NCBI RefSeq assembly: GCF_026241205.1
Contig: NZ_JAPFQM010000006.1
Span: 558,001-622,000, forward strand
Direction of reading: 5' to 3'
Source: Thermomicrobium sp. 4228-Ro
GTDB lineage: Bacteria > Chloroflexota > Chloroflexia > Thermomicrobiales > Thermomicrobiaceae
DNA: 64,000 bases
This document shows positions 1-64,000 of this stretch, piece by piece; position 1 is the stretch's first letter, and each line of letters starts with the position of its first letter. Both the position numbers and the translations under genes were made by a program. Under the pieces are notes generated by a model, which saw only the letters and a list, made by a program, of their open reading frames with translations, was not told the origin of the DNA and did not search any database.

Positions 1-36
1 GGGAACGAACCACGTACCCGCGCCTCCGGCGCGGCT

Positions 37-95
37 GGGCGCGGCACGCCTCGCCCCTACAAGGGAATAGCGGGCGACGCACGCGTCGCCCCGAC
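37..95 (-). repeat. REP-like palindromic units, cluster A
   Basis: Two 24-nt units lie here at 37-60 and 72-95, both in minus orientation. Read on that strand they begin GTAG and GTCG, then GGG, followed by a palindrome with a GT centre. The first has one stem mismatch and the second is perfect (GGGCGACGC / GCGTCGCCC). They belong to the family seen in clusters at 8.0, 34 and 53 kb. The rest of 1-213 contains a further degenerate palindrome near 106-126 and no gene I can support. Confidence 0.75.
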
Positions 96-213
96 AACGG
101 ATGCTGGGCACGACGTGCCGCGCCCCGCTGTGCTCGCAGCGCGCCCGGTCACTCGCCCCAGGAAGGCGCTCAGAGGCAGCCTGACCAAGAAGTCCCGAAC
201 CGGCCTGTGCCAC

Positions 214-241
214 TCAAGTGCTGGGCCGTTCCTTCCGAAAC
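214..241 (+). promoter_or_regulatory. Putative sigma-28 (FliA-like) promoter of first chemoreceptor
   Basis: TCAA, 16 nt, then TCCGAAAC. It matches in layout the elements before the second receptor (5755) and flaG (8687), and resembles the FliA consensus TAAA-N15-GCCGATAA. The element ends 43 nt before the chosen ATG at 285. The -10 half is weaker than in the other two. Confidence 0.4.
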
Positions 242-284
242 CTCGGAATGAGGCGTGAAAGCAGCGGGCGAAGGGGGTACCAGC

Positions 285-2390
285 ATGACGTTCGGATTCC
301 GTGAAAAGGTCCTCGGCATCATCGCCGCGATGGCGGCCGTCTTCGTCCTGCTCGGTGCGGTCGGCTGGTTCTGGCTCGGGAGCAGCCGGAGCGACCTCGA
401 CCAGGTGCGAGAGACGAGCACTGCCATGGCGACCGTCGGCCAAGTTTCCCGTCGCATGACGGAAGTGCGTGCCGACGTCGTCGCCCACGTCGGCGCGACG
501 ACCAACAGTGATTACCGCAAGCAGCTCGACGAGCGGATCGCTCGGCTCGACCAGGAGATCGCCGCCGATCTCGACACTCTCGCCGGGACGGCCCACACGG
601 ATCGGGAGAAGCAGGCGGTGCAGGGCCTCCGCGATGCCTGGACGGCGTACCGGGCGTCGGCCGAGCGCACCCTGCAGCTCTCCCGCAAGTACGACCTCGT
701 CGCGGCGCAGCAGAACATGACGGGTGATGCGGCTCAGAAGTTCGCTGCGCTCCTCGAGGCGATCCGCAGCCTGGAGGAGGCCTTGCAGGCCGATGCGCAG
801 GCGGCCACCGTCCAGGCCGACGCGCGGCTCATGCAGATCCAGTTCGCCATGATGGGTGCTGCAGGCCTCGCCGTCGTTGCCTTCCTCGCGGGGTTCCTCG
901 TCCTGCGACCAGCGCTGCGCACGGTGAGGGAGGTGGCGCGAGCGAGCGAGCGCCTGGCCGAGCAGGAACTGGCAGCGCTGGAAGCGGCGCTCGGCAAGCT
1001 GGCAGCGGGCGATCTGAGCGCGCGCTTCGACGTGACGATGGAACCCCTCGCGGTGCGCGGGCGCGACGAGCTCGGCCGTATGGCGGAGTCGTTCAACCGG
1101 ATGCTCGAGCGCCTGAGCTCGGTCGGGAGCACCTTCGGGCAGGCGCTGGAGGAGCTGGCTGAGCTGGTGCAGCAGGTACGGCGCGCCGTGAGCCAGGTGA
1201 ACGAGGCGGGCGGCCAGACCCGGACGCTCTCGGCCCAGATCGCTGACGCGACCAACGCGGTCGCCCGGACTATCCAGGACGTGGCGCAAGGTTCTTCGAC
1301 CCAGGCCGAGCAGGTGACGAGCGCTTCGACGGCGATCGACGAGATGACGCAGACAATTCAGGCTGTTGCCAAGGCGGCGCAGGAGCAGGGCCGGGCGCTC
1401 CAGCGCGCGACCGAGCTCGTGCAGCACATGGCGGACCGGAACCAGCGGGTGGGCGAGCTGGCCCGCGAGGTGACGGAACGGGCTGGCCGTAACCGGGCGC
1501 AGGCCGAGAACGGCGGCCAGGTCGTGCAACGGACACTCGGGGCCATGGAGAAGGTACGGAAGCAGGTCGAGGAGACGGCTCGTGCGGTTCGAGAGCTCGG
1601 CGAGCGCTCGAAGCAGATCGGCCAGATCGTCGAGGTGATCACCGACCTGACCGAACAGACGAACCTTCTCGCGCTCAATGCGGCGATCGAGGCAGCGCGG
1701 GCTGGGGAGGCCGGCAAGGGGTTCGCGGTCGTGGCCGAGGAGGTACGCAAGCTAGCCGAGCGCTCGGCAGCCTCGACCCAGGAGATCGCCCAGATGGTCC
1801 AGGGGATCCAGCGCACCGTCGAGCAGGCGGTGGCGGCGATGTCCGAGAGTGCTGGCTCTGTCGCACAGGTGAGCGGTGAGGCACGGGAGGTAGCGGAGGT
1901 TTTCGCGGCCATCCGCCAGGCGGCTGAGGAAGTCGCGCAGCGGAACCAGGAACTGCTCCAGTCGCTCGAGGAGATCGCGCAGCGGAGCGCCGAGCTGCGG
2001 GCGACGATGGAGGACACGGCAGCGATCGCTGAGGAGAACGCGGCGTCGGCGAGCGAATTGTCCGCGACAGCCGACCACGTGCGCGGCTCGATCCGCCAGG
2101 TGACAGCGGTCGCCGAGCAGAACGCGGCTGCGGCCGAGGAGGTCTCGGCTGCGACCGAGCAGATGGCGACGCAGGTTGGCGAGATCGCGGCAGCCGCCGA
2201 GCACTTGGTTGCCCTGGCTGGGCAACTGGCCGCGCTGGTGGCGCGGTTCCGGGTGGCCAGCGAGGAACCGTCGAGCGAGCTGGTGCTCGGGAGCGCTGGC
2301 CGCTCGAGCGGGCATCGCGCAGCCGAGGAGGAGCGGTGGCCAGTGGCAGCGGCTCCCTACCCCGTCGGGAACGGCCGGGGATCCTGGTGA
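285..2390 (+). CDS. Methyl-accepting chemotaxis protein
   Basis: Transmembrane chemoreceptor that relays ligand state to CheA. I use the ATG at 285 (701 aa) because an AAGGGGG ribosome site ends 8 nt before it; an upstream in-frame GTG at 255 has none. The order is TM1 (about residues 8-31), a roughly 160-residue helical sensor region, TM2 (about 186-210), a HAMP linker, then a long coiled-coil signalling domain. The conserved hairpin tip ([20 protein letters not shown]) lies near residue 455. No C-terminal CheR/CheB-docking pentapeptide is seen; the tail is short and low-complexity. The stop is 38 nt before the CheA gene, so the two probably share a transcript. The ligand cannot be told from sequence. 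Confidence 0.93.
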   Translation: MTFGFREKVLGIIAAMAAVFVLLGAVGWFWLGSSRSDLDQVRETSTAMATVGQVSRRMTEVRADVVAHVGATTNSDYRKQLDERIARLDQEIAADLDTLAGTAHTDREKQAVQGLRDAWTAYRASAERTLQLSRKYDLVAAQQNMTGDAAQKFAALLEAIRSLEEALQADAQAATVQADARLMQIQFAMMGAAGLAVVAFLAGFLVLRPALRTVREVARASERLAEQELAALEAALGKLAAGDLSARFDVTMEPLAVRGRDELGRMAESFNRMLERLSSVGSTFGQALEELAELVQQVRRAVSQVNEAGGQTRTLSAQIADATNAVARTIQDVAQGSSTQAEQVTSASTAIDEMTQTIQAVAKAAQEQGRALQRATELVQHMADRNQRVGELAREVTERAGRNRAQAENGGQVVQRTLGAMEKVRKQVEETARAVRELGERSKQIGQIVEVITDLTEQTNLLALNAAIEAARAGEAGKGFAVVAEEVRKLAERSAASTQEIAQMVQGIQRTVEQAVAAMSESAGSVAQVSGEAREVAEVFAAIRQAAEEVAQRNQELLQSLEEIAQRSAELRATMEDTAAIAEENAASASELSATADHVRGSIRQVTAVAEQNAAAAEEVSAATEQMATQVGEIAAAAEHLVALAGQLAALVARFRVASEEPSSELVLGSAGRSSGHRAAEEERWPVAAAPYPVGNGRGSW

Positions 2391-2428
2391 GCGCGCACGC
2401 AGGGATGTGGCAGAGGAGGGTGTGAGCC

Positions 2429-5400
2429 GTGGGCGAGGATCGCGAACTGATCGAGATGTTCATCGAAGAGACACGCGAGCGACTCGAGGCGATCGAGCCG
2501 GCCCTCGTCGAGTTGGAGCGTGCTGAATCGGCTGCTGAGAAGGAGCGCCTGCTCAACGACGTCTTCCGGCACCTCCACTCGACCAAGGGGAGCGCGGGGT
2601 ACTTGAACCTGACCGACCTGGTGGCGCTCGTCCATGCAGCCGAGCAGCTGGCCGACGTACTGAGGAAGGGCGCGCCGGTGCGACCCGAGCACGTCGATCT
2701 CCTCTTGCAGACCGTCTCGCAGGTGCGGGCGTATCTCGCGTTCCTCGCCGGGCAGGGCGACGTGCCGGAGGGGCTCGCGGTGTTGACGCAGCGCCTGCAG
2801 GAGGCCGCAGCGGCAGCGTCCCAGCGCTCGGTGTCGACCGCAGAAGCTCCCGCGGTACCGCCGAGCGAGGCGCCGTCCGAGTCGGAGGCGCGCAGTGAAG
2901 AGCTCAAGGCAAGCGAGACCGAACTGACGAGTTCTACTGTCCGGGTGCCGGTGCACGTGCTCGACCGGCTCGGGCGCCTGGCTGAGGAGATGCTGGTTAC
3001 GCGCAATCGCATCACCGCGTTGGCCGCGAACCTCCAGGACGGCGAGCTGGTGGGAGCCTCGAAGAAGCTCTCGGTGATGGTGTCCGAGTTGCAGGACATC
3101 GCGGCGCTCACGCGCCTGCAGCCGATCTCGTCGCTCTTTTCGCAGATGCCGCGCGTCGTGCGCGATGCAGCCCGGGCGACCGGGAAGGAGGTCGACCTCG
3201 TCATCGACGGCGGTCGCTTGGAAGTCGACCGGCGCATCCTGCAGGAACTGCGCGATCCGCTGGTGCACCTGTTGCGCAACGCGGTCGATCACGGGATCGA
3301 GTCACCGGAACGGCGCATCGCCTACGGCAAACCGTCGCGTGGTCGCATCACCTTGCGGGCGATGCGCGAGGGGTCGAACCTGGTCATCGAGGTGAGCGAC
3401 GATGGGAAAGGGATCGACTACGAGGCAGTCCGCCAGAAGGCGGTCGAGCGTGGGTTCGTCAGCGCGCGCGAAGCGGCCACGCTGACCGAGGCGGAACTCA
3501 ATGCGCTCCTGCTCCGGCCCGGTTTCTCGACACGTGACCAGGCGACCGAGCTCTCCGGTCGCGGTGTCGGGCTGGACGTCGTGGCGGTGCGGATGCAGGA
3601 ACTGGGCGGGAACCTGACCATCTCGTCAGTGCTCGGGCAGGGAACGACGATCCGGCTGGTCGTACCGACCTCGGTCTCGGTGATGAATACGCTCGTCTTC
3701 ACTGCGCGCGGGTACCTCCTCGGTATCCCGTATAACGTCGTCCAAGAGATCGTGCTCATCACTGACCGCGACATCGAGCACTACGGCGAGCAGGACGTCT
3801 TCCGCCTCCGTGATCAACTGGTGCCGCTCTTCACGCTCGCGAGCTGGCCGGAACGGGGCGAGGGCACCGAGCGGCAGACCGGTAAGCACTACGTACTCGT
3901 CCTGCGTGGCGAAGGGACACTGGCCGGTCTCCTCTGCGACGGGATCGCGCGCTTCGAGGAGCTCATCGTCAAACCGGTCGGGAACCTGCTGCGGGGAGTC
4001 GAGAGCGTCAGTGGTCTCGCGACGCTCGGCACCGGCGAAATCGTCTTGATCCTCGAGCCGGAGAAGATCCTGGCCGAAGCGGGACTGGCGATGGCCAAGA
4101 TCCAGACGGAGCAGGTACAGCTGGGACTCGTCCACGAGCACCACACGGCCGAAGATGACCTCGCTGAGCGGCTGGTGTTGCTCAAGGGCTACGGCGAGCA
4201 CCGCTATGCGTTGCCGGTACGGCTCGTCTCGCGGATCGTGCGCTTTACCCCGGAGGTGCTGGCGGTCTTCGGTGAGCGAGTCTACTACCGGACCGAGGAA
4301 GCACTCATCCCCCTCGTCGATCTCGATCGGGCATTACGCCTCGGCTCAGGTGGTGTCGAGAGCGGTGGCATCGCGGTGCTGTTGCGGGCGGACAACCTCG
4401 AGTGCGGGTTCGTCGCGGCGCAGGTCGTCCGGATCGGTCGCGTCGGTGTGGAACCGGAGGCGTCGGATCGGCATGGCGTTGCTGGACTGCTCAACCTCCC
4501 GGACGGCGTGTACCTCATGGTCGATGTGCCGACTGTCGTGCACCACGAGCTGCGGCGGCTCTACGAGTCGCGGCAGGAGAGCCGCTCGGTGCGGGGCAAG
4601 AAGGCGCTCATCGTCGAGGACAGCGTGTTCTATCGCGACGCGCTCGAGGCGGTGCTCAAACGGGCCGGTTACGCTGTGAGCGCGGTGGGGAGCGTCGAGG
4701 AGGCGCTGGTGTTCCTGGCGCGTGTCCCGGACGTGGCGCTCGTCATCACCGACTACATGCTGCCCGGCAAGAGCGGTCTCGACCTGATCCAGGCCGTGCG
4801 GAACGGTGAGACCGCAGTTCGTACGGACGTACCGATCGTCGTCCTCTCGCAGTACCTGAGCGACTCGCAGGCAGGGCCGGAAGTGGCCCAGCGGTTGCGG
4901 GCAGCCGGTGCCAACGCGGTCTACGCGAAGTTCGACGAGCTGGAGCAGAGCGAACTCCTCGAGCAGTTCCGGCACCTGGTGGTGCACGATACGGCGGAGG
5001 ACGAGCGAACCGAGCAGCAGCATGCTGCAGAGGACGAGACAGTGCATGTCCTGGCGGTGAACCTCGGCCCGGAAGTGTACGGTGTACCGATCGACCGCGT
5101 GCGGGAGATCACGACGCTCGACGGCGTGACCCCGACACCGCTCGACGATGCCGGGTTCCTCGGCCTGGCTAACATCCGCGGCGAGATCGTACCGGTGTTC
5201 GACCTCGGTGGGGTGCTCCGCCGGCCGATCCAGACGAACGGCGAGGCGGTCGACGTGGTGACGCTGACCAGCCTGGGGCCGATGGTACTGCGCGGCGAGA
5301 GCATCCGCGGCACCATCCGTGTGCCGGTGAAGGAGCTCCGCGAACCGACCGGAAACCTCGGCCCGCTCGCCGAGCTGGTACCGTCGGTCGCGACGCTGCC

Positions 5401-5467
5401 GGACTGCCTCCTGCAGGTCGTCGAGCTCGAGAAGTTGGCGAGCGTCTGCCTCGGCCGCCGCAGCTGA
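2429..5467 (+). CDS. cheA: CheA-type hybrid chemotaxis histidine kinase with receiver and multiple CheW domains
   Basis: Central kinase of the chemotaxis array: it autophosphorylates on an N-terminal HPt histidine and passes phosphate to response regulators. The GTG start at 2429 has GAGGAGGG 8 nt upstream. Of 1012 residues, the HPt domain carries His50 in HSTKGSAG. A dimerisation helix region follows (about 170-235), then the ATPase domain with N-box HLLRNAVDHGIES (about 279), DDGKG (about 325) and GRGVGLD (about 377). Next come a CheW-like domain (about 415-545), a second diverged CheW-like segment (about 575-705), a receiver domain (about 725-850, phospho-Asp in TDYMLPG) and a final clear CheW domain (about 868-1005). 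I see no obvious P2 domain. No separate CheW, CheY, CheR or CheB is encoded in the window, and the fused modules may stand in for some of them. Confidence 0.93.
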   Translation: MGEDRELIEMFIEETRERLEAIEPALVELERAESAAEKERLLNDVFRHLHSTKGSAGYLNLTDLVALVHAAEQLADVLRKGAPVRPEHVDLLLQTVSQVRAYLAFLAGQGDVPEGLAVLTQRLQEAAAAASQRSVSTAEAPAVPPSEAPSESEARSEELKASETELTSSTVRVPVHVLDRLGRLAEEMLVTRNRITALAANLQDGELVGASKKLSVMVSELQDIAALTRLQPISSLFSQMPRVVRDAARATGKEVDLVIDGGRLEVDRRILQELRDPLVHLLRNAVDHGIESPERRIAYGKPSRGRITLRAMREGSNLVIEVSDDGKGIDYEAVRQKAVERGFVSAREAATLTEAELNALLLRPGFSTRDQATELSGRGVGLDVVAVRMQELGGNLTISSVLGQGTTIRLVVPTSVSVMNTLVFTARGYLLGIPYNVVQEIVLITDRDIEHYGEQDVFRLRDQLVPLFTLASWPERGEGTERQTGKHYVLVLRGEGTLAGLLCDGIARFEELIVKPVGNLLRGVESVSGLATLGTGEIVLILEPEKILAEAGLAMAKIQTEQVQLGLVHEHHTAEDDLAERLVLLKGYGEHRYALPVRLVSRIVRFTPEVLAVFGERVYYRTEEALIPLVDLDRALRLGSGGVESGGIAVLLRADNLECGFVAAQVVRIGRVGVEPEASDRHGVAGLLNLPDGVYLMVDVPTVVHHELRRLYESRQESRSVRGKKALIVEDSVFYRDALEAVLKRAGYAVSAVGSVEEALVFLARVPDVALVITDYMLPGKSGLDLIQAVRNGETAVRTDVPIVVLSQYLSDSQAGPEVAQRLRAAGANAVYAKFDELEQSELLEQFRHLVVHDTAEDERTEQQHAAEDETVHVLAVNLGPEVYGVPIDRVREITTLDGVTPTPLDDAGFLGLANIRGEIVPVFDLGGVLRRPIQTNGEAVDVVTLTSLGPMVLRGESIRGTIRVPVKELREPTGNLGPLAELVPSVATLPDCLLQVVELEKLASVCLGRRS

Positions 5468-5492
5468 TGCCGCTACTCGTCGCCATCGCGCC

Positions 5493-5553
5493 GGCAGGGC
5501 CAGTGCCCACCGTGCTGGCCCTGCCAGGAGCGACCGCCGTGGCGGAGCGGTCG
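5493..5553 (+). terminator. Tandem hairpins after cheA
   Basis: A perfect 11-bp stem (5493-5503 with 5515-5525, 11-nt loop) is followed by a perfect 7-bp stem (5531-5537 with 5547-5553). No U-run follows, only a pyrimidine-rich stretch, so this is a hairpin-type terminator candidate between cheA and the next receptor. The remaining space to 5754 shows no supported gene. Confidence 0.5.
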
Positions 5554-5754
5554 TACCCTCCCCCTCTTGCTCGTGTGGCATCGATCAACGCGGACTCGGC
5601 AAACGGCCGAAGGTGCGCTGTATGAGAACGCTGTGCACTGTTCTCGCTCGGTCAACGTCTGGCCGGAATGGCCCCAACCGCCTCTTTGTGTCGCACAAAA
5701 AGAACGGAATCCCCGATCCGTCCGTGCTGGAAACTCCTTCTCGTGGCTTCACCC

Positions 5755-5782
5755 TTTAGGAAATCGCGAGAACTGCCGATCA
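5755..5782 (+). promoter_or_regulatory. Putative sigma-28 (FliA-like) promoter of second chemoreceptor
   Basis: TTTA, 16 nt, then GCCGATCA. The -10 block matches 7 of 8 positions of the FliA -10 consensus GCCGATAA, and chemoreceptor genes are classical FliA targets. The start codon is 72 nt downstream, leaving a short leader that contains a perfect hairpin. Confidence 0.55.
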
Positions 5783-5793
5783 CTGCAGTGGAC

Positions 5794-5815
5794 GACTAGC
5801 CGCATTGGGCTAGTC
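5794..5815 (+). other. Perfect hairpin at 5' end of receptor leader
   Basis: An 8-bp perfect stem (5794-5801 with 5808-5815) with a 6-nt loop. It lies about 12 nt downstream of the putative -10 element, so it would sit at the extreme 5' end of the transcript. A role as a 5' stabilising stem or a protein-binding site is inference only. Confidence 0.5.
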
Positions 5816-5853
5816 AGCAGGTAGGCAAAACGGTCGGTCAGGAAGGAGGAACG

Positions 5854-7953
5854 ATGGGGCGGATCGGTCTGTTCTGGCGGTTGCGGTTGTTGGTCGCAGC
5901 GGTGCTGGCGGTCGGCGCGGTAGGAATCCTGATCGGGTCGGTGAGTCTCTCCTCGGTCGTGCGGGAGTCGCGCAGGGTGGTCCAGCACGAGGTACCGGCG
6001 ATCGAGCTGTTGCTCAACATCGACCGCGATGCGTATCAGGCCCAGTACGCGCTCGAGCGCAGCCTGCTGGCGACCGATCCGCAGGAACGGGAGGAGCAGC
6101 TGGCCGATTTCCGCGAGAATGCCCAACAGACTGGTGACCGTTGGGAGCAGTATAAGGCGCTGGTGCTGGGAAGCGACGCAGAACGGGCACAGTGGGAGGT
6201 CTACGAGACCGAGCGCGCGGCCTGGTTGGCAGCCGCCGAGCAGGTGGCCCAGGCGAGTGCCGCTGGCAACGTTGAGCAGGCCCTGACGCTCCTACCCGAG
6301 GCGCGGGCGCACTTCGGGCCGATGCGCGAGGCGTTGAATACCTTGCAGGACGAGGTCTACAGTCCGGCGATCGCTGCGCACGGTGAGGCGGTGGTCAGGC
6401 TGAGCGAACAGCGGTCGCTCCTGATGTGGGGACTCCTCGCTCTCGCGGTCGTTGTCGGTACAGCGCTCTCCTGGCTGGTGGGCCGGCAGATCGCGCGACC
6501 GATGCGACTCTTGGCGGACGCGGCGGAAGCGATCGCGGCCGGGATGGTGGACCGATTGCACCTTCCACGCTACACGGCGCGGGACGATCTAGGCCGGCTC
6601 GTGGCGCAGTTCGGAGCGATGGCTCAACGGATTCGTCAGGTTGCCGACCAAGCAGTGCGAGTCGGAGCCGGGCAACTCACGACGCAGATCGAAGTGGTGC
6701 GTGAGGGTGACGCGCTCGGCGGTGCCTTCAGCCAACTCGTGATGTCCCTGCGTACGACGCTCAGTGAGGTGCAGGCTCTGGGTGAACGCGTTGCATCCGC
6801 TGCCACCCTGCTGCGCGAGCAGGCCCACCGGATCGAACGAGCGAGTGGGCAAGCGGCCGACGCGGTCCGCGCGGTGGCGAGCGGATCGGGCGAGCAGTCG
6901 ACACGGGTGACACAGCTTGCCCGGGCGCTCGACGAGATCGCCGAGACAGTAGCAGCGGTCGCCAAGGCAGCGCAGGAGCAGGGAAGCGCGTTGCAGCGAG
7001 CGGTCGAGGTAGCCCAGCGAATGAGCGAGCGCGTCGCGGGTGTGGAACAGCTCGCGCGGGCCGGCTTGGCGACAGCACAGGACAACGCTGGCCGGGCCGA
7101 AAGGGGCAGGGAAACGGTCGAGCGGACGCTGAAGGACGTGCTGGGAGCCAGCGAGCGGGTCAGTCAGGCATCGCGCACGGTGAGCGATCTCGGCGAACGC
7201 TCGCGGCAGATCGGGCAGATCGTCGAGGCGATCGAGGGGCTCGCCGAGCAGACGAACCTCCTGGCGCTCAATGCCGCGATCGAGGCGGCCCGAGCCGGCG
7301 AAGCGGGTAAGGGGTTCGCGGTCGTCGCCGAGGAGGTGCGCAAGCTGGCTGAGCGCTCGGCAGTCGCAGCACGGCAGATCGCCGAGTTGATCGGTGGTGT
7401 GCAGGAGCTCGTCGAACGAGCAGTCGAGACGATGGCTGCCAGTGCCCAGCAGGTGGAGGCAGTGAGCGAGCGAGCTGAGACGTTGCGACACGCCTTCGAG
7501 GTGTTCGCCAGCTCGGCCCGCGAGGTCGAGCAGCAGAGCCGGCAGACGTTGGAGGCCGCTGAGGCGATCGGGCGCGAGAGCCGGGAACTCAAGACGTTGA
7601 TGGAGGAGACCGCGGCGATCGCCGAGGAGAATAGCGCTGCGGCAGCACAACTCGCGGCGACGGTCGGCCGCATGCGGCAGGATGTCCAGCACGTCGTCAC
7701 GCTCGTCGAGGGGAACACTTCGGCGGTGGAAGAGGTTTCGGCAGCGGTCGAGGAACTGGCGGCGCAGGCGAGCGAGGTCAGCGGTGCAGCCAGCGGACTG
7801 GACGGGGTCGCACACGATTTGCGTCGTGCGCTGGCTTGGTTCGAGCTGGACGGAGTGCCCAACGGGGACGCACCCGTGACAGGTTCGGGTGGGCCTATTG
7901 CGGGCGCGACGAATGGGCACCGTAACGGTACGCTGGTTGCGGTCGGCGACTGA
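5854..7953 (+). CDS. Methyl-accepting chemotaxis protein
   Basis: Second transmembrane chemoreceptor, 699 aa, with a strong AAGGAGGAA site before the ATG. TM1 is near residues 7-30. A helical extracytoplasmic region of about 160 residues follows (four-helix-bundle style). TM2 is near 189-210 and a HAMP domain near 211-265, then the coiled-coil signalling domain with the same tip motif as the first receptor (near residue 463). The cytoplasmic halves of the two receptors are close paralogues, while the sensor halves differ, so they probably feed different signals to the same CheA. The last 40 or so residues are low-complexity and carry no docking pentapeptide. Confidence 0.93.
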
Positions 7954-8040
7954 GCGCGATGGAGTCTCGCGCGACGGTCATCACACCGTCCCTCCTCAGG
8001 GCGCGGCACGGGGATGGTTCCCGGCCCTCGCGGGCCGGGC

Positions 8041-8376
8041 GAGTCAGGTACGCCTGACCCGAAGGGTCGGGCACGTCCGACCCCTCCAGGGATCGACGGT
8101 GGTCGATCGAACGCGGGTGGGCGACCGGCAGGCGGCCGCTGGCAACCGGCCACGCCGGTTTCCCTGTGTCGGGGCGACGCGTGCGTCGCCCGTGGGACAC
8201 CCGTCACCCCCGGCTCGCTCGTGCTCGCTACCCCCTCTCCCGCGCCGTGCGGGAGAGGGGGGCCAGGGGGTGAGGGGGCTCGATCGCCTGCCTTGCTCGG
8301 CCGCGCCGACAGGCGCGGGAATGGATTCGTTTCCCGGGCCTCACGGCCCGGCGGGTCAGGCACGCCTGACCCCTAC
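8041..8376. repeat. REP-like palindromic units, cluster B
   Basis: The 816-nt gap between the receptor and flaG holds four palindromic units: a degenerate one near 8041-8064, 8064-8087 (minus, one mismatched pair), 8168-8191 (plus, GTCG start) and 8353-8376 (minus, perfect GGGTCAGGC / GCCTGACCC stem). A larger hairpin lies between them: 12 bp perfect, 8232-8243 with 8249-8260, loop GCCGT. The low-complexity translations in this gap are not genes. Confidence 0.8.
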
Positions 8377-8686
8377 GGCGACGACGGGAATCGACGGTTG
8401 CAGGTGGACGATGTATCGGGAACCTCCCCTGAGCGGCCACACCCATTTCTCTCGTCGGGGCGCGGCCTGCTGCGCCCGTCCGCACCGCCCCGTGCGGGGT
8501 TATCCCGGCCGGCCCGCACCGTACTGCCAGATCCCTCTGCGCCGGGCCGCTGGTTGCTCCCTCTCTCGTGGGTGTGGGAGATCCGGGCCACAGGTTTTGT
8601 GGTTCGTGGGGTAAGGAGCACTGACCCGTGCCGGAACGCCGGTGGGCGAGAGGAAAACGGTGCGACTTCGACCCCTCAGCTCCCTC

Positions 8687-8714
8687 TCAAGCGATTCCTC
8701 CTTCTCGCCGAATA
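8687..8714 (+). promoter_or_regulatory. Putative sigma-28 (FliA-like) promoter of flaG-fliD-fliS operon
   Basis: TCAA, 16 nt, then GCCGAATA. It has the same TCAAG beginning and the same 16-nt spacing as the element before the first receptor, with a -10 close to GCCGATAA. It lies 56 nt upstream of the flaG start. Late filament genes are typical FliA targets. Confidence 0.55.
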
Positions 8715-8769
8715 TTCCCGAGTAGGGGTGAACGGTCGCAGGGAAGCAGTCCGAGCGCGAGGGAGCGCG

Positions 8770-9141
8770 ATGAACCCGCCGATCACACCAGTTCCACCGA
8801 TCGGCCCGAACGAACCGGGTCCAGTCGAAGAGGCAGCGCCACTCCAGCCGGTCAAGCCGGTGGAACCGAACGTGCCGTCGTCTGGTACGGCGAATCGTGG
8901 AGCGGAATCAGCCGGGAAGCGCGACGTCATTCCTGCGCATCGGGTCGACCTGAGTCTCGACCCCCAGCTGGTGCGGAAGATCCCGCGCGACGTCTATCTC
9001 CGGTACTACGTCCGCCCCGGGATCGGGAACTGGGTCGTCCAGCTGATCGACCGGGAGACGCAGGAAGTGATCCGCGAGATCCCGCCCGGTGGTCTCAAGG
9101 AGTTCCTGCAGCAGCTGGCCGAGCAACGGGGGCAGGAGTGA
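8770..9141 (+). CDS. flaG: FlaG family flagellar protein
   Basis: Small flagellar protein of the FlaG family, which influences filament length and is usually encoded beside fliD. I use the ATG at 8770 (123 aa, GAGGGA upstream). An in-frame GTG at 8728 would add 14 residues but has poor spacing. The first half is Pro-rich and probably disordered. The second half carries the family signature: a basic helix, then VVQLIDRETQEVIREIPP and a C-terminal helix (about residues 90-118). It is the first gene after the sigma-28-like promoter, 46 nt before fliD. Confidence 0.85.
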   Translation: MNPPITPVPPIGPNEPGPVEEAAPLQPVKPVEPNVPSSGTANRGAESAGKRDVIPAHRVDLSLDPQLVRKIPRDVYLRYYVRPGIGNWVVQLIDRETQEVIREIPPGGLKEFLQQLAEQRGQE

Positions 9142-9187
9142 ACGGGCGACTGCCAGAACGCAGCGGCGCGCTGGAAAGGGGTCAGCG

Positions 9188-11164
9188 ATGAGCATCACGT
9201 TCGACGGCCTGGCGTCGGGGCTCAATACCCAAGACATCATCTCCAAGCTCCTGCAGGTCGAGCAGGCACCCATCAACCGGCTCAACCAGCGCAAGCTGGA
9301 TATCCAGAAGGAACGCGATGCGTGGAAGGATCTCGGGACACGCCTGCAGAACCTTTCCAGCGCGCTGTCCGCACTCCTCCAGCGCTCGACGGTGGTCGGC
9401 TTCACCGTGCGACCGAGCGACAGCAACGCGCCGTTCACGGCCAGCGCTGGCCCGCAGGCGGTCGCTGGAACGTACTCGATCCAGATCCAACAGCTGGCGA
9501 CGGCGACGACGCTGCGTGGCGGCAGTGCGATCGGACTCGACATCGACCTCTTGGCTCCCTTGAAGGACGCGAACTTTCGGAGCCCCCTGACCAGTGGGAC
9601 TTTCTCGATCAATGGCGTCGCGATCAGCGTGGATGCGGCACAGGACAGTCTGCTCGACGTCATTACGCGCATCAATACGAGTGGCGCTGGGGTTATCGCT
9701 AGCGTGGTGACGGTCGACGGGCGGACACGGCTCCAGCTGCAGGCCGCGACGCCCGGCGGGCCGCTCCAGATCGGTGCGATCGGCGACACGTCGAACTTCC
9801 TCTCGGTGACCTCGCTGCTCGGTGCGCCGCGGACAGGCGATACGGTGGTCGGGACGCGCAGTCTCACTGCGGTGAAGACGACCGTACCGCTTGCGCAGGC
9901 GATGCTGGCGACCCCGGTGAGCGGCTCGGGGACCTTGACGATCAACGGCGTCGCCATCAGCTACGATCCCTCGGTCGATTCGCTCGCGACGATCCTCAAT
10001 CGCATCAACGCATCGAACGCTGGTGTCACAGCGAGTTACGACAGCGTGACCGATCGGATCGTCCTGACAGCCAAGACGACCGGTAGCCTTGCCATCACGG
10101 TCAGTGACACCGGGAACCTCGCGACGGCCTTGGGGTTGGTGAGTGGCCAACTCCAACTCGGCCAGAATGCCGTCTACAGCCTGGACGGCGGGTCGACCTG
10201 GCAGTACAGCACCAGCAATACGGTGACGGACGCGATTCCCGGTGTGACGATGACGTTCACGCGCACGACGAGTTCGCCCTACGCCTTCACGGTCGAGCCG
10301 AACACCGACAGCGCGGTCGCCGCAGTGCGCAAGTTCGTCGATCAGTTCAACAGTGTGCTCAGCTTCATCGCCGACAAGACTGCCTACGACGCGGCGACCA
10401 AGACGGCTGGCACGCTGATGGGCGACAGCGCGGTGCGCACCATCGAGGCGACCTTGCGGCGCCTGGTGACCAGCCCGGCGATCAACGCTGGGGGTGGTTA
10501 CCGCACGCTGGCCGATATCGGCATCAGCTTCGGTCGCGTCGGCTCGCCTGTCGGGACGACCAACCAGCTGCAACTGGACGAGGACAAACTGCGTGCTGCC
10601 TTGCGCGAGAACCCGAACGCCGTTTTCGAGTTGTTCGGTGCGACTAGCCGGGCGACGCTCACGACACCGGGAGATATCGCGAGGGTCGCCGGAACCCCGC
10701 GACCGCCGGCGAGCGGTCGGTACGTCGTCAGCTCGGACGGGGCCGGAAACCTCACCGCATCGTTCTACGATACGGCGAACCAGCTCCTCTGGAGCGCCAG
10801 CGGGACGATCGCTGCCGGGGGGACGAATAACACGCTGATCCCAGGGTTGACGCTCACCGCGGCGAGTTCGCTCACCGGTGCGACCAGCGAGATCACGGTC
10901 GTCCAGCAAGAAGGAATCCTCACACAACTCGACCGCTATCTCGACGGCATCCTGGGCTGGGACGGACTGGTGCGGGCACGCGGTAATGCCTTCGAGCAGC
11001 AGCTGCGTGGCATCGACCAGCAGATCGACCGCTTCCAGCAGCGGCTGGACGACCGCAAGGCACAGCTGGTGCGGCAGTTCGCGACGCTCGAACGGATGCT
11101 GGCCGAGATCCAGGCGCAGGGAACCCAGCTCCAGGGGCAGATCATCAAGATGCTCGGTGCCTGA
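9188..11164 (+). CDS. fliD: Flagellar filament capping protein FliD
   Basis: FliD (HAP2) forms the cap on which flagellin subunits fold at the filament tip. The ATG at 9188 (658 aa) has GAAAGGGG just upstream and begins with the typical ITFDGLASGLNT. The FliD N-terminal domain covers about 1-100. Two flagellin-hook IN motifs (INGVAIS...) start near residues 136 and 247. The C-terminal FliD domain follows, ending in a long coiled coil (about 600-658). Spacing to flaG and fliS (46 and 23 nt) indicates one operon. No flagellin gene is present in the window. Confidence 0.95.
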   Translation: MSITFDGLASGLNTQDIISKLLQVEQAPINRLNQRKLDIQKERDAWKDLGTRLQNLSSALSALLQRSTVVGFTVRPSDSNAPFTASAGPQAVAGTYSIQIQQLATATTLRGGSAIGLDIDLLAPLKDANFRSPLTSGTFSINGVAISVDAAQDSLLDVITRINTSGAGVIASVVTVDGRTRLQLQAATPGGPLQIGAIGDTSNFLSVTSLLGAPRTGDTVVGTRSLTAVKTTVPLAQAMLATPVSGSGTLTINGVAISYDPSVDSLATILNRINASNAGVTASYDSVTDRIVLTAKTTGSLAITVSDTGNLATALGLVSGQLQLGQNAVYSLDGGSTWQYSTSNTVTDAIPGVTMTFTRTTSSPYAFTVEPNTDSAVAAVRKFVDQFNSVLSFIADKTAYDAATKTAGTLMGDSAVRTIEATLRRLVTSPAINAGGGYRTLADIGISFGRVGSPVGTTNQLQLDEDKLRAALRENPNAVFELFGATSRATLTTPGDIARVAGTPRPPASGRYVVSSDGAGNLTASFYDTANQLLWSASGTIAAGGTNNTLIPGLTLTAASSLTGATSEITVVQQEGILTQLDRYLDGILGWDGLVRARGNAFEQQLRGIDQQIDRFQQRLDDRKAQLVRQFATLERMLAEIQAQGTQLQGQIIKMLGA

Positions 11165-11187
11165 ACGAAGTCGGGAAGGACAGGTGC

Positions 11188-11595
11188 GTGATGGTCGCCA
11201 ATCCCTACCTGCGATACCGGCAGGTCACGGTCGAGACGGCGTCGGTCGCAGAGCTCATGGTGCTGCTCTACCGGCGCGCGGTACAAGTGCTGGCTGAGGC
11301 GGAAGAGGCGATCCGGGAGCGCGATATCCCGCGTGCCCATGCCCGGCTGGTGTATGCCCAGGAGATCGTGAGCGAACTCATGGCCAGCGTCAACCTGGAG
11401 GCTGGCCAACTGGCCCACCAGCTGTGGGCGATCTACGACTATGCTCAGCGGCGGCTGATCGAGGCGAACGTGCGGAAAGATGCAGCGATCGTGGCCGAGG
11501 TGCGGGGGCTCCTGGCCAGCTTGCTCGAGGCCTGGGAGCAAGTGGCGGTGCAGGAGCGCGCGAACCAACCAGCCCCGCTCGCTGCGAACGCCTGA
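11188..11595 (+). CDS. fliS: Flagellar export chaperone FliS
   Basis: Cytoplasmic chaperone that binds the flagellin C-terminus and prevents early polymerisation. It has 135 aa, normal for the family. The N-terminus has the family pattern NPYLRYRQ followed by an ELMVLLYRRA helix, and the whole is a helical bundle. A GTG at 11188 and an ATG at 11191 are both possible; GGAAGGA is 7 or 10 nt away. It follows fliD by 23 nt and precedes a FliT-like gene by 11 nt. Confidence 0.93.
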   Translation: MMVANPYLRYRQVTVETASVAELMVLLYRRAVQVLAEAEEAIRERDIPRAHARLVYAQEIVSELMASVNLEAGQLAHQLWAIYDYAQRRLIEANVRKDAAIVAEVRGLLASLLEAWEQVAVQERANQPAPLAANA

Positions 11596-11606
11596 CGGGG
11601 GTTGAG

Positions 11607-11972
11607 GTGGAAGGGGCGGACGCGCTCGATCTCGCGACGCGCCTGCGTGACCTGACGCTCGCCCAGCTCGAGGCTGCGCGGGCGAGTCAGTGGGAGACAG
11701 CGACCGAATACCTCCGGCAACGGGATATGGTCCTGCAGCGGTTGCAGGCGATCGATCCGGAGCGACTCGACGAACGATGCCGCGCCGCGATTGCTGCCTT
11801 GCTGGACGAGGTCCGGGCGCTCGACCGTGAGCTGGTCACGCTGGTGGAGACGGCGCTCGAGGCGGTGCGCGAGGAACAGCGCGCGATCGAGCGCAACGAT
11901 GCAGCAGCACGCGGCTACCGGCGGGCACTCGGTGCGAGTGGGGTTGCCGAGATCGTCGATCGCGAGGTGTGA
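11607..11972 (+). CDS. FliT-like flagellar chaperone
   Basis: A 121-aa all-helical, highly charged protein in the fliT position (directly after fliS). FliT binds FliD and export ATPase components. The call rests on size, helical heptad pattern and position; sequence identity to FliT is not evident by eye. The first usable start is GTG 11607, after a run of Gs. Upstream codons in this frame lie inside fliS and look like a shadow. The stop is 3 nt before the sortase start. Confidence 0.65.
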   Translation: MEGADALDLATRLRDLTLAQLEAARASQWETATEYLRQRDMVLQRLQAIDPERLDERCRAAIAALLDEVRALDRELVTLVETALEAVREEQRAIERNDAAARGYRRALGASGVAEIVDREV

Positions 11973-11975
11973 CCG

Positions 11976-12650
11976 ATGCATGGCGGCTGGCTGCGTGTCG
12001 TGCTGCTCTGTTCAGTCGTGTTTCTCCTCGCTTGCGTGCGGGTCGAGGTGCAGCGAGTGAGCACCAGTGAACCGGCTCCACCAATGGCCCCCACCGCGAC
12101 ACCGCGCCCGATCGAGCACGCGTCGGAGACGCCCCAACCGGCGGTCGTGGTGCACGGCGATAGCGAGAGCCACCAGCCTACCCGACTCCTGCGCGCGCTC
12201 TTCCGCTACCGGATGCCACCAGCCACGGCACTCCAGATCCAGCGGCTTGGTATCGACGTGCCAATAGTCGAGGTTGCCTCGGTGAAGGACGGAAAGGGCT
12301 GGTACTGGCCGGTACCGGACGAAGCTGCTGCCCACCTGGCGGGAACCGCCAATCCTGGCGAGCCGGGGAATATCGCGATCACGGGCCATGTCGATACGAC
12401 ACACGGCCCTGGTGCCTTCTGGCGGCTGCTCGATATCCGGCCCGGCGACGAAGTCACGGTCTGGAGCGCAGCCGGGAGCTTCGTCTACCGGGTGACCGAA
12501 GTCAAGGTCGTGCCGGAAACTGACCGGACCGTGCTGCGCCAGGGTGACCGCGAAGTCTTGACGCTCCTCACCTGCGTTCCGGACGGTCGCTATGACCGGC
12601 GGCTCGTCGTGCGGGCCGAGCCAGTGCGCCCGGCGGTCGCGGCGCGGTAG
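11976..12650 (+). CDS. Sortase family transpeptidase
   Basis: Sortases cut a C-terminal sorting motif and join proteins to the cell surface or to each other. The 224-aa protein has an N-terminal hydrophobic segment (about 6-21) ending in LLAC, which could be a lipobox or a signal anchor, then a Pro/Thr-rich linker and a C-terminal sortase domain. Catalytic residues are visible: His in TGHVDTTHG (about 138), Cys in TLLTC (about 199) and Arg in DRR (about 208). It fits class D/E-like sortases. It begins 3 nt after the FliT-like gene, so it appears to be the last gene of the flagellar operon, an unusual place. No obvious sorting-signal substrate is adjacent. Confidence 0.88.
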   Translation: MHGGWLRVVLLCSVVFLLACVRVEVQRVSTSEPAPPMAPTATPRPIEHASETPQPAVVVHGDSESHQPTRLLRALFRYRMPPATALQIQRLGIDVPIVEVASVKDGKGWYWPVPDEAAAHLAGTANPGEPGNIAITGHVDTTHGPGAFWRLLDIRPGDEVTVWSAAGSFVYRVTEVKVVPETDRTVLRQGDREVLTLLTCVPDGRYDRRLVVRAEPVRPAVAAR

Positions 12651-12719
12651 CTATGGCTCGATTCCGGCTGGAGAAGCCAGAAGGCTCGCGACTCGACCGG
12701 GGCAACTGTGCTATGCGCG

Positions 12720-13509
12720 TCACTGGTGGTCGATAGTGGCGAGGATGCCGATCAGCCGCTGCACTTGCGGGTTCGTTCGGTCGAACCCGTCCGGTGCACG
12801 GACGACGATGACCCAGGGACGCCCCTGCTGGTCAGTGTAGCGGTAAGCGCGGATCCGGCCCATCGGATCGAGCAGATAGACTTCGGCCTCGTACTGGTTG
12901 CCGATGAAGGTCGAACCCCTCGGGCTCCCCTCGAACGAGACGGGTGGAGCGTACTCCGAGTCGAGCCGCAGGATCTCCATGTAGACCGAGCCGGGGGGAA
13001 GGTCGTTGACATCGCGCCGATTGAACCAGTCTTTCACGACTTCTGGACTCGGCCCGTTCTGGAGCATCAGCTCGCTCATGACGATCCAGTAGCAGTGGCA
13101 GGACCGGAGGTTGTCCTGCGGTGACTCCGGTGTCGTGACCACGAGCCAGGCTGGTGGATGCTGGAACCGGATGAAGCCCGGGTCGCGGTACTCGGTCCAG
13201 CCGGGATAGCTGGCTGGTCCCATCGTGGGTACTGGCGTCGGGGTAGGCTCGGTTGGTGTAGCCACCTTACCATTGTCGGACTGGCGCGTCGCTCGGGTCG
13301 ATTCGCCAGTATCGACAGCGGGGCGTGTCGGCGTCATAACGGCGGATCGGTCTCCAGTCACTGGTGGCGTCGTATCGCCCTCGACGTGCGCCCCCCGATA
13401 GGCCAGGTAGCCGAGCGCGCCTCCGGTGACGAGCGCGACGAGGAGGGCGAAAAGACCCAGACATCCGAAACCTAGGAGCTGCAGCGTCGACCAGCGTCGT
13501 TCCATCATC
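12720..13509 (-). CDS. Membrane-anchored protein of unknown function (tandem paralogue 2)
   Basis: A 263-aa protein starting at the ATG pair at 13509/13506 with GAGGAGAC upstream. An N-terminal membrane segment (about residues 10-32) is followed by a Thr/Pro-rich linker and an extracytoplasmic domain with 'GW..YRDPGFIRF.HPPAW' near its start, ending in ILATIDH. The same plan and motifs occur in the gene 13 nt upstream, so the two are tandem duplicates. The domain resembles PsbP-like or 'photosystem-type' lipoprotein folds only in the opening motif. I do not recognise a function. It is convergent with the sortase gene. Confidence 0.75.
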
Positions 13510-13522
13510 GTCTCCTCGTCCG

Positions 13523-14353
13523 CTAGCGCGGATGGTCGATCGTCGCCAGGACTTGGCCGAGCATGGCGAGGTGCTCGATATCCTGCTCGAACGGTGTCCC
13601 GAAGTAAGCGACTAGACACCACTGACGACCGTGGCCGTCAGTGTAGAGATAGGTGATGACCTGGCCGGTTGGCCAATCGGTATACGGTGCCGAGAAGTAC
13701 AGGGTGGCGTCATACGTGCCACCGACGATGTCCTCACCGTCGGGCGGCCTGCCGAAATCAGGAGGCTGATCGGCGAAGGGTGGAGCGACCAGGAAGAGGT
13801 CGATGACGAGCTGACCCGGCGGCACCTCGTGCTCGGCACCGGTGCCCGGCGGTGCCCAAGCGATGCGACCGGACGGTAGTGTGCCCGGGTCGAAGGAGAC
13901 GAGCCTCACGTTGCAACACGTCTCGCTCTCGTAATAGACCTTCCAGGTCGCTGGGTGCGCGAGCCGCACTGCTCCGGAGGGATCTTCGAACCACTGCCAA
14001 CCCTCCGGTAGTGCGGTGCCAGTGCCCGCGATCGGTGCGGGACGTGAGCCGGACGGCGTACCCGGTGGCGGTGTCGTCGCACGGGTGGTCCGGGTTGGCG
14101 TCGCGACGGTCGCACCGCTCCGTGACGGCGTCGAGGCAGCGAGCTGCGGCGTGGGCGTCCCCTGACCGCGGTTCAGGTAGAGATAGGTTCCAGCCGCGGC
14201 AGCCAGACAGACGCAAGTGAGGACGAGCAAGCTCCCACATCCGATGAGCAGCCACTGCCACCTGGAACGACCGCTCTCCGTGGGGCGATCGACCGGGTAG
14301 ACGAGCGGTCGTTCGGTGCGCTCGCCTGGTGTCGTAGGCGGTTGGAACTCCAT
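13523..14353 (-). CDS. Membrane-anchored protein of unknown function (tandem paralogue 1)
   Basis: A 276-aa protein starting at ATG 14353 with GAGGGG upstream. It has a cytoplasmic N-terminus of about 35 residues, one membrane segment (about 36-58), a Thr/Pro-rich linker and an extracytoplasmic domain. The domain opens with 'GWQWFEDPSGAVRLAHPATW', contains a CC pair, and ends in VLATIDH. It is the paralogue of the next gene, and the two form a two-gene operon divergent from the molybdate regulator. Function unknown. Confidence 0.75.
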   Translation of the reverse strand: MEFQPPTTPGERTERPLVYPVDRPTESGRSRWQWLLIGCGSLLVLTCVCLAAAAGTYLYLNRGQGTPTPQLAASTPSRSGATVATPTRTTRATTPPPGTPSGSRPAPIAGTGTALPEGWQWFEDPSGAVRLAHPATWKVYYESETCCNVRLVSFDPGTLPSGRIAWAPPGTGAEHEVPPGQLVIDLFLVAPPFADQPPDFGRPPDGEDIVGGTYDATLYFSAPYTDWPTGQVITYLYTDGHGRQWCLVAYFGTPFEQDIEHLAMLGQVLATIDHPR

Positions 14354-14703
14354 CGACCCCTCCGATCCGCTCGACACGCACGACCTCCCGATGTGGGCCC
14401 CGAGCGACGTCGTGCCCAGCCGCAGCGTATCGGGGGTCACCTGGATTGTCCGCAGGAAGCGGCACACCGTCAAGTGCTGCCGACGGTCGGGAAAGCATGT
14501 CACGCCGAGCGGCGATGTAGCGGATACCGAGGGAGCTGAGCCGTGCGGTGCCGTCGGTGGTGTGACGAGGGGGCGAGCAGTGCGAGGAGCGCTGTCGCCG
14601 TGTCTCCGTCAGTGGCGGCGGGAGACAGCCCCCCTCTCGAGCAACGTGACGACCGGGCAGGCGCTCGGTGTCTCCTGATACCCGTTCGACACGTCGTTTG
14701 CGC

Positions 14704-14732
14704 TTGACATGGTGTCGCGGATCATTTACTCT
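14704..14732 (+). promoter_or_regulatory. Sigma-70 type promoter of molybdate regulator
   Basis: A perfect TTGACA at 14704-14709, 17-bp spacer, then TACTCT at 14727-14732 (4 of 6). The predicted start of transcription is near 14739, so the leader is only about 15-20 nt. This position rules out the upstream in-frame start at 14709. Confidence 0.75.
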
Positions 14733-14752
14733 CTCCGAGAAAACACGGAGAG
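14731..14752 (+). promoter_or_regulatory. Operator-like dyad at the transcription start
   Basis: A perfect 7-bp inverted repeat, CTCTCCG (14731-14737) and CGGAGAG (14746-14752), with an 8-nt AT-rich spacer. It overlaps the -10 element, the expected transcription start and the ribosome site, as expected for autorepression by the downstream HTH protein. Confidence 0.6.
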
Positions 14753-14759
14753 CGTGACA

Positions 14760-15875
14760 GTGCAGGAGCAGCCGGAACTGGTCGTCAACGTGCGAGCCCG
14801 CCGCCAGGCGCTGGGTCTCACCCAGCAGCAGCTGGCCGAGCGGGCGGGGATCAGCCGCCAGACGCTGGTCGCGATCGAAGCGGGTCGGCTGACACCGAGC
14901 GTGACGGTGGCGCTGCGCCTCGCCCGAGCCCTCGGCTGTACGGTCGACGACCTCTTCGCCCTGGCAGAACCGCCGCTGCTCGAGGCGCAGCTGGCGCTGG
15001 GCGAACGGTGGTCCGTACCGGTTCCCTCGCGCGCGCACCTCGCCCGGGTCGGCGAGACGATCGTCGCCTGGCCGGTTCGAGACGAGGGCGGTGAAGCAGA
15101 GGGGGTGATCCGCGAGCGAACCGGTGATCGCGTGACGGTGGAGCTACTCGTCGATCCAGCGACGCTGGAGCGGAGTCTCGTCCTGGCCGGTTGTGACCCG
15201 GCGCTGGCGATGCTCGCTGCGCACCTCCGGCGCTGGCATCGGGGCCTCCGGGTCCTCTGGGTGCCGCTGGGGAGCCGGGGGGCGTTGCGTGCTCTGGCGG
15301 AGGGATGGGTGCATGTCGCGGGGACGCACCTCTGGGATCCGGAGGCAGGCGAGTTCAATCTCCCCGAGGTACGGCGCCAGCTCGCTGGTCGGCCAGTTGC
15401 GGTCGTCACGCTGTCCCGCTGGGTGGAAGGGTTGGGACTCGCACCCGGCAACCCGAAGCAGATTCGCTCGGTGGCGGATCTCGCGCGACCCGATGTGATG
15501 CTCGTGAACCGCGAGCCCGGTTCGGGGAGTCGGCTGCTGCTGGATACCGCCATGCAGAATGCCGGTCTCGCTCCCAGCTCGCTCCCCGGATACGACCGCG
15601 AGCTGCCCGGGCATCGCGCCGTCGCCGAAGCGATCGCGAGCCGCCTGGCAGATGCTGGGCCGCTGGCGTTTCCGGTCGCCCGGTCCTATGGACTCTCCTT
15701 CCTGCCGCTGCTCGAGGAGCGCTACGACCTGGTTGTCCCGTTGGAGTACCTGGATTGGCCGCCGGTTCGAGACCTCCTCGAGCTGCTCGCCTCGCGACCG
15801 GTTCGGCGGGAGCTGGAGGCGAGTGGGTATGACGTCCACGAGAGCGGCGTGCTCGTCGCACGGATCGGTGCCTGA
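14760..15875 (+). CDS. XRE-family regulator fused to a substrate-binding-protein-like domain
   Basis: Probable transcriptional regulator of the molybdate operon. From GTG 14760 it has 371 aa; GTG 14754 is an alternative. An XRE-type HTH spans about residues 8-65 (ALGLTQQQLAERAGISRQTL). After a linker, a type-2 periplasmic-binding-like domain (about 85-365) contains 'NREPGSGSR.LLD', as in one-component regulators of the molybdate/molybdopterin type. The effector may be molybdate, tungstate or a cofactor precursor (inference). It is followed 45 nt later by modA. The promoter and dyad directly upstream suggest autoregulation. Confidence 0.85.
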   Translation: MQEQPELVVNVRARRQALGLTQQQLAERAGISRQTLVAIEAGRLTPSVTVALRLARALGCTVDDLFALAEPPLLEAQLALGERWSVPVPSRAHLARVGETIVAWPVRDEGGEAEGVIRERTGDRVTVELLVDPATLERSLVLAGCDPALAMLAAHLRRWHRGLRVLWVPLGSRGALRALAEGWVHVAGTHLWDPEAGEFNLPEVRRQLAGRPVAVVTLSRWVEGLGLAPGNPKQIRSVADLARPDVMLVNREPGSGSRLLLDTAMQNAGLAPSSLPGYDRELPGHRAVAEAIASRLADAGPLAFPVARSYGLSFLPLLEERYDLVVPLEYLDWPPVRDLLELLASRPVRRELEASGYDVHESGVLVARIGA

Positions 15876-15920
15876 CTCATCCCGGTCGGATCGAGCGAGA
15901 AGAAAAAAGGAAACGAGGAG

Positions 15921-16832
15921 ATGTCTCGAGGTTCCCAGCTTCGTGGGTTGCGGGGTATTCTTCTGCTTTCGGCCGTTCTTCTCGTCCTCGCGTCCTGCAG
16001 CAGCTCGACGAGTTCCCCAGCAAGGGAAGGAGCGGGCGCGTCGTCCAGCGAAAGCACGCCCGCGCATGAGGTGCGCGATGGTTCTGCCCCGGGTTCCAAG
16101 CTCGTCGTTTTCGCAGCATCGTCGCTCCTCGAGCCGTTCCAGGAGATCGGGCAGGAGTTCCAGCGACAGACAGGAACTACTGTGGAGTTCAACTTCGCTG
16201 GTTCGGCACAGCTCGTCGCGCAATTGCAGCAGGGAGCACTGGCCGACGTGATCGCTCTCGCTGACCTACAGAACATGCACAAGGCACAGGACCTCGGGCT
16301 CGTGCGGGGTGCCCCCGTCCTGTTCGCTCGCAATCGATTGGTCATCGTTGTGCCGAAAGAGAATCCGGCTGGGATCGAACAGGTAGCCGACTTGGCTCGG
16401 CCAGGCGTGAAAGTGGTCCTGGCACACGAGAACGTGCCGGTGGGCAAGTACGCTCGGGAGATGCTCGCGCGGGCGAGCCAGCAGCCAGGATACGGCGCTG
16501 ACTTTTCCGAGCGTGTCTTGGGGAATGTGGTCTCGCAGGAGGTGAACGTCAAGCAGGTGCTGGCCAAGGTCGCGCTCGGTGAAGCAGACGCCGGTATCGT
16601 GTACGCAACCGACGTCAAGGCAGCGGCCAGCGAGGTGCGTACGGTGACGATTCCGGACGAGCTCAATGTGGTGGCCTGCTATCCGATCGCTATCGGGGCA
16701 GGGAGCCGGGTGCCCGAGCAGGCTGCACGCTTCGTCGATTTCGTCCGCTCCGAGGCCGGTCGGGCAGTCCTCGAGCGCTCTGGTTTCTTGCCGGTCGCAT
16801 CGGGGCAAGACGGAACGGAGGGATGCTCGTGA
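15921..16832 (+). CDS. modA: Molybdate/tungstate ABC transporter substrate-binding lipoprotein ModA
   Basis: Extracytoplasmic receptor that captures molybdate or tungstate and delivers it to the ModB permease. It has 303 aa with a strong site (GAGGAG) just before the ATG. The lipobox LASC places the lipidated Cys at residue 26. A Ser-rich spacer follows, then the binding domain starting LVVFAASSLLEPF. The fold motifs 'FAGSAQL..QL..GA.ADV' and 'AGIVYATD' are typical of ModA. It overlaps modB by 10 nt. Confidence 0.92.
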   Translation: MSRGSQLRGLRGILLLSAVLLVLASCSSSTSSPAREGAGASSSESTPAHEVRDGSAPGSKLVVFAASSLLEPFQEIGQEFQRQTGTTVEFNFAGSAQLVAQLQQGALADVIALADLQNMHKAQDLGLVRGAPVLFARNRLVIVVPKENPAGIEQVADLARPGVKVVLAHENVPVGKYAREMLARASQQPGYGADFSERVLGNVVSQEVNVKQVLAKVALGEADAGIVYATDVKAAASEVRTVTIPDELNVVACYPIAIGAGSRVPEQAARFVDFVRSEAGRAVLERSGFLPVASGQDGTEGCS

Positions 16833-17683
16833 CGGGTGCGGTGCAACCGCAAGTGACTGTGCGGGGCCACACTGCCCGAAGGCGGCCAGGTGGGGGAGTA
16901 CGAACTGGCCGGCTGGCCCTGTTCGTGCCAGTCATCGCCTTGCTGGCGCTCTTGCTGCTGCCGCTCATCGCCTTGCTCATCCGGGCTGCAGGTATCGAAG
17001 GTATCCAGCGGTACGCGCGCGACCCCTTCTTTCTCGATGCGCTCCGCTTGACCGTGCTGACGAGCTCGATCACCGTCGGGCTCGCTCTGCTCTTCGGGAC
17101 TCCGGTTGCCTGGATCTTGGCCCGTTGGGACTTTCCAGGACGGCGGCTCGTCGAGCTCGCCGTTGGGCTTCCGGTGGTTCTTCCCCCGATTGTTGCTGGT
17201 GTCGCGCTGCTCATGCTGTTCGGTCGTATGGGGCTGCTCGGCCAGTACCTCACTGCCTTCGGCATTCAAATCCCGTTTACGACGACTGCAGTGGTGATCG
17301 CGCAGGTCTTCACGGCCACGCCGTTCTATATCCGCACCGCACTGGAGGGATTTGCGAGCGTCCCGGTGGAGCTGGAGGAGGCAGCGCAAGTGGATGGCTG
17401 TAGCGCCCAGGATGCCTTCCGTCGTGTCACGCTTCCGCTAGCGCTTCCTGCTCTGGTCAGCGGGGCCACGCTGTGCTGGGCGAAGGCGGTCTCCGAATTC
17501 GGGGCGACTCTCCTCTTCGCCGGGAACTTCCAGGGGCGGACGCAGACCATATCGCTCGCGATCTGGACCGCGATGGAAGCCGATCTTTGGGAAGCGGTCG
17601 CGATGGCAGCGATGCTGCTCGTGGTCAGCCTCGCTGTGTTCATCGTCGCTGAGCGCCTGCAGGGTGCGCGGGAGGTCACCTGA
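16823..17683 (+). CDS. modB: Molybdate ABC transporter permease ModB
   Basis: Inner-membrane permease of the molybdate transporter, 286 aa, with about six membrane segments. The EAA loop that contacts the ATPase is clear: 'ELEEAAQVDGCSAQDAFRRVTLP' region near residues 187-209. It starts inside modA and ends sharing one base with the next gene. No ModC ATPase is encoded next to it or elsewhere in the window; the only ABC ATPase here belongs to another transporter 19 kb away. ModC must be supplied in trans or shared. Confidence 0.92.
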   Translation: MLVTGAVQPQVTVRGHTARRRPGGGVRTGRLALFVPVIALLALLLLPLIALLIRAAGIEGIQRYARDPFFLDALRLTVLTSSITVGLALLFGTPVAWILARWDFPGRRLVELAVGLPVVLPPIVAGVALLMLFGRMGLLGQYLTAFGIQIPFTTTAVVIAQVFTATPFYIRTALEGFASVPVELEEAAQVDGCSAQDAFRRVTLPLALPALVSGATLCWAKAVSEFGATLLFAGNFQGRTQTISLAIWTAMEADLWEAVAMAAMLLVVSLAVFIVAERLQGAREVT

Positions 17684-18498
17684 TGCGCTGCCTGGTGCTC
17701 GGTGTGAACGATGTCGCGTCCGCGGTTGCGCATCGCCTGTGGTGCGCAGAGGTCGCCGTCGTGCTCGCGAGCGAGCCGGCGCCGAGTGTGACTCGGCGAG
17801 GAATGGCGTTCGCTGATGCCGTGTTCGACGGAGAAGCTGAACTCGAAGGGGTACTGGCGCGGCGTGTCGCGGATCCTGCTGGAGCTGAGGCGCTCCTCCG
17901 CACGCGCGAGGCGATCCCGCTCATCGTCGGCTGGGAACTTCCGATACTACTGGCGCACTTGCTACCGAATGTGCTGGTCGATGCCCGGATGCGCAAACGA
18001 GCGCAGCCGGAGCGGTTGCGGGGGCTGGCACCGCTCACGATCGGCCTGGGGCCTGGTTTCGTGGCGGGTGAGCAGGTCGACGTAGCGATCGAGACGAGCT
18101 GGGAGGAGTTGGGCCGGGTGCGTTGGGAGGGCGCGAACTTGCCGCTCGCGGGTGAGCCGCGAGCGATCGAGGGGCTGCGGCGCGAGCGGTACGTCTATGC
18201 GCCGTTCTCCGGGCTCTGGCGCACCGAGCGAGCGATCGGCGAGCTGGTCGAAGCGGGAGAGCCCGTTGCCTGGATCGAAGGTGCTGCGGGGGAGCAGTGC
18301 ACGATCGCGGCACCCGTCAGCGGGGTGTTGCGCGGGCTCATCCGCGACGGTGTCCCGGTGGCTGCGGGAACCAAGGTGCTGGAAGTCGATCCCCGTGGTG
18401 CGAGTGGACAATGGCGTGGAATCGGTGAGCGGCCGCGGCGGATTGCGGACGGAGTGCTCGCTGCTGTCCAGCAGTGGCGAGCTGGTGGATCCCGGTAG
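17683..18498 (+). CDS. YqeB-like molybdenum hydroxylase accessory protein
   Basis: A 271-aa cytoplasmic protein resembling the YqeB family that accompanies selenium-dependent molybdenum hydroxylases. The N-terminal half has the family layout: 'DVASAVAHRL', 'TRRGMAFADAVFDGE...VEGV.AR', then a 'LVDARMRK' region. The C-terminal part (about 165-245) looks like a lipoyl/biotinyl-type beta fold, as in that family. It shares one base with modB (TGATG), which couples molybdate import to cofactor use. No molybdenum hydroxylase gene is in the window. Confidence 0.75.
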   Translation: MRCLVLGVNDVASAVAHRLWCAEVAVVLASEPAPSVTRRGMAFADAVFDGEAELEGVLARRVADPAGAEALLRTREAIPLIVGWELPILLAHLLPNVLVDARMRKRAQPERLRGLAPLTIGLGPGFVAGEQVDVAIETSWEELGRVRWEGANLPLAGEPRAIEGLRRERYVYAPFSGLWRTERAIGELVEAGEPVAWIEGAAGEQCTIAAPVSGVLRGLIRDGVPVAAGTKVLEVDPRGASGQWRGIGERPRRIADGVLAAVQQWRAGGSR

Positions 18499-18627
18499 CG
18501 TTTCCTGACCGGTTCGAAATGAGCCCCGCTGTGACTAGCCGGCTGGTGCTGAAACCGGTGCCGCATTCGGTTCGTTCTTCTCGATGAGAAGCAGGTCTCG
18601 TCACATGGTCCCTGGAGGCGAACCGTG

Positions 18628-19356
18628 ATGCAGGAGCGTCTCGCGGTCGGACAGCACCGGTCGCTCCCGGTCAGCTGGGTACCGCTGGTCTTCGCCGGGC
18701 CCGTGTTGCGGAGCACCTTGTTCTGGGTAGCGGAGCAGGCGGGAGTCGATCCGTACGGCGCCGGTCGTGCACTCGGTATCGCCGACCGTTCGCTGTGGAG
18801 CGTGACGGTCTACGCGTTCTGCGGTGCGATCGTTGCCCTGGTACTCCTGCGTGCGCTCAAGCAGCGTGGCTGGACGCTCCGTGCACTCGGCTGGCGAGCG
18901 CCCGAGAGCGCTCAGGCATACGGGGCAGCACTCGTTGGGGTCGCACTGGTCATCGTGCTCTGGCTGCCGGTCGCTGCCTTGGCTGCCGTCACCGGTATAC
19001 CGATGTTCTGGCAGGAACGACTGGCGTTCGTGGGACCGAGCGCGGCATGGGAGTTCGCGGTGGCGGCGCTGGTGGGCGTCGTGATCGTGCCGCTCGTGGA
19101 AGAGCCGCTGTTCCGCGGCTTCGTCCTTCGGGCGCTGGCCGAGCGGTGGCAGTGGCAACTCGCAATCCTGGGCCAGGCTGCACTGTTCGGCCTCTATCAC
19201 CTCTTCGTCGGTCCCGGAATGATGCTCTACACGTTCCTCTGGGCGATCGTGCCTGGCCTGATCGCCTGGCGTTGGCGGAGTCTCTGGCCCTGCCTCCTGT
19301 TCCACGCGCTCAACAATGTGTGGGCTGACCTTTTGGTGCCCGTGTTGTTCGGGTAG
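18628..19356 (+). CDS. CPBP family intramembrane protease
   Basis: Multi-pass membrane protein of the CPBP/Abi family (putative glutamic-type intramembrane proteases), 242 aa from ATG 18628; GTG 18625 is an alternative. The three family motifs are present in membrane helices: EEPLFRG (about 158), FGLYHLF (about 187) and HALNN (about 226). Some six to seven hydrophobic segments are visible. It stands alone between the molybdate operon and a 600-nt gap. The substrate is unknown. Confidence 0.9.
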   Translation: MQERLAVGQHRSLPVSWVPLVFAGPVLRSTLFWVAEQAGVDPYGAGRALGIADRSLWSVTVYAFCGAIVALVLLRALKQRGWTLRALGWRAPESAQAYGAALVGVALVIVLWLPVAALAAVTGIPMFWQERLAFVGPSAAWEFAVAALVGVVIVPLVEEPLFRGFVLRALAERWQWQLAILGQAALFGLYHLFVGPGMMLYTFLWAIVPGLIAWRWRSLWPCLLFHALNNVWADLLVPVLFG

Positions 19357-19959
19357 CGCGGGCGGACTGTCGGCTCGGTGTTGCTCTCCTGCACGTCGCT
19401 CGCGACCACCGGTCGCCGAGCGCGCCGGTCCTTTTCACTGGGACAGTTGCTTTGGCTGGTGAGCGCTCGCCAGCGCACTGCATGGCGCCGCCTGTCCGGT
19501 TCGTGGTCACCGCGGCGGCGGGAGGCGCTGGGGATCGGGGAGAGGAGAGAGCGCACCGGCTGGATGCCAGCTGGGAAGCGCTCTGCGTCGAGTCGGGAAC
19601 AGGCGGGTTCAGCCAGTTCGATTCCGTACCAGGTCTTGAACACCTGGCCATCTCGCCGTTACACTTCAGCCCGAAACCCAGTCTCCTTCCCTTCAGTGCA
19701 GACAATGATGGTGTCGGATGCGAGACGGGCGTGCAGCACAGTGATGCGAGACCAGTGCGACTGAGCGTGGTTCGACTGGATCGTGTCCGCGGCATACGTG
19801 AGTGGTTCCCACGGTCACCCGCACCGTGATGCCAGAGAGAGGCATGGAGAAGGAGGTGAGGGCAAGGCCGGACGGTGTCGTACTTTAGAGCGATGACGAA
19901 TCAGCGATCGTCAGGCGAATTCCGGGAGACAGGTTCTGAGACAGGAAGCGAGGAACACG
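19357..19959 (+). other. Gap without a supported gene
   Basis: About 600 nt between the CPBP gene and the first SDR gene. The open frames here are short, Arg/Ser-rich and overlap one another, so none looks coded. A 14-codon frame (ATG at about 19845) with a strong AGGAGG inside it ends before 19890 and could be chance. No tRNA, hairpin array or repeat unit was found. Confidence 0.5.
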
Positions 19960-20775
19960 ATGGCAGAAGAGCGCTGGCTGGAGGGAATGGTGTCACTGGT
20001 CACCGGCGCTGGCCGCGGCGAGGATGGTGGGGGCGGAGCCGGAATCGCGCGACACCTTGCCCGTCGCGGTGCCAAGATCGCCGTCAACGATATCACCGAA
20101 GAGTTCGCCATGGCGACGGTCGCGCAGATCCGCCAACGGGGCGGCGAGGCGATCGCCGTGGTCGGCGATGTGTCCAACCCGGACGATGCCGACCGGATGG
20201 TCGACGAGGTCGTCCGGTGCTTCGGCCGCATCGACATCCTGGTCAATAATGCCGCCATCTCCGGCTTGATCCCCGCGGTGGAACGCCTCCCGGACGAGAT
20301 CTGGTACCACCAGCTGGCGGTCGACCTCGATGGCCCGTTCTACATGAGCCGGGCGGCACTCCGGTACATGATCCCGCAGGGTTTCGGCCGGATCGTCAAC
20401 ATCTCCTCCTTCGCTGCTGTCCGTACCGGCTTCGTCGGCGGCGTGACCTATACGACGGCCAAGACTGGCCTCCTGGGCCTCACCCGGCAGCTCGCCTACG
20501 AGGTCGGTCAGTACGGCGTTACCGTGAATGCGCTCATGCCGACCGGGCTCCTCAACCCGCGGGTGTTGCGGCTCCGGCCGGACTGGGTACAAGGGGAGGG
20601 GCCGCACCGGGCGATCCATCCCGAAGAGGAGCTGGGTTGGATCGTCGCCTATCTCAGTCACCCAGCGATGACGGCGATCTCGGGTGCGGCGATCCCGGTC
20701 GACCGGGGCATGTCCAGCGGGATCGGTGACTTCGCTGAACTCAAGCGGCGGAGCGGCAAGGATACCGGTGACTGA
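19960..20775 (+). CDS. Short-chain dehydrogenase/reductase
   Basis: NAD(P)-dependent oxidoreductase of the SDR superfamily, 271 aa. The nucleotide-binding Gly motif starts TGAG at residue 15 but is stretched by extra residues (TGAGRGEDGGGGAGIA) compared with the usual TGxxxGxG. NNAA lies near residue 96, the catalytic Ser near 148, and Tyr164-x3-Lys168 (YTTAK) is intact. The last 20 residues are charged. It is followed 53 nt later by a second SDR with a similar stretched Gly loop. The substrate is not evident. Confidence 0.9.
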   Translation: MAEERWLEGMVSLVTGAGRGEDGGGGAGIARHLARRGAKIAVNDITEEFAMATVAQIRQRGGEAIAVVGDVSNPDDADRMVDEVVRCFGRIDILVNNAAISGLIPAVERLPDEIWYHQLAVDLDGPFYMSRAALRYMIPQGFGRIVNISSFAAVRTGFVGGVTYTTAKTGLLGLTRQLAYEVGQYGVTVNALMPTGLLNPRVLRLRPDWVQGEGPHRAIHPEEELGWIVAYLSHPAMTAISGAAIPVDRGMSSGIGDFAELKRRSGKDTGD

Positions 20776-20828
20776 ACCTGTCGGCCGATGGCGCGGTGGA
20801 ACGGTGCACGAAAGGAAGGAACGATCCG

Positions 20829-21647
20829 ATGCTCGAAAGGCAACTGTGTGATGTGAGCGGCCTGGTCGCGCTCGTGACGGGAGCCGGCGGTGGCGCCCAG
20901 GGTGGTCTGGGAGCGCAGATCGCGCGCGTGCTGGCACAGGCCGGAGCGCAGGTGGCAGTGAACGATCTCGACGCTGCCGCTGCCGAAGCGACTGCTGAGG
21001 AAATCCGTGCGCAAGGGGGAGCCGTCGAGGCGTTCCCGGCCGATGTCGCTGACTCGCAGCAGGCTGACCAGCTCGTCGCGCGAGTGATCGACCGCTTCGG
21101 CAAGATCGACATTCTCGTGCACAAAGCGGAGTACCACTCGCGGGCGTACCGGCCCGATCAGATTCCGACCGAGGAGTGGAAGCGGAGCGTGGCGGTGAAC
21201 GTGCACGCGCCGTTCTATTTGAGCCGTGCTGCAGTGCGCGACATGCGCAAGCGGAAGTATGGTCGGATCATCTTTGTCTCGAGTATCGCGGCGATCCGGA
21301 CCAGCGTGCTGCACGGGGTACCCTACGTGGCGACCAAGGAGGCGCTCTACGGGTTTACCCGCCACCTGGCGACCGAAGTCGCGCAGCATGGCATTACGGT
21401 CAACGCGCTCCTCCCCGGGTTCATCGTCACGCCGAAGCTGGCAGCGCACTGGCCGGAGGAACGGATCCAGAAGCTCGGCCCGACGATTCCAGCCCTGCGA
21501 GCCGGGACACCGGAAGAAGTGGCGAGTCTCGTCGTCTATTTGGCTAGCCCGGAGGCGGGCTATCTGACCGGTGCGGCGATCCCGATCGACGGGGCCGTGT
21601 CGATCGTCCCGGGCGGCCGAATGGATCCGGAGAACTGCTGGGTCTGA
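20829..21647 (+). CDS. Short-chain dehydrogenase/reductase (second copy)
   Basis: SDR-family protein, 272 aa from ATG 20829, with AAAGGAAGGA upstream. The Gly loop is again stretched (TGAGGGAQGGLGAQIA). Tyr166-x3-Lys170 (YVATK) is intact. The normally conserved NNAG motif reads HKAE (about 98-101), an unusual loss that may affect stability or cofactor position. It probably forms an operon, and possibly a heteromer, with the SDR just upstream, to which it is related. Substrate unknown. Confidence 0.88.
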   Translation: MLERQLCDVSGLVALVTGAGGGAQGGLGAQIARVLAQAGAQVAVNDLDAAAAEATAEEIRAQGGAVEAFPADVADSQQADQLVARVIDRFGKIDILVHKAEYHSRAYRPDQIPTEEWKRSVAVNVHAPFYLSRAAVRDMRKRKYGRIIFVSSIAAIRTSVLHGVPYVATKEALYGFTRHLATEVAQHGITVNALLPGFIVTPKLAAHWPEERIQKLGPTIPALRAGTPEEVASLVVYLASPEAGYLTGAAIPIDGAVSIVPGGRMDPENCWV

Positions 21648-21674
21648 TCCGGTAACCCGATGTACACCACGCGG

Positions 21675-21709
21675 CGGGGCGGGTAGGATGGGCTTCCCTA
21701 CCCGCCCCG
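21675..21709. terminator. Bidirectional hairpin terminator
   Basis: A perfect 13-bp GC-rich stem (21675-21687 with 21697-21709, 9-nt loop) lies exactly between the convergent SDR and multicopper oxidase genes. No long U-run follows on either strand. Confidence 0.7.
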
Positions 21710-21718
21710 TTCCGTGCC

Positions 21719-23263
21719 CTAGGCGATCTCGACGATCCGCATCATCCCGGCCTCTTGGTGGTACTGGTGATGGCAGTGGAAGGCCCAGCGACCGGGGTTA
21801 TCGGCGAGCCAGTCGATGGTGACCTCCTGCATCGGCTCGACGAGAATGGTGTCGCGCACGGCTCCAGAGCTCGGATCGCCGACGCGGAAGAAGTGGCCGT
21901 GGAGATGCATCGGGTGCGGCATCATCGTCATGTTGTGCAGGCGGAACCGGACACGGCGGCCGAGGCCGATCCGAATCGGCTCGGCGTCCGGATAGGCCTG
22001 GCCGTCGATCGTCCAGACGTAGCTTCCCATGCCTCCAGCGAGGACGACCGTCCGCTCGATGTCCGGTGCCGCCGCCGTGCCGGGAACGGCAGCACGGAAA
22101 CGGAGGGCGTGGAGGAGTTCACCGTCAAGTTCCCGTGGTCGGGCGATCGTTTCCGATGGTCGACCGGTGCTCCCCTCGTAGCGGAGGATGGCGCGAGCGG
22201 CATGGCTGGTGCCTGCTACCCAAGCCACGAGCGGCCAGACACCCGGGTTGTCGAGACTGACGAGGACGTCGTAGCGCTCGCCCATGCCGATGCGGAGGAC
22301 GTCCCCCTCGAGCGGTGCGACCGGTTGCCCGTCAGCCTGGACGACCTGGAGACGGTGTCCGAGGAGCGCGACCCGGAAGATCGTCGCTGAGGCGGCGTTG
22401 ATCAGTCGCAGGCGCAGCACCTCGCCGCGCTTACCGGCGAATTCGAAGGGTGCTTCCGGGGGCCGGCCGTTGACGAGGTAGAGCGGGTAGACGAGGTCAG
22501 GCTCGCTTTCGGCCGGTTCACCCCCACCTGTCATACCGGGCATCCCGCTCATACCGGGCATACCCGGCATGGTACCCATCCCGGGTTGCATCGGCATCGC
22601 GCCGTGCGCCCCGTGGCCTCCACCGACGAGCCGTCGGAGCGCCTCCTCCGGTGTCCCGTCGATGCCGTCGAGCCAGTCGTCCAGGACGAGGGTCACCTCG
22701 CGGTCGTAGCTCAGGGTCTCCTGCCGGGGTTCGACGATCAGCGGGCCGTAGAGGCCGCGGTCGAGTTGCAGTCCCACGTGCGTGTGGTAGAAGTAGGTTC
22801 CCGCCACGGGTACCGCGAACTCGTAGGTGAAGGTCGCTCCTGGCGCGATCGCTGGCTGGGTGACGTCGGGGACACCGTCCATCGCGTTCGGGACAGGAAT
22901 CCCATGCCAGTGGATCGTCGTCGGCTCAGGCAGAAGGTTGGTGAACGTGACGCGGAGCGTGTCGCCCTCGCGGACACGCAGCTCCGGCCCGGGGAGCTGC
23001 CCGTCGTACGTGAACGTCTTCACCCGGGAGGCGCCGAGGGCGAGTTCGGACTCCTGTGTCTCCAGGGTATACGCCCGCACCGGGCCAGCTGGTGAGCCGG
23101 GTGCCGTTACCACGGTCGAGGCGACTCCCCGCGGTGTCGGAGTGGGAGGTGCAGCCGGTGTGATTGGCTGGCGGGTACAGGCTGCGGTCAGCAGGGTGCC
23201 AGCGGCCAGGCTCGCCAGGAAGCACCGTCGCGTCAGTCGACGATGCGCGATTCGTTCGCCCAT
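21719..23263 (-). CDS. Multicopper oxidase with Met-rich insert
   Basis: Exported copper oxidase, 514 aa. The N-terminus has a twin-arginine-like signal (RRLTRRCFLAS), with AAC near residue 29 that could act as a lipobox. Copper ligands are visible: HWHG (His118, His120), HTH (160-162), HPMHLHGH (about 452) and HCHHQYHQEAGMM (about 495, containing the type-1 Cys). A Met/Gly-rich insert (MPGMPGMSGMPGM, about 215-240) resembles the one in CueO-type cuprous oxidases, so copper detoxification is likely. GAGGAGC precedes the ATG. A small membrane-protein gene lies 81 nt upstream on the same strand. Confidence 0.93.
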   Translation of the reverse strand: MGERIAHRRLTRRCFLASLAAGTLLTAACTRQPITPAAPPTPTPRGVASTVVTAPGSPAGPVRAYTLETQESELALGASRVKTFTYDGQLPGPELRVREGDTLRVTFTNLLPEPTTIHWHGIPVPNAMDGVPDVTQPAIAPGATFTYEFAVPVAGTYFYHTHVGLQLDRGLYGPLIVEPRQETLSYDREVTLVLDDWLDGIDGTPEEALRRLVGGGHGAHGAMPMQPGMGTMPGMPGMSGMPGMTGGGEPAESEPDLVYPLYLVNGRPPEAPFEFAGKRGEVLRLRLINAASATIFRVALLGHRLQVVQADGQPVAPLEGDVLRIGMGERYDVLVSLDNPGVWPLVAWVAGTSHAARAILRYEGSTGRPSETIARPRELDGELLHALRFRAAVPGTAAAPDIERTVVLAGGMGSYVWTIDGQAYPDAEPIRIGLGRRVRFRLHNMTMMPHPMHLHGHFFRVGDPSSGAVRDTILVEPMQEVTIDWLADNPGRWAFHCHHQYHQEAGMMRIVEIA

Positions 23264-23344
23264 ACGTTGTCGCTCCTCTTCTCCGTCCAGGAGTGCTACC
23301 GACTCGTCAGAGACACTGGTGTCAGAGGGATGGAAGAGGAGCGA

Positions 23345-23779
23345 TCAATTCCGGAAGCTTCCGAGGAGCGCGCAGAGACGCCTCGAGCTGGACAGGGTGT
23401 ACTCGCTCGCTGGGACTCGCGGCAGCGTGTCGCGTACCGAGACCCTTGCCGGGGCAGGGAGGGTTCGGGCGGCAGCGAGAAGCGCGCTGGCGACAACGGC
23501 AACCAGCTGACAGGCGAGCAAGAGGAGGATCGGATGCGGCTGTGCAGCCGGAAGCGCCTGCCCGACTGTGGCCGGCTGTTCCACGGAACGCAGCGGAGCC
23601 GTCGTGACGTGCCGGTGGAGCGTCGAGATCGCAACGCCGCTGGGCTCGAATGGGTGCGCGACCTCGAGGCAACCCAGCAGCATGACCAGCGCTGCTGGGA
23701 CGATGAGGAGAGCGGTGAGACGTGCGAGCATGCGTCGACTGTGCGCCAAGACCACGGGCGAGTCCGCCGCCTCGGTCAT
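23345..23779 (-). CDS. Small membrane protein of unknown function
   Basis: Up to 144 aa from ATG 23779; ATG 23731 (128 aa) is also possible and neither has a strong ribosome site. There are two hydrophobic segments, one near the N-terminus (about 20-38 of the longer form) and one near the middle (about 85-105), joined by a loop with His and Pro, and a Ser/Arg-rich tail. Its position before the multicopper oxidase on the same strand suggests a link to copper, as small loop-His membrane proteins of the DUF2946 type often sit there, but I cannot confirm membership. The complementary frame on the + strand is Arg-rich and less likely. Confidence 0.5.
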   Translation of the reverse strand: MTEAADSPVVLAHSRRMLARLTALLIVPAALVMLLGCLEVAHPFEPSGVAISTLHRHVTTAPLRSVEQPATVGQALPAAQPHPILLLLACQLVAVVASALLAAARTLPAPARVSVRDTLPRVPASEYTLSSSRRLCALLGSFRN

Positions 23780-23789
23780 CGCTCGTGCA

Positions 23790-23812
23790 GCCGGGAGGGC
23801 TTGCCTCCCGGC
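23790..23812. repeat. Perfect inverted repeat upstream of the small membrane protein
   Basis: A 9-bp perfect stem (23790-23798 with 23804-23812) with a GCTTG loop, just upstream of the start of the minus-strand gene and downstream of a possible minus-strand -10 (TATACT, 23825-23830). It would form in the 5' leader. Role unknown. Confidence 0.45.
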
Positions 23813-24008
23813 CCGTTGTGGAAGTATAGCCACAGCTGACTCCGCTCCACCGGTGTCGCTCGCGGTCGCGGCCCGCTTCGACCGCGCACGAAGATCGTCC
23901 ATGACATGGGAGGACTTGCGCGGAACGTGTGCCTCGCGTTCACTTGCGACAGGCATCGGTCAGCACACTCCGCGCCTTCTGGCATCGTCACCGTGGAGAG
24001 AACGCGTC

Positions 24009-24599
24009 ATGCAGGCCATCGGACAGCAAGAACACCTCCTGACGGTCGACGACCTGGTCGCGCTCCCGGAGCGACCAGGGATCCGCTACGAGTTGCACGA
24101 AGGGAAGCTGGTGGAGATGCCGGGGGCTGGAGGGATTCACGCGGCGATCGTCGTGCGGCTCGTCCTGCTGCTCCACCAGTTCGTCACGAGCCGGCGGCTC
24201 GGTTTCGTGTTCGGGGACGGCCTCGGCTACATCCTGCGTCGCAATCCGGACACGGTGCGGATTCCGGACGTGTCGGTGGTACGGCGGGAGCGGGTACCGG
24301 CTGGGGGGATACCGGAGGGGTTCTGGCCGGGGGCGCCGGATCTGGCGGTGGACATCGTCTCGCCGCACGACCGGGCGGAGGAGGTGCACGAGCGGGTGCG
24401 GGACTATCTCGGGGCGGGGACGCGGCTGGTGTGGGTGCTGTGGCCGAAGAGCCGGACGGTGACGGTGTACTGGCCGGACGGGACGGCGCGCGAGCTCGGC
24501 CCGGACGAGAAGCTGACCGGCGGAGATGTGCTGCCAGGTTTCGAAGTCTCCGTCAGCGAACTCTTCCTCGTCCCCGCTGAAGAGTCTCCCGGCAAGTGA
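24009..24599 (+). CDS. Uma2 family (DUF820) putative endonuclease
   Basis: A 196-aa protein of the Uma2/DUF820 family, which has a PD-(D/E)XK-type nuclease fold and is often found as many copies in Chloroflexota and Cyanobacteria. I use ATG 24009; the open frame upstream to 23568 looks like a shadow. Visible family blocks are YELHEGKLVEM (about 29-39), RIPDVSVVRRE, 'PDLAVDIVSPHDR..EV...V.DYL.AGTRLVWVLWP' (about 117-154) and a C-terminal 'GGDVLPGFEVSVSELF'. It stands alone. The biological role of the family is unsettled. Confidence 0.85.
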   Translation: MQAIGQQEHLLTVDDLVALPERPGIRYELHEGKLVEMPGAGGIHAAIVVRLVLLLHQFVTSRRLGFVFGDGLGYILRRNPDTVRIPDVSVVRRERVPAGGIPEGFWPGAPDLAVDIVSPHDRAEEVHERVRDYLGAGTRLVWVLWPKSRTVTVYWPDGTARELGPDEKLTGGDVLPGFEVSVSELFLVPAEESPGK

Positions 24600-24685
24600 C
24601 CACACCGAGGTGCTCGCTCTTGGCTGCGAGGCAGTCACCGACAGCGCGTGCTCGCTGAAGGACGCGACAAGCCCTCCTGCCTTCG

Positions 24686-25614
24686 TCAACTCGCGGATTC
24701 GTCCCGCTCACCGACCGGGACGAGCAGGAGTGGGATCGTGACGCGCTCGAGGAGGCGGGCAGCTACGCTCCCAGCGAGCCAGCCCGAAAGGCCAGCTCGG
24801 CCGTGCGTCGTCATGACGACGAGGTCGGCCCGCTGCGCCAGGCGAGCGAGTTCCTCGATCACGTCGCCCTGACGCACGACCGTCGTGACAGCGAGATCAG
24901 CCGGTGCGGAAGCTGCCAGGCGTTGCAGGTCTTCCGCAGCGTGCTGCCGCTCGAGGTCGAGGAGCGCGGCGGTCGCAGTGGGTAAGAACACCGCTGGCGT
25001 GCTCTCGGTGAGACTGAGGCGCTCGAGCGTGGGGACGACGCGGGCGAGCGTAACCTGGGCTGCCAGGCACCGGGCAAGTTCCCAGGCGAGCGGGAAGACC
25101 TGCTCGCTGGCTGGTTCTCCGCCGAGCGGCACGAGGAGGCGTTGTGGCGGCACGGGGACGCGAAGCGATGCAGATCGGCGTTGTCCAGCGCGGGCGACCA
25201 GCGTCGGACGTTCGGCCTCCTGAAGCACCTGCTGTGCGATCCGACCGAAGAGGAAACCACGGAGGCCACCGCTTCCATGCGTCGTGAGTGCGATGACATC
25301 GGCCTCGAAGGCGCAGGCCTGGCGCGCGATGCAGGACGCGACAGCGGCATGGTCAGCCGCGATCACGGCGACGCGGCACACGATTCCCGCTTGCCGGAGG
25401 TCGGTAGCGACCGCTTCCAGGTACCGTGCAGCGGCTTCTGCAGTCGTGAGATGCGGTTCGCCGTGTATCGCTTCCGGTGGCGCGGCTTCGAGGACGTGGA
25501 GCAGCACGAGCTCTCCGCCACAACGGTGTGCGATCCCAGCCGCGGTCGGCAGGATCTCCTCAGCGAGGCGGGAGCCGTCCAGTGCGACGAGCAGTCGGTT
25601 GAACGGTTTCGTCG

Positions 25615-25618
<4 letters not shown>
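24686..25618 (-). CDS. Universal stress protein with two UspA domains
   Basis: A 310-aa cytoplasmic protein made of two tandem UspA domains (about 5-145 and 155-305). Each ends in the ATP-binding pattern GxxG-x9-G(S/T)-like: THGSGGLRGFLFGRIAQQVL and THGRAGLSGWLAGSVAARLL. It overlaps the upstream NRAMP gene by 4 nt (ATGA), so the two are translationally coupled. Fusion or pairing of Usp with transporters is common and suggests stress-linked regulation of metal uptake. Confidence 0.92.
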
Positions 25619-26901
<1,283 letters not shown>

Positions 26902-26917
26902 TCGGCCTCCTTCCGAA

Positions 26918-26937
26918 TTTAGTCAGAGCTAATCATA
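26918..26937 (-). promoter_or_regulatory. Promoter -10 and DtxR/MntR-like operator of NRAMP gene
   Basis: On the minus strand TATGAT (26932-26937) is a good -10 element. Overlapping and just after it is a dyad with half-sites TTTAG (26918-26922) and CTAAT (26929-26933) around a 6-nt spacer. TTAG...CTAA half-sites are typical of iron- and manganese-responsive DtxR-family operators. No convincing -35 was seen. Confidence 0.45.
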
Positions 26938-27055
26938 CGGCAGCGAACGTCGAGCTGCTCATACGGGGAGAGCAGCGTGGCAGCGGAAGGGGGTGGTATG
27001 CTCGGGTGCGATCGGGCGAGGAGACGGATCAGCTGCCGAGGGACGAGCGAGAGCG

Positions 27056-27481
27056 GTGGCACGCCGGGCAGCGGATTGGTTGGTTCAAGCCGAGCACGAT
27101 TTGGAACTCGCTGAAATCGCGGCAGCGGCGGGGCGGCATGAGTGGGCGTGCTTCGCTGCACAGCAGGCTGCCGAGAAAGCGGTCAAGGCGCTCCACCTCC
27201 ATCTCGGGCAGGTCGTGTGGGGGCATGCGGTGACGCGTCTCCTCGAAGAGCTGCCGCTCGCGGTCCCCGAAGCCTTGCGCGACGGGGCGCGCCGTCTGGA
27301 CGCCTATTACATCGCGCCCCGCTATCCCGATGCATTCGTCGAAGGGCCGCCGTCCCGCTACTTCGGGCCCCGGCAGAGCGAGGAGGCGATCGGCTATGCC
27401 CGTGCGATCCTCGAGTTCGTCCGTACTCAGATGGCCGAATCGCGAAGCGGTCCTGAGAGCGGTCGCGACGTGGGCGCGTGA
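27056..27481 (+). CDS. HEPN domain protein
   Basis: A 141-aa helical HEPN-domain protein paired with the nucleotidyltransferase that follows. I use GTG 27056, which gives the usual opening 'ADWLVQAEHDLELAE'; GTG 26993 would add 21 residues. Family blocks: 'WACFAAQQAAEKAVKALHL' (about 32-50), 'HAV..LLEELP', and 'YYIAPRYPDAF.EGPPSRYF' (about 85-105). The Rx4-6H motif of RNase-type HEPN toxins is not evident, so this may be the non-catalytic partner type. It overlaps the partner gene by 86 nt. Confidence 0.82.
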   Translation: MARRAADWLVQAEHDLELAEIAAAAGRHEWACFAAQQAAEKAVKALHLHLGQVVWGHAVTRLLEELPLAVPEALRDGARRLDAYYIAPRYPDAFVEGPPSRYFGPRQSEEAIGYARAILEFVRTQMAESRSGPESGRDVGA

Positions 27482-27839
27482 GCTTCGTATTCCCGGGCTC
27501 GTCGCTGTCGGTGTCTTCGGCTCCTATGCGCGGGGTGACTGGGGGGTCGGGAGCGATGTCGATCTCGTCGTGATCGTCGAGCAGTCCGACCGCCCGCCGG
27601 TCGAGCGGCCGATCGACCTCCCGCTCGAGAAGCTGCCGGTACCGGCCGAGGCGCTCGTCTACACGCGCGCGGAATGGGAGCAGTTACCGCAGGTGAATCC
27701 CCATTTCGCGTCGGTCCTGGCGCGCGAGGTCGTCTGGGTGTACGGGAAACCGGAGCTGGCCGAGGAACGAGCAGGCTCGGAGCGATCGCGCGACCGCTCC
27801 GAGCCCGAGCCTGCGAGCCCGCCCTTAACGGACCGGTGA
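27396..27839 (+). CDS. Minimal nucleotidyltransferase (MNT) partner of HEPN protein
   Basis: Up to 147 aa from ATG 27396, or GTG 27402. Shorter starts are not available, so the N-terminus truly overlaps the end of the HEPN gene. The pol-beta-type signature is complete: GSYARGDWGVGSDVDLVVI, with GS and the DxD pair about 47-64. A third acidic position is less clear. Such HEPN/MNT pairs act as toxin-antitoxin or nucleotidylation modules. The last 25 residues are low-complexity and overlap the end of the convergent gene by 15 nt. Confidence 0.82.
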   Translation: MPVRSSSSSVLRWPNREAVLRAVATWARELRIPGLVAVGVFGSYARGDWGVGSDVDLVVIVEQSDRPPVERPIDLPLEKLPVPAEALVYTRAEWEQLPQVNPHFASVLAREVVWVYGKPELAEERAGSERSRDRSEPEPASPPLTDR

Positions 27840-30272
27840 GCTGCCCTGGTCGAGTACCGTGCCGTCCTCGCGGACGAATGCCCACTCGTAGTGATCCGGG
27901 TAGAGAGCCAGCTCGAGGACGCCGTAGGCATTATCGATGCGCACCTCGTCGCACGGCTCGTCAGCGGCATGGACATCGGCATCGTAGACGTTCTTGCCGC
28001 CGGTACCGACGACGAAATGGCGGACAGTACCGGTGTTGCAGACCGAGTCGGCGTTCTGGAGCGCATACCGCTGGTAGTTGTGGTCGTGCCCAGCCAGGGA
28101 GAGATCGACGCCGTACTGGTCGAAGAGGCGATAGAGGTCACGCAGACTGGATTTGTACTGGCCGTAATAATTCCCGGTTGTCCAGTACGGGTGGTGGAGG
28201 AAGACGAGCACGTTCTTGCTGCGGTTGGCTTCGAGCACGCTCTGGACGAACTGGTATTGTGGTGAACCGACACCACAGCCACCGACCTTGGAACAGTTGG
28301 AGTTGATGGCGATCGCGATCCAGTTGTTACCGAGGTCGAAGGCGTAGTAGCCCTTGCTGCGGTCGCCGGCGAGCGCACCGAAGTAGTCGTAGTATCCGCT
28401 CGCTCCGGATGTCAGGTACTCGTGGTTCCCGGGCACCGGCTTGGTGATGGCCTTGAGCTGGCCCCAGGTCGGATCGTAGCTCTGCTGGAACTTGGCGAGT
28501 GCACCGTCTTCGTACTGGAGGTCACCGAGTGCCAGCACGTAAGCGGGCGCGAGGCGCTTGGCCAGTTCGGCGGTGTACTTGTGCCGGCAGGCCGTGGTGG
28601 TGCCGTTGTTGTTGTTCCAGCTGGACGAGCTCGGATCGCAGGCCACGTCACCGACCGCGACGACCGTCACCGGCTCACTGGTGGAGGGTGGTGTGGTCGG
28701 TGTCGCGGTCGGTGTCGGTGTGGGCGCAGGAGATGGGGTGGCTGTGGGAGTCGGTGCCGGTGCGGAGCTCTGCCCGTTGGCGTGCAGGATGTCGAGGTAG
28801 ACACCGAAACCGGAGGGGCTCGCCCATTCGTCAGCGGACTCGACGGCCGTACCCTCGCCCCACTCATTGAAGGTCGTGATCAGCTGCCACGGCTCGCCAC
28901 TGGCGACCATGTCACGCACGTTCTGGGCCCAGCGGTTGGGGTCACGAGCCAGCCGAGGCTGACTTTCGGTCGCTAGCCAGAAGCCGGGCGAGATGGTGTA
29001 GGAGTAGCCACGCTGCTGGTCAGCCGCGACAGCCGGTCCGTATTGGTACCAGGAGTCGGGCTGGTTGGCGCAGGTCCGATAACCGCTGAAGACCTTGAGG
29101 ACGAGATAGGCGCCGACCTCACGGGCAACCGGAACCCAGCGGTCGGCGACTTCACAGGTGGTATCGTCGGCGTTGTAAACGAAAACGACGAACTTGCCAT
29201 TGACGCGGAGATAGTCTGGGTCGCTGGCGTAACGGTCGCGGATATAGGTGAGGTCGCTGCGGATCTCGTCGGGCGTGAGGTCGCGTTGGCCTTCCTGCTC
29301 GTGGTAGATGGCCCACTTGAAGCCGGTGCCGTCGGTGGCCTGGAGGATCTTGGCGAAGTCGACGTCGGTGTGATGCCCCTGGCCCCACCAGGAGGCGATG
29401 GCGGCCTGGATCCCGCCGTACTGTATGGCGGCGATGTGCTGGCGGATCACCGTGGCGTCACCGGTGTCGTAGTAGCCGAGCGTCGGATGGTAGTGGGTGA
29501 CCGGGAAGATGCCGCTCTGCTTCCAAGCTTCTGGGAACCATGGGTAGTAGAAGACTGCCCGGATCGGGAAGGTGAGACTCCCACCCGGCGGCGGTGTGCC
29601 TGCGGTGGGCGTCGGGCTAGGCGAGGGCGCTGGGGTCGGGGTCGGCGCAGGCGCTGTCGGGGTCGGTGATGCAGTCGTCGGAGTCGGGGTGGCGGAATTC
29701 GTGTCGGCGAACTCGAGGACGAGCTGGGGCGCGGTCGACCCGGTTTCGCGGCTGGCCAAGTTCATCTGGGTCGCGTCGCTGGTGACGATGGCGAAGCTCA
29801 CCTTCGTGCCGGGGCGAACGGCTGACGTCACATCCACACTCGTCCATTGGCCGGAAGCGAAGCGGCCAGAACGTCCGATGACTGCGTCACCGATCGCGGG
29901 TGCGTTCTGGTACGTGATGGTGCGTTCGCCCCAGGTAGTGTCGGCGACGGGGCGGAGTTCATAGCCAGTGCGGTGCGAGCTCTGGGCGTAGAGGCGGAGC
30001 GCCGCACGCGTGATCGTGCCCGAGACGTTCGTCAAGTCGAAGCGAAGGTAACTGCGCATGATGGGCGAGCCGTCGGCGCGGAGGGACGTGTTCGTGCCGT
30101 AGTTCTGCGAGGGCTTGCTCTGATAGACGTAGGCATCTGCCTCAGGGGTCAGGGTCAGCGTCTGGGGAGCACCGCTGCTGCGGCTGATCCAGGCTGCAGA
30201 GAGCGTCGCGATGACGAGGATGATGGCGCTCGCGGCGCCGAGTCGGTCGCGCAGGGTCTTCCAGTGCTGCAC
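27825..30272 (-). CDS. Secreted three-module protein: DNRLRE-like, GH99-like and metallophosphatase domains
   Basis: 815 aa from GTG 30272, which has AAGGAGG upstream. A signal or anchor segment is near residues 10-30. A DNRLRE/CBM-like module (about 38-190; 'AYVYQSKPSQNYGTNTSLRA') is followed by a Thr/Pro linker. A glycoside hydrolase family 99-like module (about 240-520) has 'FYYPWFPEAW', 'THYHPTLGYYD' and 'TTFNEWGEGTAVE'. After a second linker, a calcineurin-like metallophosphatase (about 565-815) shows GDVACD, GDLQYE, GNHEY, HHPYW and GHDHNYQR. Fusion of a glycan hydrolase with a phosphatase points to an extracellular phosphorylated glycan as substrate (inference). It stands alone, with a long regulatory region upstream. 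Confidence 0.85.
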   Translation of the reverse strand: MQHWKTLRDRLGAASAIILVIATLSAAWISRSSGAPQTLTLTPEADAYVYQSKPSQNYGTNTSLRADGSPIMRSYLRFDLTNVSGTITRAALRLYAQSSHRTGYELRPVADTTWGERTITYQNAPAIGDAVIGRSGRFASGQWTSVDVTSAVRPGTKVSFAIVTSDATQMNLASRETGSTAPQLVLEFADTNSATPTPTTASPTPTAPAPTPTPAPSPSPTPTAGTPPPGGSLTFPIRAVFYYPWFPEAWKQSGIFPVTHYHPTLGYYDTGDATVIRQHIAAIQYGGIQAAIASWWGQGHHTDVDFAKILQATDGTGFKWAIYHEQEGQRDLTPDEIRSDLTYIRDRYASDPDYLRVNGKFVVFVYNADDTTCEVADRWVPVAREVGAYLVLKVFSGYRTCANQPDSWYQYGPAVAADQQRGYSYTISPGFWLATESQPRLARDPNRWAQNVRDMVASGEPWQLITTFNEWGEGTAVESADEWASPSGFGVYLDILHANGQSSAPAPTPTATPSPAPTPTPTATPTTPPSTSEPVTVVAVGDVACDPSSSSWNNNNGTTTACRHKYTAELAKRLAPAYVLALGDLQYEDGALAKFQQSYDPTWGQLKAITKPVPGNHEYLTSGASGYYDYFGALAGDRSKGYYAFDLGNNWIAIAINSNCSKVGGCGVGSPQYQFVQSVLEANRSKNVLVFLHHPYWTTGNYYGQYKSSLRDLYRLFDQYGVDLSLAGHDHNYQRYALQNADSVCNTGTVRHFVVGTGGKNVYDADVHAADEPCDEVRIDNAYGVLELALYPDHYEWAFVREDGTVLDQGSSPVR

Positions 30273-30983
30273 GTCATGACCTCCTTGCTGATCGTCGCAA
30301 GAGCGCCGGCCGAGCCACTCCACGCTCTTGTGACTACGGGATGGAGCGTGTGCCAGAAGAGACACAGGACTCCCAAAGTCCATGACCATTCATGACTAGG
30401 TCAGATCAGGACGGACGGAGGAGAGTGAACGAGAAATCTTTCAGTTTTGATACGAGATGATTGGTGGGCTGCGAGGGGGGATCGCGCAAGGCACTCGATG
30501 TGCAAGGCAAGCGTGGTTCAGCGTGCGCAGCGTAGGTGCGTGCCGTCTCCGAACGAGCGACTGCCAGGCCATCAGCACCCCTTTCCCGTACTCCCTTCCC
30601 ACTTCTCGGCGGGGTGCGCGACCACCCCTTCCGACGGCGTCGGAGGGTAGCAGGGCGAATACCCAGTGACAACATGGCAAAGGTTCAGTTCACGATGCGA
30701 ATAGACCTTGGGTAACATTCGATCAGTCTCCGATCAGAAAATGAGCAGAAAGGTTTTGGCAGTGATTTGCTTTCCAGTAGCCGTAATGCGTGGCCCATTG
30801 TGGGATCGTCCGAATACTCGACCTGACGAAAAGCGAACGACTGTTCTTGCACCGAAGACATCTTTCTGGTACCGTATGGCTAGGAAACATTTCCCAATCC
30901 GGCATGGCGTCGGTAGCGGGGGTGTCGACGGGGGCGGCACAGGATGGATGGTGTAACCCCCCCGGAAAGGGAAGGTCTACGCC
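30273..30983. other. Long divergent intergenic region with a low-GC stretch
   Basis: 711 nt between the secreted glycanase/phosphatase gene and the STAND ATPase gene. From about 30671 to 30890 the GC content drops visibly below its surroundings, as expected for a regulatory region. It contains the heptamer repeats described separately. No gene is supported; the short open frames are Arg/Pro-rich shadows. Confidence 0.6.
30720..30748. promoter_or_regulatory. Heptamer direct repeats with 11-nt period (Pho-box-like layout)
   Basis: CGATCAG at 30720-30726 and again at 30731-30737, with a 5/7 match (TGAGCAG) at 30742-30748. The spacers are 4 nt, so the period is exactly 11 nt. This 7+4 layout is that of PhoB/PhoP and other OmpR-family boxes, although the heptamer itself is different. 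Confidence 0.4.
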
Positions 30984-33035
30984 ATGGCAGCACTTCACGA
31001 CCAGATCGAGGCCTATCTTCAGGAACGGTTCGTCGGCCGCGAAGCACAGTTGGGTGAGCTCGTCGGAGCGCTGCTCGCGCCAGGCTTCAAAGGGCTTTGT
31101 GTCGTCAGTGGGCCGCCTGGATCGGGCAAGAGCGCGCTCTTGCACGCCTTCGCGCGTTGCTGTGACGAACTCGCCGTCCCGTGTGCGACGATTCACTGGA
31201 CCGAGACGGCAACGGCGGAGACGCTCGTGCAGCAGGCTGCCCGGCAGTTCGGCTCGACTGCTCGCACGCTCGAGGACCTGTTCGCGGAGAGCGGACGGCG
31301 GGTGCTGCTTCTCGACGGGTATCGCCCGGGCGGGCCGCTGGACGCGGCACTTCGGGCCGCGCACCTGAACGGCAGCGGTGATCTCTTGCTCGTCGTGGCG
31401 ATGCGCGAGGCGCTACCGCTCGAGTGGCTCCAGGATGCGGAATGGAGTCTCCTGCAGCGGACGATCCGGCTCGGACCGTTAGCGGACGAGGCTGCAGCCA
31501 GCTACCTCCGGAAGTTCGGACTCGCGGAGCGTCACGTGCAGGAGATCGTCGAAGTGGCGTGCGGGCATCCGTTGACGCTCGGTCTTCTCGCCCAGCGGGT
31601 CCGCGCAGAACAGGGGGTGCTGTCGGCGGCGGCTGTGCTGGACGTTGCTGAAATGCTGCTGCACGCGGTACCCGGGTCATCGGATCCGGAGGCCTTGACA
31701 GCCTTGACGGCTGTCGCGCTGGTCGGAGTGGCCAGTGAGCCGACGCTCCGCACGGCGCTCGCGAAGAGCGACACGGGGCCGCTCTTCCGGACCCTCTTGT
31801 CTCATCCGATCACCCGGGTCACGCAGTACGGCCTCGCCGTGTGCGAGCCGTTCGCGACCTTCCTCGTCGAGTCGCTGGCCTGGCGGAATGCCGAGATGCT
31901 CCTCGAACTGCGCGAGCGGTTGCGCGCTTCCAGTATCGAGGCTCTCCGGCACGGCACGGGCACGGTGCGCTTCCCGCACCTGCTCCGGCTCCTCGCGCTG
32001 GCTGACGAGACGGGAGCATACCGGCGCGCACTCGTGCTCGCCTTGACGGACGGGCTCGAAGTCGGCGTGCTCCATCGCGACGAGCTGGAGCCTGCGCTCG
32101 CGTTCGTGCCGGAGTCGCTCCGCGAGCTCTTCCGGTCCTGGCTCGTGCACCGATGGGGACTGTCGCGCGGGATCCGCACGTCCACGGGTGCCTTGCTCGC
32201 CTGGACGACCAGCGTCCCACTCGAGCACTCCGTGTGGGAGACGACGATCGATCACGCGAGCCTGTACGACGCGCTGGCTCGAGCCCTGCATTTCCGCCCG
32301 GGTGATTACACGCTCGCTCATGCGACCTGGATCGCGCCGGCAGCCCCGGGCTCCGTGCACCGCGTGCTCGCCTTGGCGCTGGCGGTCCATCTGGAGCGTG
32401 TCATCGCCGTGTCGGCGGTCAGGCGCAGTTGCTTCCTTACGAACCTTCCGGAAGCGTCGTCGCCTCCCCCTTACTGGGAGCTGTTCGGCCTGCGACCGAT
32501 CGTGTGCTTCGATGAAGGAGCAGCGCTCGATATTCGGTGTCGAGCGTGGAATCGGCAACCCGTGCTCGACTGGCTTGCGCATCCGGTTCCGTGTGCGGAT
32601 AACGAACTCGCTGAGCCGGTGCTCGATCGGGACCGTTTCGCCCAAGCCGTCGCTCGTGCGCTGCGCGATTTCAGCCGTCCCGAGCGCCTGCGCGGTAATC
32701 CGCTTCTGACTGCAGGATTCATCGAACGGAAGGTCGGTCCAGGGGCGAGCGAGGGGCAGCGCATCCAGGTGCTCCGAGCTCTGCTCGAACGCGCGATCCG
32801 CGAGCTGGGTCTCCGGCCGCAGTATCGGCGCTGGCAGGCTGTGGCTGAGACGGCCTATCTCCACCCGGTCGAGTCTCAAGAACGGATGGCGGAGCGCCTG
32901 GGCATTCCCTTCAGTACGTACCGGCGTTATCTCAAGTCAGCGACGGACTGGATCACCGATTTCCTGTGGCAACTCGAGATCGGTCAGTCCGACAGTGCGC
33001 TGCTGGTTGCCGAGCCTCTCCAGACCGCCTCGTAG
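30984..33035 (+). CDS. STAND-type AAA ATPase, putative signal-transduction regulator
   Basis: A 683-aa cytoplasmic ATPase. After 'FVGREAQLGEL' (about 16-26) comes Walker A GPPGSGKS (43-50), a Walker B-like 'RVLLLDG' (about 108) and a sensor region 'LLLVVAMRE'. The central 400 residues are helical repeats without a motif I can name. The C-terminus has a winged-helix-like segment 'ERMAERLGIPFSTYRRYLKSA' (about 632-652). This NB-ARC/AAA-16 plus C-terminal HTH plan is frequent in Chloroflexota. It is divergent from the glycanase/phosphatase gene, so it could regulate it. No Pho-type receiver domain is present. Confidence 0.75.
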   Translation: MAALHDQIEAYLQERFVGREAQLGELVGALLAPGFKGLCVVSGPPGSGKSALLHAFARCCDELAVPCATIHWTETATAETLVQQAARQFGSTARTLEDLFAESGRRVLLLDGYRPGGPLDAALRAAHLNGSGDLLLVVAMREALPLEWLQDAEWSLLQRTIRLGPLADEAAASYLRKFGLAERHVQEIVEVACGHPLTLGLLAQRVRAEQGVLSAAAVLDVAEMLLHAVPGSSDPEALTALTAVALVGVASEPTLRTALAKSDTGPLFRTLLSHPITRVTQYGLAVCEPFATFLVESLAWRNAEMLLELRERLRASSIEALRHGTGTVRFPHLLRLLALADETGAYRRALVLALTDGLEVGVLHRDELEPALAFVPESLRELFRSWLVHRWGLSRGIRTSTGALLAWTTSVPLEHSVWETTIDHASLYDALARALHFRPGDYTLAHATWIAPAAPGSVHRVLALALAVHLERVIAVSAVRRSCFLTNLPEASSPPPYWELFGLRPIVCFDEGAALDIRCRAWNRQPVLDWLAHPVPCADNELAEPVLDRDRFAQAVARALRDFSRPERLRGNPLLTAGFIERKVGPGASEGQRIQVLRALLERAIRELGLRPQYRRWQAVAETAYLHPVESQERMAERLGIPFSTYRRYLKSATDWITDFLWQLEIGQSDSALLVAEPLQTAS

Positions 33036-33094
33036 CCGGAGCTGGCGACGTGGTACAACCTGAGGAGCGTAACGCGTTCGGGAGGCATTCTGAC

Positions 33095-33382
33095 GTGCCG
33101 TCGATAGCATCACCTGCACGCACGATCCGGAGCGTCTGGCTCGGTCCACTGGTGAGCGCGTTCGTCCTCGCGTTTCTTTTCGTCGTCGCCACGCTGTTCC
33201 GGCGAAGCGCCTGGGCGGACGAGGCTCGGCCGTTCATGGTCGGGCTGTCCAGTGCTGCGGCGGCGATCATCACGCTGCAAGGCGCGCGGACGGCAGCAGC
33301 CCGTCGCGGCTGGTCCGGCGTGATCGCTGGCGCCCTCATGATCCTCATGGGCATCTACACGCTCGTCCACGTCCTGCGCTGA
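33095..33382 (+). CDS. Small membrane protein of unknown function
   Basis: 95 aa from GTG 33095 with GGGAGG at good distance. There are three hydrophobic segments: about 15-35, 45-64 and 73-93. The loop after the first is rich in basic residues. I do not recognise the family. It follows the STAND ATPase by 59 nt on the same strand. The frame upstream of this start overlaps the ATPase end and looks like a shadow. Confidence 0.65.
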   Translation: MPSIASPARTIRSVWLGPLVSAFVLAFLFVVATLFRRSAWADEARPFMVGLSSAAAAIITLQGARTAAARRGWSGVIAGALMILMGIYTLVHVLR

Positions 33383-33389
33383 GCGGGTG

Positions 33390-33818
33390 TCAGTCCAGCG
33401 CTCCCCATGCGGTCACGCGCTCGATCCGCAAGGCGATCACCGGGCGCTCCTCGAGGACCATCGTCGCGTACTGCGGGTACCGCTGCCGGAGCAGGGCGAT
33501 CGCTTCGCGCTGCTCGGGAGATCCGGGGTGGACGAATTCGGCGGGGCCACGGAGGAGCACCCAACCGAGACGTGTCCAGTCCTCGTCGTAGCGATCGACG
33601 ACCATGGCGGCCCGGCCGGTTTCGAGGACGTTCCGCACGCGCTTGAGCGGGCGATCGGTGCGCTTCGGCTTCTCGTCGATCGGGATGTAGAGCGTCCGCT
33701 CGCCGAGCGCATAGCACACCGGCACGACGTGCGGATCGCCCGCCCGGTCGACGGTCGCCAGATGGCCGACTCGCTGGCGGGCGAGGAAGGCTCGGATCGT
33801 CGGGGTGAGTTCACGCAT
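33390..33818 (-). CDS. PPOX-class (pyridoxamine 5'-phosphate oxidase-like) flavoenzyme, probable F420-dependent
   Basis: A 142-aa split-barrel protein. The family pattern is clear: 'FLARQRVGHLATVDRAGDPHVVPVCYAL', 'YIPIDEKPKR', 'LKRVRNVLETGRAAMVVDRY.EDW..LGWVLLRG' and 'ALRIERVTAWGA'. It matches the Rv0121-like group that binds F420 or a flavin. The ATG at 33818 has GGGAG upstream. It is convergent with the small membrane protein. The frame continuing to 34175 runs through repeat DNA and is not coding. Confidence 0.85.
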   Translation of the reverse strand: MRELTPTIRAFLARQRVGHLATVDRAGDPHVVPVCYALGERTLYIPIDEKPKRTDRPLKRVRNVLETGRAAMVVDRYDEDWTRLGWVLLRGPAEFVHPGSPEQREAIALLRQRYPQYATMVLEERPVIALRIERVTAWGALD

Positions 33819-34017
33819 CGGCGTGGCTCCCGGAAATGACCAGTGTTTCCGATCGACCAGCATAGCGGACGGAACAGGTGGGCGCAGGATGGAACCTGGG
33901 TAGGGGGACGACATGAGGTAGTTGCCCGAGAAGTGCCCTCGCCCTCTGCCGCGCGCCAGCGCGGCATCCCCATGTTTCCCTCGACGGGGCAATGCGTCCG
34001 TCGCGCGCAGTATCCCG

Positions 34018-34697
34018 TAGGGTCGAGGTGTGCGTCGCCCGCATTCCCGTGTCGGGGCAACGCGTGCGTCGCCCGTGGGACACCCCTCACCCCCGCCTCG
34101 CTCCGCTCGGCACCCCCTCTCCCGCACCGTGCGGGAGAGGGGGCCGGGGGTGAGGGTTACACGCGGGTCGGGCACGCCCGACCCCTACAGGAAGGGCTGT
34201 GGCCGGTGGAGTGCAGGTCGGCGGCATGCAGGCGGCCGTCGGCAATGCGTGTCTCCCGGTCGAACAGCCCTCACCCCCGCCGCTACCGCGGCACCCCGTC
34301 CACGCTCTCCCTGTAGGGGCGACGCACGCTTCGCCCGCGCCGCAAGCCGCGGCAAGCGAACCGCGGTGCCACGACGCGAGGCTGGACACCCCTCACCCCC
34401 GGCTCGCTCGCGCTCGCCGCCCCCTCTCCCACGCGATCGTGGGAGAGGGGGCCAGGGAGTGAGGGGGCTCGGCCGTGAACCTCGCCCGGGTGTGCGCACT
34501 GCAGGGGCGTGGTTCGGTTCCCGGCCCTCTCGGGTCGGACGGGTCACGCACGCGTGACCCCTACAGAGGGCGGCGGTGGTCGGGGCAGGGTACCGGTGGT
34601 CGATGGGCAGGCGACCGTCGGCAACCCACAGCACCCGCGTAGGGGCGACGCACGCGTCGCCCGCATTTCCGGTGTAGGGGCGCGGCGTGCCGCGCCC
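34018..34697. repeat. REP-like palindromic units, cluster C
   Basis: Units: 34018-34040 (degenerate), 34051-34074 (+), 34165-34188 (-, GGGTCGGGC stem), 34313-34336 (+), 34541-34564 (-, GGGTCACGC stem), 34639-34662 (+) and 34674-34697 (+, perfect GGCGCGGC / GCCGCGCC). Two long hairpins (CCCTCTCCC arms) lie near 34120-34142 and 34425-34452. More degenerate fragments extend to about 34860. The region 33819-34909 has no supported gene. Confidence 0.85.
34313..34662 (+). repeat. 350-bp direct repeat, copy 1
   Basis: Matches 53183-53532 without indels and with about 12 mismatches (about 97% identity). Both ends of the matching segment coincide with a GTAG-type palindromic unit. It contains one minus unit and one long hairpin. 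Confidence 0.85.
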
Positions 34698-34909
34698 ATT
34701 CGCACCGGATGACGCGGGCATGTTGGTGCCCCCGGCTCTGGCGGGCTGCCCGGATGACGCGCGCCCGACCCTTACCAGGAATGGTTGCAGCCGAGTAGCC
34801 CTGTTGCTGACCGCTCGCTCGTCATTGTCCGCTGAGGGTGCAGCACGCGTCGCCCATCACCGTACTCCCGTTCGACTGCTGCCTCCCTGCTTCCGGGTCA
34901 TTTCAACCC

Positions 34910-34938
34910 TTGACGGTTGCGGAAGCGCTCGGTAGACT
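34910..34938 (+). promoter_or_regulatory. Sigma-70 type promoter of the DUF4242/ABC transporter operon
   Basis: TTGACG (34910-34915), a 17-bp spacer, then TAGACT (34933-34938). The predicted transcript starts near 34945 and would have a leader of about 350 nt. Confidence 0.65.
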
Positions 34939-34944
34939 CTCTGG

Positions 34945-35297
34945 CGATACGTGAGGGAGCCGCGCAGCGCTCCGATCGGTCTAGTGGGTGACGAGGGCAG
35001 GAGCGAGCCGGATGGAGCCGCGAGGCGAACAACGCGGACGGTACGTGTGCCGGCATCGCCGATGCCGGGCTGTCGTTCCACCCTGCCCGACGATGATCGG
35101 GGTGTACTCCTATTGGCCCCGTATTTGTGACTGTCGCCCCTGAGCGAGCCTGATCTGCTCGAGCCATTGCACGTCGGAGAGCCTGCATGCGGGCTGGCAT
35201 AGGCCGTGCCGCTCCGGCGTGCAGAGCGCGTTTCCAGGTGCCGTAACTGTGGAAACGATCGGTCGGTCATGCCTGTCGAAGACGGGAGGGTAAAGGT
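34945..35297 (+). promoter_or_regulatory. Long structured 5' leader of unknown function
   Basis: About 350 nt between the promoter and the first ATG, with no gene. Perfect hairpins include an 8-bp stem at 35050-35057 with 35061-35068 (loop GCC) and an 8-bp stem at 35229-35236 with 35250-35257 (13-nt loop), the latter 40 nt before the start codon. I could not match it to a known riboswitch class. Confidence 0.4.
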
Positions 35298-35808
35298 ATG
35301 CCATTGTTCCTCGCTGAATATCGCGTCGAGGTCATCGATCGGGAGCAGTTGGAGCCAGTATTCGGGGCGATCGATGCGGCGACCCGAGCAGCTGGTGGCG
35401 AGGTGATCGAGTTCCAGGTCGGCCAGGATCTCGCGGTACTCTATGCCGTCCTGGAGCACGAGGATGGCACTGCGCTGCGCAGTGCACTCGAGCAGACTGG
35501 CATCGCACCCCAGGACTTCGCGCCGGTTCGCCTGGTGGGTCAATCGCTCGACGAGGTCAAGGCCCAGCGTGGTGCCGCGAACTACCTCGTCGAATGGGAC
35601 CTGCCAGCAGGGCTGACGATGGAGGCGTACCTGCAGCGGAAGGCCGCTCTATGCACAGGTGCCGGAAGTCCGTTTCCTCCGCACCTACGTTCGTGAAGAC
35701 ATGGCCAAGTGTGTCTGCCTCTACGCAGCGCCGGACGAGTCTGCCGTCCGCCGTGCTCGCGAGGTGGTGAGTGCACCGGTCGACCGGCTGACACGTCTGT
35801 GCTCGTGA
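35298..35808 (+). pseudogene. DUF4242-family protein gene with a single-base frameshift
   Basis: ATG 35298 has GGAGGG upstream. The first frame encodes 115 residues ending in 'VEWDLPAGLTMEAYLQRK', then continues into 17 unrelated residues and stops at 35696. Skipping one G at 35643 restores a frame reading 'PLYAQVPEVRFLRTYVRED', 'CVCLYAAPDESAVRRARE' and 'APVDRLTRL', which stops at 35808. Joined, the product would be 169 aa with a C-terminal DUF4242 (SCO4226-like, nickel-binding) domain. The rest fits so well that a recent mutation, sequencing error or frameshift product is likely. It is the first gene of the operon with the flavoprotein and ABC transporter. Confidence 0.75.
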
Positions 35809-35818
35809 GGAGGGGGCG

Positions 35819-36919
35819 ATGGTGGGGACGCTCGCTCGCCATCTCATCGATCCGACTCTGCAGGAGCGACTCGCGCCGGTGCTCGAAGAGCGAGCGCCCC
35901 GCGTCGACGCGGGTGACGTCCCGGCGCAGTCGTCGATCGATCTGCTCGTGGCCGAAGGGCTTCTCCCTGCGGTCGATCACACCGCGCCGGTTGTGCCTGC
36001 ACCGGTCGAGCTGGTTCAGGCTGGGGAACTCCTGGCCACTGTGGCCTGGTTCGACCTGGCGAGCGCCTTCTCCTTGTGGTGCCACGTGGTCACGCTCGTC
36101 TATCTCGCGTTCAGCGAGCCTGGTTCGCCGCTCCGCGAGGGCGTGTTGCCGGAACTCATCAGTGCCAGACGGTACGGCAGCACGGCACTCGCGACCGCGC
36201 TCGGTCATGTGCAGACAGGACGGCCGCTTCCGGTGACCGCGCGTCAGCGGAACGGAGCGCTGACGCTGGACGGTTTCGTTCCCTGGGCCTCGAACCTGAC
36301 CGGACGATTTCTCGTCGTGACGCCGGCCCAGGCTGCGCACGGGACGCTCGTCGTGGCGGTGCCGGGCGAGGCAGCTGGTGTCACGGTCGAGCCGTATCCT
36401 CGCCTGCTCGCACTGCAGGCGACCGCGAGTAGCTCGCTCCGTTTCGCATCGGTCGACCTGCCAGTGACCTGGGTACTGGCTCGCGACGTCCGTGCCTTCC
36501 TCCGTGTGGTCCAGCCGGCGTTTCTCGCTCTCCAGGCGAGCTTCTGCTGGGGACTGGCAGCGCGTGCCTTGAGCGAGGCACATGCTGCGCTCCGCGGTGT
36601 GAACGAGGTGTTCCGGAAGGAACTCGAGGCAGCGTGGCGAGAGGCCGAACGGCTGGCTGGTGCGCTCCGCGAGTCACTCGCGACGGCGTTGCAGCCGGTC
36701 GACGAGATACAGCGGCGCGCTGTCCTCGAACTGCGACTGGCAGCGATGCGGCTCGCCTGCTCGGCTGTGGCACTCGAAGCCAAGGTGAAGGGTGGCCAGG
36801 CCTATCGGGCCGAGAGCCCCACCGCACGTCGCCAGCGCGAGGCGGCGTTTCTCCCGATCCAGACACCGACGGAAGGACAACTACTATGGGAACTCCAGCT
36901 GTTGAACTCGTCGGCGTGA
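35819..36919 (+). CDS. Acyl-CoA dehydrogenase/DszC-like flavoprotein
   Basis: A 366-aa protein with the helical-barrel-helical plan of acyl-CoA dehydrogenases. An N-terminal helical part is followed by a middle 'LTLDGFVPWASNLTGRFLVVT' barrel region (about 147-170), a 'ASSSLRFASVDLP' strand and a long C-terminal helical domain. Members of this superfamily next to sulfonate-type transporters often act as FMN-dependent monooxygenases (DszC, SfnB-like), so oxidation of an organosulfur compound is plausible but not shown. ATG 35819 is preceded by GAGGAGGGGG. It overlaps the ABC ATPase gene by 34 nt. Confidence 0.8.
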   Translation: MVGTLARHLIDPTLQERLAPVLEERAPRVDAGDVPAQSSIDLLVAEGLLPAVDHTAPVVPAPVELVQAGELLATVAWFDLASAFSLWCHVVTLVYLAFSEPGSPLREGVLPELISARRYGSTALATALGHVQTGRPLPVTARQRNGALTLDGFVPWASNLTGRFLVVTPAQAAHGTLVVAVPGEAAGVTVEPYPRLLALQATASSSLRFASVDLPVTWVLARDVRAFLRVVQPAFLALQASFCWGLAARALSEAHAALRGVNEVFRKELEAAWREAERLAGALRESLATALQPVDEIQRRAVLELRLAAMRLACSAVALEAKVKGGQAYRAESPTARRQREAAFLPIQTPTEGQLLWELQLLNSSA

Positions 36920-37653
36920 CCAAGGTCTACGGGCACGGCCGGCGAGCCCGCGCTGTCCTGGAGGGCGTTTCGTTCGCAGTGCCAGCCGGTGCAGTGACGG
37001 TCGTGCTCGGCCCGAGCGGTGTCGGCAAGTCGACCGTGCTCCGGATCCTCGCCGGGCTCGAGTCGCCGACGCAGGGCACCGTGCGGTACCGGGAAGACCT
37101 GGATCCCCGTCGTGATGTCCGTCTCGTCTTCCAGGAGCCGAGCCTCCTGCCGTGGCTGACGGTCGCCGAAAACATCCGGCTCGGGCTGCGCTTTGCAGCG
37201 AACCGTGGACGCGTCGATGCGGACATCGTCGACCAGCTCTTGGAACGGACAGGACTGAGCGAGCTGGCCGACGCGTATCCGGATGCGCTCTCCGGTGGCC
37301 AGGCACAGCGGGTGAACTTGGCGCGGGCATTGGCGACGCTGCCGCGGCTGCTCCTGCTCGACGAACCGTTCGCTGCCCTCGATCCGCTGGCTCGCCAGGG
37401 CGCTCAGCAGTGGCTCCGCGAGCTGGTGCGTGACCTCGCGCTCACGGCGGTGCTGGTGACGCATGACCTGGACGAGGCGCTCTCGCTCGGTGACCAGCTC
37501 GTCCTGCTCGGTGGACGGCCGGCGAAAGTCATCGGCCAGTGGTGGGTGGCTGAGCATGCGCTGGATACGCTCCGACAGCTGGCCCTCGAGGGGTACGCGG
37601 TCGGACAGCAACCGACCGTGCCAGCTCGGCCCGTTTTCGTGGGGAAGAGGTGA
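36886..37653 (+). CDS. ABC transporter ATPase, NitT/TauT (SsuB/TauB) family
   Basis: 255-aa ATPase from ATG 36886, with GGAAGGA at 8 nt. All motifs are present: Walker A GPSGVGKST (about 43), Q-loop 'VFQEPSLLPWLTV', signature LSGGQAQR, Walker B LLLLDEPFAALDP and the switch His in THDLDEA. The C-terminal 40 residues extend past the usual end. It forms an importer with the binding protein and permease that follow. The start lies within the flavoprotein gene, which ties the two functions together. Confidence 0.93.
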   Translation: MGTPAVELVGVTKVYGHGRRARAVLEGVSFAVPAGAVTVVLGPSGVGKSTVLRILAGLESPTQGTVRYREDLDPRRDVRLVFQEPSLLPWLTVAENIRLGLRFAANRGRVDADIVDQLLERTGLSELADAYPDALSGGQAQRVNLARALATLPRLLLLDEPFAALDPLARQGAQQWLRELVRDLALTAVLVTHDLDEALSLGDQLVLLGGRPAKVIGQWWVAEHALDTLRQLALEGYAVGQQPTVPARPVFVGKR

Positions 37654-37656
37654 TCG

Positions 37657-38901
37657 ATGGCGCGTGCAACGCGGCGGACGTTCTTGCGGAGTGTCGTGGG
37701 AAGCCTGATCGCGGGGCCGCTCCTTGCCGCCTGTGGGAGCAGCTCGGACATACCCGCGACGGCTGCTCCGGCAGGTTCGCCCGGCCCCACCGTGATCGCG
37801 ACGGTATCCCGCTCCACGCCGGCGGCTGCGAGCGGTCGGGTGCGGATCGGCTACTTGCCGATCACCGATGCTGCACCGCTGCTTCTCGCGCACGCCAAGG
37901 GGTATTACCAGCAGCAGGGGTTGGAGGCCGATCAGCCGACGATGTTCCGGAGCTGGTCGCAGATTTCGGAAGCATTGCAGGCGCGCCAGGTGGACGTCGT
38001 CCATCTGCTCATGCCGATCAGTATCTGGATGCGGTTCGGCCAGCAGGTACCGGTGAAGCTCGTGGCCTGGGATCACGTGAACGGCTCGGCCCTGACCGTC
38101 GCCGAGCAGATCGAGCGGGTCGAGGATCTGGCTGGGAAGACGCTTGCCGTACCGTTCTGGTATTCGATTCACAACGTCCTCATCCAGATGCTCCTCGAGC
38201 GTGCCGGCCTGCAGCCGATCCTGCGCGGCGATCCTTCAGCCGACGAGCGGACGGTGAAGCTCGTCGTGATGCCCCCGCCCGATATGGCACCAGCTCTGGC
38301 CAATGGATCGATCGCCGGGTATATCGTCGCGGAGCCGTTCAATGCCCTCGCCGAGGTTCAGGGAGCGGGGAAAATCCTCCGCTTCAGCGGCGATGTCTGG
38401 CTCGACCATGCATGCTGTGTCGTCGTGATGCACGAAGAGGACGTGGCGACACGGCCGGAATGGGCGCAGGCGGTGGTCACCGCTATCGTGCGGGCGCAAC
38501 GGTTCGCGCGCGAGAACCGAGCGGAGGCTGCTCGACTCTTGGTGAAGGAGGGCGATCGAGGCTACCTGCCGCAGCCGCTGGAGGCGATCGAGCGGGTGCT
38601 CTCGGATCACGAGCACGACCGGTACGTCCAAGAAGGCGTGATCCGCCACCCGGAGTGGGGTGCGCAGCGCATCGATTTCCGCCCCTACCCGTTCCAGTCC
38701 TACACAGAGGCGCTCATCGAGCATCTGCGGCGGACGCGCGTCGAGGGGAATGCAGGGTTCCTGGCGACGCTCGATCCGGCCTCGGCGCATGCTGAACTCG
38801 TCGACGACCGGTTCGTCCGTCAGGCGCTCGAGGCTGAAGGAGGGCCAGCCGTCTTCGATCTCCCGGAAACGTTGACGCGGAGCGAACGGATCGAGCCATG
38901 A
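37657..38901 (+). CDS. ABC transporter substrate-binding lipoprotein, NitT/TauT family
   Basis: 414-aa extracytoplasmic receptor. The N-terminus RRTFLRS followed by LLAAC (Cys about 26) suggests a Tat-exported lipoprotein. A Pro/Thr/Ser spacer leads to the NMT1-like binding domain ('RVRIGYLPITDAAPLLLAHAKGYYQQQGLEAD'). The ligand is probably a sulfonate, nitrate-like or thiamine-precursor-like compound and cannot be fixed by eye. It starts 3 nt after the ATPase stop and overlaps the permease by 4 nt. Confidence 0.9.
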   Translation: MARATRRTFLRSVVGSLIAGPLLAACGSSSDIPATAAPAGSPGPTVIATVSRSTPAAASGRVRIGYLPITDAAPLLLAHAKGYYQQQGLEADQPTMFRSWSQISEALQARQVDVVHLLMPISIWMRFGQQVPVKLVAWDHVNGSALTVAEQIERVEDLAGKTLAVPFWYSIHNVLIQMLLERAGLQPILRGDPSADERTVKLVVMPPPDMAPALANGSIAGYIVAEPFNALAEVQGAGKILRFSGDVWLDHACCVVVMHEEDVATRPEWAQAVVTAIVRAQRFARENRAEAARLLVKEGDRGYLPQPLEAIERVLSDHEHDRYVQEGVIRHPEWGAQRIDFRPYPFQSYTEALIEHLRRTRVEGNAGFLATLDPASAHAELVDDRFVRQALEAEGGPAVFDLPETLTRSERIEP

Positions 38902-39713
38902 AGCAGGTACGGCTTCTTCGTGATGCGATGCTCCCGTTCGTCGGACTCACCGTCGTCGGAGTTCTCTGGTGGTTCCTGACCGATGTCGCTGCTGCTCCCG
39001 GTTCGTTCACGAGCCGGTTCGCGCCTGGTCCAGCCTTTCGGGCGCTCGGCGAACTCGTGACCAGCGGGGCGCTGTGGCCGCACGTCCTCGCCAGCGCAGA
39101 GCGTGTCGCTCTGGGCTTGCTCGTGTCGGCGGCGCTCGGTATTCCGTTGGGAGTCGCGATCGGCAGTATCCGCTGGGTCGGCCGGATGCTCGGTCCGGTG
39201 ATCCAGGTGCTCCGGATGGTGTCGCCGCTCGCTTGGATGCCGCTCGCCTTGCTCGTTTTCGGTACGGGGACGCGCTCGGTCGTCTTCCTCCTGGTCATGG
39301 CGGCGACCTGGCCGATCTTGCTCAGTACGGTCGACGGTGTGGCGCGGCTCGATCCACGCTGGTCGCAAGTCGGGCGGAGTTTGGGTGCCTCGCGCTGGGA
39401 ACTCGTGCGGCATGTCGTCTGGCCGGGGGTGCGACCGCGCGTGCTCGCCGGACTCCGCCTGGCCGTCGGAGTCGCCTGGATCGTGTTGGTACCGGCTGAG
39501 ATGCTCGGTGTCGACTCGGGGCTCGGGTACGCTATCCTCGACGCACGTGACCGCCTGGATTACGGAGAGTTGATGGCGATGCTCCTCGTCATCGCGATGT
39601 GCGGGATCGTGCTCGATGGGGTGGCACGTTTCCTCTTCCGTGAAGCGCGCCCGCGAGCGCGGCGTGTGCTGCGGCCCATACCGGAGATGGCGGTGGTCGA
39701 ACAGCGAAGTTGA
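38898..39713 (+). CDS. ABC transporter permease, NitT/TauT (SsuC/TauC) family
   Basis: 271-aa membrane permease with about six segments. The cytoplasmic EAA loop is visible: 'GRSLGASRWELVRHVVWPGVRPRVLAGLRLAVGVAW' around residues 157-192. ATGA overlap with the binding-protein gene. It is the last gene of the operon that starts with the DUF4242 gene, and is convergent with the lipoprotein gene 7 nt away. Confidence 0.92.
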   Translation: MKQVRLLRDAMLPFVGLTVVGVLWWFLTDVAAAPGSFTSRFAPGPAFRALGELVTSGALWPHVLASAERVALGLLVSAALGIPLGVAIGSIRWVGRMLGPVIQVLRMVSPLAWMPLALLVFGTGTRSVVFLLVMAATWPILLSTVDGVARLDPRWSQVGRSLGASRWELVRHVVWPGVRPRVLAGLRLAVGVAWIVLVPAEMLGVDSGLGYAILDARDRLDYGELMAMLLVIAMCGIVLDGVARFLFREARPRARRVLRPIPEMAVVEQRS

Positions 39714-39720
39714 CGGTGGT

Positions 39721-40680
39721 TCAGCGGGAAGCGAGCGGGAACGATGCTACAGCGTCCCACTCCTCAGGGCAGGATCCCGCTCGCGCGTCCGGTTTCGGGG
39801 GAACGAAGCGCCATTCCCCGTACGGTGAGATGCAGAGCGTGGTTGGCTCTCCTGTAGCGAGAACCGCCAGCGCTTCGGCCACGCAGCTCGTATAGTCGCG
39901 TTCCGGGCAGTGTGCTTCGATGGTGCTGCGGGTGTCGGCTGCAGTCGGTGGAGGGGGTGCGAGAGCAGGCACGCGCGCGTCGATACGGCGGAGCAGGAGT
40001 GCCGCGAGCGACTCGGTCCGTTCGCGAGCGCCAGCGCAACTGGCTGGATCGGTCGGATCGCAGGCAGCGGTGATGGAGACGGCAGCGACGACGGTATCGC
40101 GTCGGAACCAGAGGGTCAGGCGAGCGAAGCTGGGAATCACTGCCGGAGCGAGCAGAAGTACGCTCTCGTCCCCACGTCCACGATGGGGAAGGCGCTGGCC
40201 TGGCGACGCGCTCGTGAGAGCCTGGAAGGCGGCGTGCGCGCCGGCCTGGCTCGCGAAGAGATCGAGTCGGCAGCTGGCTGCACTGAAGGGTGCCTGTTGC
40301 CGTTCGGCGTGCGCCCGAGCCAGCGCCTGCTCGAGTTCGTCCTGGGTGAGAAAGCCGTCGGCATCCTCTGCTGGCATGCTGGGTGGCTCGTACGCGTACT
40401 GCAGCCAGGCGCCGTTCAGCCGCTGCCAGGCCTGGCTGTCCTCCAGCGCGATCGATGGTGCGGGATGTTGGCTTGCCGACCGGTTGTCGATGATCTGCCT
40501 GGCGAGAACTTCGAAGTGGGGCGGCAGATGCTCGATGCCGAAGCAGGTGTCGCGGGCGAGCAGGCCCGCCTCGCTCGCGTATGCCGGACCGGTCCCAGCC
40601 GGTCGAGCCGAGCTGCAGGCCACGAGGAATGCTGTACTCGTGACGAAGATCACGAGCGCGAATGTTCTACGAGCGTCCAC
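39721..40680 (-). CDS. Putative lipoprotein of unknown function
   Basis: 319 aa from GTG 40680 with a GGGGGA site. The signal peptide ends in the lipobox LVAC (Cys about 22). The mature part has four or more Cys residues and no domain I know; it includes an acidic stretch 'AEDADGFLTQDELEQAL' that reads like a calcium-binding loop (EF-hand-like DxDxDG is not complete). It starts 14 nt before the upstream gene ends and is the seventh and last gene of the surface-glycan operon. Confidence 0.7.
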   Translation of the reverse strand: MDARRTFALVIFVTSTAFLVACSSARPAGTGPAYASEAGLLARDTCFGIEHLPPHFEVLARQIIDNRSASQHPAPSIALEDSQAWQRLNGAWLQYAYEPPSMPAEDADGFLTQDELEQALARAHAERQQAPFSAASCRLDLFASQAGAHAAFQALTSASPGQRLPHRGRGDESVLLLAPAVIPSFARLTLWFRRDTVVAAVSITAACDPTDPASCAGARERTESLAALLLRRIDARVPALAPPPPTAADTRSTIEAHCPERDYTSCVAEALAVLATGEPTTLCISPYGEWRFVPPKPDARAGSCPEEWDAVASFPLASR

Positions 40681-43549
40681 GTGAAATCCCCCAAGCCCAG
40701 GTGCGGTTTCCTGTGTCAGTACCGCTCTCGGCTGAACGGACGATCAGATCATCGACGAGCACCACCGCACGAGGTGTGCCGTCGGTCTGGCCGATGACGA
40801 TGGTCACGTAGTCCGTCTCTGTAAGTGGGATCGTGAGAAGCTCGATTCCCTCGTCGAGCGTTGCTTCGTCGTGACAGGTGACCGCCCAGACCTGGTTCGG
40901 GCGGATGTCGAGGAGACAGTCATACCACGTGCCGATTGCGATGATCTGCTGACTCGACACGACGACGGAGCCAGCCCGAAACGCGAGCCGGCCAGAGGAG
41001 GTGAGGCCGAGCGCGATAGGCGTGTCACCGGAAGCAGTGGCGAGTGCGAGGAGTCGCACCGGTGCTGGCCCCTGATCGAGCAGTTGGAACCGGAAGCGGA
41101 CGGTGAAGTCACTTCGGGGGGTCGGGAGGGAGCGCAGGACAGCCGCAGCAGCGTTCCGCAGTTCCAAGCGGAGTACACGGTTGCTGATCGCGCCGCTGTG
41201 GGACTGGATCGAGACACCCCCCACCGTGTCCCAGTTGACCAGCGTGCCCGTCTCGAAATCATCGGCGAGCTGGATCGCCGGTGGGACGGAGACAGTGACC
41301 GGTGTACTCGCGGGCGAACGAGCGCCCGCGAGGTCGATCGCGCGGACCGTGTACGCGTACCGGCTCCCAGGTCGCATGGAGCGGTCGCTGTAGCTCGTTG
41401 CTGCACCGACGAAAGCGAGTGGTTTCCCGTTCCGCTCGACCACGTAGCGGAGGGGGCGATCGCGCGCGGTCGGTGCTTGCCAGCTGAGCGTCACAGCGGT
41501 GCGCTCGACTGCGGTGACGGCGAGTGCGGCGGGCGGGTGAGGCGTCGGTCGTACCAGGGATACCGGTCGGGGGGCGAACACGAGCACGAGATCGGCAGTC
41601 GAGGCCGGCTGCACGAGAGCGAGGGCGTACGGTGGGTCGTGTAGGGGTGGTGGAAGTCGAACGCCAGCGAAGTCGAGTTCGGCGGGTCGATCGGTCTCGA
41701 ATGCGAGGGATACCCGTGCGGCTGCTGGCGCCGAGAGGGTTACGAGCAGGGCCTCGACGAGCGGGTCCCACTCGGCGGCGACGATCCCACGTGTTGTCGC
41801 GACTGTGAAGCCATGCCCACCGGGAATCTCGATGCTCTCGGTATGGAGTCGGTAGGACGAGGGCAGTCCAGGAACGTCGCGGAAGACGAGCGGCTGTGTC
41901 ATGGCGACGATCGTCCCGCTCCTGTCGAGGAGTTCGGCGCGGAGCACGGTTAACGGGCCGTCGAGCGGAAGGTCGATGGCCAGATCGGCGCCGTGGCCGC
42001 TCAGTGTCTCCTCTCGCCAAAGGGTGCCGTTCCGAATCCAGCGAAGCCGAGCGGCTGAGGGGATCCGGTCAGTGATGCGGAGGAAGATCGCCGTCGTTGC
42101 ACGCTGGTCTGAGACGAAGATCGGGTAACGTGCCGGATATGGGGCCTGTGGTGCGGCGAATGGGCTGAGCAAGATCGTGCCGGTGAACGTATTGCGAGCG
42201 AGGAAGCTCCGCCCCTCGTACAGCGCGCTGACGATCGCGTCCAAGCTGTTCGTCCTCGCGAAGACGAACGTCGCCGGGTTCCCTGGATCGATCAGTTCGT
42301 GGCTGTCCGTGCCCCAGGACCCGAGGAGCGGTACTTCACGGAGGAGGAGTTCGTCCCAGAGGGCTGCCCATTCTGGCTTCCGCACTTCGATAAAGTCCGC
42401 GCCATACGCGCGTTCTTCGCGAATCTCGGAGAGACGGACCGTCGAGCCCGGGTGATTGAGCTGAGCAGGGTAGCCCGCGTTGTGGACGAGCGGGATGCCG
42501 TCCGTGCCGAAGCGAAAGCTGGTGAATTCCTCTGGGTGCTCGATGGCGAAGTCGAAGCGGATCGTGTGTCGTTGCTGGCCCATCTCCTGTGCGCAGAACA
42601 CGCGGAACGAGTCGCTGCTGAAGGTGTGGCAGAGCTGGCTGCGAGCGACGAATTCATCCGCTGGGGGGAGCGGTCGCTGTGCCTCGAGGACAACGGCATC
42701 GACCGAGAGGTCAGCCGAACCGGCGTGGGCCGAGAGTCGCAGCGTCGGATAGAGGAAAGCAGCGAACGGGTGTGGTCGCTCGTTCGCTGGGAGCTGGGCG
42801 AGCGCCGCGGTGACGTCGATGGTGTACACTGTCCACTCGTTCGCTCGTGGTTCCGGTAGCGGGAAGACGATCACGCGCTGCGCTGGTTCCGATGCGGGGA
42901 GAACGGGGTTTCCGAGGGTCCAAGCGAAGGTCACGCCCCGATCGAGCAGCACCTCACCCGACGCTGTCGTATAGCCGATCGTCGATCCGATTTCCGGGTC
43001 ACCGCCGAGCGACACCGTGGCAGCGAACCCGGTTTCGGGGTCGAAATGGCGGACGAGAACAGCGAAGGAAAGGATGACCGGCCCTGCGGTCACGAGCGGG
43101 CCGCGCCGTGCCCACAGCCCGATGGTCCCGGCCGATGGTGAGGAGAGTGCGAGACGAAAAGCGCGAACACCCTGGTAGGCCGTGTCGTTTTCCATGGTTG
43201 CGGCGGAGGTCGATACCACACCGCGTCGGAAGACTTTCCAGCCACGATCGTCCTCGTCGAGGGTACGACGGTTCGCGGTGTGGCCGTCGATCTGGTACGC
43301 GCTGCCCTCGTTGTGATCGGTGAGGAAGACCGCATCGTAACCGAGCCGACGAGCGGCCGCCGCGAGTACGCCGACGTCGGCGACGGCGTCAGCGCTGAAC
43401 GCGGAGTGGACATGGGTCTCGATCTTGAGCCGACGATGCGACAGGTTCGCATCAGCCTCGGCAGCAGCGCGGCGTGGCATCGCCAGTGGTTGGGGCACCA
43501 TCGTGAGGAGGATGAGCAGCAGGGCCAAGGTGAGTGCGCACCGCTTCAC
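40667..43549 (-). CDS. Secreted PHP-domain hydrolase with fibronectin III and C-terminal lectin-like domains
   Basis: 960 aa with a signal peptide (about 1-30). A PHP metal-dependent phosphoesterase domain begins 'LKIETHVHSAFSADA' (about 41) and 'DAVFLTDHNEGS' (about 73), then is interrupted by an inserted beta-rich segment (about 110-290) before 'GSWGTDSHELIDPG' (about 435). A fibronectin type III domain (about 685-770) and a concanavalin-type beta-sandwich (about 775-950) complete it. It probably acts outside the cell on a phosphorylated substrate (inference). It overlaps the GH99-like gene by 4 nt. Confidence 0.8.
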   Translation of the reverse strand: MKRCALTLALLLILLTMVPQPLAMPRRAAAEADANLSHRRLKIETHVHSAFSADAVADVGVLAAAARRLGYDAVFLTDHNEGSAYQIDGHTANRRTLDEDDRGWKVFRRGVVSTSAATMENDTAYQGVRAFRLALSSPSAGTIGLWARRGPLVTAGPVILSFAVLVRHFDPETGFAATVSLGGDPEIGSTIGYTTASGEVLLDRGVTFAWTLGNPVLPASEPAQRVIVFPLPEPRANEWTVYTIDVTAALAQLPANERPHPFAAFLYPTLRLSAHAGSADLSVDAVVLEAQRPLPPADEFVARSQLCHTFSSDSFRVFCAQEMGQQRHTIRFDFAIEHPEEFTSFRFGTDGIPLVHNAGYPAQLNHPGSTVRLSEIREERAYGADFIEVRKPEWAALWDELLLREVPLLGSWGTDSHELIDPGNPATFVFARTNSLDAIVSALYEGRSFLARNTFTGTILLSPFAAPQAPYPARYPIFVSDQRATTAIFLRITDRIPSAARLRWIRNGTLWREETLSGHGADLAIDLPLDGPLTVLRAELLDRSGTIVAMTQPLVFRDVPGLPSSYRLHTESIEIPGGHGFTVATTRGIVAAEWDPLVEALLVTLSAPAAARVSLAFETDRPAELDFAGVRLPPPLHDPPYALALVQPASTADLVLVFAPRPVSLVRPTPHPPAALAVTAVERTAVTLSWQAPTARDRPLRYVVERNGKPLAFVGAATSYSDRSMRPGSRYAYTVRAIDLAGARSPASTPVTVSVPPAIQLADDFETGTLVNWDTVGGVSIQSHSGAISNRVLRLELRNAAAAVLRSLPTPRSDFTVRFRFQLLDQGPAPVRLLALATASGDTPIALGLTSSGRLAFRAGSVVVSSQQIIAIGTWYDCLLDIRPNQVWAVTCHDEATLDEGIELLTIPLTETDYVTIVIGQTDGTPRAVVLVDDLIVRSAESGTDTGNRTWAWGISRGRS

Positions 43550-44682
43550 GGTTCACCGAGGATTTCCTGTTCGCGTTGTGCCTGCGCGCTCGCCGTGCTC
43601 TCTCGCGGCCCCCGTTTCCGCGATCGGACGATCAGGAAAGTCGACGATGCGAGGAACAGCGTGCCGGCCAGGCCGAGCACCGGCAGCCCGTACGACGGAC
43701 CGGTCGGTGGACTGGCCTCCGAGCCGAGCTGCACCTCCGGTGCACGGGTGGCGAAGACGCGAGCGAGCACGCGAAGCGACTGGTTACCGTAGTTGATGCT
43801 CGGCTCGATGTGGGTATTCTCGCTGAACTCGTTCCAGCTGATGAGCCCGACGATGTCGGGTGCCGAGGCGAATGCGGCGGCCAGCTGACGGCGAAGCGTC
43901 TCGCCACCCTTGCGCTCGACGACCCGAGTGCCGCCGATCAGCCGGGCATCGAATCCGGGAGCTGCTGGGGCGATCCACAGCCCGTGGTGGGTATGGACGG
44001 CTGTGCTGAGCGCCTGCAGCTTCTCCTCGTAGCTCGGATAGCTGTCCGGGTCGACCGATGACCAGTAATACGCGTTGCCGTCGACGTGGTGAGCGAGCCG
44101 CTCGTAACCGTCCACATTGCGCTCGGAAGCCAGCAGCAAGAGACACGATCCGACCGCCCGGCGGATGAGCGCGATCTCGTCGGTCGTGAATTCCCAGCTG
44201 CCCGAGAGGATCACCAGGGGTTTCCCATACAGGTCGTTGAACACGTTCCGGCCACTCCAGCGCTGGCAGAACCCGACCAGATCACTGGCAACTCGTTCGG
44301 CAGGAAGTGGGTCGCGCTGGAAGTCGAGCCCCTGATAGATGACAGCGAGGTGGAACCCTTCGGTCGCCGCGAGATCGGCGAGTTGTTCGAGCCGCCGGTT
44401 CAACGTTGGTGTGCTCTTCCAGCTCACGATGAACCCAGTGATTCCGACTTCTTTCGCCCAGCGGATGTGTTGTTGCATGACTGCCCGGTCGTCACTGGAG
44501 TAGCGGCCCAGCACAGGGTAGTCGCTCTTGGCGCGATTCCAGGAAGTCGGGTCGAACCAGATGTAGTAATAGGCGAAGACGGGTACCGGTGGCGCTGCCC
44601 GGGCCACGTGCGGCAAAACCAGGGTCAGAAGCCAGCTCGAGACGCAGAGAAGGCGCACCGCGTGCAGGAGGATGGACTTCAT
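43546..44682 (-). CDS. Membrane-anchored GH99-like glycoside hydrolase
   Basis: 378 aa with a signal peptide (about 1-29) and a GH99/GH71-like barrel: 'VFAYYYIWFDPTSWNRAK.DYP', 'ITGFIVSWKSTPTLN', 'AYYWSSVDPDSYP' and 'GLISWNEFSENTHIEPS'. Near the C-terminus a membrane segment (about 330-350) is followed by a basic tail, so the enzyme is tethered to the membrane. It is related in fold to the middle module of the protein at 27825-30272. ATGA overlaps on both sides. Confidence 0.82.
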   Translation of the reverse strand: MKSILLHAVRLLCVSSWLLTLVLPHVARAAPPVPVFAYYYIWFDPTSWNRAKSDYPVLGRYSSDDRAVMQQHIRWAKEVGITGFIVSWKSTPTLNRRLEQLADLAATEGFHLAVIYQGLDFQRDPLPAERVASDLVGFCQRWSGRNVFNDLYGKPLVILSGSWEFTTDEIALIRRAVGSCLLLLASERNVDGYERLAHHVDGNAYYWSSVDPDSYPSYEEKLQALSTAVHTHHGLWIAPAAPGFDARLIGGTRVVERKGGETLRRQLAAAFASAPDIVGLISWNEFSENTHIEPSINYGNQSLRVLARVFATRAPEVQLGSEASPPTGPSYGLPVLGLAGTLFLASSTFLIVRSRKRGPRESTASAQAQREQEILGEP

Positions 44683-46757
44683 GAGGGCCTCCGGACGAAC
44701 GGGTCGCGGATCACTTCGTTCGGCGTTCCGTGGAACTCTGGATAGGAGACGAGCTTGGCCCGCTCGAAATACTGGACAGTGCGACCCGAGTCATCGACGA
44801 ACGCTTCACTGATCGGATAGCCGAGGAGGGCGAGCGATTCGCGGACCGAGATGTCCGGATCGCCGAGATCGAGACCGACGGAACGCCAGAAAGCGCGGAA
44901 CTTGCCGCAGAGCCAGTGGCCGGTCTGTGTGAAGTAGGTGCAGTCAGCGGCTGGCGGGGCGTCAGCGGAGCGAGGCTGGAAGGGGGGCGTGGTGTCGAGC
45001 CCGAGTGCGTGGGCCTCGTAGGCGCCGAGGCGGGCGAGTTGGATCACGAATGGACCTGGGGTAGCATCGGGCCGATATTCCAGCCGAGCGAGAGCGAAGT
45101 CCTGTACGAGGACGGTGGTGCCGTCTTCCGCGTGTGCCCACCTGGCAGGGCCGATCGGCGCGCCGAAGGTCGCCAGGCCACCGTTGCGTTCCCAGAAATC
45201 AGCAAATTCCGGAGCGGGATCGAGCATGATCGGCGTCGGGGACGGTGTGGTCTCAGGACGGACCGTCGCGGCGGGTACGCTGGCTGGTGGTGGGGGCGTC
45301 GTGAGAACCGGCTGCGATGCGGTGGGTGCAGCCGGTCGTGGCCGCTCGCTCCGGGTGAGTCCCTGCGTGAGGAGGATCGTCCCCGACAGGGTCAAGGTGA
45401 GTGCCACGAGCAATGCGATGCGCCGGACGCGGTGTTCTCGGGCAGGAGTAGCGTCGCTACTTTGCCGTGCGGGCGCGAGCCGGTGACGCAGGTACCCAAG
45501 CTGGGGTCGTCCAGCCAAGACTAGTGCGACCACTGAACTCAGGACGAGCACGAGCACGAGCAGGATGTCGACTCCGCTGATGACCGTGAGGTCAACTGAC
45601 TGATTGCGTGAGAGCGCGAGCGGCGCTCGTGGGCTCCAACCGAATATGCCGATGGCCTCGATCCGGTAATCGCCGCGCGGCAGTGATTTGGCAATCCCGC
45701 GTCCCGCAGTGAGCGGGACAACTTCGCTGGTCCCGTCCGGATAGATCAAGCGGACAGCCCGGCCGACTGGACGGCCGAGAAACGTATCCCGAACGGTGAA
45801 TTCGGCGCTGTAGAGGAGCAGCGTGATCGTCCAGTCCTGTGCTTCCAAAGGGTAGAAACGTTGTTGCCTCCGATTGACGACGTTCATACCGTGCATGGTG
45901 ACTGCTTCGATCGACCACTGCACCGGGCTGACCGCGAGTCCAGCATGTGTCGGAATCGCTCGGCTGGCTTGGACCAGCTGAGACGTGTCCGTGTTTCCAG
46001 CGACGGGCAGCTCGCGGACTTCACCGATACTACTCTTGAGGACGATCCGCTCGATACGGCCTGGATCGACTGGTCGACCGTCGAGGTCGACGAACCGGTA
46101 GTGGATCGTTGTCTCGGTGTCGTAGCCGGCTTGGAGGATCCGATGCTTGGGGACGAGGATGGTGCGGGTTGCTGCGAATGAGTCATCGTTCCAGCGTGCG
46201 AAGGCCGCGTGGAGACTCGGGGTGACGACCGAGCGGCTGACCGTGATCTGGTAACTTCCTGGCTCATCGAACGGGATGGTCACAGTGCCGTTGGCTCCGG
46301 TGTAATACTGCTCGCCAGAAGCCTCGACGAGAACTCCAGGTAGTGCCGGTACCGTCTGGATCTCGAGCACAGCGGGCGCGATCGTGATCGTGGTCGAGGC
46401 AGCTGCCGGCGCCAGCGAACGCGAGCCGGAATAGACCACGGTCAGCGTGTGGCGACCCACCGGTAGGGTGTCGGTCAGGAGAAATTGCACGGCGCCAGCG
46501 AAGTTGGTTCGCGCCCGGCGGGTATGCACGCCGTCGACGAGGAGCTGGAGGACATCGTTCGCGACCGCACCATAGAGTTCACCGTTCGGCCCGGTGAGGC
46601 GCGCGATCACTCGAAACTGCTCGCCGACCGGTACGCTGGCTGGAGCGTCGATCAGGATCGCCGTGGGACGGACTGCTTCTTCGGCCCGCAGCGAGACTGG
46701 CCAGAGTGCCGTGAACAGCGCGAGCGTACAGGCGAGCAGCAGCGAAGCCCGAGTCAT
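44679..46757 (-). CDS. Membrane protein with Ig-like repeats and a Chloroflexota-type FW..NGGL domain
   Basis: 692 aa from ATG 46757; the open frame further upstream lies inside the next gene. Signal peptide (about 1-25), beta-rich Ig-like repeats (about 30-200), a less clear middle part, a membrane segment (about 407-428), another (about 461-480), then a Thr/Pro linker and a C-terminal domain 'FADFWERNGGLATFGAPIG...VQDFALARLEYRP...ARLGAYEAHAL'. This last domain occurs at the ends of many exported Chloroflexota proteins and is often taken as a cell-wall or glycan-associated module (inference). Function unknown. Confidence 0.75.
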   Translation of the reverse strand: MTRASLLLACTLALFTALWPVSLRAEEAVRPTAILIDAPASVPVGEQFRVIARLTGPNGELYGAVANDVLQLLVDGVHTRRARTNFAGAVQFLLTDTLPVGRHTLTVVYSGSRSLAPAAASTTITIAPAVLEIQTVPALPGVLVEASGEQYYTGANGTVTIPFDEPGSYQITVSRSVVTPSLHAAFARWNDDSFAATRTILVPKHRILQAGYDTETTIHYRFVDLDGRPVDPGRIERIVLKSSIGEVRELPVAGNTDTSQLVQASRAIPTHAGLAVSPVQWSIEAVTMHGMNVVNRRQQRFYPLEAQDWTITLLLYSAEFTVRDTFLGRPVGRAVRLIYPDGTSEVVPLTAGRGIAKSLPRGDYRIEAIGIFGWSPRAPLALSRNQSVDLTVISGVDILLVLVLVLSSVVALVLAGRPQLGYLRHRLAPARQSSDATPAREHRVRRIALLVALTLTLSGTILLTQGLTRSERPRPAAPTASQPVLTTPPPPASVPAATVRPETTPSPTPIMLDPAPEFADFWERNGGLATFGAPIGPARWAHAEDGTTVLVQDFALARLEYRPDATPGPFVIQLARLGAYEAHALGLDTTPPFQPRSADAPPAADCTYFTQTGHWLCGKFRAFWRSVGLDLGDPDISVRESLALLGYPISEAFVDDSGRTVQYFERAKLVSYPEFHGTPNEVIRDPFVRRPS

Positions 46758-48136
46758 CAACGAGGTCCTTTCGTGTCGTATCGCGATGAGCGGAACCGCC
46801 TCGGGAGCCAGTTGCTCACAAAACGGAGCCGTCCGGTCGGGACGAGGAACGCGACGATACCGATACCTGTGACGAGACTGTAGACCCCGTACACAGCGCT
46901 CCGGCGCGGTTCTGGGGCCGGCGGTGGGGTTGGCCAATCCCACGGGATGAACACCGGCGCTCGGGGCGGGCTCTCGAAATCGAAGGCGTTCGCGAGACTC
47001 GTCGCCGCAGCATCGCGTGCGGCGAGCGGCTCGAGGTTCCAGTTCTCCTCGATGAACTTGAGGATCGACGTGAAGTCATAGGTCGTCGAGTCGATGAAGC
47101 CGCGCTTCGCGTAGGGACTCACGAGGAAGGCAGGGACACGGAAGCCGTAGCCGTAGTCATCCACCTGGGGAGGCGGCACGTGATCGTACCAGCCGCCCCA
47201 GTCGTCGTACGTCACCATGAAGGCCGACTGGTGCCAAGAGGGGCTGCGCATGAGGGCCTGGATGAGCGATCGAACGAAGCGCTGCCCGGCCTGGATGCTG
47301 CCCGGTGGGTGCTCGCTCGCACCGGAGGGGACGATATAGGCGACTTCGGGGAGCGTCCCGTTCTGGAGGTCGGTGAAATACTCGTCCAGGGGCACGATAT
47401 GACGGAAGAGGTCGGGATCGTCCAGATAGCGTGGCATCGCGAGCAGTGGACACCAGACGACCTGGGCAGCGCGTGGGCCGGCGATTTCGGTGCGTGTCCG
47501 GTAGGTGATCGAAGGATCGTAGTTCTGGATGTAGAACTTCCAGGTGATCCCGGCTTCCTCGAGACGATCGAAGATCGTCACGATGTCGTTCGGAAAGCCA
47601 TCGGCCGGGATGCTGTTTTTGTCGCTGCCCGGAACGCCGGCGATCCAATACATGTGGTTCCAAACACTCCCGCCGTGGGCTGAACTGAAGAAGCGATCGA
47701 AGAGGACGTATTCGCTGGCGAGGTTCCAGTAGTACGGGAGATCGCGTCCGTCGTAGTACCCCATCGCGATGCGCCCGTCCTGATTGCGTAGGCGGAGCGC
47801 CCAGATGAAGCCATCCATGCGCCCACCGTTGTGCTGGCGACGGAACGTGATGCTGCTGTGGTCGAGATCCTCGATCGGGAGACTACCGATATGGAAGGGT
47901 TCGACGCACTCGCTTGCAGGATCCGTCGGATCGAGCGGCATGCAGGTCTCGGGCGGAAGCCCGTCGGCGCCGGGATACGTCCCGAAGTAATTATCGAACG
48001 TGTGGTTTTCCTGCATGAGCACGATGAAGTGGCGGATCGGTGTATTGGGTTCACGTCGCGCAGCGGAAGCTGATGCCGATGCGAGTGTAATCGAGCACAG
48101 CGCTGCGAGCAGGAGCGCGATGCGGAGTCCAGTCAT
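46757..48136 (-). CDS. Secreted phosphoesterase (phospholipase C / acid phosphatase AcpA family)
   Basis: 459 aa from ATG 48136. Signal peptide (about 1-27). The phosphoesterase-family signature is clear: 'IRHFIVLMQENHTFDNYFGTYPG' (about 34-56), 'SSAHGGSVWNHMYWIAG', 'FMVTYDDWGGWYDHVPPP' and 'GFRVPAFLVSPYAKRGFID'. A C-terminal membrane segment (about 425-445) anchors it. The substrate may be a phospholipid or a phosphorylated surface glycan. It shares one base with the following gene and four with the preceding one. Confidence 0.87.
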   Translation of the reverse strand: MTGLRIALLLAALCSITLASASASAARREPNTPIRHFIVLMQENHTFDNYFGTYPGADGLPPETCMPLDPTDPASECVEPFHIGSLPIEDLDHSSITFRRQHNGGRMDGFIWALRLRNQDGRIAMGYYDGRDLPYYWNLASEYVLFDRFFSSAHGGSVWNHMYWIAGVPGSDKNSIPADGFPNDIVTIFDRLEEAGITWKFYIQNYDPSITYRTRTEIAGPRAAQVVWCPLLAMPRYLDDPDLFRHIVPLDEYFTDLQNGTLPEVAYIVPSGASEHPPGSIQAGQRFVRSLIQALMRSPSWHQSAFMVTYDDWGGWYDHVPPPQVDDYGYGFRVPAFLVSPYAKRGFIDSTTYDFTSILKFIEENWNLEPLAARDAAATSLANAFDFESPPRAPVFIPWDWPTPPPAPEPRRSAVYGVYSLVTGIGIVAFLVPTGRLRFVSNWLPRRFRSSRYDTKGPR

Positions 48137-49794
48137 GGGCGCACCTCGTAGATCACCATAACGGGTAAGTCGATCGGCTGGCCCTCCGCATCGACTGTCC
48201 GGATGCTTTCGGTATGGACGACACGGCCGTGATACCGTCGGGCATAGGTGAGGAGTTTCTCGGAGAAGAACGTCGAACGGTTGGCCGAATAGGCATCCCA
48301 AACGATGTATTGGATCTCTCCATTGCGCAGTCGGAGATCAGGATTGACGACGGGTTCATAGGTCGGATTTCGATGCAGCGGGTTTGGACTCACCGAAAGC
48401 CCGTACGCTTTACGATGCCCGTAAAACTGGAGGATGTTCGCCATCGACGGGCCGATGGTGAGCAACTGCGCTCCCTCAGGCGTGTGTGTGCCGACCCATG
48501 CTCCGGCCTCACGACCGCCCGGGACTCCCCCCGAGCCCGCCAGGAAGGTCCCGTTCGTCGCTGCCCGGAGTTGTGTTGTCGTCGTGAAAGCGAGCGAGGC
48601 AGCGACGAGCAGCGTGGTGGCAACCCCAGCCACCCGGCGCCAGCGGGGTCGGCTGTGCAGTGTCGCCCCGGGTTGCGTCGAGCCCAGTGCGAAAAGGCGG
48701 CCGAGCGTGCGGGCAGCGAGGATCGCGACAGCGGGCGCGGTGGCGACCAGATACGGGAAGCCCTTCGTGGGCCAGACCTGGAAGAAGGCGAAGGGTACGA
48801 CGATCCAGGTCACGAGCAGCGTCTCGCGCCAGCTCCAGACGCGTCGTACCGCGAACAGACCGATGACTGCCAGGCCGACGATCGCCAAACCGAGGGCCGG
48901 TGGAATCGTCCACAGGTAGAACCACCATTCGTGGTTCGGCCGGCGGAAGAGCTGCCAGACGAGATACTGAGTGGTTCGCTCTGTACCGCTGCCACCGGCA
49001 AGGAGAGCCGTGAGCGGGTGCAGAACGACGACGCAGGCGAACGCAGCGAGCGCTCCCACCAGGTGACGGGAGTGGCTGGACAGTTCGGCGTGCAGTGCGA
49101 GCGTCACGATCATCGCACCCAAGAAGATGACTGCGGTTTCCTTGGTCAGCACCGCGAGGCCGAGTGCGACGCCACTGGCGAGCAGCCAGCTCGACCGGCG
49201 TGTGGCACCGTAGTGAACGAGCGCGAACAGGCTGAGCGTGACGAAAAAGGCCAGCGGGCCGTCGAGGAGTGCCTGCCGCGTCACGACGACGTGATACGGC
49301 ATCAGGGCGAGGAAGAGGGCCGCAGTAGCGCCGACCCAGCGACCGAAGAGCACGCGTCCAGTGCCGAACGTCACGGCGACGGTGGCGAGCCCGAACGCGA
49401 CGACCAGCAGGCGACCCACGAGGTCGAGGCCCTGGTAGCCGACGAACGGGATAGTGAGCGACGTGACGAACGGAAAGAGCAGCGGGTGGGCCCGGAAAAG
49501 CGGGAAGAAGCGACTGAGCATCGGTTCGTCCGCCAATGCCGCTGCTTGTCCGAGATAGACCGCTTCGTCGCTGTTGACCCCGTGGAGATTCAGCTGCCAG
49601 AGGCGGAGGAGCGCGCCGACGATGAGCGCTACAGCGAACAAGGCGGCAGGACCCAGACGGTCGAACAGCGAACGAGATGTCCGGGGAGCGTGAGATCGGA
49701 GTGCCGAGCGAGGACTCTTCGCGCGTGAGTGCAGACGGGCTGACCCAGTCTCGCGCTGGACGTTGGTCATGGTCAGTGTGCGGAGGATGTTCAT
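48133..49794 (-). CDS. GT39-like membrane glycosyltransferase
   Basis: 553 aa from ATG 49794, which overlaps the previous stop as ATGA; ATG 49770 is possible too. About 10-11 membrane segments. The first extracytoplasmic loop has 'GVNSDEAVYLGQAA', the acidic site typical of ArnT/PMT-type enzymes that use a polyprenyl-phosphate sugar donor. 'RQALLDGPLAFFV' and 'LTKETAVIFL' also fit. The C-terminal part is extracytoplasmic. The upstream GT2 gene could make the lipid-linked sugar donor for it. Confidence 0.87.
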   Translation of the reverse strand: MNILRTLTMTNVQRETGSARLHSRAKSPRSALRSHAPRTSRSLFDRLGPAALFAVALIVGALLRLWQLNLHGVNSDEAVYLGQAAALADEPMLSRFFPLFRAHPLLFPFVTSLTIPFVGYQGLDLVGRLLVVAFGLATVAVTFGTGRVLFGRWVGATAALFLALMPYHVVVTRQALLDGPLAFFVTLSLFALVHYGATRRSSWLLASGVALGLAVLTKETAVIFLGAMIVTLALHAELSSHSRHLVGALAAFACVVVLHPLTALLAGGSGTERTTQYLVWQLFRRPNHEWWFYLWTIPPALGLAIVGLAVIGLFAVRRVWSWRETLLVTWIVVPFAFFQVWPTKGFPYLVATAPAVAILAARTLGRLFALGSTQPGATLHSRPRWRRVAGVATTLLVAASLAFTTTTQLRAATNGTFLAGSGGVPGGREAGAWVGTHTPEGAQLLTIGPSMANILQFYGHRKAYGLSVSPNPLHRNPTYEPVVNPDLRLRNGEIQYIVWDAYSANRSTFFSEKLLTYARRYHGRVVHTESIRTVDAEGQPIDLPVMVIYEVRP

Positions 49795-52097
49795 CGGGCA
49801 ATCCGCTGCTCGGTCGGCGAGACAGTGAATGGGATCAGTACCTCGGGCTCGGTTCGGAACGCTTCGAATCCGACCCAAGATGCGATCGTTCGCCACCAAT
49901 CGAGCTGTGGGCGTCGGAAGAGCTGGCAGGTCGTCCCCTGCAGCGCGCTGGCGAGCGTCTGGCGTTCGACACTGCTGAGATCTTTCCCGAGTGGTCGCGA
50001 GAGATAGTCTCGGAGAGCTGGATACGGCGGGAAGCCGTAGGCATCGTCCCCATTCGCCAGGAGGATCTCCAGCGCCTCGTCCAGGTCGAGCGGACGGGCT
50101 GCTTCATCCGGCCCTCGCTCGATGACGATGACGTGGGCAAGACGTGCACTGGCTCGTCGCTGCACGTGCGGGATCAGTTGTTCGATATGGTACTTGGGTG
50201 GCGGAACGAGCCACTGCATGTACAGATTGATCGTCGCGACTGGAAGGCGCGTCGAGGCTAGGAGCATGGCGAAGCGACGACCGGAGCGGGAGTGGATGCG
50301 GCTCTGGACGAAGAGCGCCAGCCGCTGTCCGAGTGTCAGCTGAGCAGTCCGTACTGCAGCCACCGTGTGTCGGCTGATCGTGAGCGGCTTCGGATAGGAG
50401 AGTACCAGCCCGTCAGCGCGCACGAGCGTGAGGTCGTCGGCGAGGAACGCGCCTTGATCGCTCGACCGGCGCTGCCGCTGGAGCAAGCGCAGGATCGTCG
50501 TCGTTTTACCGGTGTCGGTTCGGGCCGTTACCAGTGTGGCGCGGTCACCCTTGCTGATGCAGGCAGCGTGGACCAGAGCATAACCATGCCGGGCGGACGT
50601 CCAGCGCAAGATCGGCTCGAGCACGTTCGTGTAGAGCACGTGCGGAGAGTGCCGCAAGGCAGGCGAGACGGTGATGCGGATCGGCTCGGCGAGATCGGCT
50701 TCGAACCAGAAGCCGAAGGGACCGAGCCCATCGTCGTACCGAATCCTCCGTGGCTGCTCAGTACTCGGCGCAACATCGACCCAACCGAAGCGACCGATCG
50801 GCCCAGGCGAACGGCGACCACCGACCTCGATCGTGATGTCCGGCTGCTCCACGGTCTCGACGCGGAAGCGCTCGAGTTCCGGTAGCCGGACGGGGGACTG
50901 GACGCGGAGAAGGCTGTGCAGATCGTACGCGTACGTGCGCCGTTGCGTCGGCCAGATCCAGGCTGTTGCCATACCGAAGCGCAGGATCGCGAGCGCGCCG
51001 AGCGAGATGATGTTCGACAAGAGGTAGTAGATACCGACGTACGAAGTGAGGAGGACGAGCAGTGGCCCGCGCACGAGGAGTCCAACGATGTTGGCTGCCG
51101 TGAAGAGCGAGAGCCGTGTCGCCCAGCGTCGTCCGGAGCGCCGGTCGGGAAAGACGAACCGGTCGGTGAGCGCGTAGTTCCAGAAGCTCGAGACGAGGGT
51201 AGCACCGGCTGCACCGATCAGATAGTGGAGCTGGCCGAGTTCGACCAAACCCAGGAGTGCCAAGGTGTTCACGACGAGACCCGTCGCGCCGACAGCCGCG
51301 AAACCAGCGAAGCGAGCGCGTTCCTCGCCGAGTCGCAGAGTCGCTAGATGTCCGAGATAGCGAAAGCCTTCACGGAGGTTCGCCTTGCTCTGTCCGGCAT
51401 GACGGTGACCGAAGATGTAGCTCACCTCGCTCACGCGCAGCTGAGGATGGCGCACGAGGATCTCGAGCAAGATCTTGAACCCGCGTGGACGTAACGTCTC
51501 GATCTGAAGCCGTTCGCGGCGGACGACGAAGAAGCCACTCATCGGATCGGTGACGCTCCGCAGTCGGAGGGGGAAAGTCAAGCGAGCGATGGTCGTGGAG
51601 GCACGCGAGAGAGCCAGACGGAACACGTGCAGCCCTCGTGCTTGACCGTCGTCGCGGTAACGTGAGCCGACGACGAGATCGACCCCGTAGAGCTGCGCGG
51701 CAGCCAGGAAACGTGGGACAAGCTCCGGCGGATGCTGCAGGTCGGCATCCATCACGCCGACCCACTCGCACTGCGCGGTGCGGAGCCCGGCCAGGACAGC
51801 ACCGCCCAGACCCCCGTCGCGGGTGCCAGGTGGGCGATGGATGAGCCGGATCCGTCCGTCGCGGGCAGCCTGTGCGGTGACGTGTTGCGGCGTGTCGTCG
51901 TCGCTGTCGTCGACGAAGATGACCTCCGAGCCGGGTGGAAGCTGGGGCAACAGGCGCGCCAACAGCGGCTCGATGTTGTCAGCCTCGTTCCGCGTGGGAA
52001 CGATCACGCTGACTGGGGGAAGTGCTGCGGGCGGGGCCTCGAGGACTGCTGCTGGTTCGGTGGCGGTCGCCGAGCCCTGCTGGTGTGTCTTCATCAT
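49791..52097 (-). CDS. GT2 (dolichyl-phosphate-sugar synthase-like) + GtrA + HPrK-like P-loop fusion protein
   Basis: 768 aa from ATG 52097 with GGAGGG at 7 nt. Domain 1 (about 28-265) is a GT2 transferase of the polyprenol-phosphate sugar synthase type: 'SVIVPTRNEADNIEPL', 'VIFVDDSDDDT', 'VGVMDADLQHPPE' and 'DPMSGFFV'. Domain 2 (about 266-390) is a GtrA-like four-helix membrane part. Domain 3 (about 430-690) contains 'LVTARTDTGKTTTILRLL' near residue 540, a P-loop as in HPr-kinase-like proteins, though the first Gly is replaced by Ala. The first two domains often co-occur; the third is unexpected. It is the first gene of the seven-gene operon. Confidence 0.85.
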   Translation of the reverse strand: MMKTHQQGSATATEPAAVLEAPPAALPPVSVIVPTRNEADNIEPLLARLLPQLPPGSEVIFVDDSDDDTPQHVTAQAARDGRIRLIHRPPGTRDGGLGGAVLAGLRTAQCEWVGVMDADLQHPPELVPRFLAAAQLYGVDLVVGSRYRDDGQARGLHVFRLALSRASTTIARLTFPLRLRSVTDPMSGFFVVRRERLQIETLRPRGFKILLEILVRHPQLRVSEVSYIFGHRHAGQSKANLREGFRYLGHLATLRLGEERARFAGFAAVGATGLVVNTLALLGLVELGQLHYLIGAAGATLVSSFWNYALTDRFVFPDRRSGRRWATRLSLFTAANIVGLLVRGPLLVLLTSYVGIYYLLSNIISLGALAILRFGMATAWIWPTQRRTYAYDLHSLLRVQSPVRLPELERFRVETVEQPDITIEVGGRRSPGPIGRFGWVDVAPSTEQPRRIRYDDGLGPFGFWFEADLAEPIRITVSPALRHSPHVLYTNVLEPILRWTSARHGYALVHAACISKGDRATLVTARTDTGKTTTILRLLQRQRRSSDQGAFLADDLTLVRADGLVLSYPKPLTISRHTVAAVRTAQLTLGQRLALFVQSRIHSRSGRRFAMLLASTRLPVATINLYMQWLVPPPKYHIEQLIPHVQRRASARLAHVIVIERGPDEAARPLDLDEALEILLANGDDAYGFPPYPALRDYLSRPLGKDLSSVERQTLASALQGTTCQLFRRPQLDWWRTIASWVGFEAFRTEPEVLIPFTVSPTEQRIAR

Positions 52098-52377
52098 GGA
52101 CAAACCCTCCCTCTGGGTAGGTGTTGGTCAGACCGTCGGAGCCGGGCACGGATCGACCGTTCTCTGCTGTACGGTGGAGCTGCGTGTCGCGGAGCATCCG
52201 GAACGGGGATGATCGTGCAGTGGACGCGTTGGGCCGCAGCCCTTCCCTTCTCCGTGTCGGCTCGTTCACACGATCGACACAACTGAGGATGACGGAAACG
52301 GTGGCGAACTACCAGCTCATTGGTTTCTCGGGACGTGCTCGTTGGGTGCTCACCTGTTACTCAGCGGTGACTTGGGA

Positions 52378-52506
52378 TCAGCTCGCTGAGGGGCGGAACG
52401 TGAGCCAGAGAAGCACAGCGATACCCGCGCAGGCGAGGATCAGGAAGCCGAGAAGGAGGGCCACTGCCAGGAGTACCGCTCGATCGAAGTCGTCACCGGT
52501 TCGCAT
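52378..52506 (-). CDS. Possible small single-pass membrane protein
   Basis: 42 codons from ATG 52506: eight polar residues, a long hydrophobic stretch (about 9-35) and a short basic tail. The ribosome site is weak (GGAACG). It lies between the surface-glycan operon and repeat cluster D, with nothing else in 52098-52788 that I can support. It could be a chance hydrophobic frame. Confidence 0.35.
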   Translation of the reverse strand: MRTGDDFDRAVLLAVALLLGFLILACAGIAVLLWLTFRPSAS

Positions 52507-52788
52507 CGGGTCGTTCCGTTCGCAGTCGACCGCACGTTCGTCTGATCCTAGCACGGGTTCCGTATCGAAAGCGTGCGTGACCGGTGAGCGAGCAGAGCGT
52601 CGTGTGAATCGTGCCCGAACAGTTGGTTGCAGACGGTCGGGATGCTCCGCATCGTCGGTTGAACGGCCGCGTCTCGCATGACATGAGACGATCACTGCGC
52701 GGTGTTCAGCAACGCGCCCTCGGGTCGCTGACTGGTGCGCGAGCCGCACGCTGCCGAGCACGGTGTCAGGACGTTCTCCGTTTTCCCT

Positions 52789-53532
52789 GGTAGGGGCGAC
52801 GCGTGCGTCGCCCGCATTCCCGTGTAGGGGCGCGGCGTGCCGCGCCGGATGGCGTGGGAAGGATGTCATTTCCCGGCCCTTGCGGGCCGGCCGGGTCAGG
52901 CACGCCTGACCCCTACCGGGATGGCGGTCGTCTGTGCGGCCCCGGTGGGCGATAGGCAGCCGACCGTCGGCAAAGGGTGCCGTCGTTTCCCCCTGTAGTG
53001 GCGACGCGTGCGTCGCCCGTCCGCGCCGGGAGGCACGGGCATGCACCGCGGGGTACGGTTCCGGCCCTCTCGGGCCGGGCGGGTCAGGCACGCCTGACCC
53101 CTATAGGGACGATGGTAGCCAACGGGGCGGCGGTGGGCGATCGAGAGGCGACCGTGGCCAACTGGGCATGCGCGTTTCCCGTGTAGGGGCGACGCGTGCG
53201 TCGCCCGCGCCGCAAGCCGCGGCAAGCGAACCGCGGTGCCACGACGCCAGGCTGGACACCCCTCACCCCCGGCTCGCTCGTGCTCGCCGCCCCCTCTCCC
53301 ACGCGATCGTGGGAGAGGGGGCCAGGGAGTGAGGGGGCTCGGCTGTGAACCTCGCCCGGGTGTGCGCACTGCAGGGGCGTGGTTCGGTTGCCGGCCCTCT
53401 CGGGCCGGACGGGTCACGCACGCGTGACGCCTACAGAGGGCGGCGGTGGTCGGGGCAGGGTACCGGTGGTCGATGGGCAGGCGACCGTCGGCAACCCACA
53501 GCACCCGCGTCGGGGCGACGCGTGCGTCGCCC
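52789..53532. repeat. REP-like palindromic units, cluster D
   Basis: Eight units: 52789-52812 (+), 52823-52845 (+), 52893-52916 (-), 52995-53018 (+, GTAGTGG variant), 53081-53104 (-), 53183-53206 (+), 53411-53434 (-) and 53509-53532 (+, GTCG). A long hairpin (12-bp arms) lies at 53293-53320. Between minus and plus units a shared spacer motif recurs (GGTGGGCGAT ... GGCAACC-like, for example near 52945-52975, 53127-53160 and 53463-53500). Confidence 0.88.
53183..53532 (+). repeat. 350-bp direct repeat, copy 2
   Basis: Second copy of 34313-34662: same orientation, no indels, about 12 mismatches. It starts and ends with a plus-oriented palindromic unit. The copies lie 18,870 bp apart. Confidence 0.85.
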
Positions 53533-53590
53533 GTCCGCGCCGGATGGCGCGGGACCGGGGGTGGTTTCCGGATACGACGTGAACGCGCTT

Positions 53591-54406
53591 TCAGGCTGGG
53601 ACGATGGCGAGTGGGCGCACGGGCGAACCGGTCGCCCCGGTGAGTTGGAGCGGGGTGCAGATGAACGTGAACTGGTACGTACCGTACGCGGCGAGCTCCT
53701 CGAGCTGGAGATTTTCGATGATCGGGATACCGTGCTGGACCAGAAAGACGACGTGTCCAGGGAGATCGCAGCCGAGTTCATCGTCGACGAGGCCAGGGAG
53801 GTCCCAGGTCATGGTATCGCAGCCGACGACGCTCGGCTGGCGGGCGGCGAGCCAGCGTGAGGCGTCGGGACCGATGCCTGGGGCATCGAGGTAGCGTTCC
53901 GGATCGTGCCAAAAACGGCCGTTCCCGGTACGGACCAGGAGCGCCATCCCGGGTTGGAGCGTCAACTCCTGACGTGCGCACCACGCCTCGAGGTCAGCGG
54001 CCGTCACCAGGTCACCGGGTCGTAGGGCATCCGTGCCGCGGAGCGCGGGGATATCGAAGAGCACGCCAGACACGACGAGCGGCACGAGCGTTTCGGCACC
54101 GAGCTGCGTGAATCCACGCGGCGTCGCAGTGGCGATCGCATCCACGTCCCCGTACAGCTTGCCGTGGAGCGCCTGGTGACAGGGAGCGTCGATATGGGTA
54201 CCGGTATGCTCCATCAGCACGAGCATTCCGGACGCGGACGAGCGGTTCCCTGCGGTGGCGGCATGCGGTGGGTCGCTGTGCCGACGATGGAGCGCGTAGT
54301 AGTAGCCAGGGCGATGGGCTGGATAGACCGGCATCTCCGGTGTCCGTGGCTGTTCCAGGTCGAAGACGAGTACCGGTTGTCCAGCGAACGAACCGCGTTG
54401 CGGCAT
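53591..54406 (-). CDS. Cyclase / kynurenine formamidase-like metal hydrolase
   Basis: 271-aa member of the cyclase family (PF04199 type), which includes KynB-like formamidases. The metal motif HTGTHIDAPCH (about 67-77) is complete. 'VSGVLFDIPALRG' and 'VVGCDTMTWDLPG' match other family blocks. ATG 54406 has GGAGGC at 6 nt. It follows pyrE by 15 nt on the same strand. The substrate is not known; the pyrE neighbour does not settle it. Confidence 0.85.
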   Translation of the reverse strand: MPQRGSFAGQPVLVFDLEQPRTPEMPVYPAHRPGYYYALHRRHSDPPHAATAGNRSSASGMLVLMEHTGTHIDAPCHQALHGKLYGDVDAIATATPRGFTQLGAETLVPLVVSGVLFDIPALRGTDALRPGDLVTAADLEAWCARQELTLQPGMALLVRTGNGRFWHDPERYLDAPGIGPDASRWLAARQPSVVGCDTMTWDLPGLVDDELGCDLPGHVVFLVQHGIPIIENLQLEELAAYGTYQFTFICTPLQLTGATGSPVRPLAIVPA

Positions 54407-54421
54407 GGCGCCTCCGCTTCC

Positions 54422-55060
54422 TCACCCTCGCCGGTTGGTCCGCTCGAGGTACTCCATCGCGGTGCGGTAGCGCTGGCTGTCGATCATCCCGCTCTCGTAG
54501 TAGTAGGTGAGCATGGTGCGGAGTCGGAGAATCGGCAGGACGTGGTAGCCGTGGGCCTGGAGGCGCTCGGCTCCACCTTGCTCGCGGTCGATCAGGACGA
54601 TGAAATCGCGGACGGTCAGTCCAGCTTCTTCGAGGATCCGAGCGGTGCGGAGCAGGCTGGTACCGCCCGTCATGAGATCGTCGATGACGAGGACAGTCTG
54701 GCCGGGGACGATGCGTCCCTCGATCGCTGGCTCCTGGGCATCGGGACGCACGTAGATGAGCGGTGTATCGCTCACCAGCGCGTACGCCGTCGCCAGGTGC
54801 AGTCCACCCATCGGCACGCCAGCGACAGCAGCGAACGAGGCGAGCCGTGGACGGCGACGTGCCTGGTCAGCTTGAATTTCATGGTGAATCAAGTTCGCGA
54901 TCCGTCGCAGAAGCGCTGGTTCGCTGATGAGGACGCGGGGGTTGATGTACACCGGAGAACGCCCAGCGGTCGGGCCGAGGTCGAACTCACCGAAGAGAAC
55001 GCCACCGAGCTCGAAAAGCGCACGAGCGATGTCGAGATTGGTTTCTGCACCGAACAGCAC
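54422..55060 (-). CDS. pyrE: Orotate phosphoribosyltransferase
   Basis: Converts orotate and PRPP to orotidine monophosphate in pyrimidine synthesis. 212 aa, GTG start at 55060 with GGGAG upstream. The PRPP-binding loop VLVIDDLMTGGTS (about 123-135) and the substrate-loop region 'ELGGVLFGEFDL' are clear. The last 45 residues are typical for the family. No other pyrimidine gene is next to it. It has a 150-nt structured leader (see 55081-55208). Confidence 0.9.
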   Translation of the reverse strand: MLFGAETNLDIARALFELGGVLFGEFDLGPTAGRSPVYINPRVLISEPALLRRIANLIHHEIQADQARRRPRLASFAAVAGVPMGGLHLATAYALVSDTPLIYVRPDAQEPAIEGRIVPGQTVLVIDDLMTGGTSLLRTARILEEAGLTVRDFIVLIDREQGGAERLQAHGYHVLPILRLRTMLTYYYESGMIDSQRYRTAMEYLERTNRRG

Positions 55061-55080
55061 GGTTCTCCCACCTCCGTCGA

Positions 55081-55208
55081 GTCGGGTGTGTCAGCCATTT
55101 TTTGGGTGTGCGGAACACAGCCGGATGCGTGCGACCAGTCACCGGTCACGATGGGCAGCTCATTCTGGTCGCAAGCGGGTGCATCTGCACTGGCTCACCC
55201 GACACACC
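55081..55208 (-). promoter_or_regulatory. Structured leader upstream of pyrE
   Basis: Nested perfect pairings: an outer stem 55081-55088 with 55196-55203 (8 bp), continued by 55093-55097 with 55191-55195 (5 bp). Inside are three hairpins: 55107-55110/55116-55119, 55131-55138/55165-55172 (8 bp) and 55179-55182/55187-55190. An alternative outer stem, 55085-55092 with 55201-55208 (8 bp), excludes the first. The layout resembles a multibranch regulatory RNA with two registers. No known class was recognised. Confidence 0.45.
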
Positions 55209-55223
55209 TGATACGTGGTTCGT

Positions 55224-55229
55224 AGTATA
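55224..55229 (-). promoter_or_regulatory. Putative -10 element for pyrE
   Basis: TATACT on the minus strand (5 of 6). It would start transcription near 55217, just before the structured leader. No convincing -35 was seen. On the + strand the same region has TAGTAT (55223-55228), which could serve folC. Confidence 0.4.
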
Positions 55230-55252
55230 GCCGAGCCGGAAAGGGTCGATGG

Positions 55253-56608
55253 GTGGACTACTTGGCAGCGCTCCGGTTTCTTCGTGATCGGGCAGGCTAC
55301 GACCGCGGTTTCGTCGCTAACCCGTTCGCTGACGAAGGTATCGGTCTGGCGCGCACGGCGTGGCTGTGCGCTGCTCTGGGTGATCCGCAGCAACAGTATC
55401 GGAGCGTGCATATCGCCGGGACCAAGGGCAAGGGATCGACGGCAGCGTTCCTCACCGCGATGCTCCGCGCTGCCGGCTATCGGGTCGGCCTCTACACGTC
55501 GCCGCACCTGCACACGCTCCGCGAGCGCGTGCAGATCGATGGCCAGCCGATCGCACCGGAGACGTTCGGGGAGCTCATGGCCGAGCTTGCCGAGGTCGAT
55601 GCGTTGCTTCAGCGTACGCATCCGGAGTGGGGCGCAGCGACGGCGTTCGAACTCGTCACGGTTCTCGCCTTTGTCGCCTTCGCACGTGCCGGTGTCGATG
55701 TCGGCGTGATCGAGGTGGGGCTCGGTGGACGGCTCGATGCGACGAATGTCATCCTACCCGATGTTGCTGCGATCACGCGCATCGGCTACGACCACATGGC
55801 GATCTTGGGCTCGACGCTCGCTGCGATCGCTCGCGAGAAGGCCGGGATCATCAAGCCGGGGCGTCCGGTCGTCTCGGCACCGCAGGAACCGGAAGCTGCT
55901 GTGGTCATCGAAGCGGTGGCCCGTGAGCATGGTGCGCCCCTGTGGCTCGGTGGACGCGACTGGCAGGTCGAGGGGAACTGGGAGCGTTTCGCGTTCCGCG
56001 CGCCAGGCTCGGAACTGGCTGGCTTGCGCACGAGCCTCCGCGGCAACCATCAAGTGGAGAATGCTGGGGTCGCGCTGGCGACGCTACCGTGGTTAGCCGA
56101 GCGAGGTGTTCCCGTGCCCGAATCAGCGATCCGCCAGGGACTCGCGACGGCCCACTGGCCCGGGCGCCTGGAGGTGCTCCGCGAGCGTCCGCTCGTCGTG
56201 GCGGACGGAGCGCACAACCGGGAGTCGGCCGAACGCCTCGCCGAAGCGATACCTGCCTGCTTCCGATGGGTTCGCTTGTGGCTAGTGCTCGGCGTCATGC
56301 GCGACAAGGAGATCGAGCGGATCGTCGCAGCGCTCGCGCCGTTCGCCGATGGGCTCTTCGTGGTCGAGCGTTTCGCGCCGCGCGCAGCACCGGTCGAGCG
56401 CCTGCGCGCAGCCTGGGAAGCGATCGCTCCCGGCAAGCCAGTGTGGGCGTTTCAGTCCGTCGCGGCCGCGCTCGAAGCGGCGCTTGCCCAGGCGGGGCCG
56501 GACGACCTCGTCCTGGTGACCGGTTCGCTCGCGATGGCTGCTGGGGCGCGCGAAGCATTCGGGCTCGCAGTCAGCGATCCGCGCGAACACGAGATCCTGC
56601 TCGGTTGA
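55253..56608 (+). CDS. folC: Bifunctional folylpolyglutamate synthase / dihydrofolate synthase
   Basis: Adds glutamate to dihydropteroate and folates. 451 aa; GTG start at 55253 with GGAAAGGG about 7 nt upstream. The ATP loop GTKGKGST lies at residues 56-63, with 'TSPHLHTLRERVQIDG' just after. 'EVGLGGRLDATNVI' (about 157), 'EKAGIIKPGRPVV' and 'VVADGAHNRES' (about 316) are all family blocks. Divergent from pyrE and followed by envelope genes. Confidence 0.93.
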   Translation: MDYLAALRFLRDRAGYDRGFVANPFADEGIGLARTAWLCAALGDPQQQYRSVHIAGTKGKGSTAAFLTAMLRAAGYRVGLYTSPHLHTLRERVQIDGQPIAPETFGELMAELAEVDALLQRTHPEWGAATAFELVTVLAFVAFARAGVDVGVIEVGLGGRLDATNVILPDVAAITRIGYDHMAILGSTLAAIAREKAGIIKPGRPVVSAPQEPEAAVVIEAVAREHGAPLWLGGRDWQVEGNWERFAFRAPGSELAGLRTSLRGNHQVENAGVALATLPWLAERGVPVPESAIRQGLATAHWPGRLEVLRERPLVVADGAHNRESAERLAEAIPACFRWVRLWLVLGVMRDKEIERIVAALAPFADGLFVVERFAPRAAPVERLRAAWEAIAPGKPVWAFQSVAAALEAALAQAGPDDLVLVTGSLAMAAGAREAFGLAVSDPREHEILLG

Positions 56609-56630
56609 TCGAACCAGGATGGAGATCTGG

Positions 56631-56636
56631 TAGACT
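56631..56636 (+). promoter_or_regulatory. Possible -10 element for the LytR-type gene
   Basis: TAGACT, the same hexamer as in the promoter at 34933, 27 nt before the ATG at 56664. The upstream -35 is unclear (TCGAAC at 16 bp). Confidence 0.3.
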
Positions 56637-56663
56637 CGGGCCGATCCAGCCTGAGGTGGCACG

Positions 56664-58268
56664 ATGACCGAGCGACCTGCGGAGGAAGAACGAGCACCGG
56701 ACTCGCTGACGCCCGGTACAGTGCAGCGGAGGTGGCGGGCTCGACGGATCGCGTTGCTTCTGGTGCTCGCGTGCGTCCTCGTGATCGGTGGGTGGGTCGG
56801 CTGGTATCTCGTCCGGATCGGGCGTGCGGCGAACGAGGCACTGCACGAGATCTTCGTCACCCCGGCTCCACGACCAGCTGTCGGCGCGACCGTCACGGTA
56901 CGGCCGAGCGTGGCGCCGACGACGATCCGCCTCGCCACGCCCTCGCCGACGCCGACGGAGCTCCCGCGCTGGGAGGGGAACGAGCCGCTGACGGTGCTCT
57001 TGATCGGTGTCGATACGACGCCGGAGCGAGCTGGCGAGGGTGCGCTGCCATTGGCCGATGCGATCGTCCTGGCGCGGGCCGATCCGGTTGTGCAGAAGGC
57101 GGTCTTGCTGTCGATCCCGCGCGACCTCCTCGTCGAGATTCCCGGGGTGGGGTGGGATCGCATCAACGCTGCCTATGCCTACGGTGAGGCGAACGGTACG
57201 AGCGGGCCGGCCCTGCTCATGGCGACGATCGAGCAGAATTTCGGGGTGCACGTCGACGCGTTCGCGCAGGTCGACTTCGCTGGCTTCGTTCGGGTCATCG
57301 ATCTCCTCGGTGGTGTGGTGATCGACATACCGGCACCGATCAAGGACGACGAGTTCCCCGGCCCGGCCTTCACCTACCAGCGGGTCTATTTCAGCCCGGG
57401 ACTGCAACGGCTCGACGGGGAACGGGCGCTGGCCTATGTGCGGACGCGGCATGACGACAACGATCTCGCGCGTGGCTTGCGACAGCAGCAGGTGCTGCGG
57501 GCGCTTCGTGCTCAGGCGATCCGGGTCGATGCGCTGCGCCGTGCGCCGGAACTGCTCACCGCCCTGGGCAATGCGATCCGAACCGACCTCGCACCCCGGC
57601 AGGCACTGGCGCTGGCCCGGTTGGGACTCGAGCTCTCGCCGGACGCGATCGAATCGGCCTCGCTCGCTGGTTTCGTCTCCGATGCGACGCTCCCGAGCGG
57701 CGCGGCGGTGCTTGTCGGGAACTGGCCGGCGATTCGGAGCGAGGTCGCTCGGCTGTTCGGTACCACCGGCTCACCCGAGAGCGAGCCCGGTGCGGTAGGC
57801 TTGGGGGGACCGGAGCAGCTCCCCGCCGGAGCGGCCCGGTGGCCCGGGAGGAGGCGCCGAGATGCGACGTCGCGCATGTCTGGTCTGGCTCGCGGCTGGT
57901 GCAGGGAGCGTCATTCTCGCCTGCCGGGGCGAGGTGACACCGACACCCGGCGCGGGGCAGACGCCGGCCGTGCCAGCCACCCAACCGGCCGTGTCCCCGA
58001 CACCGACGGTCGTGCCGACGGAAACACTGGTCGAGCCAACGGTGGCGTCGACAGCGACTGTCCCGCCGGTTCCGGAGCTGCTCGTCTCGCTGTACTTTCT
58101 GCGGGACGGGCGTCTCGCTGTCGTGCGTCGCCCGATCGCCCGGACGCCGCGGGTCGGGAGGGCGGCGCTCGAAGCGCTCCTGGCGGGCCCGACCTCACAA
58201 GAAGCGGGGTGGGGTTTCGTGACCGAGATTCCAGCCGGTACGCAGCTTCGCGATCTCGCGATCGCTGA
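56664..58268 (+). CDS. LytR-CpsA-Psr family wall-polymer ligase, with an odd C-terminal tail
   Basis: LCP proteins transfer lipid-linked glycan polymers to the wall. Membrane segment about 29-50, a Thr/Pro linker, then the LCP domain (about 110-270): 'LTVLLIGVDTTP', 'DAIVLARADPVVQKAVLLSIPRDLLVEIPG', 'RINAAYAYG', 'HVDAFAQVDFAGFVRVIDLLGGV' and 'GERALAYVRTRHDD.D..R..RQQ'. The frame then stays open to 58268, so the last 135 residues are read out of frame through the next gene (407-nt overlap) and are Arg/Gly/Asp-rich. A stop exists in another frame at 57798. The natural end is probably near residue 380, which would need a frameshift. Confidence 0.85.
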   Translation: MTERPAEEERAPDSLTPGTVQRRWRARRIALLLVLACVLVIGGWVGWYLVRIGRAANEALHEIFVTPAPRPAVGATVTVRPSVAPTTIRLATPSPTPTELPRWEGNEPLTVLLIGVDTTPERAGEGALPLADAIVLARADPVVQKAVLLSIPRDLLVEIPGVGWDRINAAYAYGEANGTSGPALLMATIEQNFGVHVDAFAQVDFAGFVRVIDLLGGVVIDIPAPIKDDEFPGPAFTYQRVYFSPGLQRLDGERALAYVRTRHDDNDLARGLRQQQVLRALRAQAIRVDALRRAPELLTALGNAIRTDLAPRQALALARLGLELSPDAIESASLAGFVSDATLPSGAAVLVGNWPAIRSEVARLFGTTGSPESEPGAVGLGGPEQLPAGAARWPGRRRRDATSRMSGLARGWCRERHSRLPGRGDTDTRRGADAGRASHPTGRVPDTDGRADGNTGRANGGVDSDCPAGSGAARLAVLSAGRASRCRASPDRPDAAGREGGARSAPGGPDLTRSGVGFRDRDSSRYAASRSRDR

Positions 58269-58788
58269 CGGCGTCGCCACGGTCGATCTCTCCTCGGACT
58301 TCACCAGCGGGGGTGGAGCCTTCTCGATGCGGGCCCGGGTCGCGCAAGTCGTCTTCACGCTGACGCAGTTTTCCTCGGTCGAGGCGGTGCGCTTCCTGAT
58401 CGATGGGCAGCCGGTCGAGGCGATCGGGGGCGAAGGGGTCGTCGTCGACCCGCCGCCGGGGCGCGCTGCGTTCGAAGACTTACTCCCGCTCATCTTGGTG
58501 GAAGCACCGGGGCCGGGTGAAACAGTGCGAAGCCCGCTCCGCGTGACCGGGAGCGCCAACACCTTCGAGGCGATGTTCATGGTTCGGCTGAGCACGGCGG
58601 GCGGTAGGGTCTTGTACGAGCAACCAGCGATGGCGACGTCCGGCAGTGGGACGCGCGGGACGTTCGATCTGACGATCGCATTCGACGTGGCCGAGCCGGT
58701 CGACGGGACGCTCCGCCTGTGGGAGTACTCGGCGCGGGACGGCTCCGAGATCAACGTGGTCGAGATTCCGTTGCGGCTCGAGCCATGA
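57862..58788 (+). CDS. GerMN / Gmad2 domain lipoprotein
   Basis: 308-aa lipoprotein; GGAGGAGG before the ATG and lipobox ILAC (Cys about 21). A Pro/Thr linker is followed by a GerMN domain (about 75-185; 'VSLYFLRDG', 'LLAGPTSQE', 'GVATVDLSSDF') and a C-terminal Gmad2 immunoglobulin-like domain (about 205-305; 'EAPGPGETVRSPLRVTGSANTFEA'). Such proteins occur near sporulation and cell-wall genes in monoderms. It follows the LCP gene, which overlaps it in another frame. Confidence 0.9.
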   Translation: MRRRACLVWLAAGAGSVILACRGEVTPTPGAGQTPAVPATQPAVSPTPTVVPTETLVEPTVASTATVPPVPELLVSLYFLRDGRLAVVRRPIARTPRVGRAALEALLAGPTSQEAGWGFVTEIPAGTQLRDLAIADGVATVDLSSDFTSGGGAFSMRARVAQVVFTLTQFSSVEAVRFLIDGQPVEAIGGEGVVVDPPPGRAAFEDLLPLILVEAPGPGETVRSPLRVTGSANTFEAMFMVRLSTAGGRVLYEQPAMATSGSGTRGTFDLTIAFDVAEPVDGTLRLWEYSARDGSEINVVEIPLRLEP

Positions 58789-58806
58789 GGGGGAGGAACG
58801 ACGGGC

Positions 58807-59652
58807 ATGGAGATCCGCGAGCACGTGGAAGCGCTGGGTGACCTCTGGCTCTGGGTCGCCGAGGCAGGGCCAGCAGAGGCGCCGCCCGTGCTGTTGATCC
58901 ACGGTCTCTACGATCGCTGGGAAACCTGGCAACCGGTCGTTCCCGCGCTCGCCGAGCGTTTCCGAGTGATCGCCTTCGATCTGCGTGGGCACGGACGAAG
59001 TTCGCAGCCAGCCGGTAGTTATGCCCTGCGCGACTATGCCGACGATGCGGTGCGTTTGCTCGCGCGCCTGCGACTGACCGAACCGGTCGTCGCGATCGGT
59101 TTTTCCCTGGGAGCGCTGGTTGCCGTGGTGCTGGCTGCCGAGCGACCAGAACTCGTCCGCGCGCTGGTCCTGGAAGACCCGCCGCTCGCGCCGCCGAACG
59201 AAGGAACGCGCCTCTGGCTGGAGGCGCTGCTCGTGGCCAAGCGGGCTGGGATCGAAGCGGCCTACGAGCTCGCGCGCGAACTCGATCCGGATGGGTCGCC
59301 CGAGGAGTGGCAACGGAGCGCGCTCTGGCTGTGCAGCACTGCGGACGGGCCGATTCTGGCGCTGCTCGACGAGGGCCGACAACCGGAGCCGCTCGAACTC
59401 CTCGCACGTATCACCCAGCCGACGCTCATCGTACAGGCCGACCTCGCTGCCGGTGGGGTGCTGGACGACGAGACAGCGGAGCGGGCACTCGCCCAGCTCC
59501 AGCAGGGTTTTCGTGTCCGATTTCCCGGTTGCGGCCATGCGATCCACCGGGATTGCCCCGAAGCGTTCGTCGCAGTCGTGCTCGATTTCCTCAATCGGCT
59601 CGAGCGCCCGGTCGCTGGCGAGAATCTCGGACTGGAACAGCCAGGCGGCTGA
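58807..59652 (+). CDS. Alpha/beta hydrolase
   Basis: 281-aa alpha/beta-fold hydrolase. 'VLLIHGLYDRWETW' (oxyanion His-Gly), the nucleophile elbow GFSLGA (Ser about 100), and 'CGHAIHRDCP' with the catalytic His near residue 244. The start is 18 nt after the GerMN stop with GGGGGAGG upstream, so it may be cotranscribed. The substrate is not evident. Confidence 0.88.
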   Translation: MEIREHVEALGDLWLWVAEAGPAEAPPVLLIHGLYDRWETWQPVVPALAERFRVIAFDLRGHGRSSQPAGSYALRDYADDAVRLLARLRLTEPVVAIGFSLGALVAVVLAAERPELVRALVLEDPPLAPPNEGTRLWLEALLVAKRAGIEAAYELARELDPDGSPEEWQRSALWLCSTADGPILALLDEGRQPEPLELLARITQPTLIVQADLAAGGVLDDETAERALAQLQQGFRVRFPGCGHAIHRDCPEAFVAVVLDFLNRLERPVAGENLGLEQPGG

Positions 59653-60056
59653 GCGGAGGACGAGACGCAGCGTGGCGATCGTTCCCTCGAAGAACCGTCC
59701 AGTCGCATCGGCGTAGTCCGGCACAGGGCGAGGACCTGGGAGCCCGCAGCACGGATCTGCTTGCCGATCGCGAACGGTCCGTCGGAGGGTCGGGCCGTCC
59801 CCTGCTGGTACGGCTGTCGCATCGCAGTGCTCCCGGCAGGTGCGGCCTTCCGTATCGTGCCTGGCAGGAGCGGGCGAGACAGTCTTCGTCCAGGCGAGCC
59901 CAGCGAATTGGGCGACCGGGTCACTGGACGCCGCCCCTCTCGGGCGCCAGCGCGCGTTCGCGCTCGTGTCTCGTGACCTATTGGGTGGCAGGGTGCGGGG
60001 CTGGTAATCCTGCCGATGCAGGGTGAGGTCATTCGCTGTTGGTAGCCAGTGAGCGG
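59653..60056. other. Convergent gap without a supported gene
   Basis: 404 nt between the hydrolase and menH stops. Long open frames on the minus strand run through it into the hydrolase, but their composition is that of shadows. No strong terminator hairpin, repeat unit or RNA was found. Confidence 0.5.
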
Positions 60057-60890
60057 TCAAAGGACCGGGAGCGTATCGAGGGCTGCGAGCCAGGCGTCCG
60101 GACGTTCGAGGTGCACGGTGTGCCCGGTGTCCGGCACGACGACAAGGCGGCTTCGCGGTATCCGCTCCGTCATCGCGCGACCGATCGCCACGTACTTGGC
60201 ATCGAGCGCTCCCACGATGACGAGTGTCGGCTGGTCAAGCTCGTGAAGCTGATCCCAGAGCGGTGGCATGGTGCCGGTCCCGAAACCGCGGAGCGCGGCA
60301 GCGAGCCCGTGGGGGCGCTGGGCGAGCCACTGTGAACGCAGGAGAGCCAGACGGTCGTCCGGGAGCGCGCGGCGGCTGGCGAAGAGCGGCAGGTTGTCCC
60401 AGTAGTCGGCGAACCAGTCGATTCCACGCTGCTCGATCGCCTGAGCGAGTGTCTCGTCAGCCTGCCGACGGGCCGTTCGTTCGGCGAGATCGAGCAGGCC
60501 AGGCGATGCGCTCTCGAGGACGAGCGCGGTGACGCGTGCGGGATGCCGGACGGCGAACTGGAGAGCGAGTCGACCGCCCATCGAGTAGCCAGCGACGGTG
60601 CAGGTCGTCACGTCCAGCGCATCGAGCAGCGTAGCGAGATCGGCGACCTGTTCGCTCGCGGTGTAGCGGGCAGGGTCGGCCGGCGCTTCGCTCCCGCCGT
60701 GTCCCAGGAGGTCCGGTGCGATGACTTGCCAGCCGCGCGCGAGCAGCGCGGGGACGAGCGGCGTCCAGAGGAGGCTGGAACCGGCGAAGCCGTGCAGGAG
60801 CAGGAGGGGTCGACCCTGCCCGGCCAGCCGCACCCGATACCGGACGCCGCGGACGTCGGGCAGTCGCTGCTTCGTCCAGGTACCACGCAC
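60057..60890 (-). CDS. menH: 2-succinyl-6-hydroxy-2,4-cyclohexadiene-1-carboxylate synthase (MenH)
   Basis: Third of three menaquinone genes in a row. 277-aa alpha/beta hydrolase: 'LLLLHGFAGSSLLW', 'DLLGHGGSEAP', the nucleophile elbow GYSMGGRLAL (Ser about 102) and 'VPDTGHTVHLERP' (His near 258). The motifs 'GYSMGGR' and 'ESASPGL' are typical of MenH. GTG start at 60890, 2 nt after the menD stop. MenH removes pyruvate from the MenD product. Confidence 0.88.
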   Translation of the reverse strand: MRGTWTKQRLPDVRGVRYRVRLAGQGRPLLLLHGFAGSSLLWTPLVPALLARGWQVIAPDLLGHGGSEAPADPARYTASEQVADLATLLDALDVTTCTVAGYSMGGRLALQFAVRHPARVTALVLESASPGLLDLAERTARRQADETLAQAIEQRGIDWFADYWDNLPLFASRRALPDDRLALLRSQWLAQRPHGLAAALRGFGTGTMPPLWDQLHELDQPTLVIVGALDAKYVAIGRAMTERIPRSRLVVVPDTGHTVHLERPDAWLAALDTLPVL

Positions 60891-60892
60891 CG

Positions 60893-62638
60893 TCAGCGTC
60901 CCTCCCGGAGGGCGGCCCGCACGGCAGCGCGGGCTTCTTCCCAGAGACGCTGGTGCAGCTCGGCATTGTGCTGCCTATCCGTGCGGAGTTCGATGACGGT
61001 CACGCCGTGTGCTGCGAGTGCCGCCGCGAGCGTCGAGCGGAAAGCCGGCCAATCGGCCGGTTGCGTATGGGTGAGACCGAAGAGGGCGCTGGCGTGCCGG
61101 AAGTCGAGTCCGTGCGGGGTGCCAAAGAGGAACTCGAACAGCTCCGGTACCTCCCGTGCCTGGGGTAGGAACGAGAAGATCCCACCGCCATCGTTGTTCA
61201 CGAGCACGATCGTGGCGCGGAGCCGGTGGCGGCGTGCTGCCAGCAAGCCAGTCAGGTCGTGATAAAAGGAAAGGTCACCAGTGACGAGCACGGTCGGGCC
61301 AGCGTGTCCGGCTGCGATGCCGAAAGCGGTCGAGGTCACGCCGTCGATCCCGTTGGCACCGCGGTTGGCGAAGAACCGGATCCGGCGATCGGTACTGGGG
61401 AAGAAGCTGTCCAAGTCACGGACCGGCATGCTGTTACCGGCGATGAGCGCCGTCCCGTCGGGAAGCAGATCGGCCAGTTCGGCGAAGACACGCCCTTCGA
61501 ACGGTTCGGTGAGCTGCGCGAGAGCGGCAGCGAGCGACGTGCGGGCGATGCGGTCGAGCTGCCGCCAGTAGGCAGCCCATTCCGGCTCAGGCTGCACCGG
61601 CTCGGTCCTGATGAGCGAGAGGAGTCGCTGGACGATCGGTACGGTCTGCCCCTGCACGATCCAGCGAGCCTGGTGGCTCGGATCCGGCCAGTTGCCCGGT
61701 GCCAGGAGGACGTGGACGGCATCGGCCCAGGCTTCGAGAGCGAGCTGGAGCGACTTCGAGGTCGGGAGCGCACCGACGCGCAGGACGAGTTCCGGCCGCA
61801 GCGCAGCGACAGCTGCTGGCTCGCGCAGGACAGCGTCGTAGGCATCGAGGACGAGTTCGCGCCGGTGCGGGCCAGCTCGCACCTGCGAGAGCGGGTCAGC
61901 CAGGGTCGGGTAACCGAGGTGGGTGGCCAGATCGACGAGCGGTGCACCCAGCTTGGGATCGGACTGTGGCCCGGCGACGATGACCCCGCGCCGATGGCTG
62001 GCCAGGAGCGCTGCCAGCGGGCGGAGGTCCCGCTCGTCGGGCTCGACCGTGCCGAGCACGACCATGCCCGCGGCATCGACCGGGTCGTCCGAAAAGCGCG
62101 GGACGAGCGGCTCCCGATAAGGTAGGTTGAGGTGCACCGGCCCAGGCGGGAAGGCGCGGGCGAGCGCGACAGCCCGGAGGGCCGATGTCCTGGCAGCACG
62201 CTGGACGAGCGGTGTCCCATCGGGCAGGGGGACGTCGCTGAACCACTTGACGTGCGTGCCGTAGAGCCGCAGCTGGTCGATCGTCTGCGGTGCGCCGACG
62301 TCGCGGAGTTCCGGCGGCCGGTCGGCCGTGAGGACGACGAGCGGTACCTGGCTGAGATTGGCCTCGACGACCGCTGGCAGCAGGTTGGCTGCCGCGGTGC
62401 CCGACGTCGTTACCACCGCGACCGGCTCGTTGAGTGCGCGGGCGAGCCCCAGGGCGAAGTAACCCATCGCGCGCTCGTCGAGATGATCCCAGAGTCGAAT
62501 ACGTGGCTCGCGAGCGAGGGCCAGAACGATCGGGGTCGAGCGCGATCCAGGAGCGAAGCACGCGTGGCGGATCCCGGCACTGGCCAGCGCCTGCACGAAG
62601 GCGGTCACAGCGACGCCGAGTGCTTCGTGGTACTCCAT
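60893..62638 (-). CDS. menD: 2-succinyl-5-enolpyruvyl-6-hydroxy-3-cyclohexene-1-carboxylate synthase (MenD)
   Basis: Thiamine-diphosphate enzyme that joins isochorismate and 2-oxoglutarate. 581 aa from ATG 62638. 'CFAPGSRSTPIVLAL' (about 27), 'DERAMGYFALGLA', 'TSGTAAANLLPAVVEA', 'LTADRPPELRDVGAPQTIDQ' and the cofactor segment 'DLSFYHDLTGLL...VNNDGGGIFSFLPQ' (about 460-500) are all MenD signatures. It starts 4 nt after menF and ends 2 nt before menH. Confidence 0.95.
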   Translation of the reverse strand: MEYHEALGVAVTAFVQALASAGIRHACFAPGSRSTPIVLALAREPRIRLWDHLDERAMGYFALGLARALNEPVAVVTTSGTAAANLLPAVVEANLSQVPLVVLTADRPPELRDVGAPQTIDQLRLYGTHVKWFSDVPLPDGTPLVQRAARTSALRAVALARAFPPGPVHLNLPYREPLVPRFSDDPVDAAGMVVLGTVEPDERDLRPLAALLASHRRGVIVAGPQSDPKLGAPLVDLATHLGYPTLADPLSQVRAGPHRRELVLDAYDAVLREPAAVAALRPELVLRVGALPTSKSLQLALEAWADAVHVLLAPGNWPDPSHQARWIVQGQTVPIVQRLLSLIRTEPVQPEPEWAAYWRQLDRIARTSLAAALAQLTEPFEGRVFAELADLLPDGTALIAGNSMPVRDLDSFFPSTDRRIRFFANRGANGIDGVTSTAFGIAAGHAGPTVLVTGDLSFYHDLTGLLAARRHRLRATIVLVNNDGGGIFSFLPQAREVPELFEFLFGTPHGLDFRHASALFGLTHTQPADWPAFRSTLAAALAAHGVTVIELRTDRQHNAELHQRLWEEARAAVRAALREGR

Positions 62639-62642
62639 GGTC

Positions 62643-64000
62643 TCAGCTTCCCGTGAGTGCCTCGAGCATCGGCCGGAGCTTTGCCTCGGCTTCGGCCCAT
62701 TCGGTGAGCGGGTCGGATCCAGCCACGATCCCACAGCCGGCGTAGAGCCGAGCGGTCGTCCCACGGAGCAGTCCGGAGCGGAGTGCCACGACCAGTTCAC
62801 CGTCGCCCGATGCCGCGACCCAGCCGAGTGCTCCGGCGTACCAGCCGCGCGGTACCGGTTCGTGCCCACGGATGAAGGCGAGCGCTGCTTCCCGAGGTGT
62901 CCCGCCGACGGCCGGGGTCGGATGCAGGCGCGCTGCGACGTCGAGGACACCGAGCCCGTCACGGAGCACCCCGACGATCGGCGTGGCCAGATGATGGACG
63001 TTCGCCATGGAAAGCACTGTCGGCGTCTCGGGCACGGAGAGGCGGGTGCAGAGCGGTGCGAGTGCCTGCTCGATCGCCTGCACGACGAGCTCGTGCTCCG
63101 ACCGGTCCTTCGCGCTCGCGCGCAGGGCAGCGACTGTCGCCCGATCGCTCGCCGCATCCACTCCGCGTGGGATGGATCCGGCCAGGGCGACCGTCGTCAC
63201 TGTGCCAGCGGTCACGCGCGCCAGCCGTTCCGGAGTCGCCCCGAGGAAGATAGACGGCCCCACAGCGACTGCGAACAGCGTACAGGTCGGGTAGCGCTCG
63301 GCGAGTGACCGGAGAGCGCCCTCTGGGTCGAAGGGGCGGTCGGCAACGAGTTCGACCGCGCGCGCCAGGACGACTTTCTGGAGCGTGCCGTGGTCGATCG
63401 CGCGGAGTGCCGATCGGAGCATCCGTTGCCAGTCGTCCGGGGTAACGAGGTCACGCCGCGTGACACGGCGGGGTCGCTCGGCCCGCGAAACCGGCGGTTC
63501 GAGCGGGGGACAGGCTGGCAGAGACGGTGGCGCTGTCTCGCCCGGACGGACGACCGCCTGCATCGCTTGGAAGGCGAGCGTCCCCTGTTGCCGGTACACG
63601 AAGCGTGGCACGAGGAGCTGGGCGGCACCGAACGATGCCCAGTCGGCAGCGTCATCGTGTTGGTGGGGGTCGAAAGCCCAACCAGCGAAGACGAGCGGGG
63701 CCAGCGGTCCTTCCTGGAGGGCTTCCGCTGCCGCGGTACGCCAGACGCGGGCAAGCCGCTCCGGCATCGTTCCGGCTGCGGAGTCGACCGCGATCGGCAA
63801 ACGGCAACCGCCGAGCCCCACGATCGCCGTGTCGTCCTGCGGGACGTAGCAGAGCAGGCGGATCGTCTCGTCGGACCGGGCGAACAGCGCGATCGGGTCG
63901 AGCAGCTCGCGCGGCTCCGACCAGCTCAGCAGGATCGGCTGGCCAGCTGCTGCGGCGCGACGTTCGGCGACGGCCCAGAGGTCTGCGAACGCGGTACGGA
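62643..64000 (-). CDS. menF: Isochorismate synthase (MenF), 5' end outside the window
   Basis: Converts chorismate to isochorismate, the first step of menaquinone synthesis. The frame is open to the right edge of the window, so the N-terminus is missing; about 452 residues are visible ('...FADLWAVAERRAAAAGQPI' at the edge). C-terminal blocks fit the family: 'VLARAVEL', 'GATPERLARV', 'ALAGSIPRG', 'SEHELVVQAIEQAL', 'HLATPIVGVL' and 'HPTPAVGGTPREAAL', 'GWYAGALGWV'. First gene of the menF-menD-menH run, read right to left. Confidence 0.92.
   Translation of the reverse strand, partial: RTAFADLWAVAERRAAAAGQPILLSWSEPRELLDPIALFARSDETIRLLCYVPQDDTAIVGLGGCRLPIAVDSAAGTMPERLARVWRTAAAEALQEGPLAPLVFAGWAFDPHQHDDAADWASFGAAQLLVPRFVYRQQGTLAFQAMQAVVRPGETAPPSLPACPPLEPPVSRAERPRRVTRRDLVTPDDWQRMLRSALRAIDHGTLQKVVLARAVELVADRPFDPEGALRSLAERYPTCTLFAVAVGPSIFLGATPERLARVTAGTVTTVALAGSIPRGVDAASDRATVAALRASAKDRSEHELVVQAIEQALAPLCTRLSVPETPTVLSMANVHHLATPIVGVLRDGLGVLDVAARLHPTPAVGGTPREAALAFIRGHEPVPRGWYAGALGWVAASGDGELVVALRSGLLRGTTARLYAGCGIVAGSDPLTEWAEAEAKLRPMLEALTGS

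Follow-up and report, generated by a model that had tools for sequence, protein, structure and literature searches.

The window analysed here, a stretch of 64,000 nucleotides (G000:C6:558001-622000), comes from a 3.07-Mb Thermomicrobium genome with main contigs of 2.05 Mb and 0.91 Mb. Its chemotaxis and flagellar genes are largely collinear with the megaplasmid NC_011961.1 of the congener Thermomicrobium roseum, the replicon that carries the chemotaxis and flagellar genes of that species (PMC2615216). A tRNA search of the 64-kb window found none. Direct reading of the sequence confirmed some 20 hairpin units headed by GTAG or GTCG, present in all four of the clusters in which an earlier note on this DNA had placed them. 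The stems of these units fall into two classes, GGGTC (T) and GGGCG (C), which are strand-locked within clusters.

Cluster 1 (37..95, - strand) comprises two C-class units, at 37-60 and 72-95, and forms the right end of a longer cluster whose start lies outside the window, about 0.8 kb upstream. It sits between the orthologues of hyp10180 and MCP1, an intergenic site at which T. roseum also has a cluster, and its downstream neighbour encodes a methyl-accepting chemotaxis protein (255..2390, + strand; Pfam PF00015). Cluster 2 (8041..8477), flanked by an MCP gene and the FlaG and FliD genes, consists of a degenerate T-class unit at about 8041-8063 and of T- 8064-8087, C+ 8168-8191, T- 8353-8376 and C+ 8454-8477 (class, strand and position). 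FlaG (8824-9138) lies between this cluster and FliD (9089..11164, + strand; Pfam PF07195/PF02465, tblastn). No REP was found at the T. roseum site matching cluster 2 (MCP, FlaG). Cluster 3 (34018..34697) contains a degenerate C+ unit at 34018, followed by C+ 34051-34074, T- 34165-34188, C+ 34313-34336, T- 34541-34564, C+ 34639-34662 and C+ 34674-34697, and cluster 4 (52789..53532) contains C+ 52790-52813, C+ 52824-52847, T- 52893-52916, C+ 52995-53018, T- 53081-53104, C+ 53183-53206, T- 53411-53434 and C+ 53509-53532. Within cluster 3, a second palindromic repeat, read at 34084..34156 (CTCACCCCC ... CCCTCTCCC ... GGGAGAGGG ... GGGGGTGAGG), lies in the gap where a C-class and a T-class unit meet tail to tail; there are further copies at about 8206-8276, 34387-34466 and 53258-53337. 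One part of this repeat, GGGGTGAGGG, gave 68 genome matches, most of them within REP blocks; another, GGGGTGAG, fits GGGGWSAS, a motif reported for the TIRs of TIRYT genes.

Read from the GTAG side, each unit has GTAG or GTCG ahead of a hairpin with a 9-bp stem, GGGnnnnGC, the two arms of which are joined by a 2-nt loop that is GT or, rarely, AC. The head and the centre were as previously proposed, but the GGG is not separate from the palindrome: it forms the base of the stem and pairs with the terminal CCC. Across 209 units, the head was GTAG in 127 and GTCG in 41, and the loop GT in 182 and AC in 10. A loose hairpin rule matched 24 times in the window, whereas 20 copies randomised by a first-order Markov model averaged 4.0 matches, and every exact GTAG or GTCG unit of the window fell inside the four clusters. 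Searches of the literature with the unit sequence, and of Rfam, returned no match.

Compensated stem variants had been noted in the window, and were confirmed, though the count of five stems was too low, a sixth (GGGCGAGGC) being common elsewhere in the genome. That both arms change together was established by a covariation count on 71 distinct units, in which 94.5% of cells were paired. Double-change cells numbered 98, against 37.2 +/- 3.6 in shuffles (0/500 shuffles reached 98), a count that does not represent independent events, since many of these cells go back to a small number of changes passed on to numerous copies. When the partner column was slid by 1-3 positions, double-change cells fell to 4-14 and the signal was gone. 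Changes on both sides occurred at 4/9 stem pairs, and those four positions alternate between different Watson-Crick pairs.

The two stem classes follow a strict pairing rule. In the stretches fetched, neighbours less than 400 bp apart differed in class when on opposite strands (104/109) and agreed when on the same strand (37/41). The association of class with strand was strong (Fisher p ~4e-25, a value that overstates the evidence because copies made together are not independent), and one strand per class was obeyed by 178/184 units across 34 clusters; the rule held across separate locations, and in T. roseum as well. Inverted pairs, as first read from the window, were borne out as dimers with their GTAG ends facing each other. 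Gaps between facing GTAG ends were mostly 67-80 bp, those between tails peaked at 52-57 bp and close tandem units lay 10-11 bp apart; as in BIMEs, REP orientation alternates with conserved spacers. Each class also has its own tail hairpin, CCGGCCC/CCGGGCC (CCGGSSC) at T units (43 clear cases) and CCGCGCC at C units (36), with no crossing between them; at a randomly chosen position, such a hairpin would turn up in 4% of cases. In T. roseum, tail hairpins were found beside T-class units 20 times and beside C-class units 25 times. The class-bound tails and tight gaps together therefore define a repeated module of ~177 bp with four hairpins. By dimer alignment, one complete copy occupies 34520..34662, with a T-class tail hairpin, a T-class REP (-), a ~74-bp spacer and a C-class REP (+). 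A consensus fold of the whole dimer supported only the two REP hairpins, the spacer showing no common fold.

Genome-wide, the pattern GTMGGGGYSRSGCRYGCSYSRCCC (<=1 mismatch) gave 77+66 = 143 matches, a minimum for the genome, and its reversed control 0. Spread was uneven: units were grouped in blocks at few places, on both the chromosome and the megaplasmid, namely at ~953-1053 kb on C1 and near 24, 264, 334, 408-432, 490-501 and 543-630 kb on C6. With units masked, REP-rich stretches mostly had a GC content of 0.68-0.72 and most sampled chromosome stretches 0.62-0.67; some REP blocks were of ordinary GC, the window itself being at 0.665. The GC-rich blocks lie at 950-1030 kb on C1 and at 400-440, 480-500 and 540-558 kb on C6. 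As a separate observation, sampled GC skew switches sign at ~1.05-1.10 Mb on C1, beside the end of the chromosomal REP block; dnaA (1.83 Mb) and parB (1.97 Mb) lie away from this switch, and no placement of the blocks at an origin or terminus was drawn from it.

The units share the features of the GTAG REP super-family: an unpaired GTAG (GYAG and GTMG variants) directly at one end of a stem-loop, a stem of 6-13 bp with a short loop and complementary stem changes (here 9 bp and 2 nt), and high copy number, mostly intergenic and often as dimers. The supposition that no such family had been described in this lineage proved wrong, since Di Nocera et al. (2013, PMC3733652) had already published one from T. 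roseum under the name GTAG-23. In their description, GTAG-23 is found on the two replicons, grouped in blocks at a small number of loci and lying inside CCGSSCC...GGSSCGG palindromes. Judged from sequence, the hairpins studied here belong to this published family, an identity that rests on the description in that paper and on T. roseum megaplasmid DNA rather than on the consensus in its Figure 1. Blocks like those of GTAG-23 were seen on C1 and C6, and the units are set within CCGSSCC(n3,4)GGSSCGG, represented by the CCGGCCC and CCGGGCC tail hairpins beside T-class units. Shared between the two are the genus, the GTAG tag, the stems GGGTCAGGC and GGGCGAGGC, occurrence on both replicons, a block-wise grouping at few loci, CCGSSCC palindromes on the flanks, and heterodimers. 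To the account in PMC3733652, the present analysis adds the two-class pairing rule with class-specific tail hairpins, the comparison between species and the RAYT survey of the genus and its relatives.

A covariance-model search of the relatives had been suggested; the model built here gave 59 matches on NC_011961.1 and none in the near-complete congeners G002, G004 and G006, which likewise lacked the pattern, though units of the T. roseum type score only ~33 bits, close to the threshold that applies to a genome of 3 Mb, and a variant family could be missed. Besides the host genome, the REP-bearing genomes of the genus were G001 and G005. The NC_011961.1 units show the same T and C stems, alternation and tail hairpins, and lie between annotated CDS except for an overlap with one 63-aa hypothetical. 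The two species differ in their loops. In T. roseum, most loops are of 3 nt (GCT, GGT; 51/59 units, 43 of them perfect), with 2-nt loops in 8 units, 0 perfect (p ~6e-6), and the spacer is different; in the host genome, 169/173 loops are of 2 nt (GT), and there are extra stems GGGCGACGC, GGGCGCGGC and GGGTCACGC and more GGGTCGGGC. The 2-nt-loop units of T. roseum include a cluster upstream of parA, where the spacer resembles that of the host genome.

Intergenic sites occupied in both species were LUD|PucR, PucR|PilZ, PilZ|flagellin, hyp|CheB, hyp|MCP and hyp|parA, while Sortase|hyp was occupied only in T. roseum and MCP|FlaG only in the host genome. A newer module subfamily may have replaced an older one at old T. 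roseum sites, or both may have inserted independently in the same long gaps. A REP cluster stands directly upstream of the megaplasmid parAB in both species (L044:14449-15073 and NC_011961.1:744569-744953).

No transposase had been seen in the window, and this finding now extends to the genus: neither PF01797 nor NF047646 matched in seven genus genomes, two of which are incomplete MAGs (54% and 62%). In these seven, the T. roseum chromosome lying outside the search, no RAYT with GTAG-hairpin flanks was found, and thus no cognate RAYT flanked by the same REP. In the super-family such an arrangement is frequent but not obligatory, and PMC3733652 accepts that REPtrons may be missing. Within the class, NF047646 matched in 102/150 genomes drawn. 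The flanks of most class-level RAYTs carried other repeats and no GTAGGGG hairpins.

Closer relatives provided the exceptions. In G015, from a sister genus in the same family, a RAYT gene (L070, G015:C43, ~7008-7388, - strand) has GTAGGGGCGGGGCTTGTCCCCGCCC on both flanks, as an inverted pair on one side; GTAGGGGCGGGGCTTGTCCCCGCCC matched 51 times over many G015 contigs, and 1-2 times at most in G015 congeners. This gene has TAG where the tyrosine of YxxxN is expected, which may reflect recent loss of function as a pseudogene or a mistake in the assembly; PMC6006769 names N119 of E. coli TnpA-REP. Its hairpins resemble those of the host genome in taxonomic family, GTAGGGGCG head, near-perfect stem and inverted dimers, but differ in their stem (GGGCGGGGC), loop, dispersed copies and the presence of a RAYT gene. 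G010 has an intact RAYT frame (HUH + YILGN) with GTAGGGGTC- and GTAGGGGCG-headed hairpins upstream, whose heads carry the same class-defining bases as the units studied here, and G025 has a RAYT with GTAGGGATGGGGC hairpins on both flanks. The proposal that GTAGGG-headed hairpins would be RAYT partners in this order is supported by these loci, and does not imply action on the Thermomicrobium units. CT directly preceded GTAG in 63/154 good units, against a 5% background. For E. coli TnpA-REP in vitro, CT is the cleavage dinucleotide with GTAG as guide, and features of the single-stranded hairpin give strand specificity (PMC8266576). The enrichment is compatible with RAYT cleavage or transposition.

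An orphaned RAYT-type REP/BIME family, GTAG-23, kept and re-amplified at old intergenic sites, is very probably the best account of these data. The REP-like, GTAG-guided reading offered in the earlier note is upheld, as are its compensated stems and inverted pairs, and the family is ordinary in kind. The BIME-like module consists of a GGGTC-class and a GGGCG-class REP in inverted orientation, GTAG ends facing over the 67-80 bp spacer, each with its tail hairpin. Its past mover was presumably a RAYT (HUH/Y1 transposase) acting by single-strand recognition and copying through the GTAG guide and the hairpin structure, with GTAG directing cleavage at a nearby CT, if the in vitro TnpA-REP work (PMC8266576) applies. 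The RAYT would then have been lost and the modules have persisted as orphans at few intergenic sites, where later amplification, conversion or replacement of whole modules may have given each species its own loop type. At present, the units may serve as transcribed hairpins. The absence of a RAYT from the seven genus genomes leaves current mobility unsupported. In G015 the REPs are dispersed, whereas here they are confined to blocks, a pattern more readily explained by local amplification than by free transposition.

Local copying could have done all the work: a single ancestral module of ~177 bp would have given rise to the clusters through tandem duplication and gene conversion, and any transposition would predate the genus. 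This is possible but doubtful. Whole-module copying would account for the class-strand locking and for the constant spacing of 67-80 and 52-57 bp, and the block-wise distribution agrees with it, but blocks are found on the chromosome and the megaplasmid alike and at many distinct intergenic sites, and plain duplication would not spread the T. roseum subfamily, with its 3-nt loop and different spacer, to the many sites where it is found. Retention chiefly for control at the RNA or DNA level, as terminators, mRNA stabilisers or sites for gyrase or nucleoid proteins, with mobility as ancient history, seems unlikely as the principal explanation. Such a role would suit the stem pairing maintained through double changes, the sites common to two species, including that upstream of parAB, and the lack of a resident transposase. 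However, recently duplicated copies keep their pairing without selection. Furthermore, G002 and G006 hold orthologous chromosomal-block genes with few GTAG hairpins, of a different kind (100 kb read, mostly around these genes), and the units are therefore dispensable there. Arrival of the REPs with GC-rich foreign DNA as horizontal islands would account for the GC content of most REP-rich stretches, but is improbable and was not favoured: block genes are matched in REP-poor congeners, gene order in the megaplasmid block largely follows that of T. roseum, and some REP blocks are of ordinary GC.

For an orphaned family, homogenisation may have proceeded by wave-like replacement, in which a new module subfamily took over old fixed sites in one lineage, leaving imperfect copies of its predecessor behind, with no resident RAYT detected. 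We put this forward only tentatively; if true, it would suggest either a route independent of RAYTs or a short-lived period of RAYT activity. Related species with common REP sites and differing unit type, together with sister genera that retain RAYTs with similar hairpins, offer a natural comparison, making testable the question of how REPs persist and are homogenised after transposase loss.

The arrangement resembles the E. coli BIMEs, with their alternating y and z REPs, in its two REP classes, alternating orientation, fixed spacers and tandem repeats, and differs in having no bulged stem, no RAYT found and a tail hairpin added to each REP. Pseudomonas REPINs are RAYT-related, inverted REP pairs copied as a unit and thought to be moved by the resident RAYT. 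The inverted REP pairs are a shared feature; the block distribution, and the failure to find a resident RAYT, set the Thermomicrobium units apart.

In other members of the class, the RAYT genes L095 and L096 (in G098 and G089) are flanked by GTAGCACAGGATTAATCCTGTGC hairpins, which represent another GTAG REP family. Among the matches listed for GTAGGGGYSRSGCGTGCSYSRCCC, often several per genome, were Anaerolineales, Zixiibacteriota, Francisellaceae, Deinococcales, Gemmiger, Planctomycetota and other groups.
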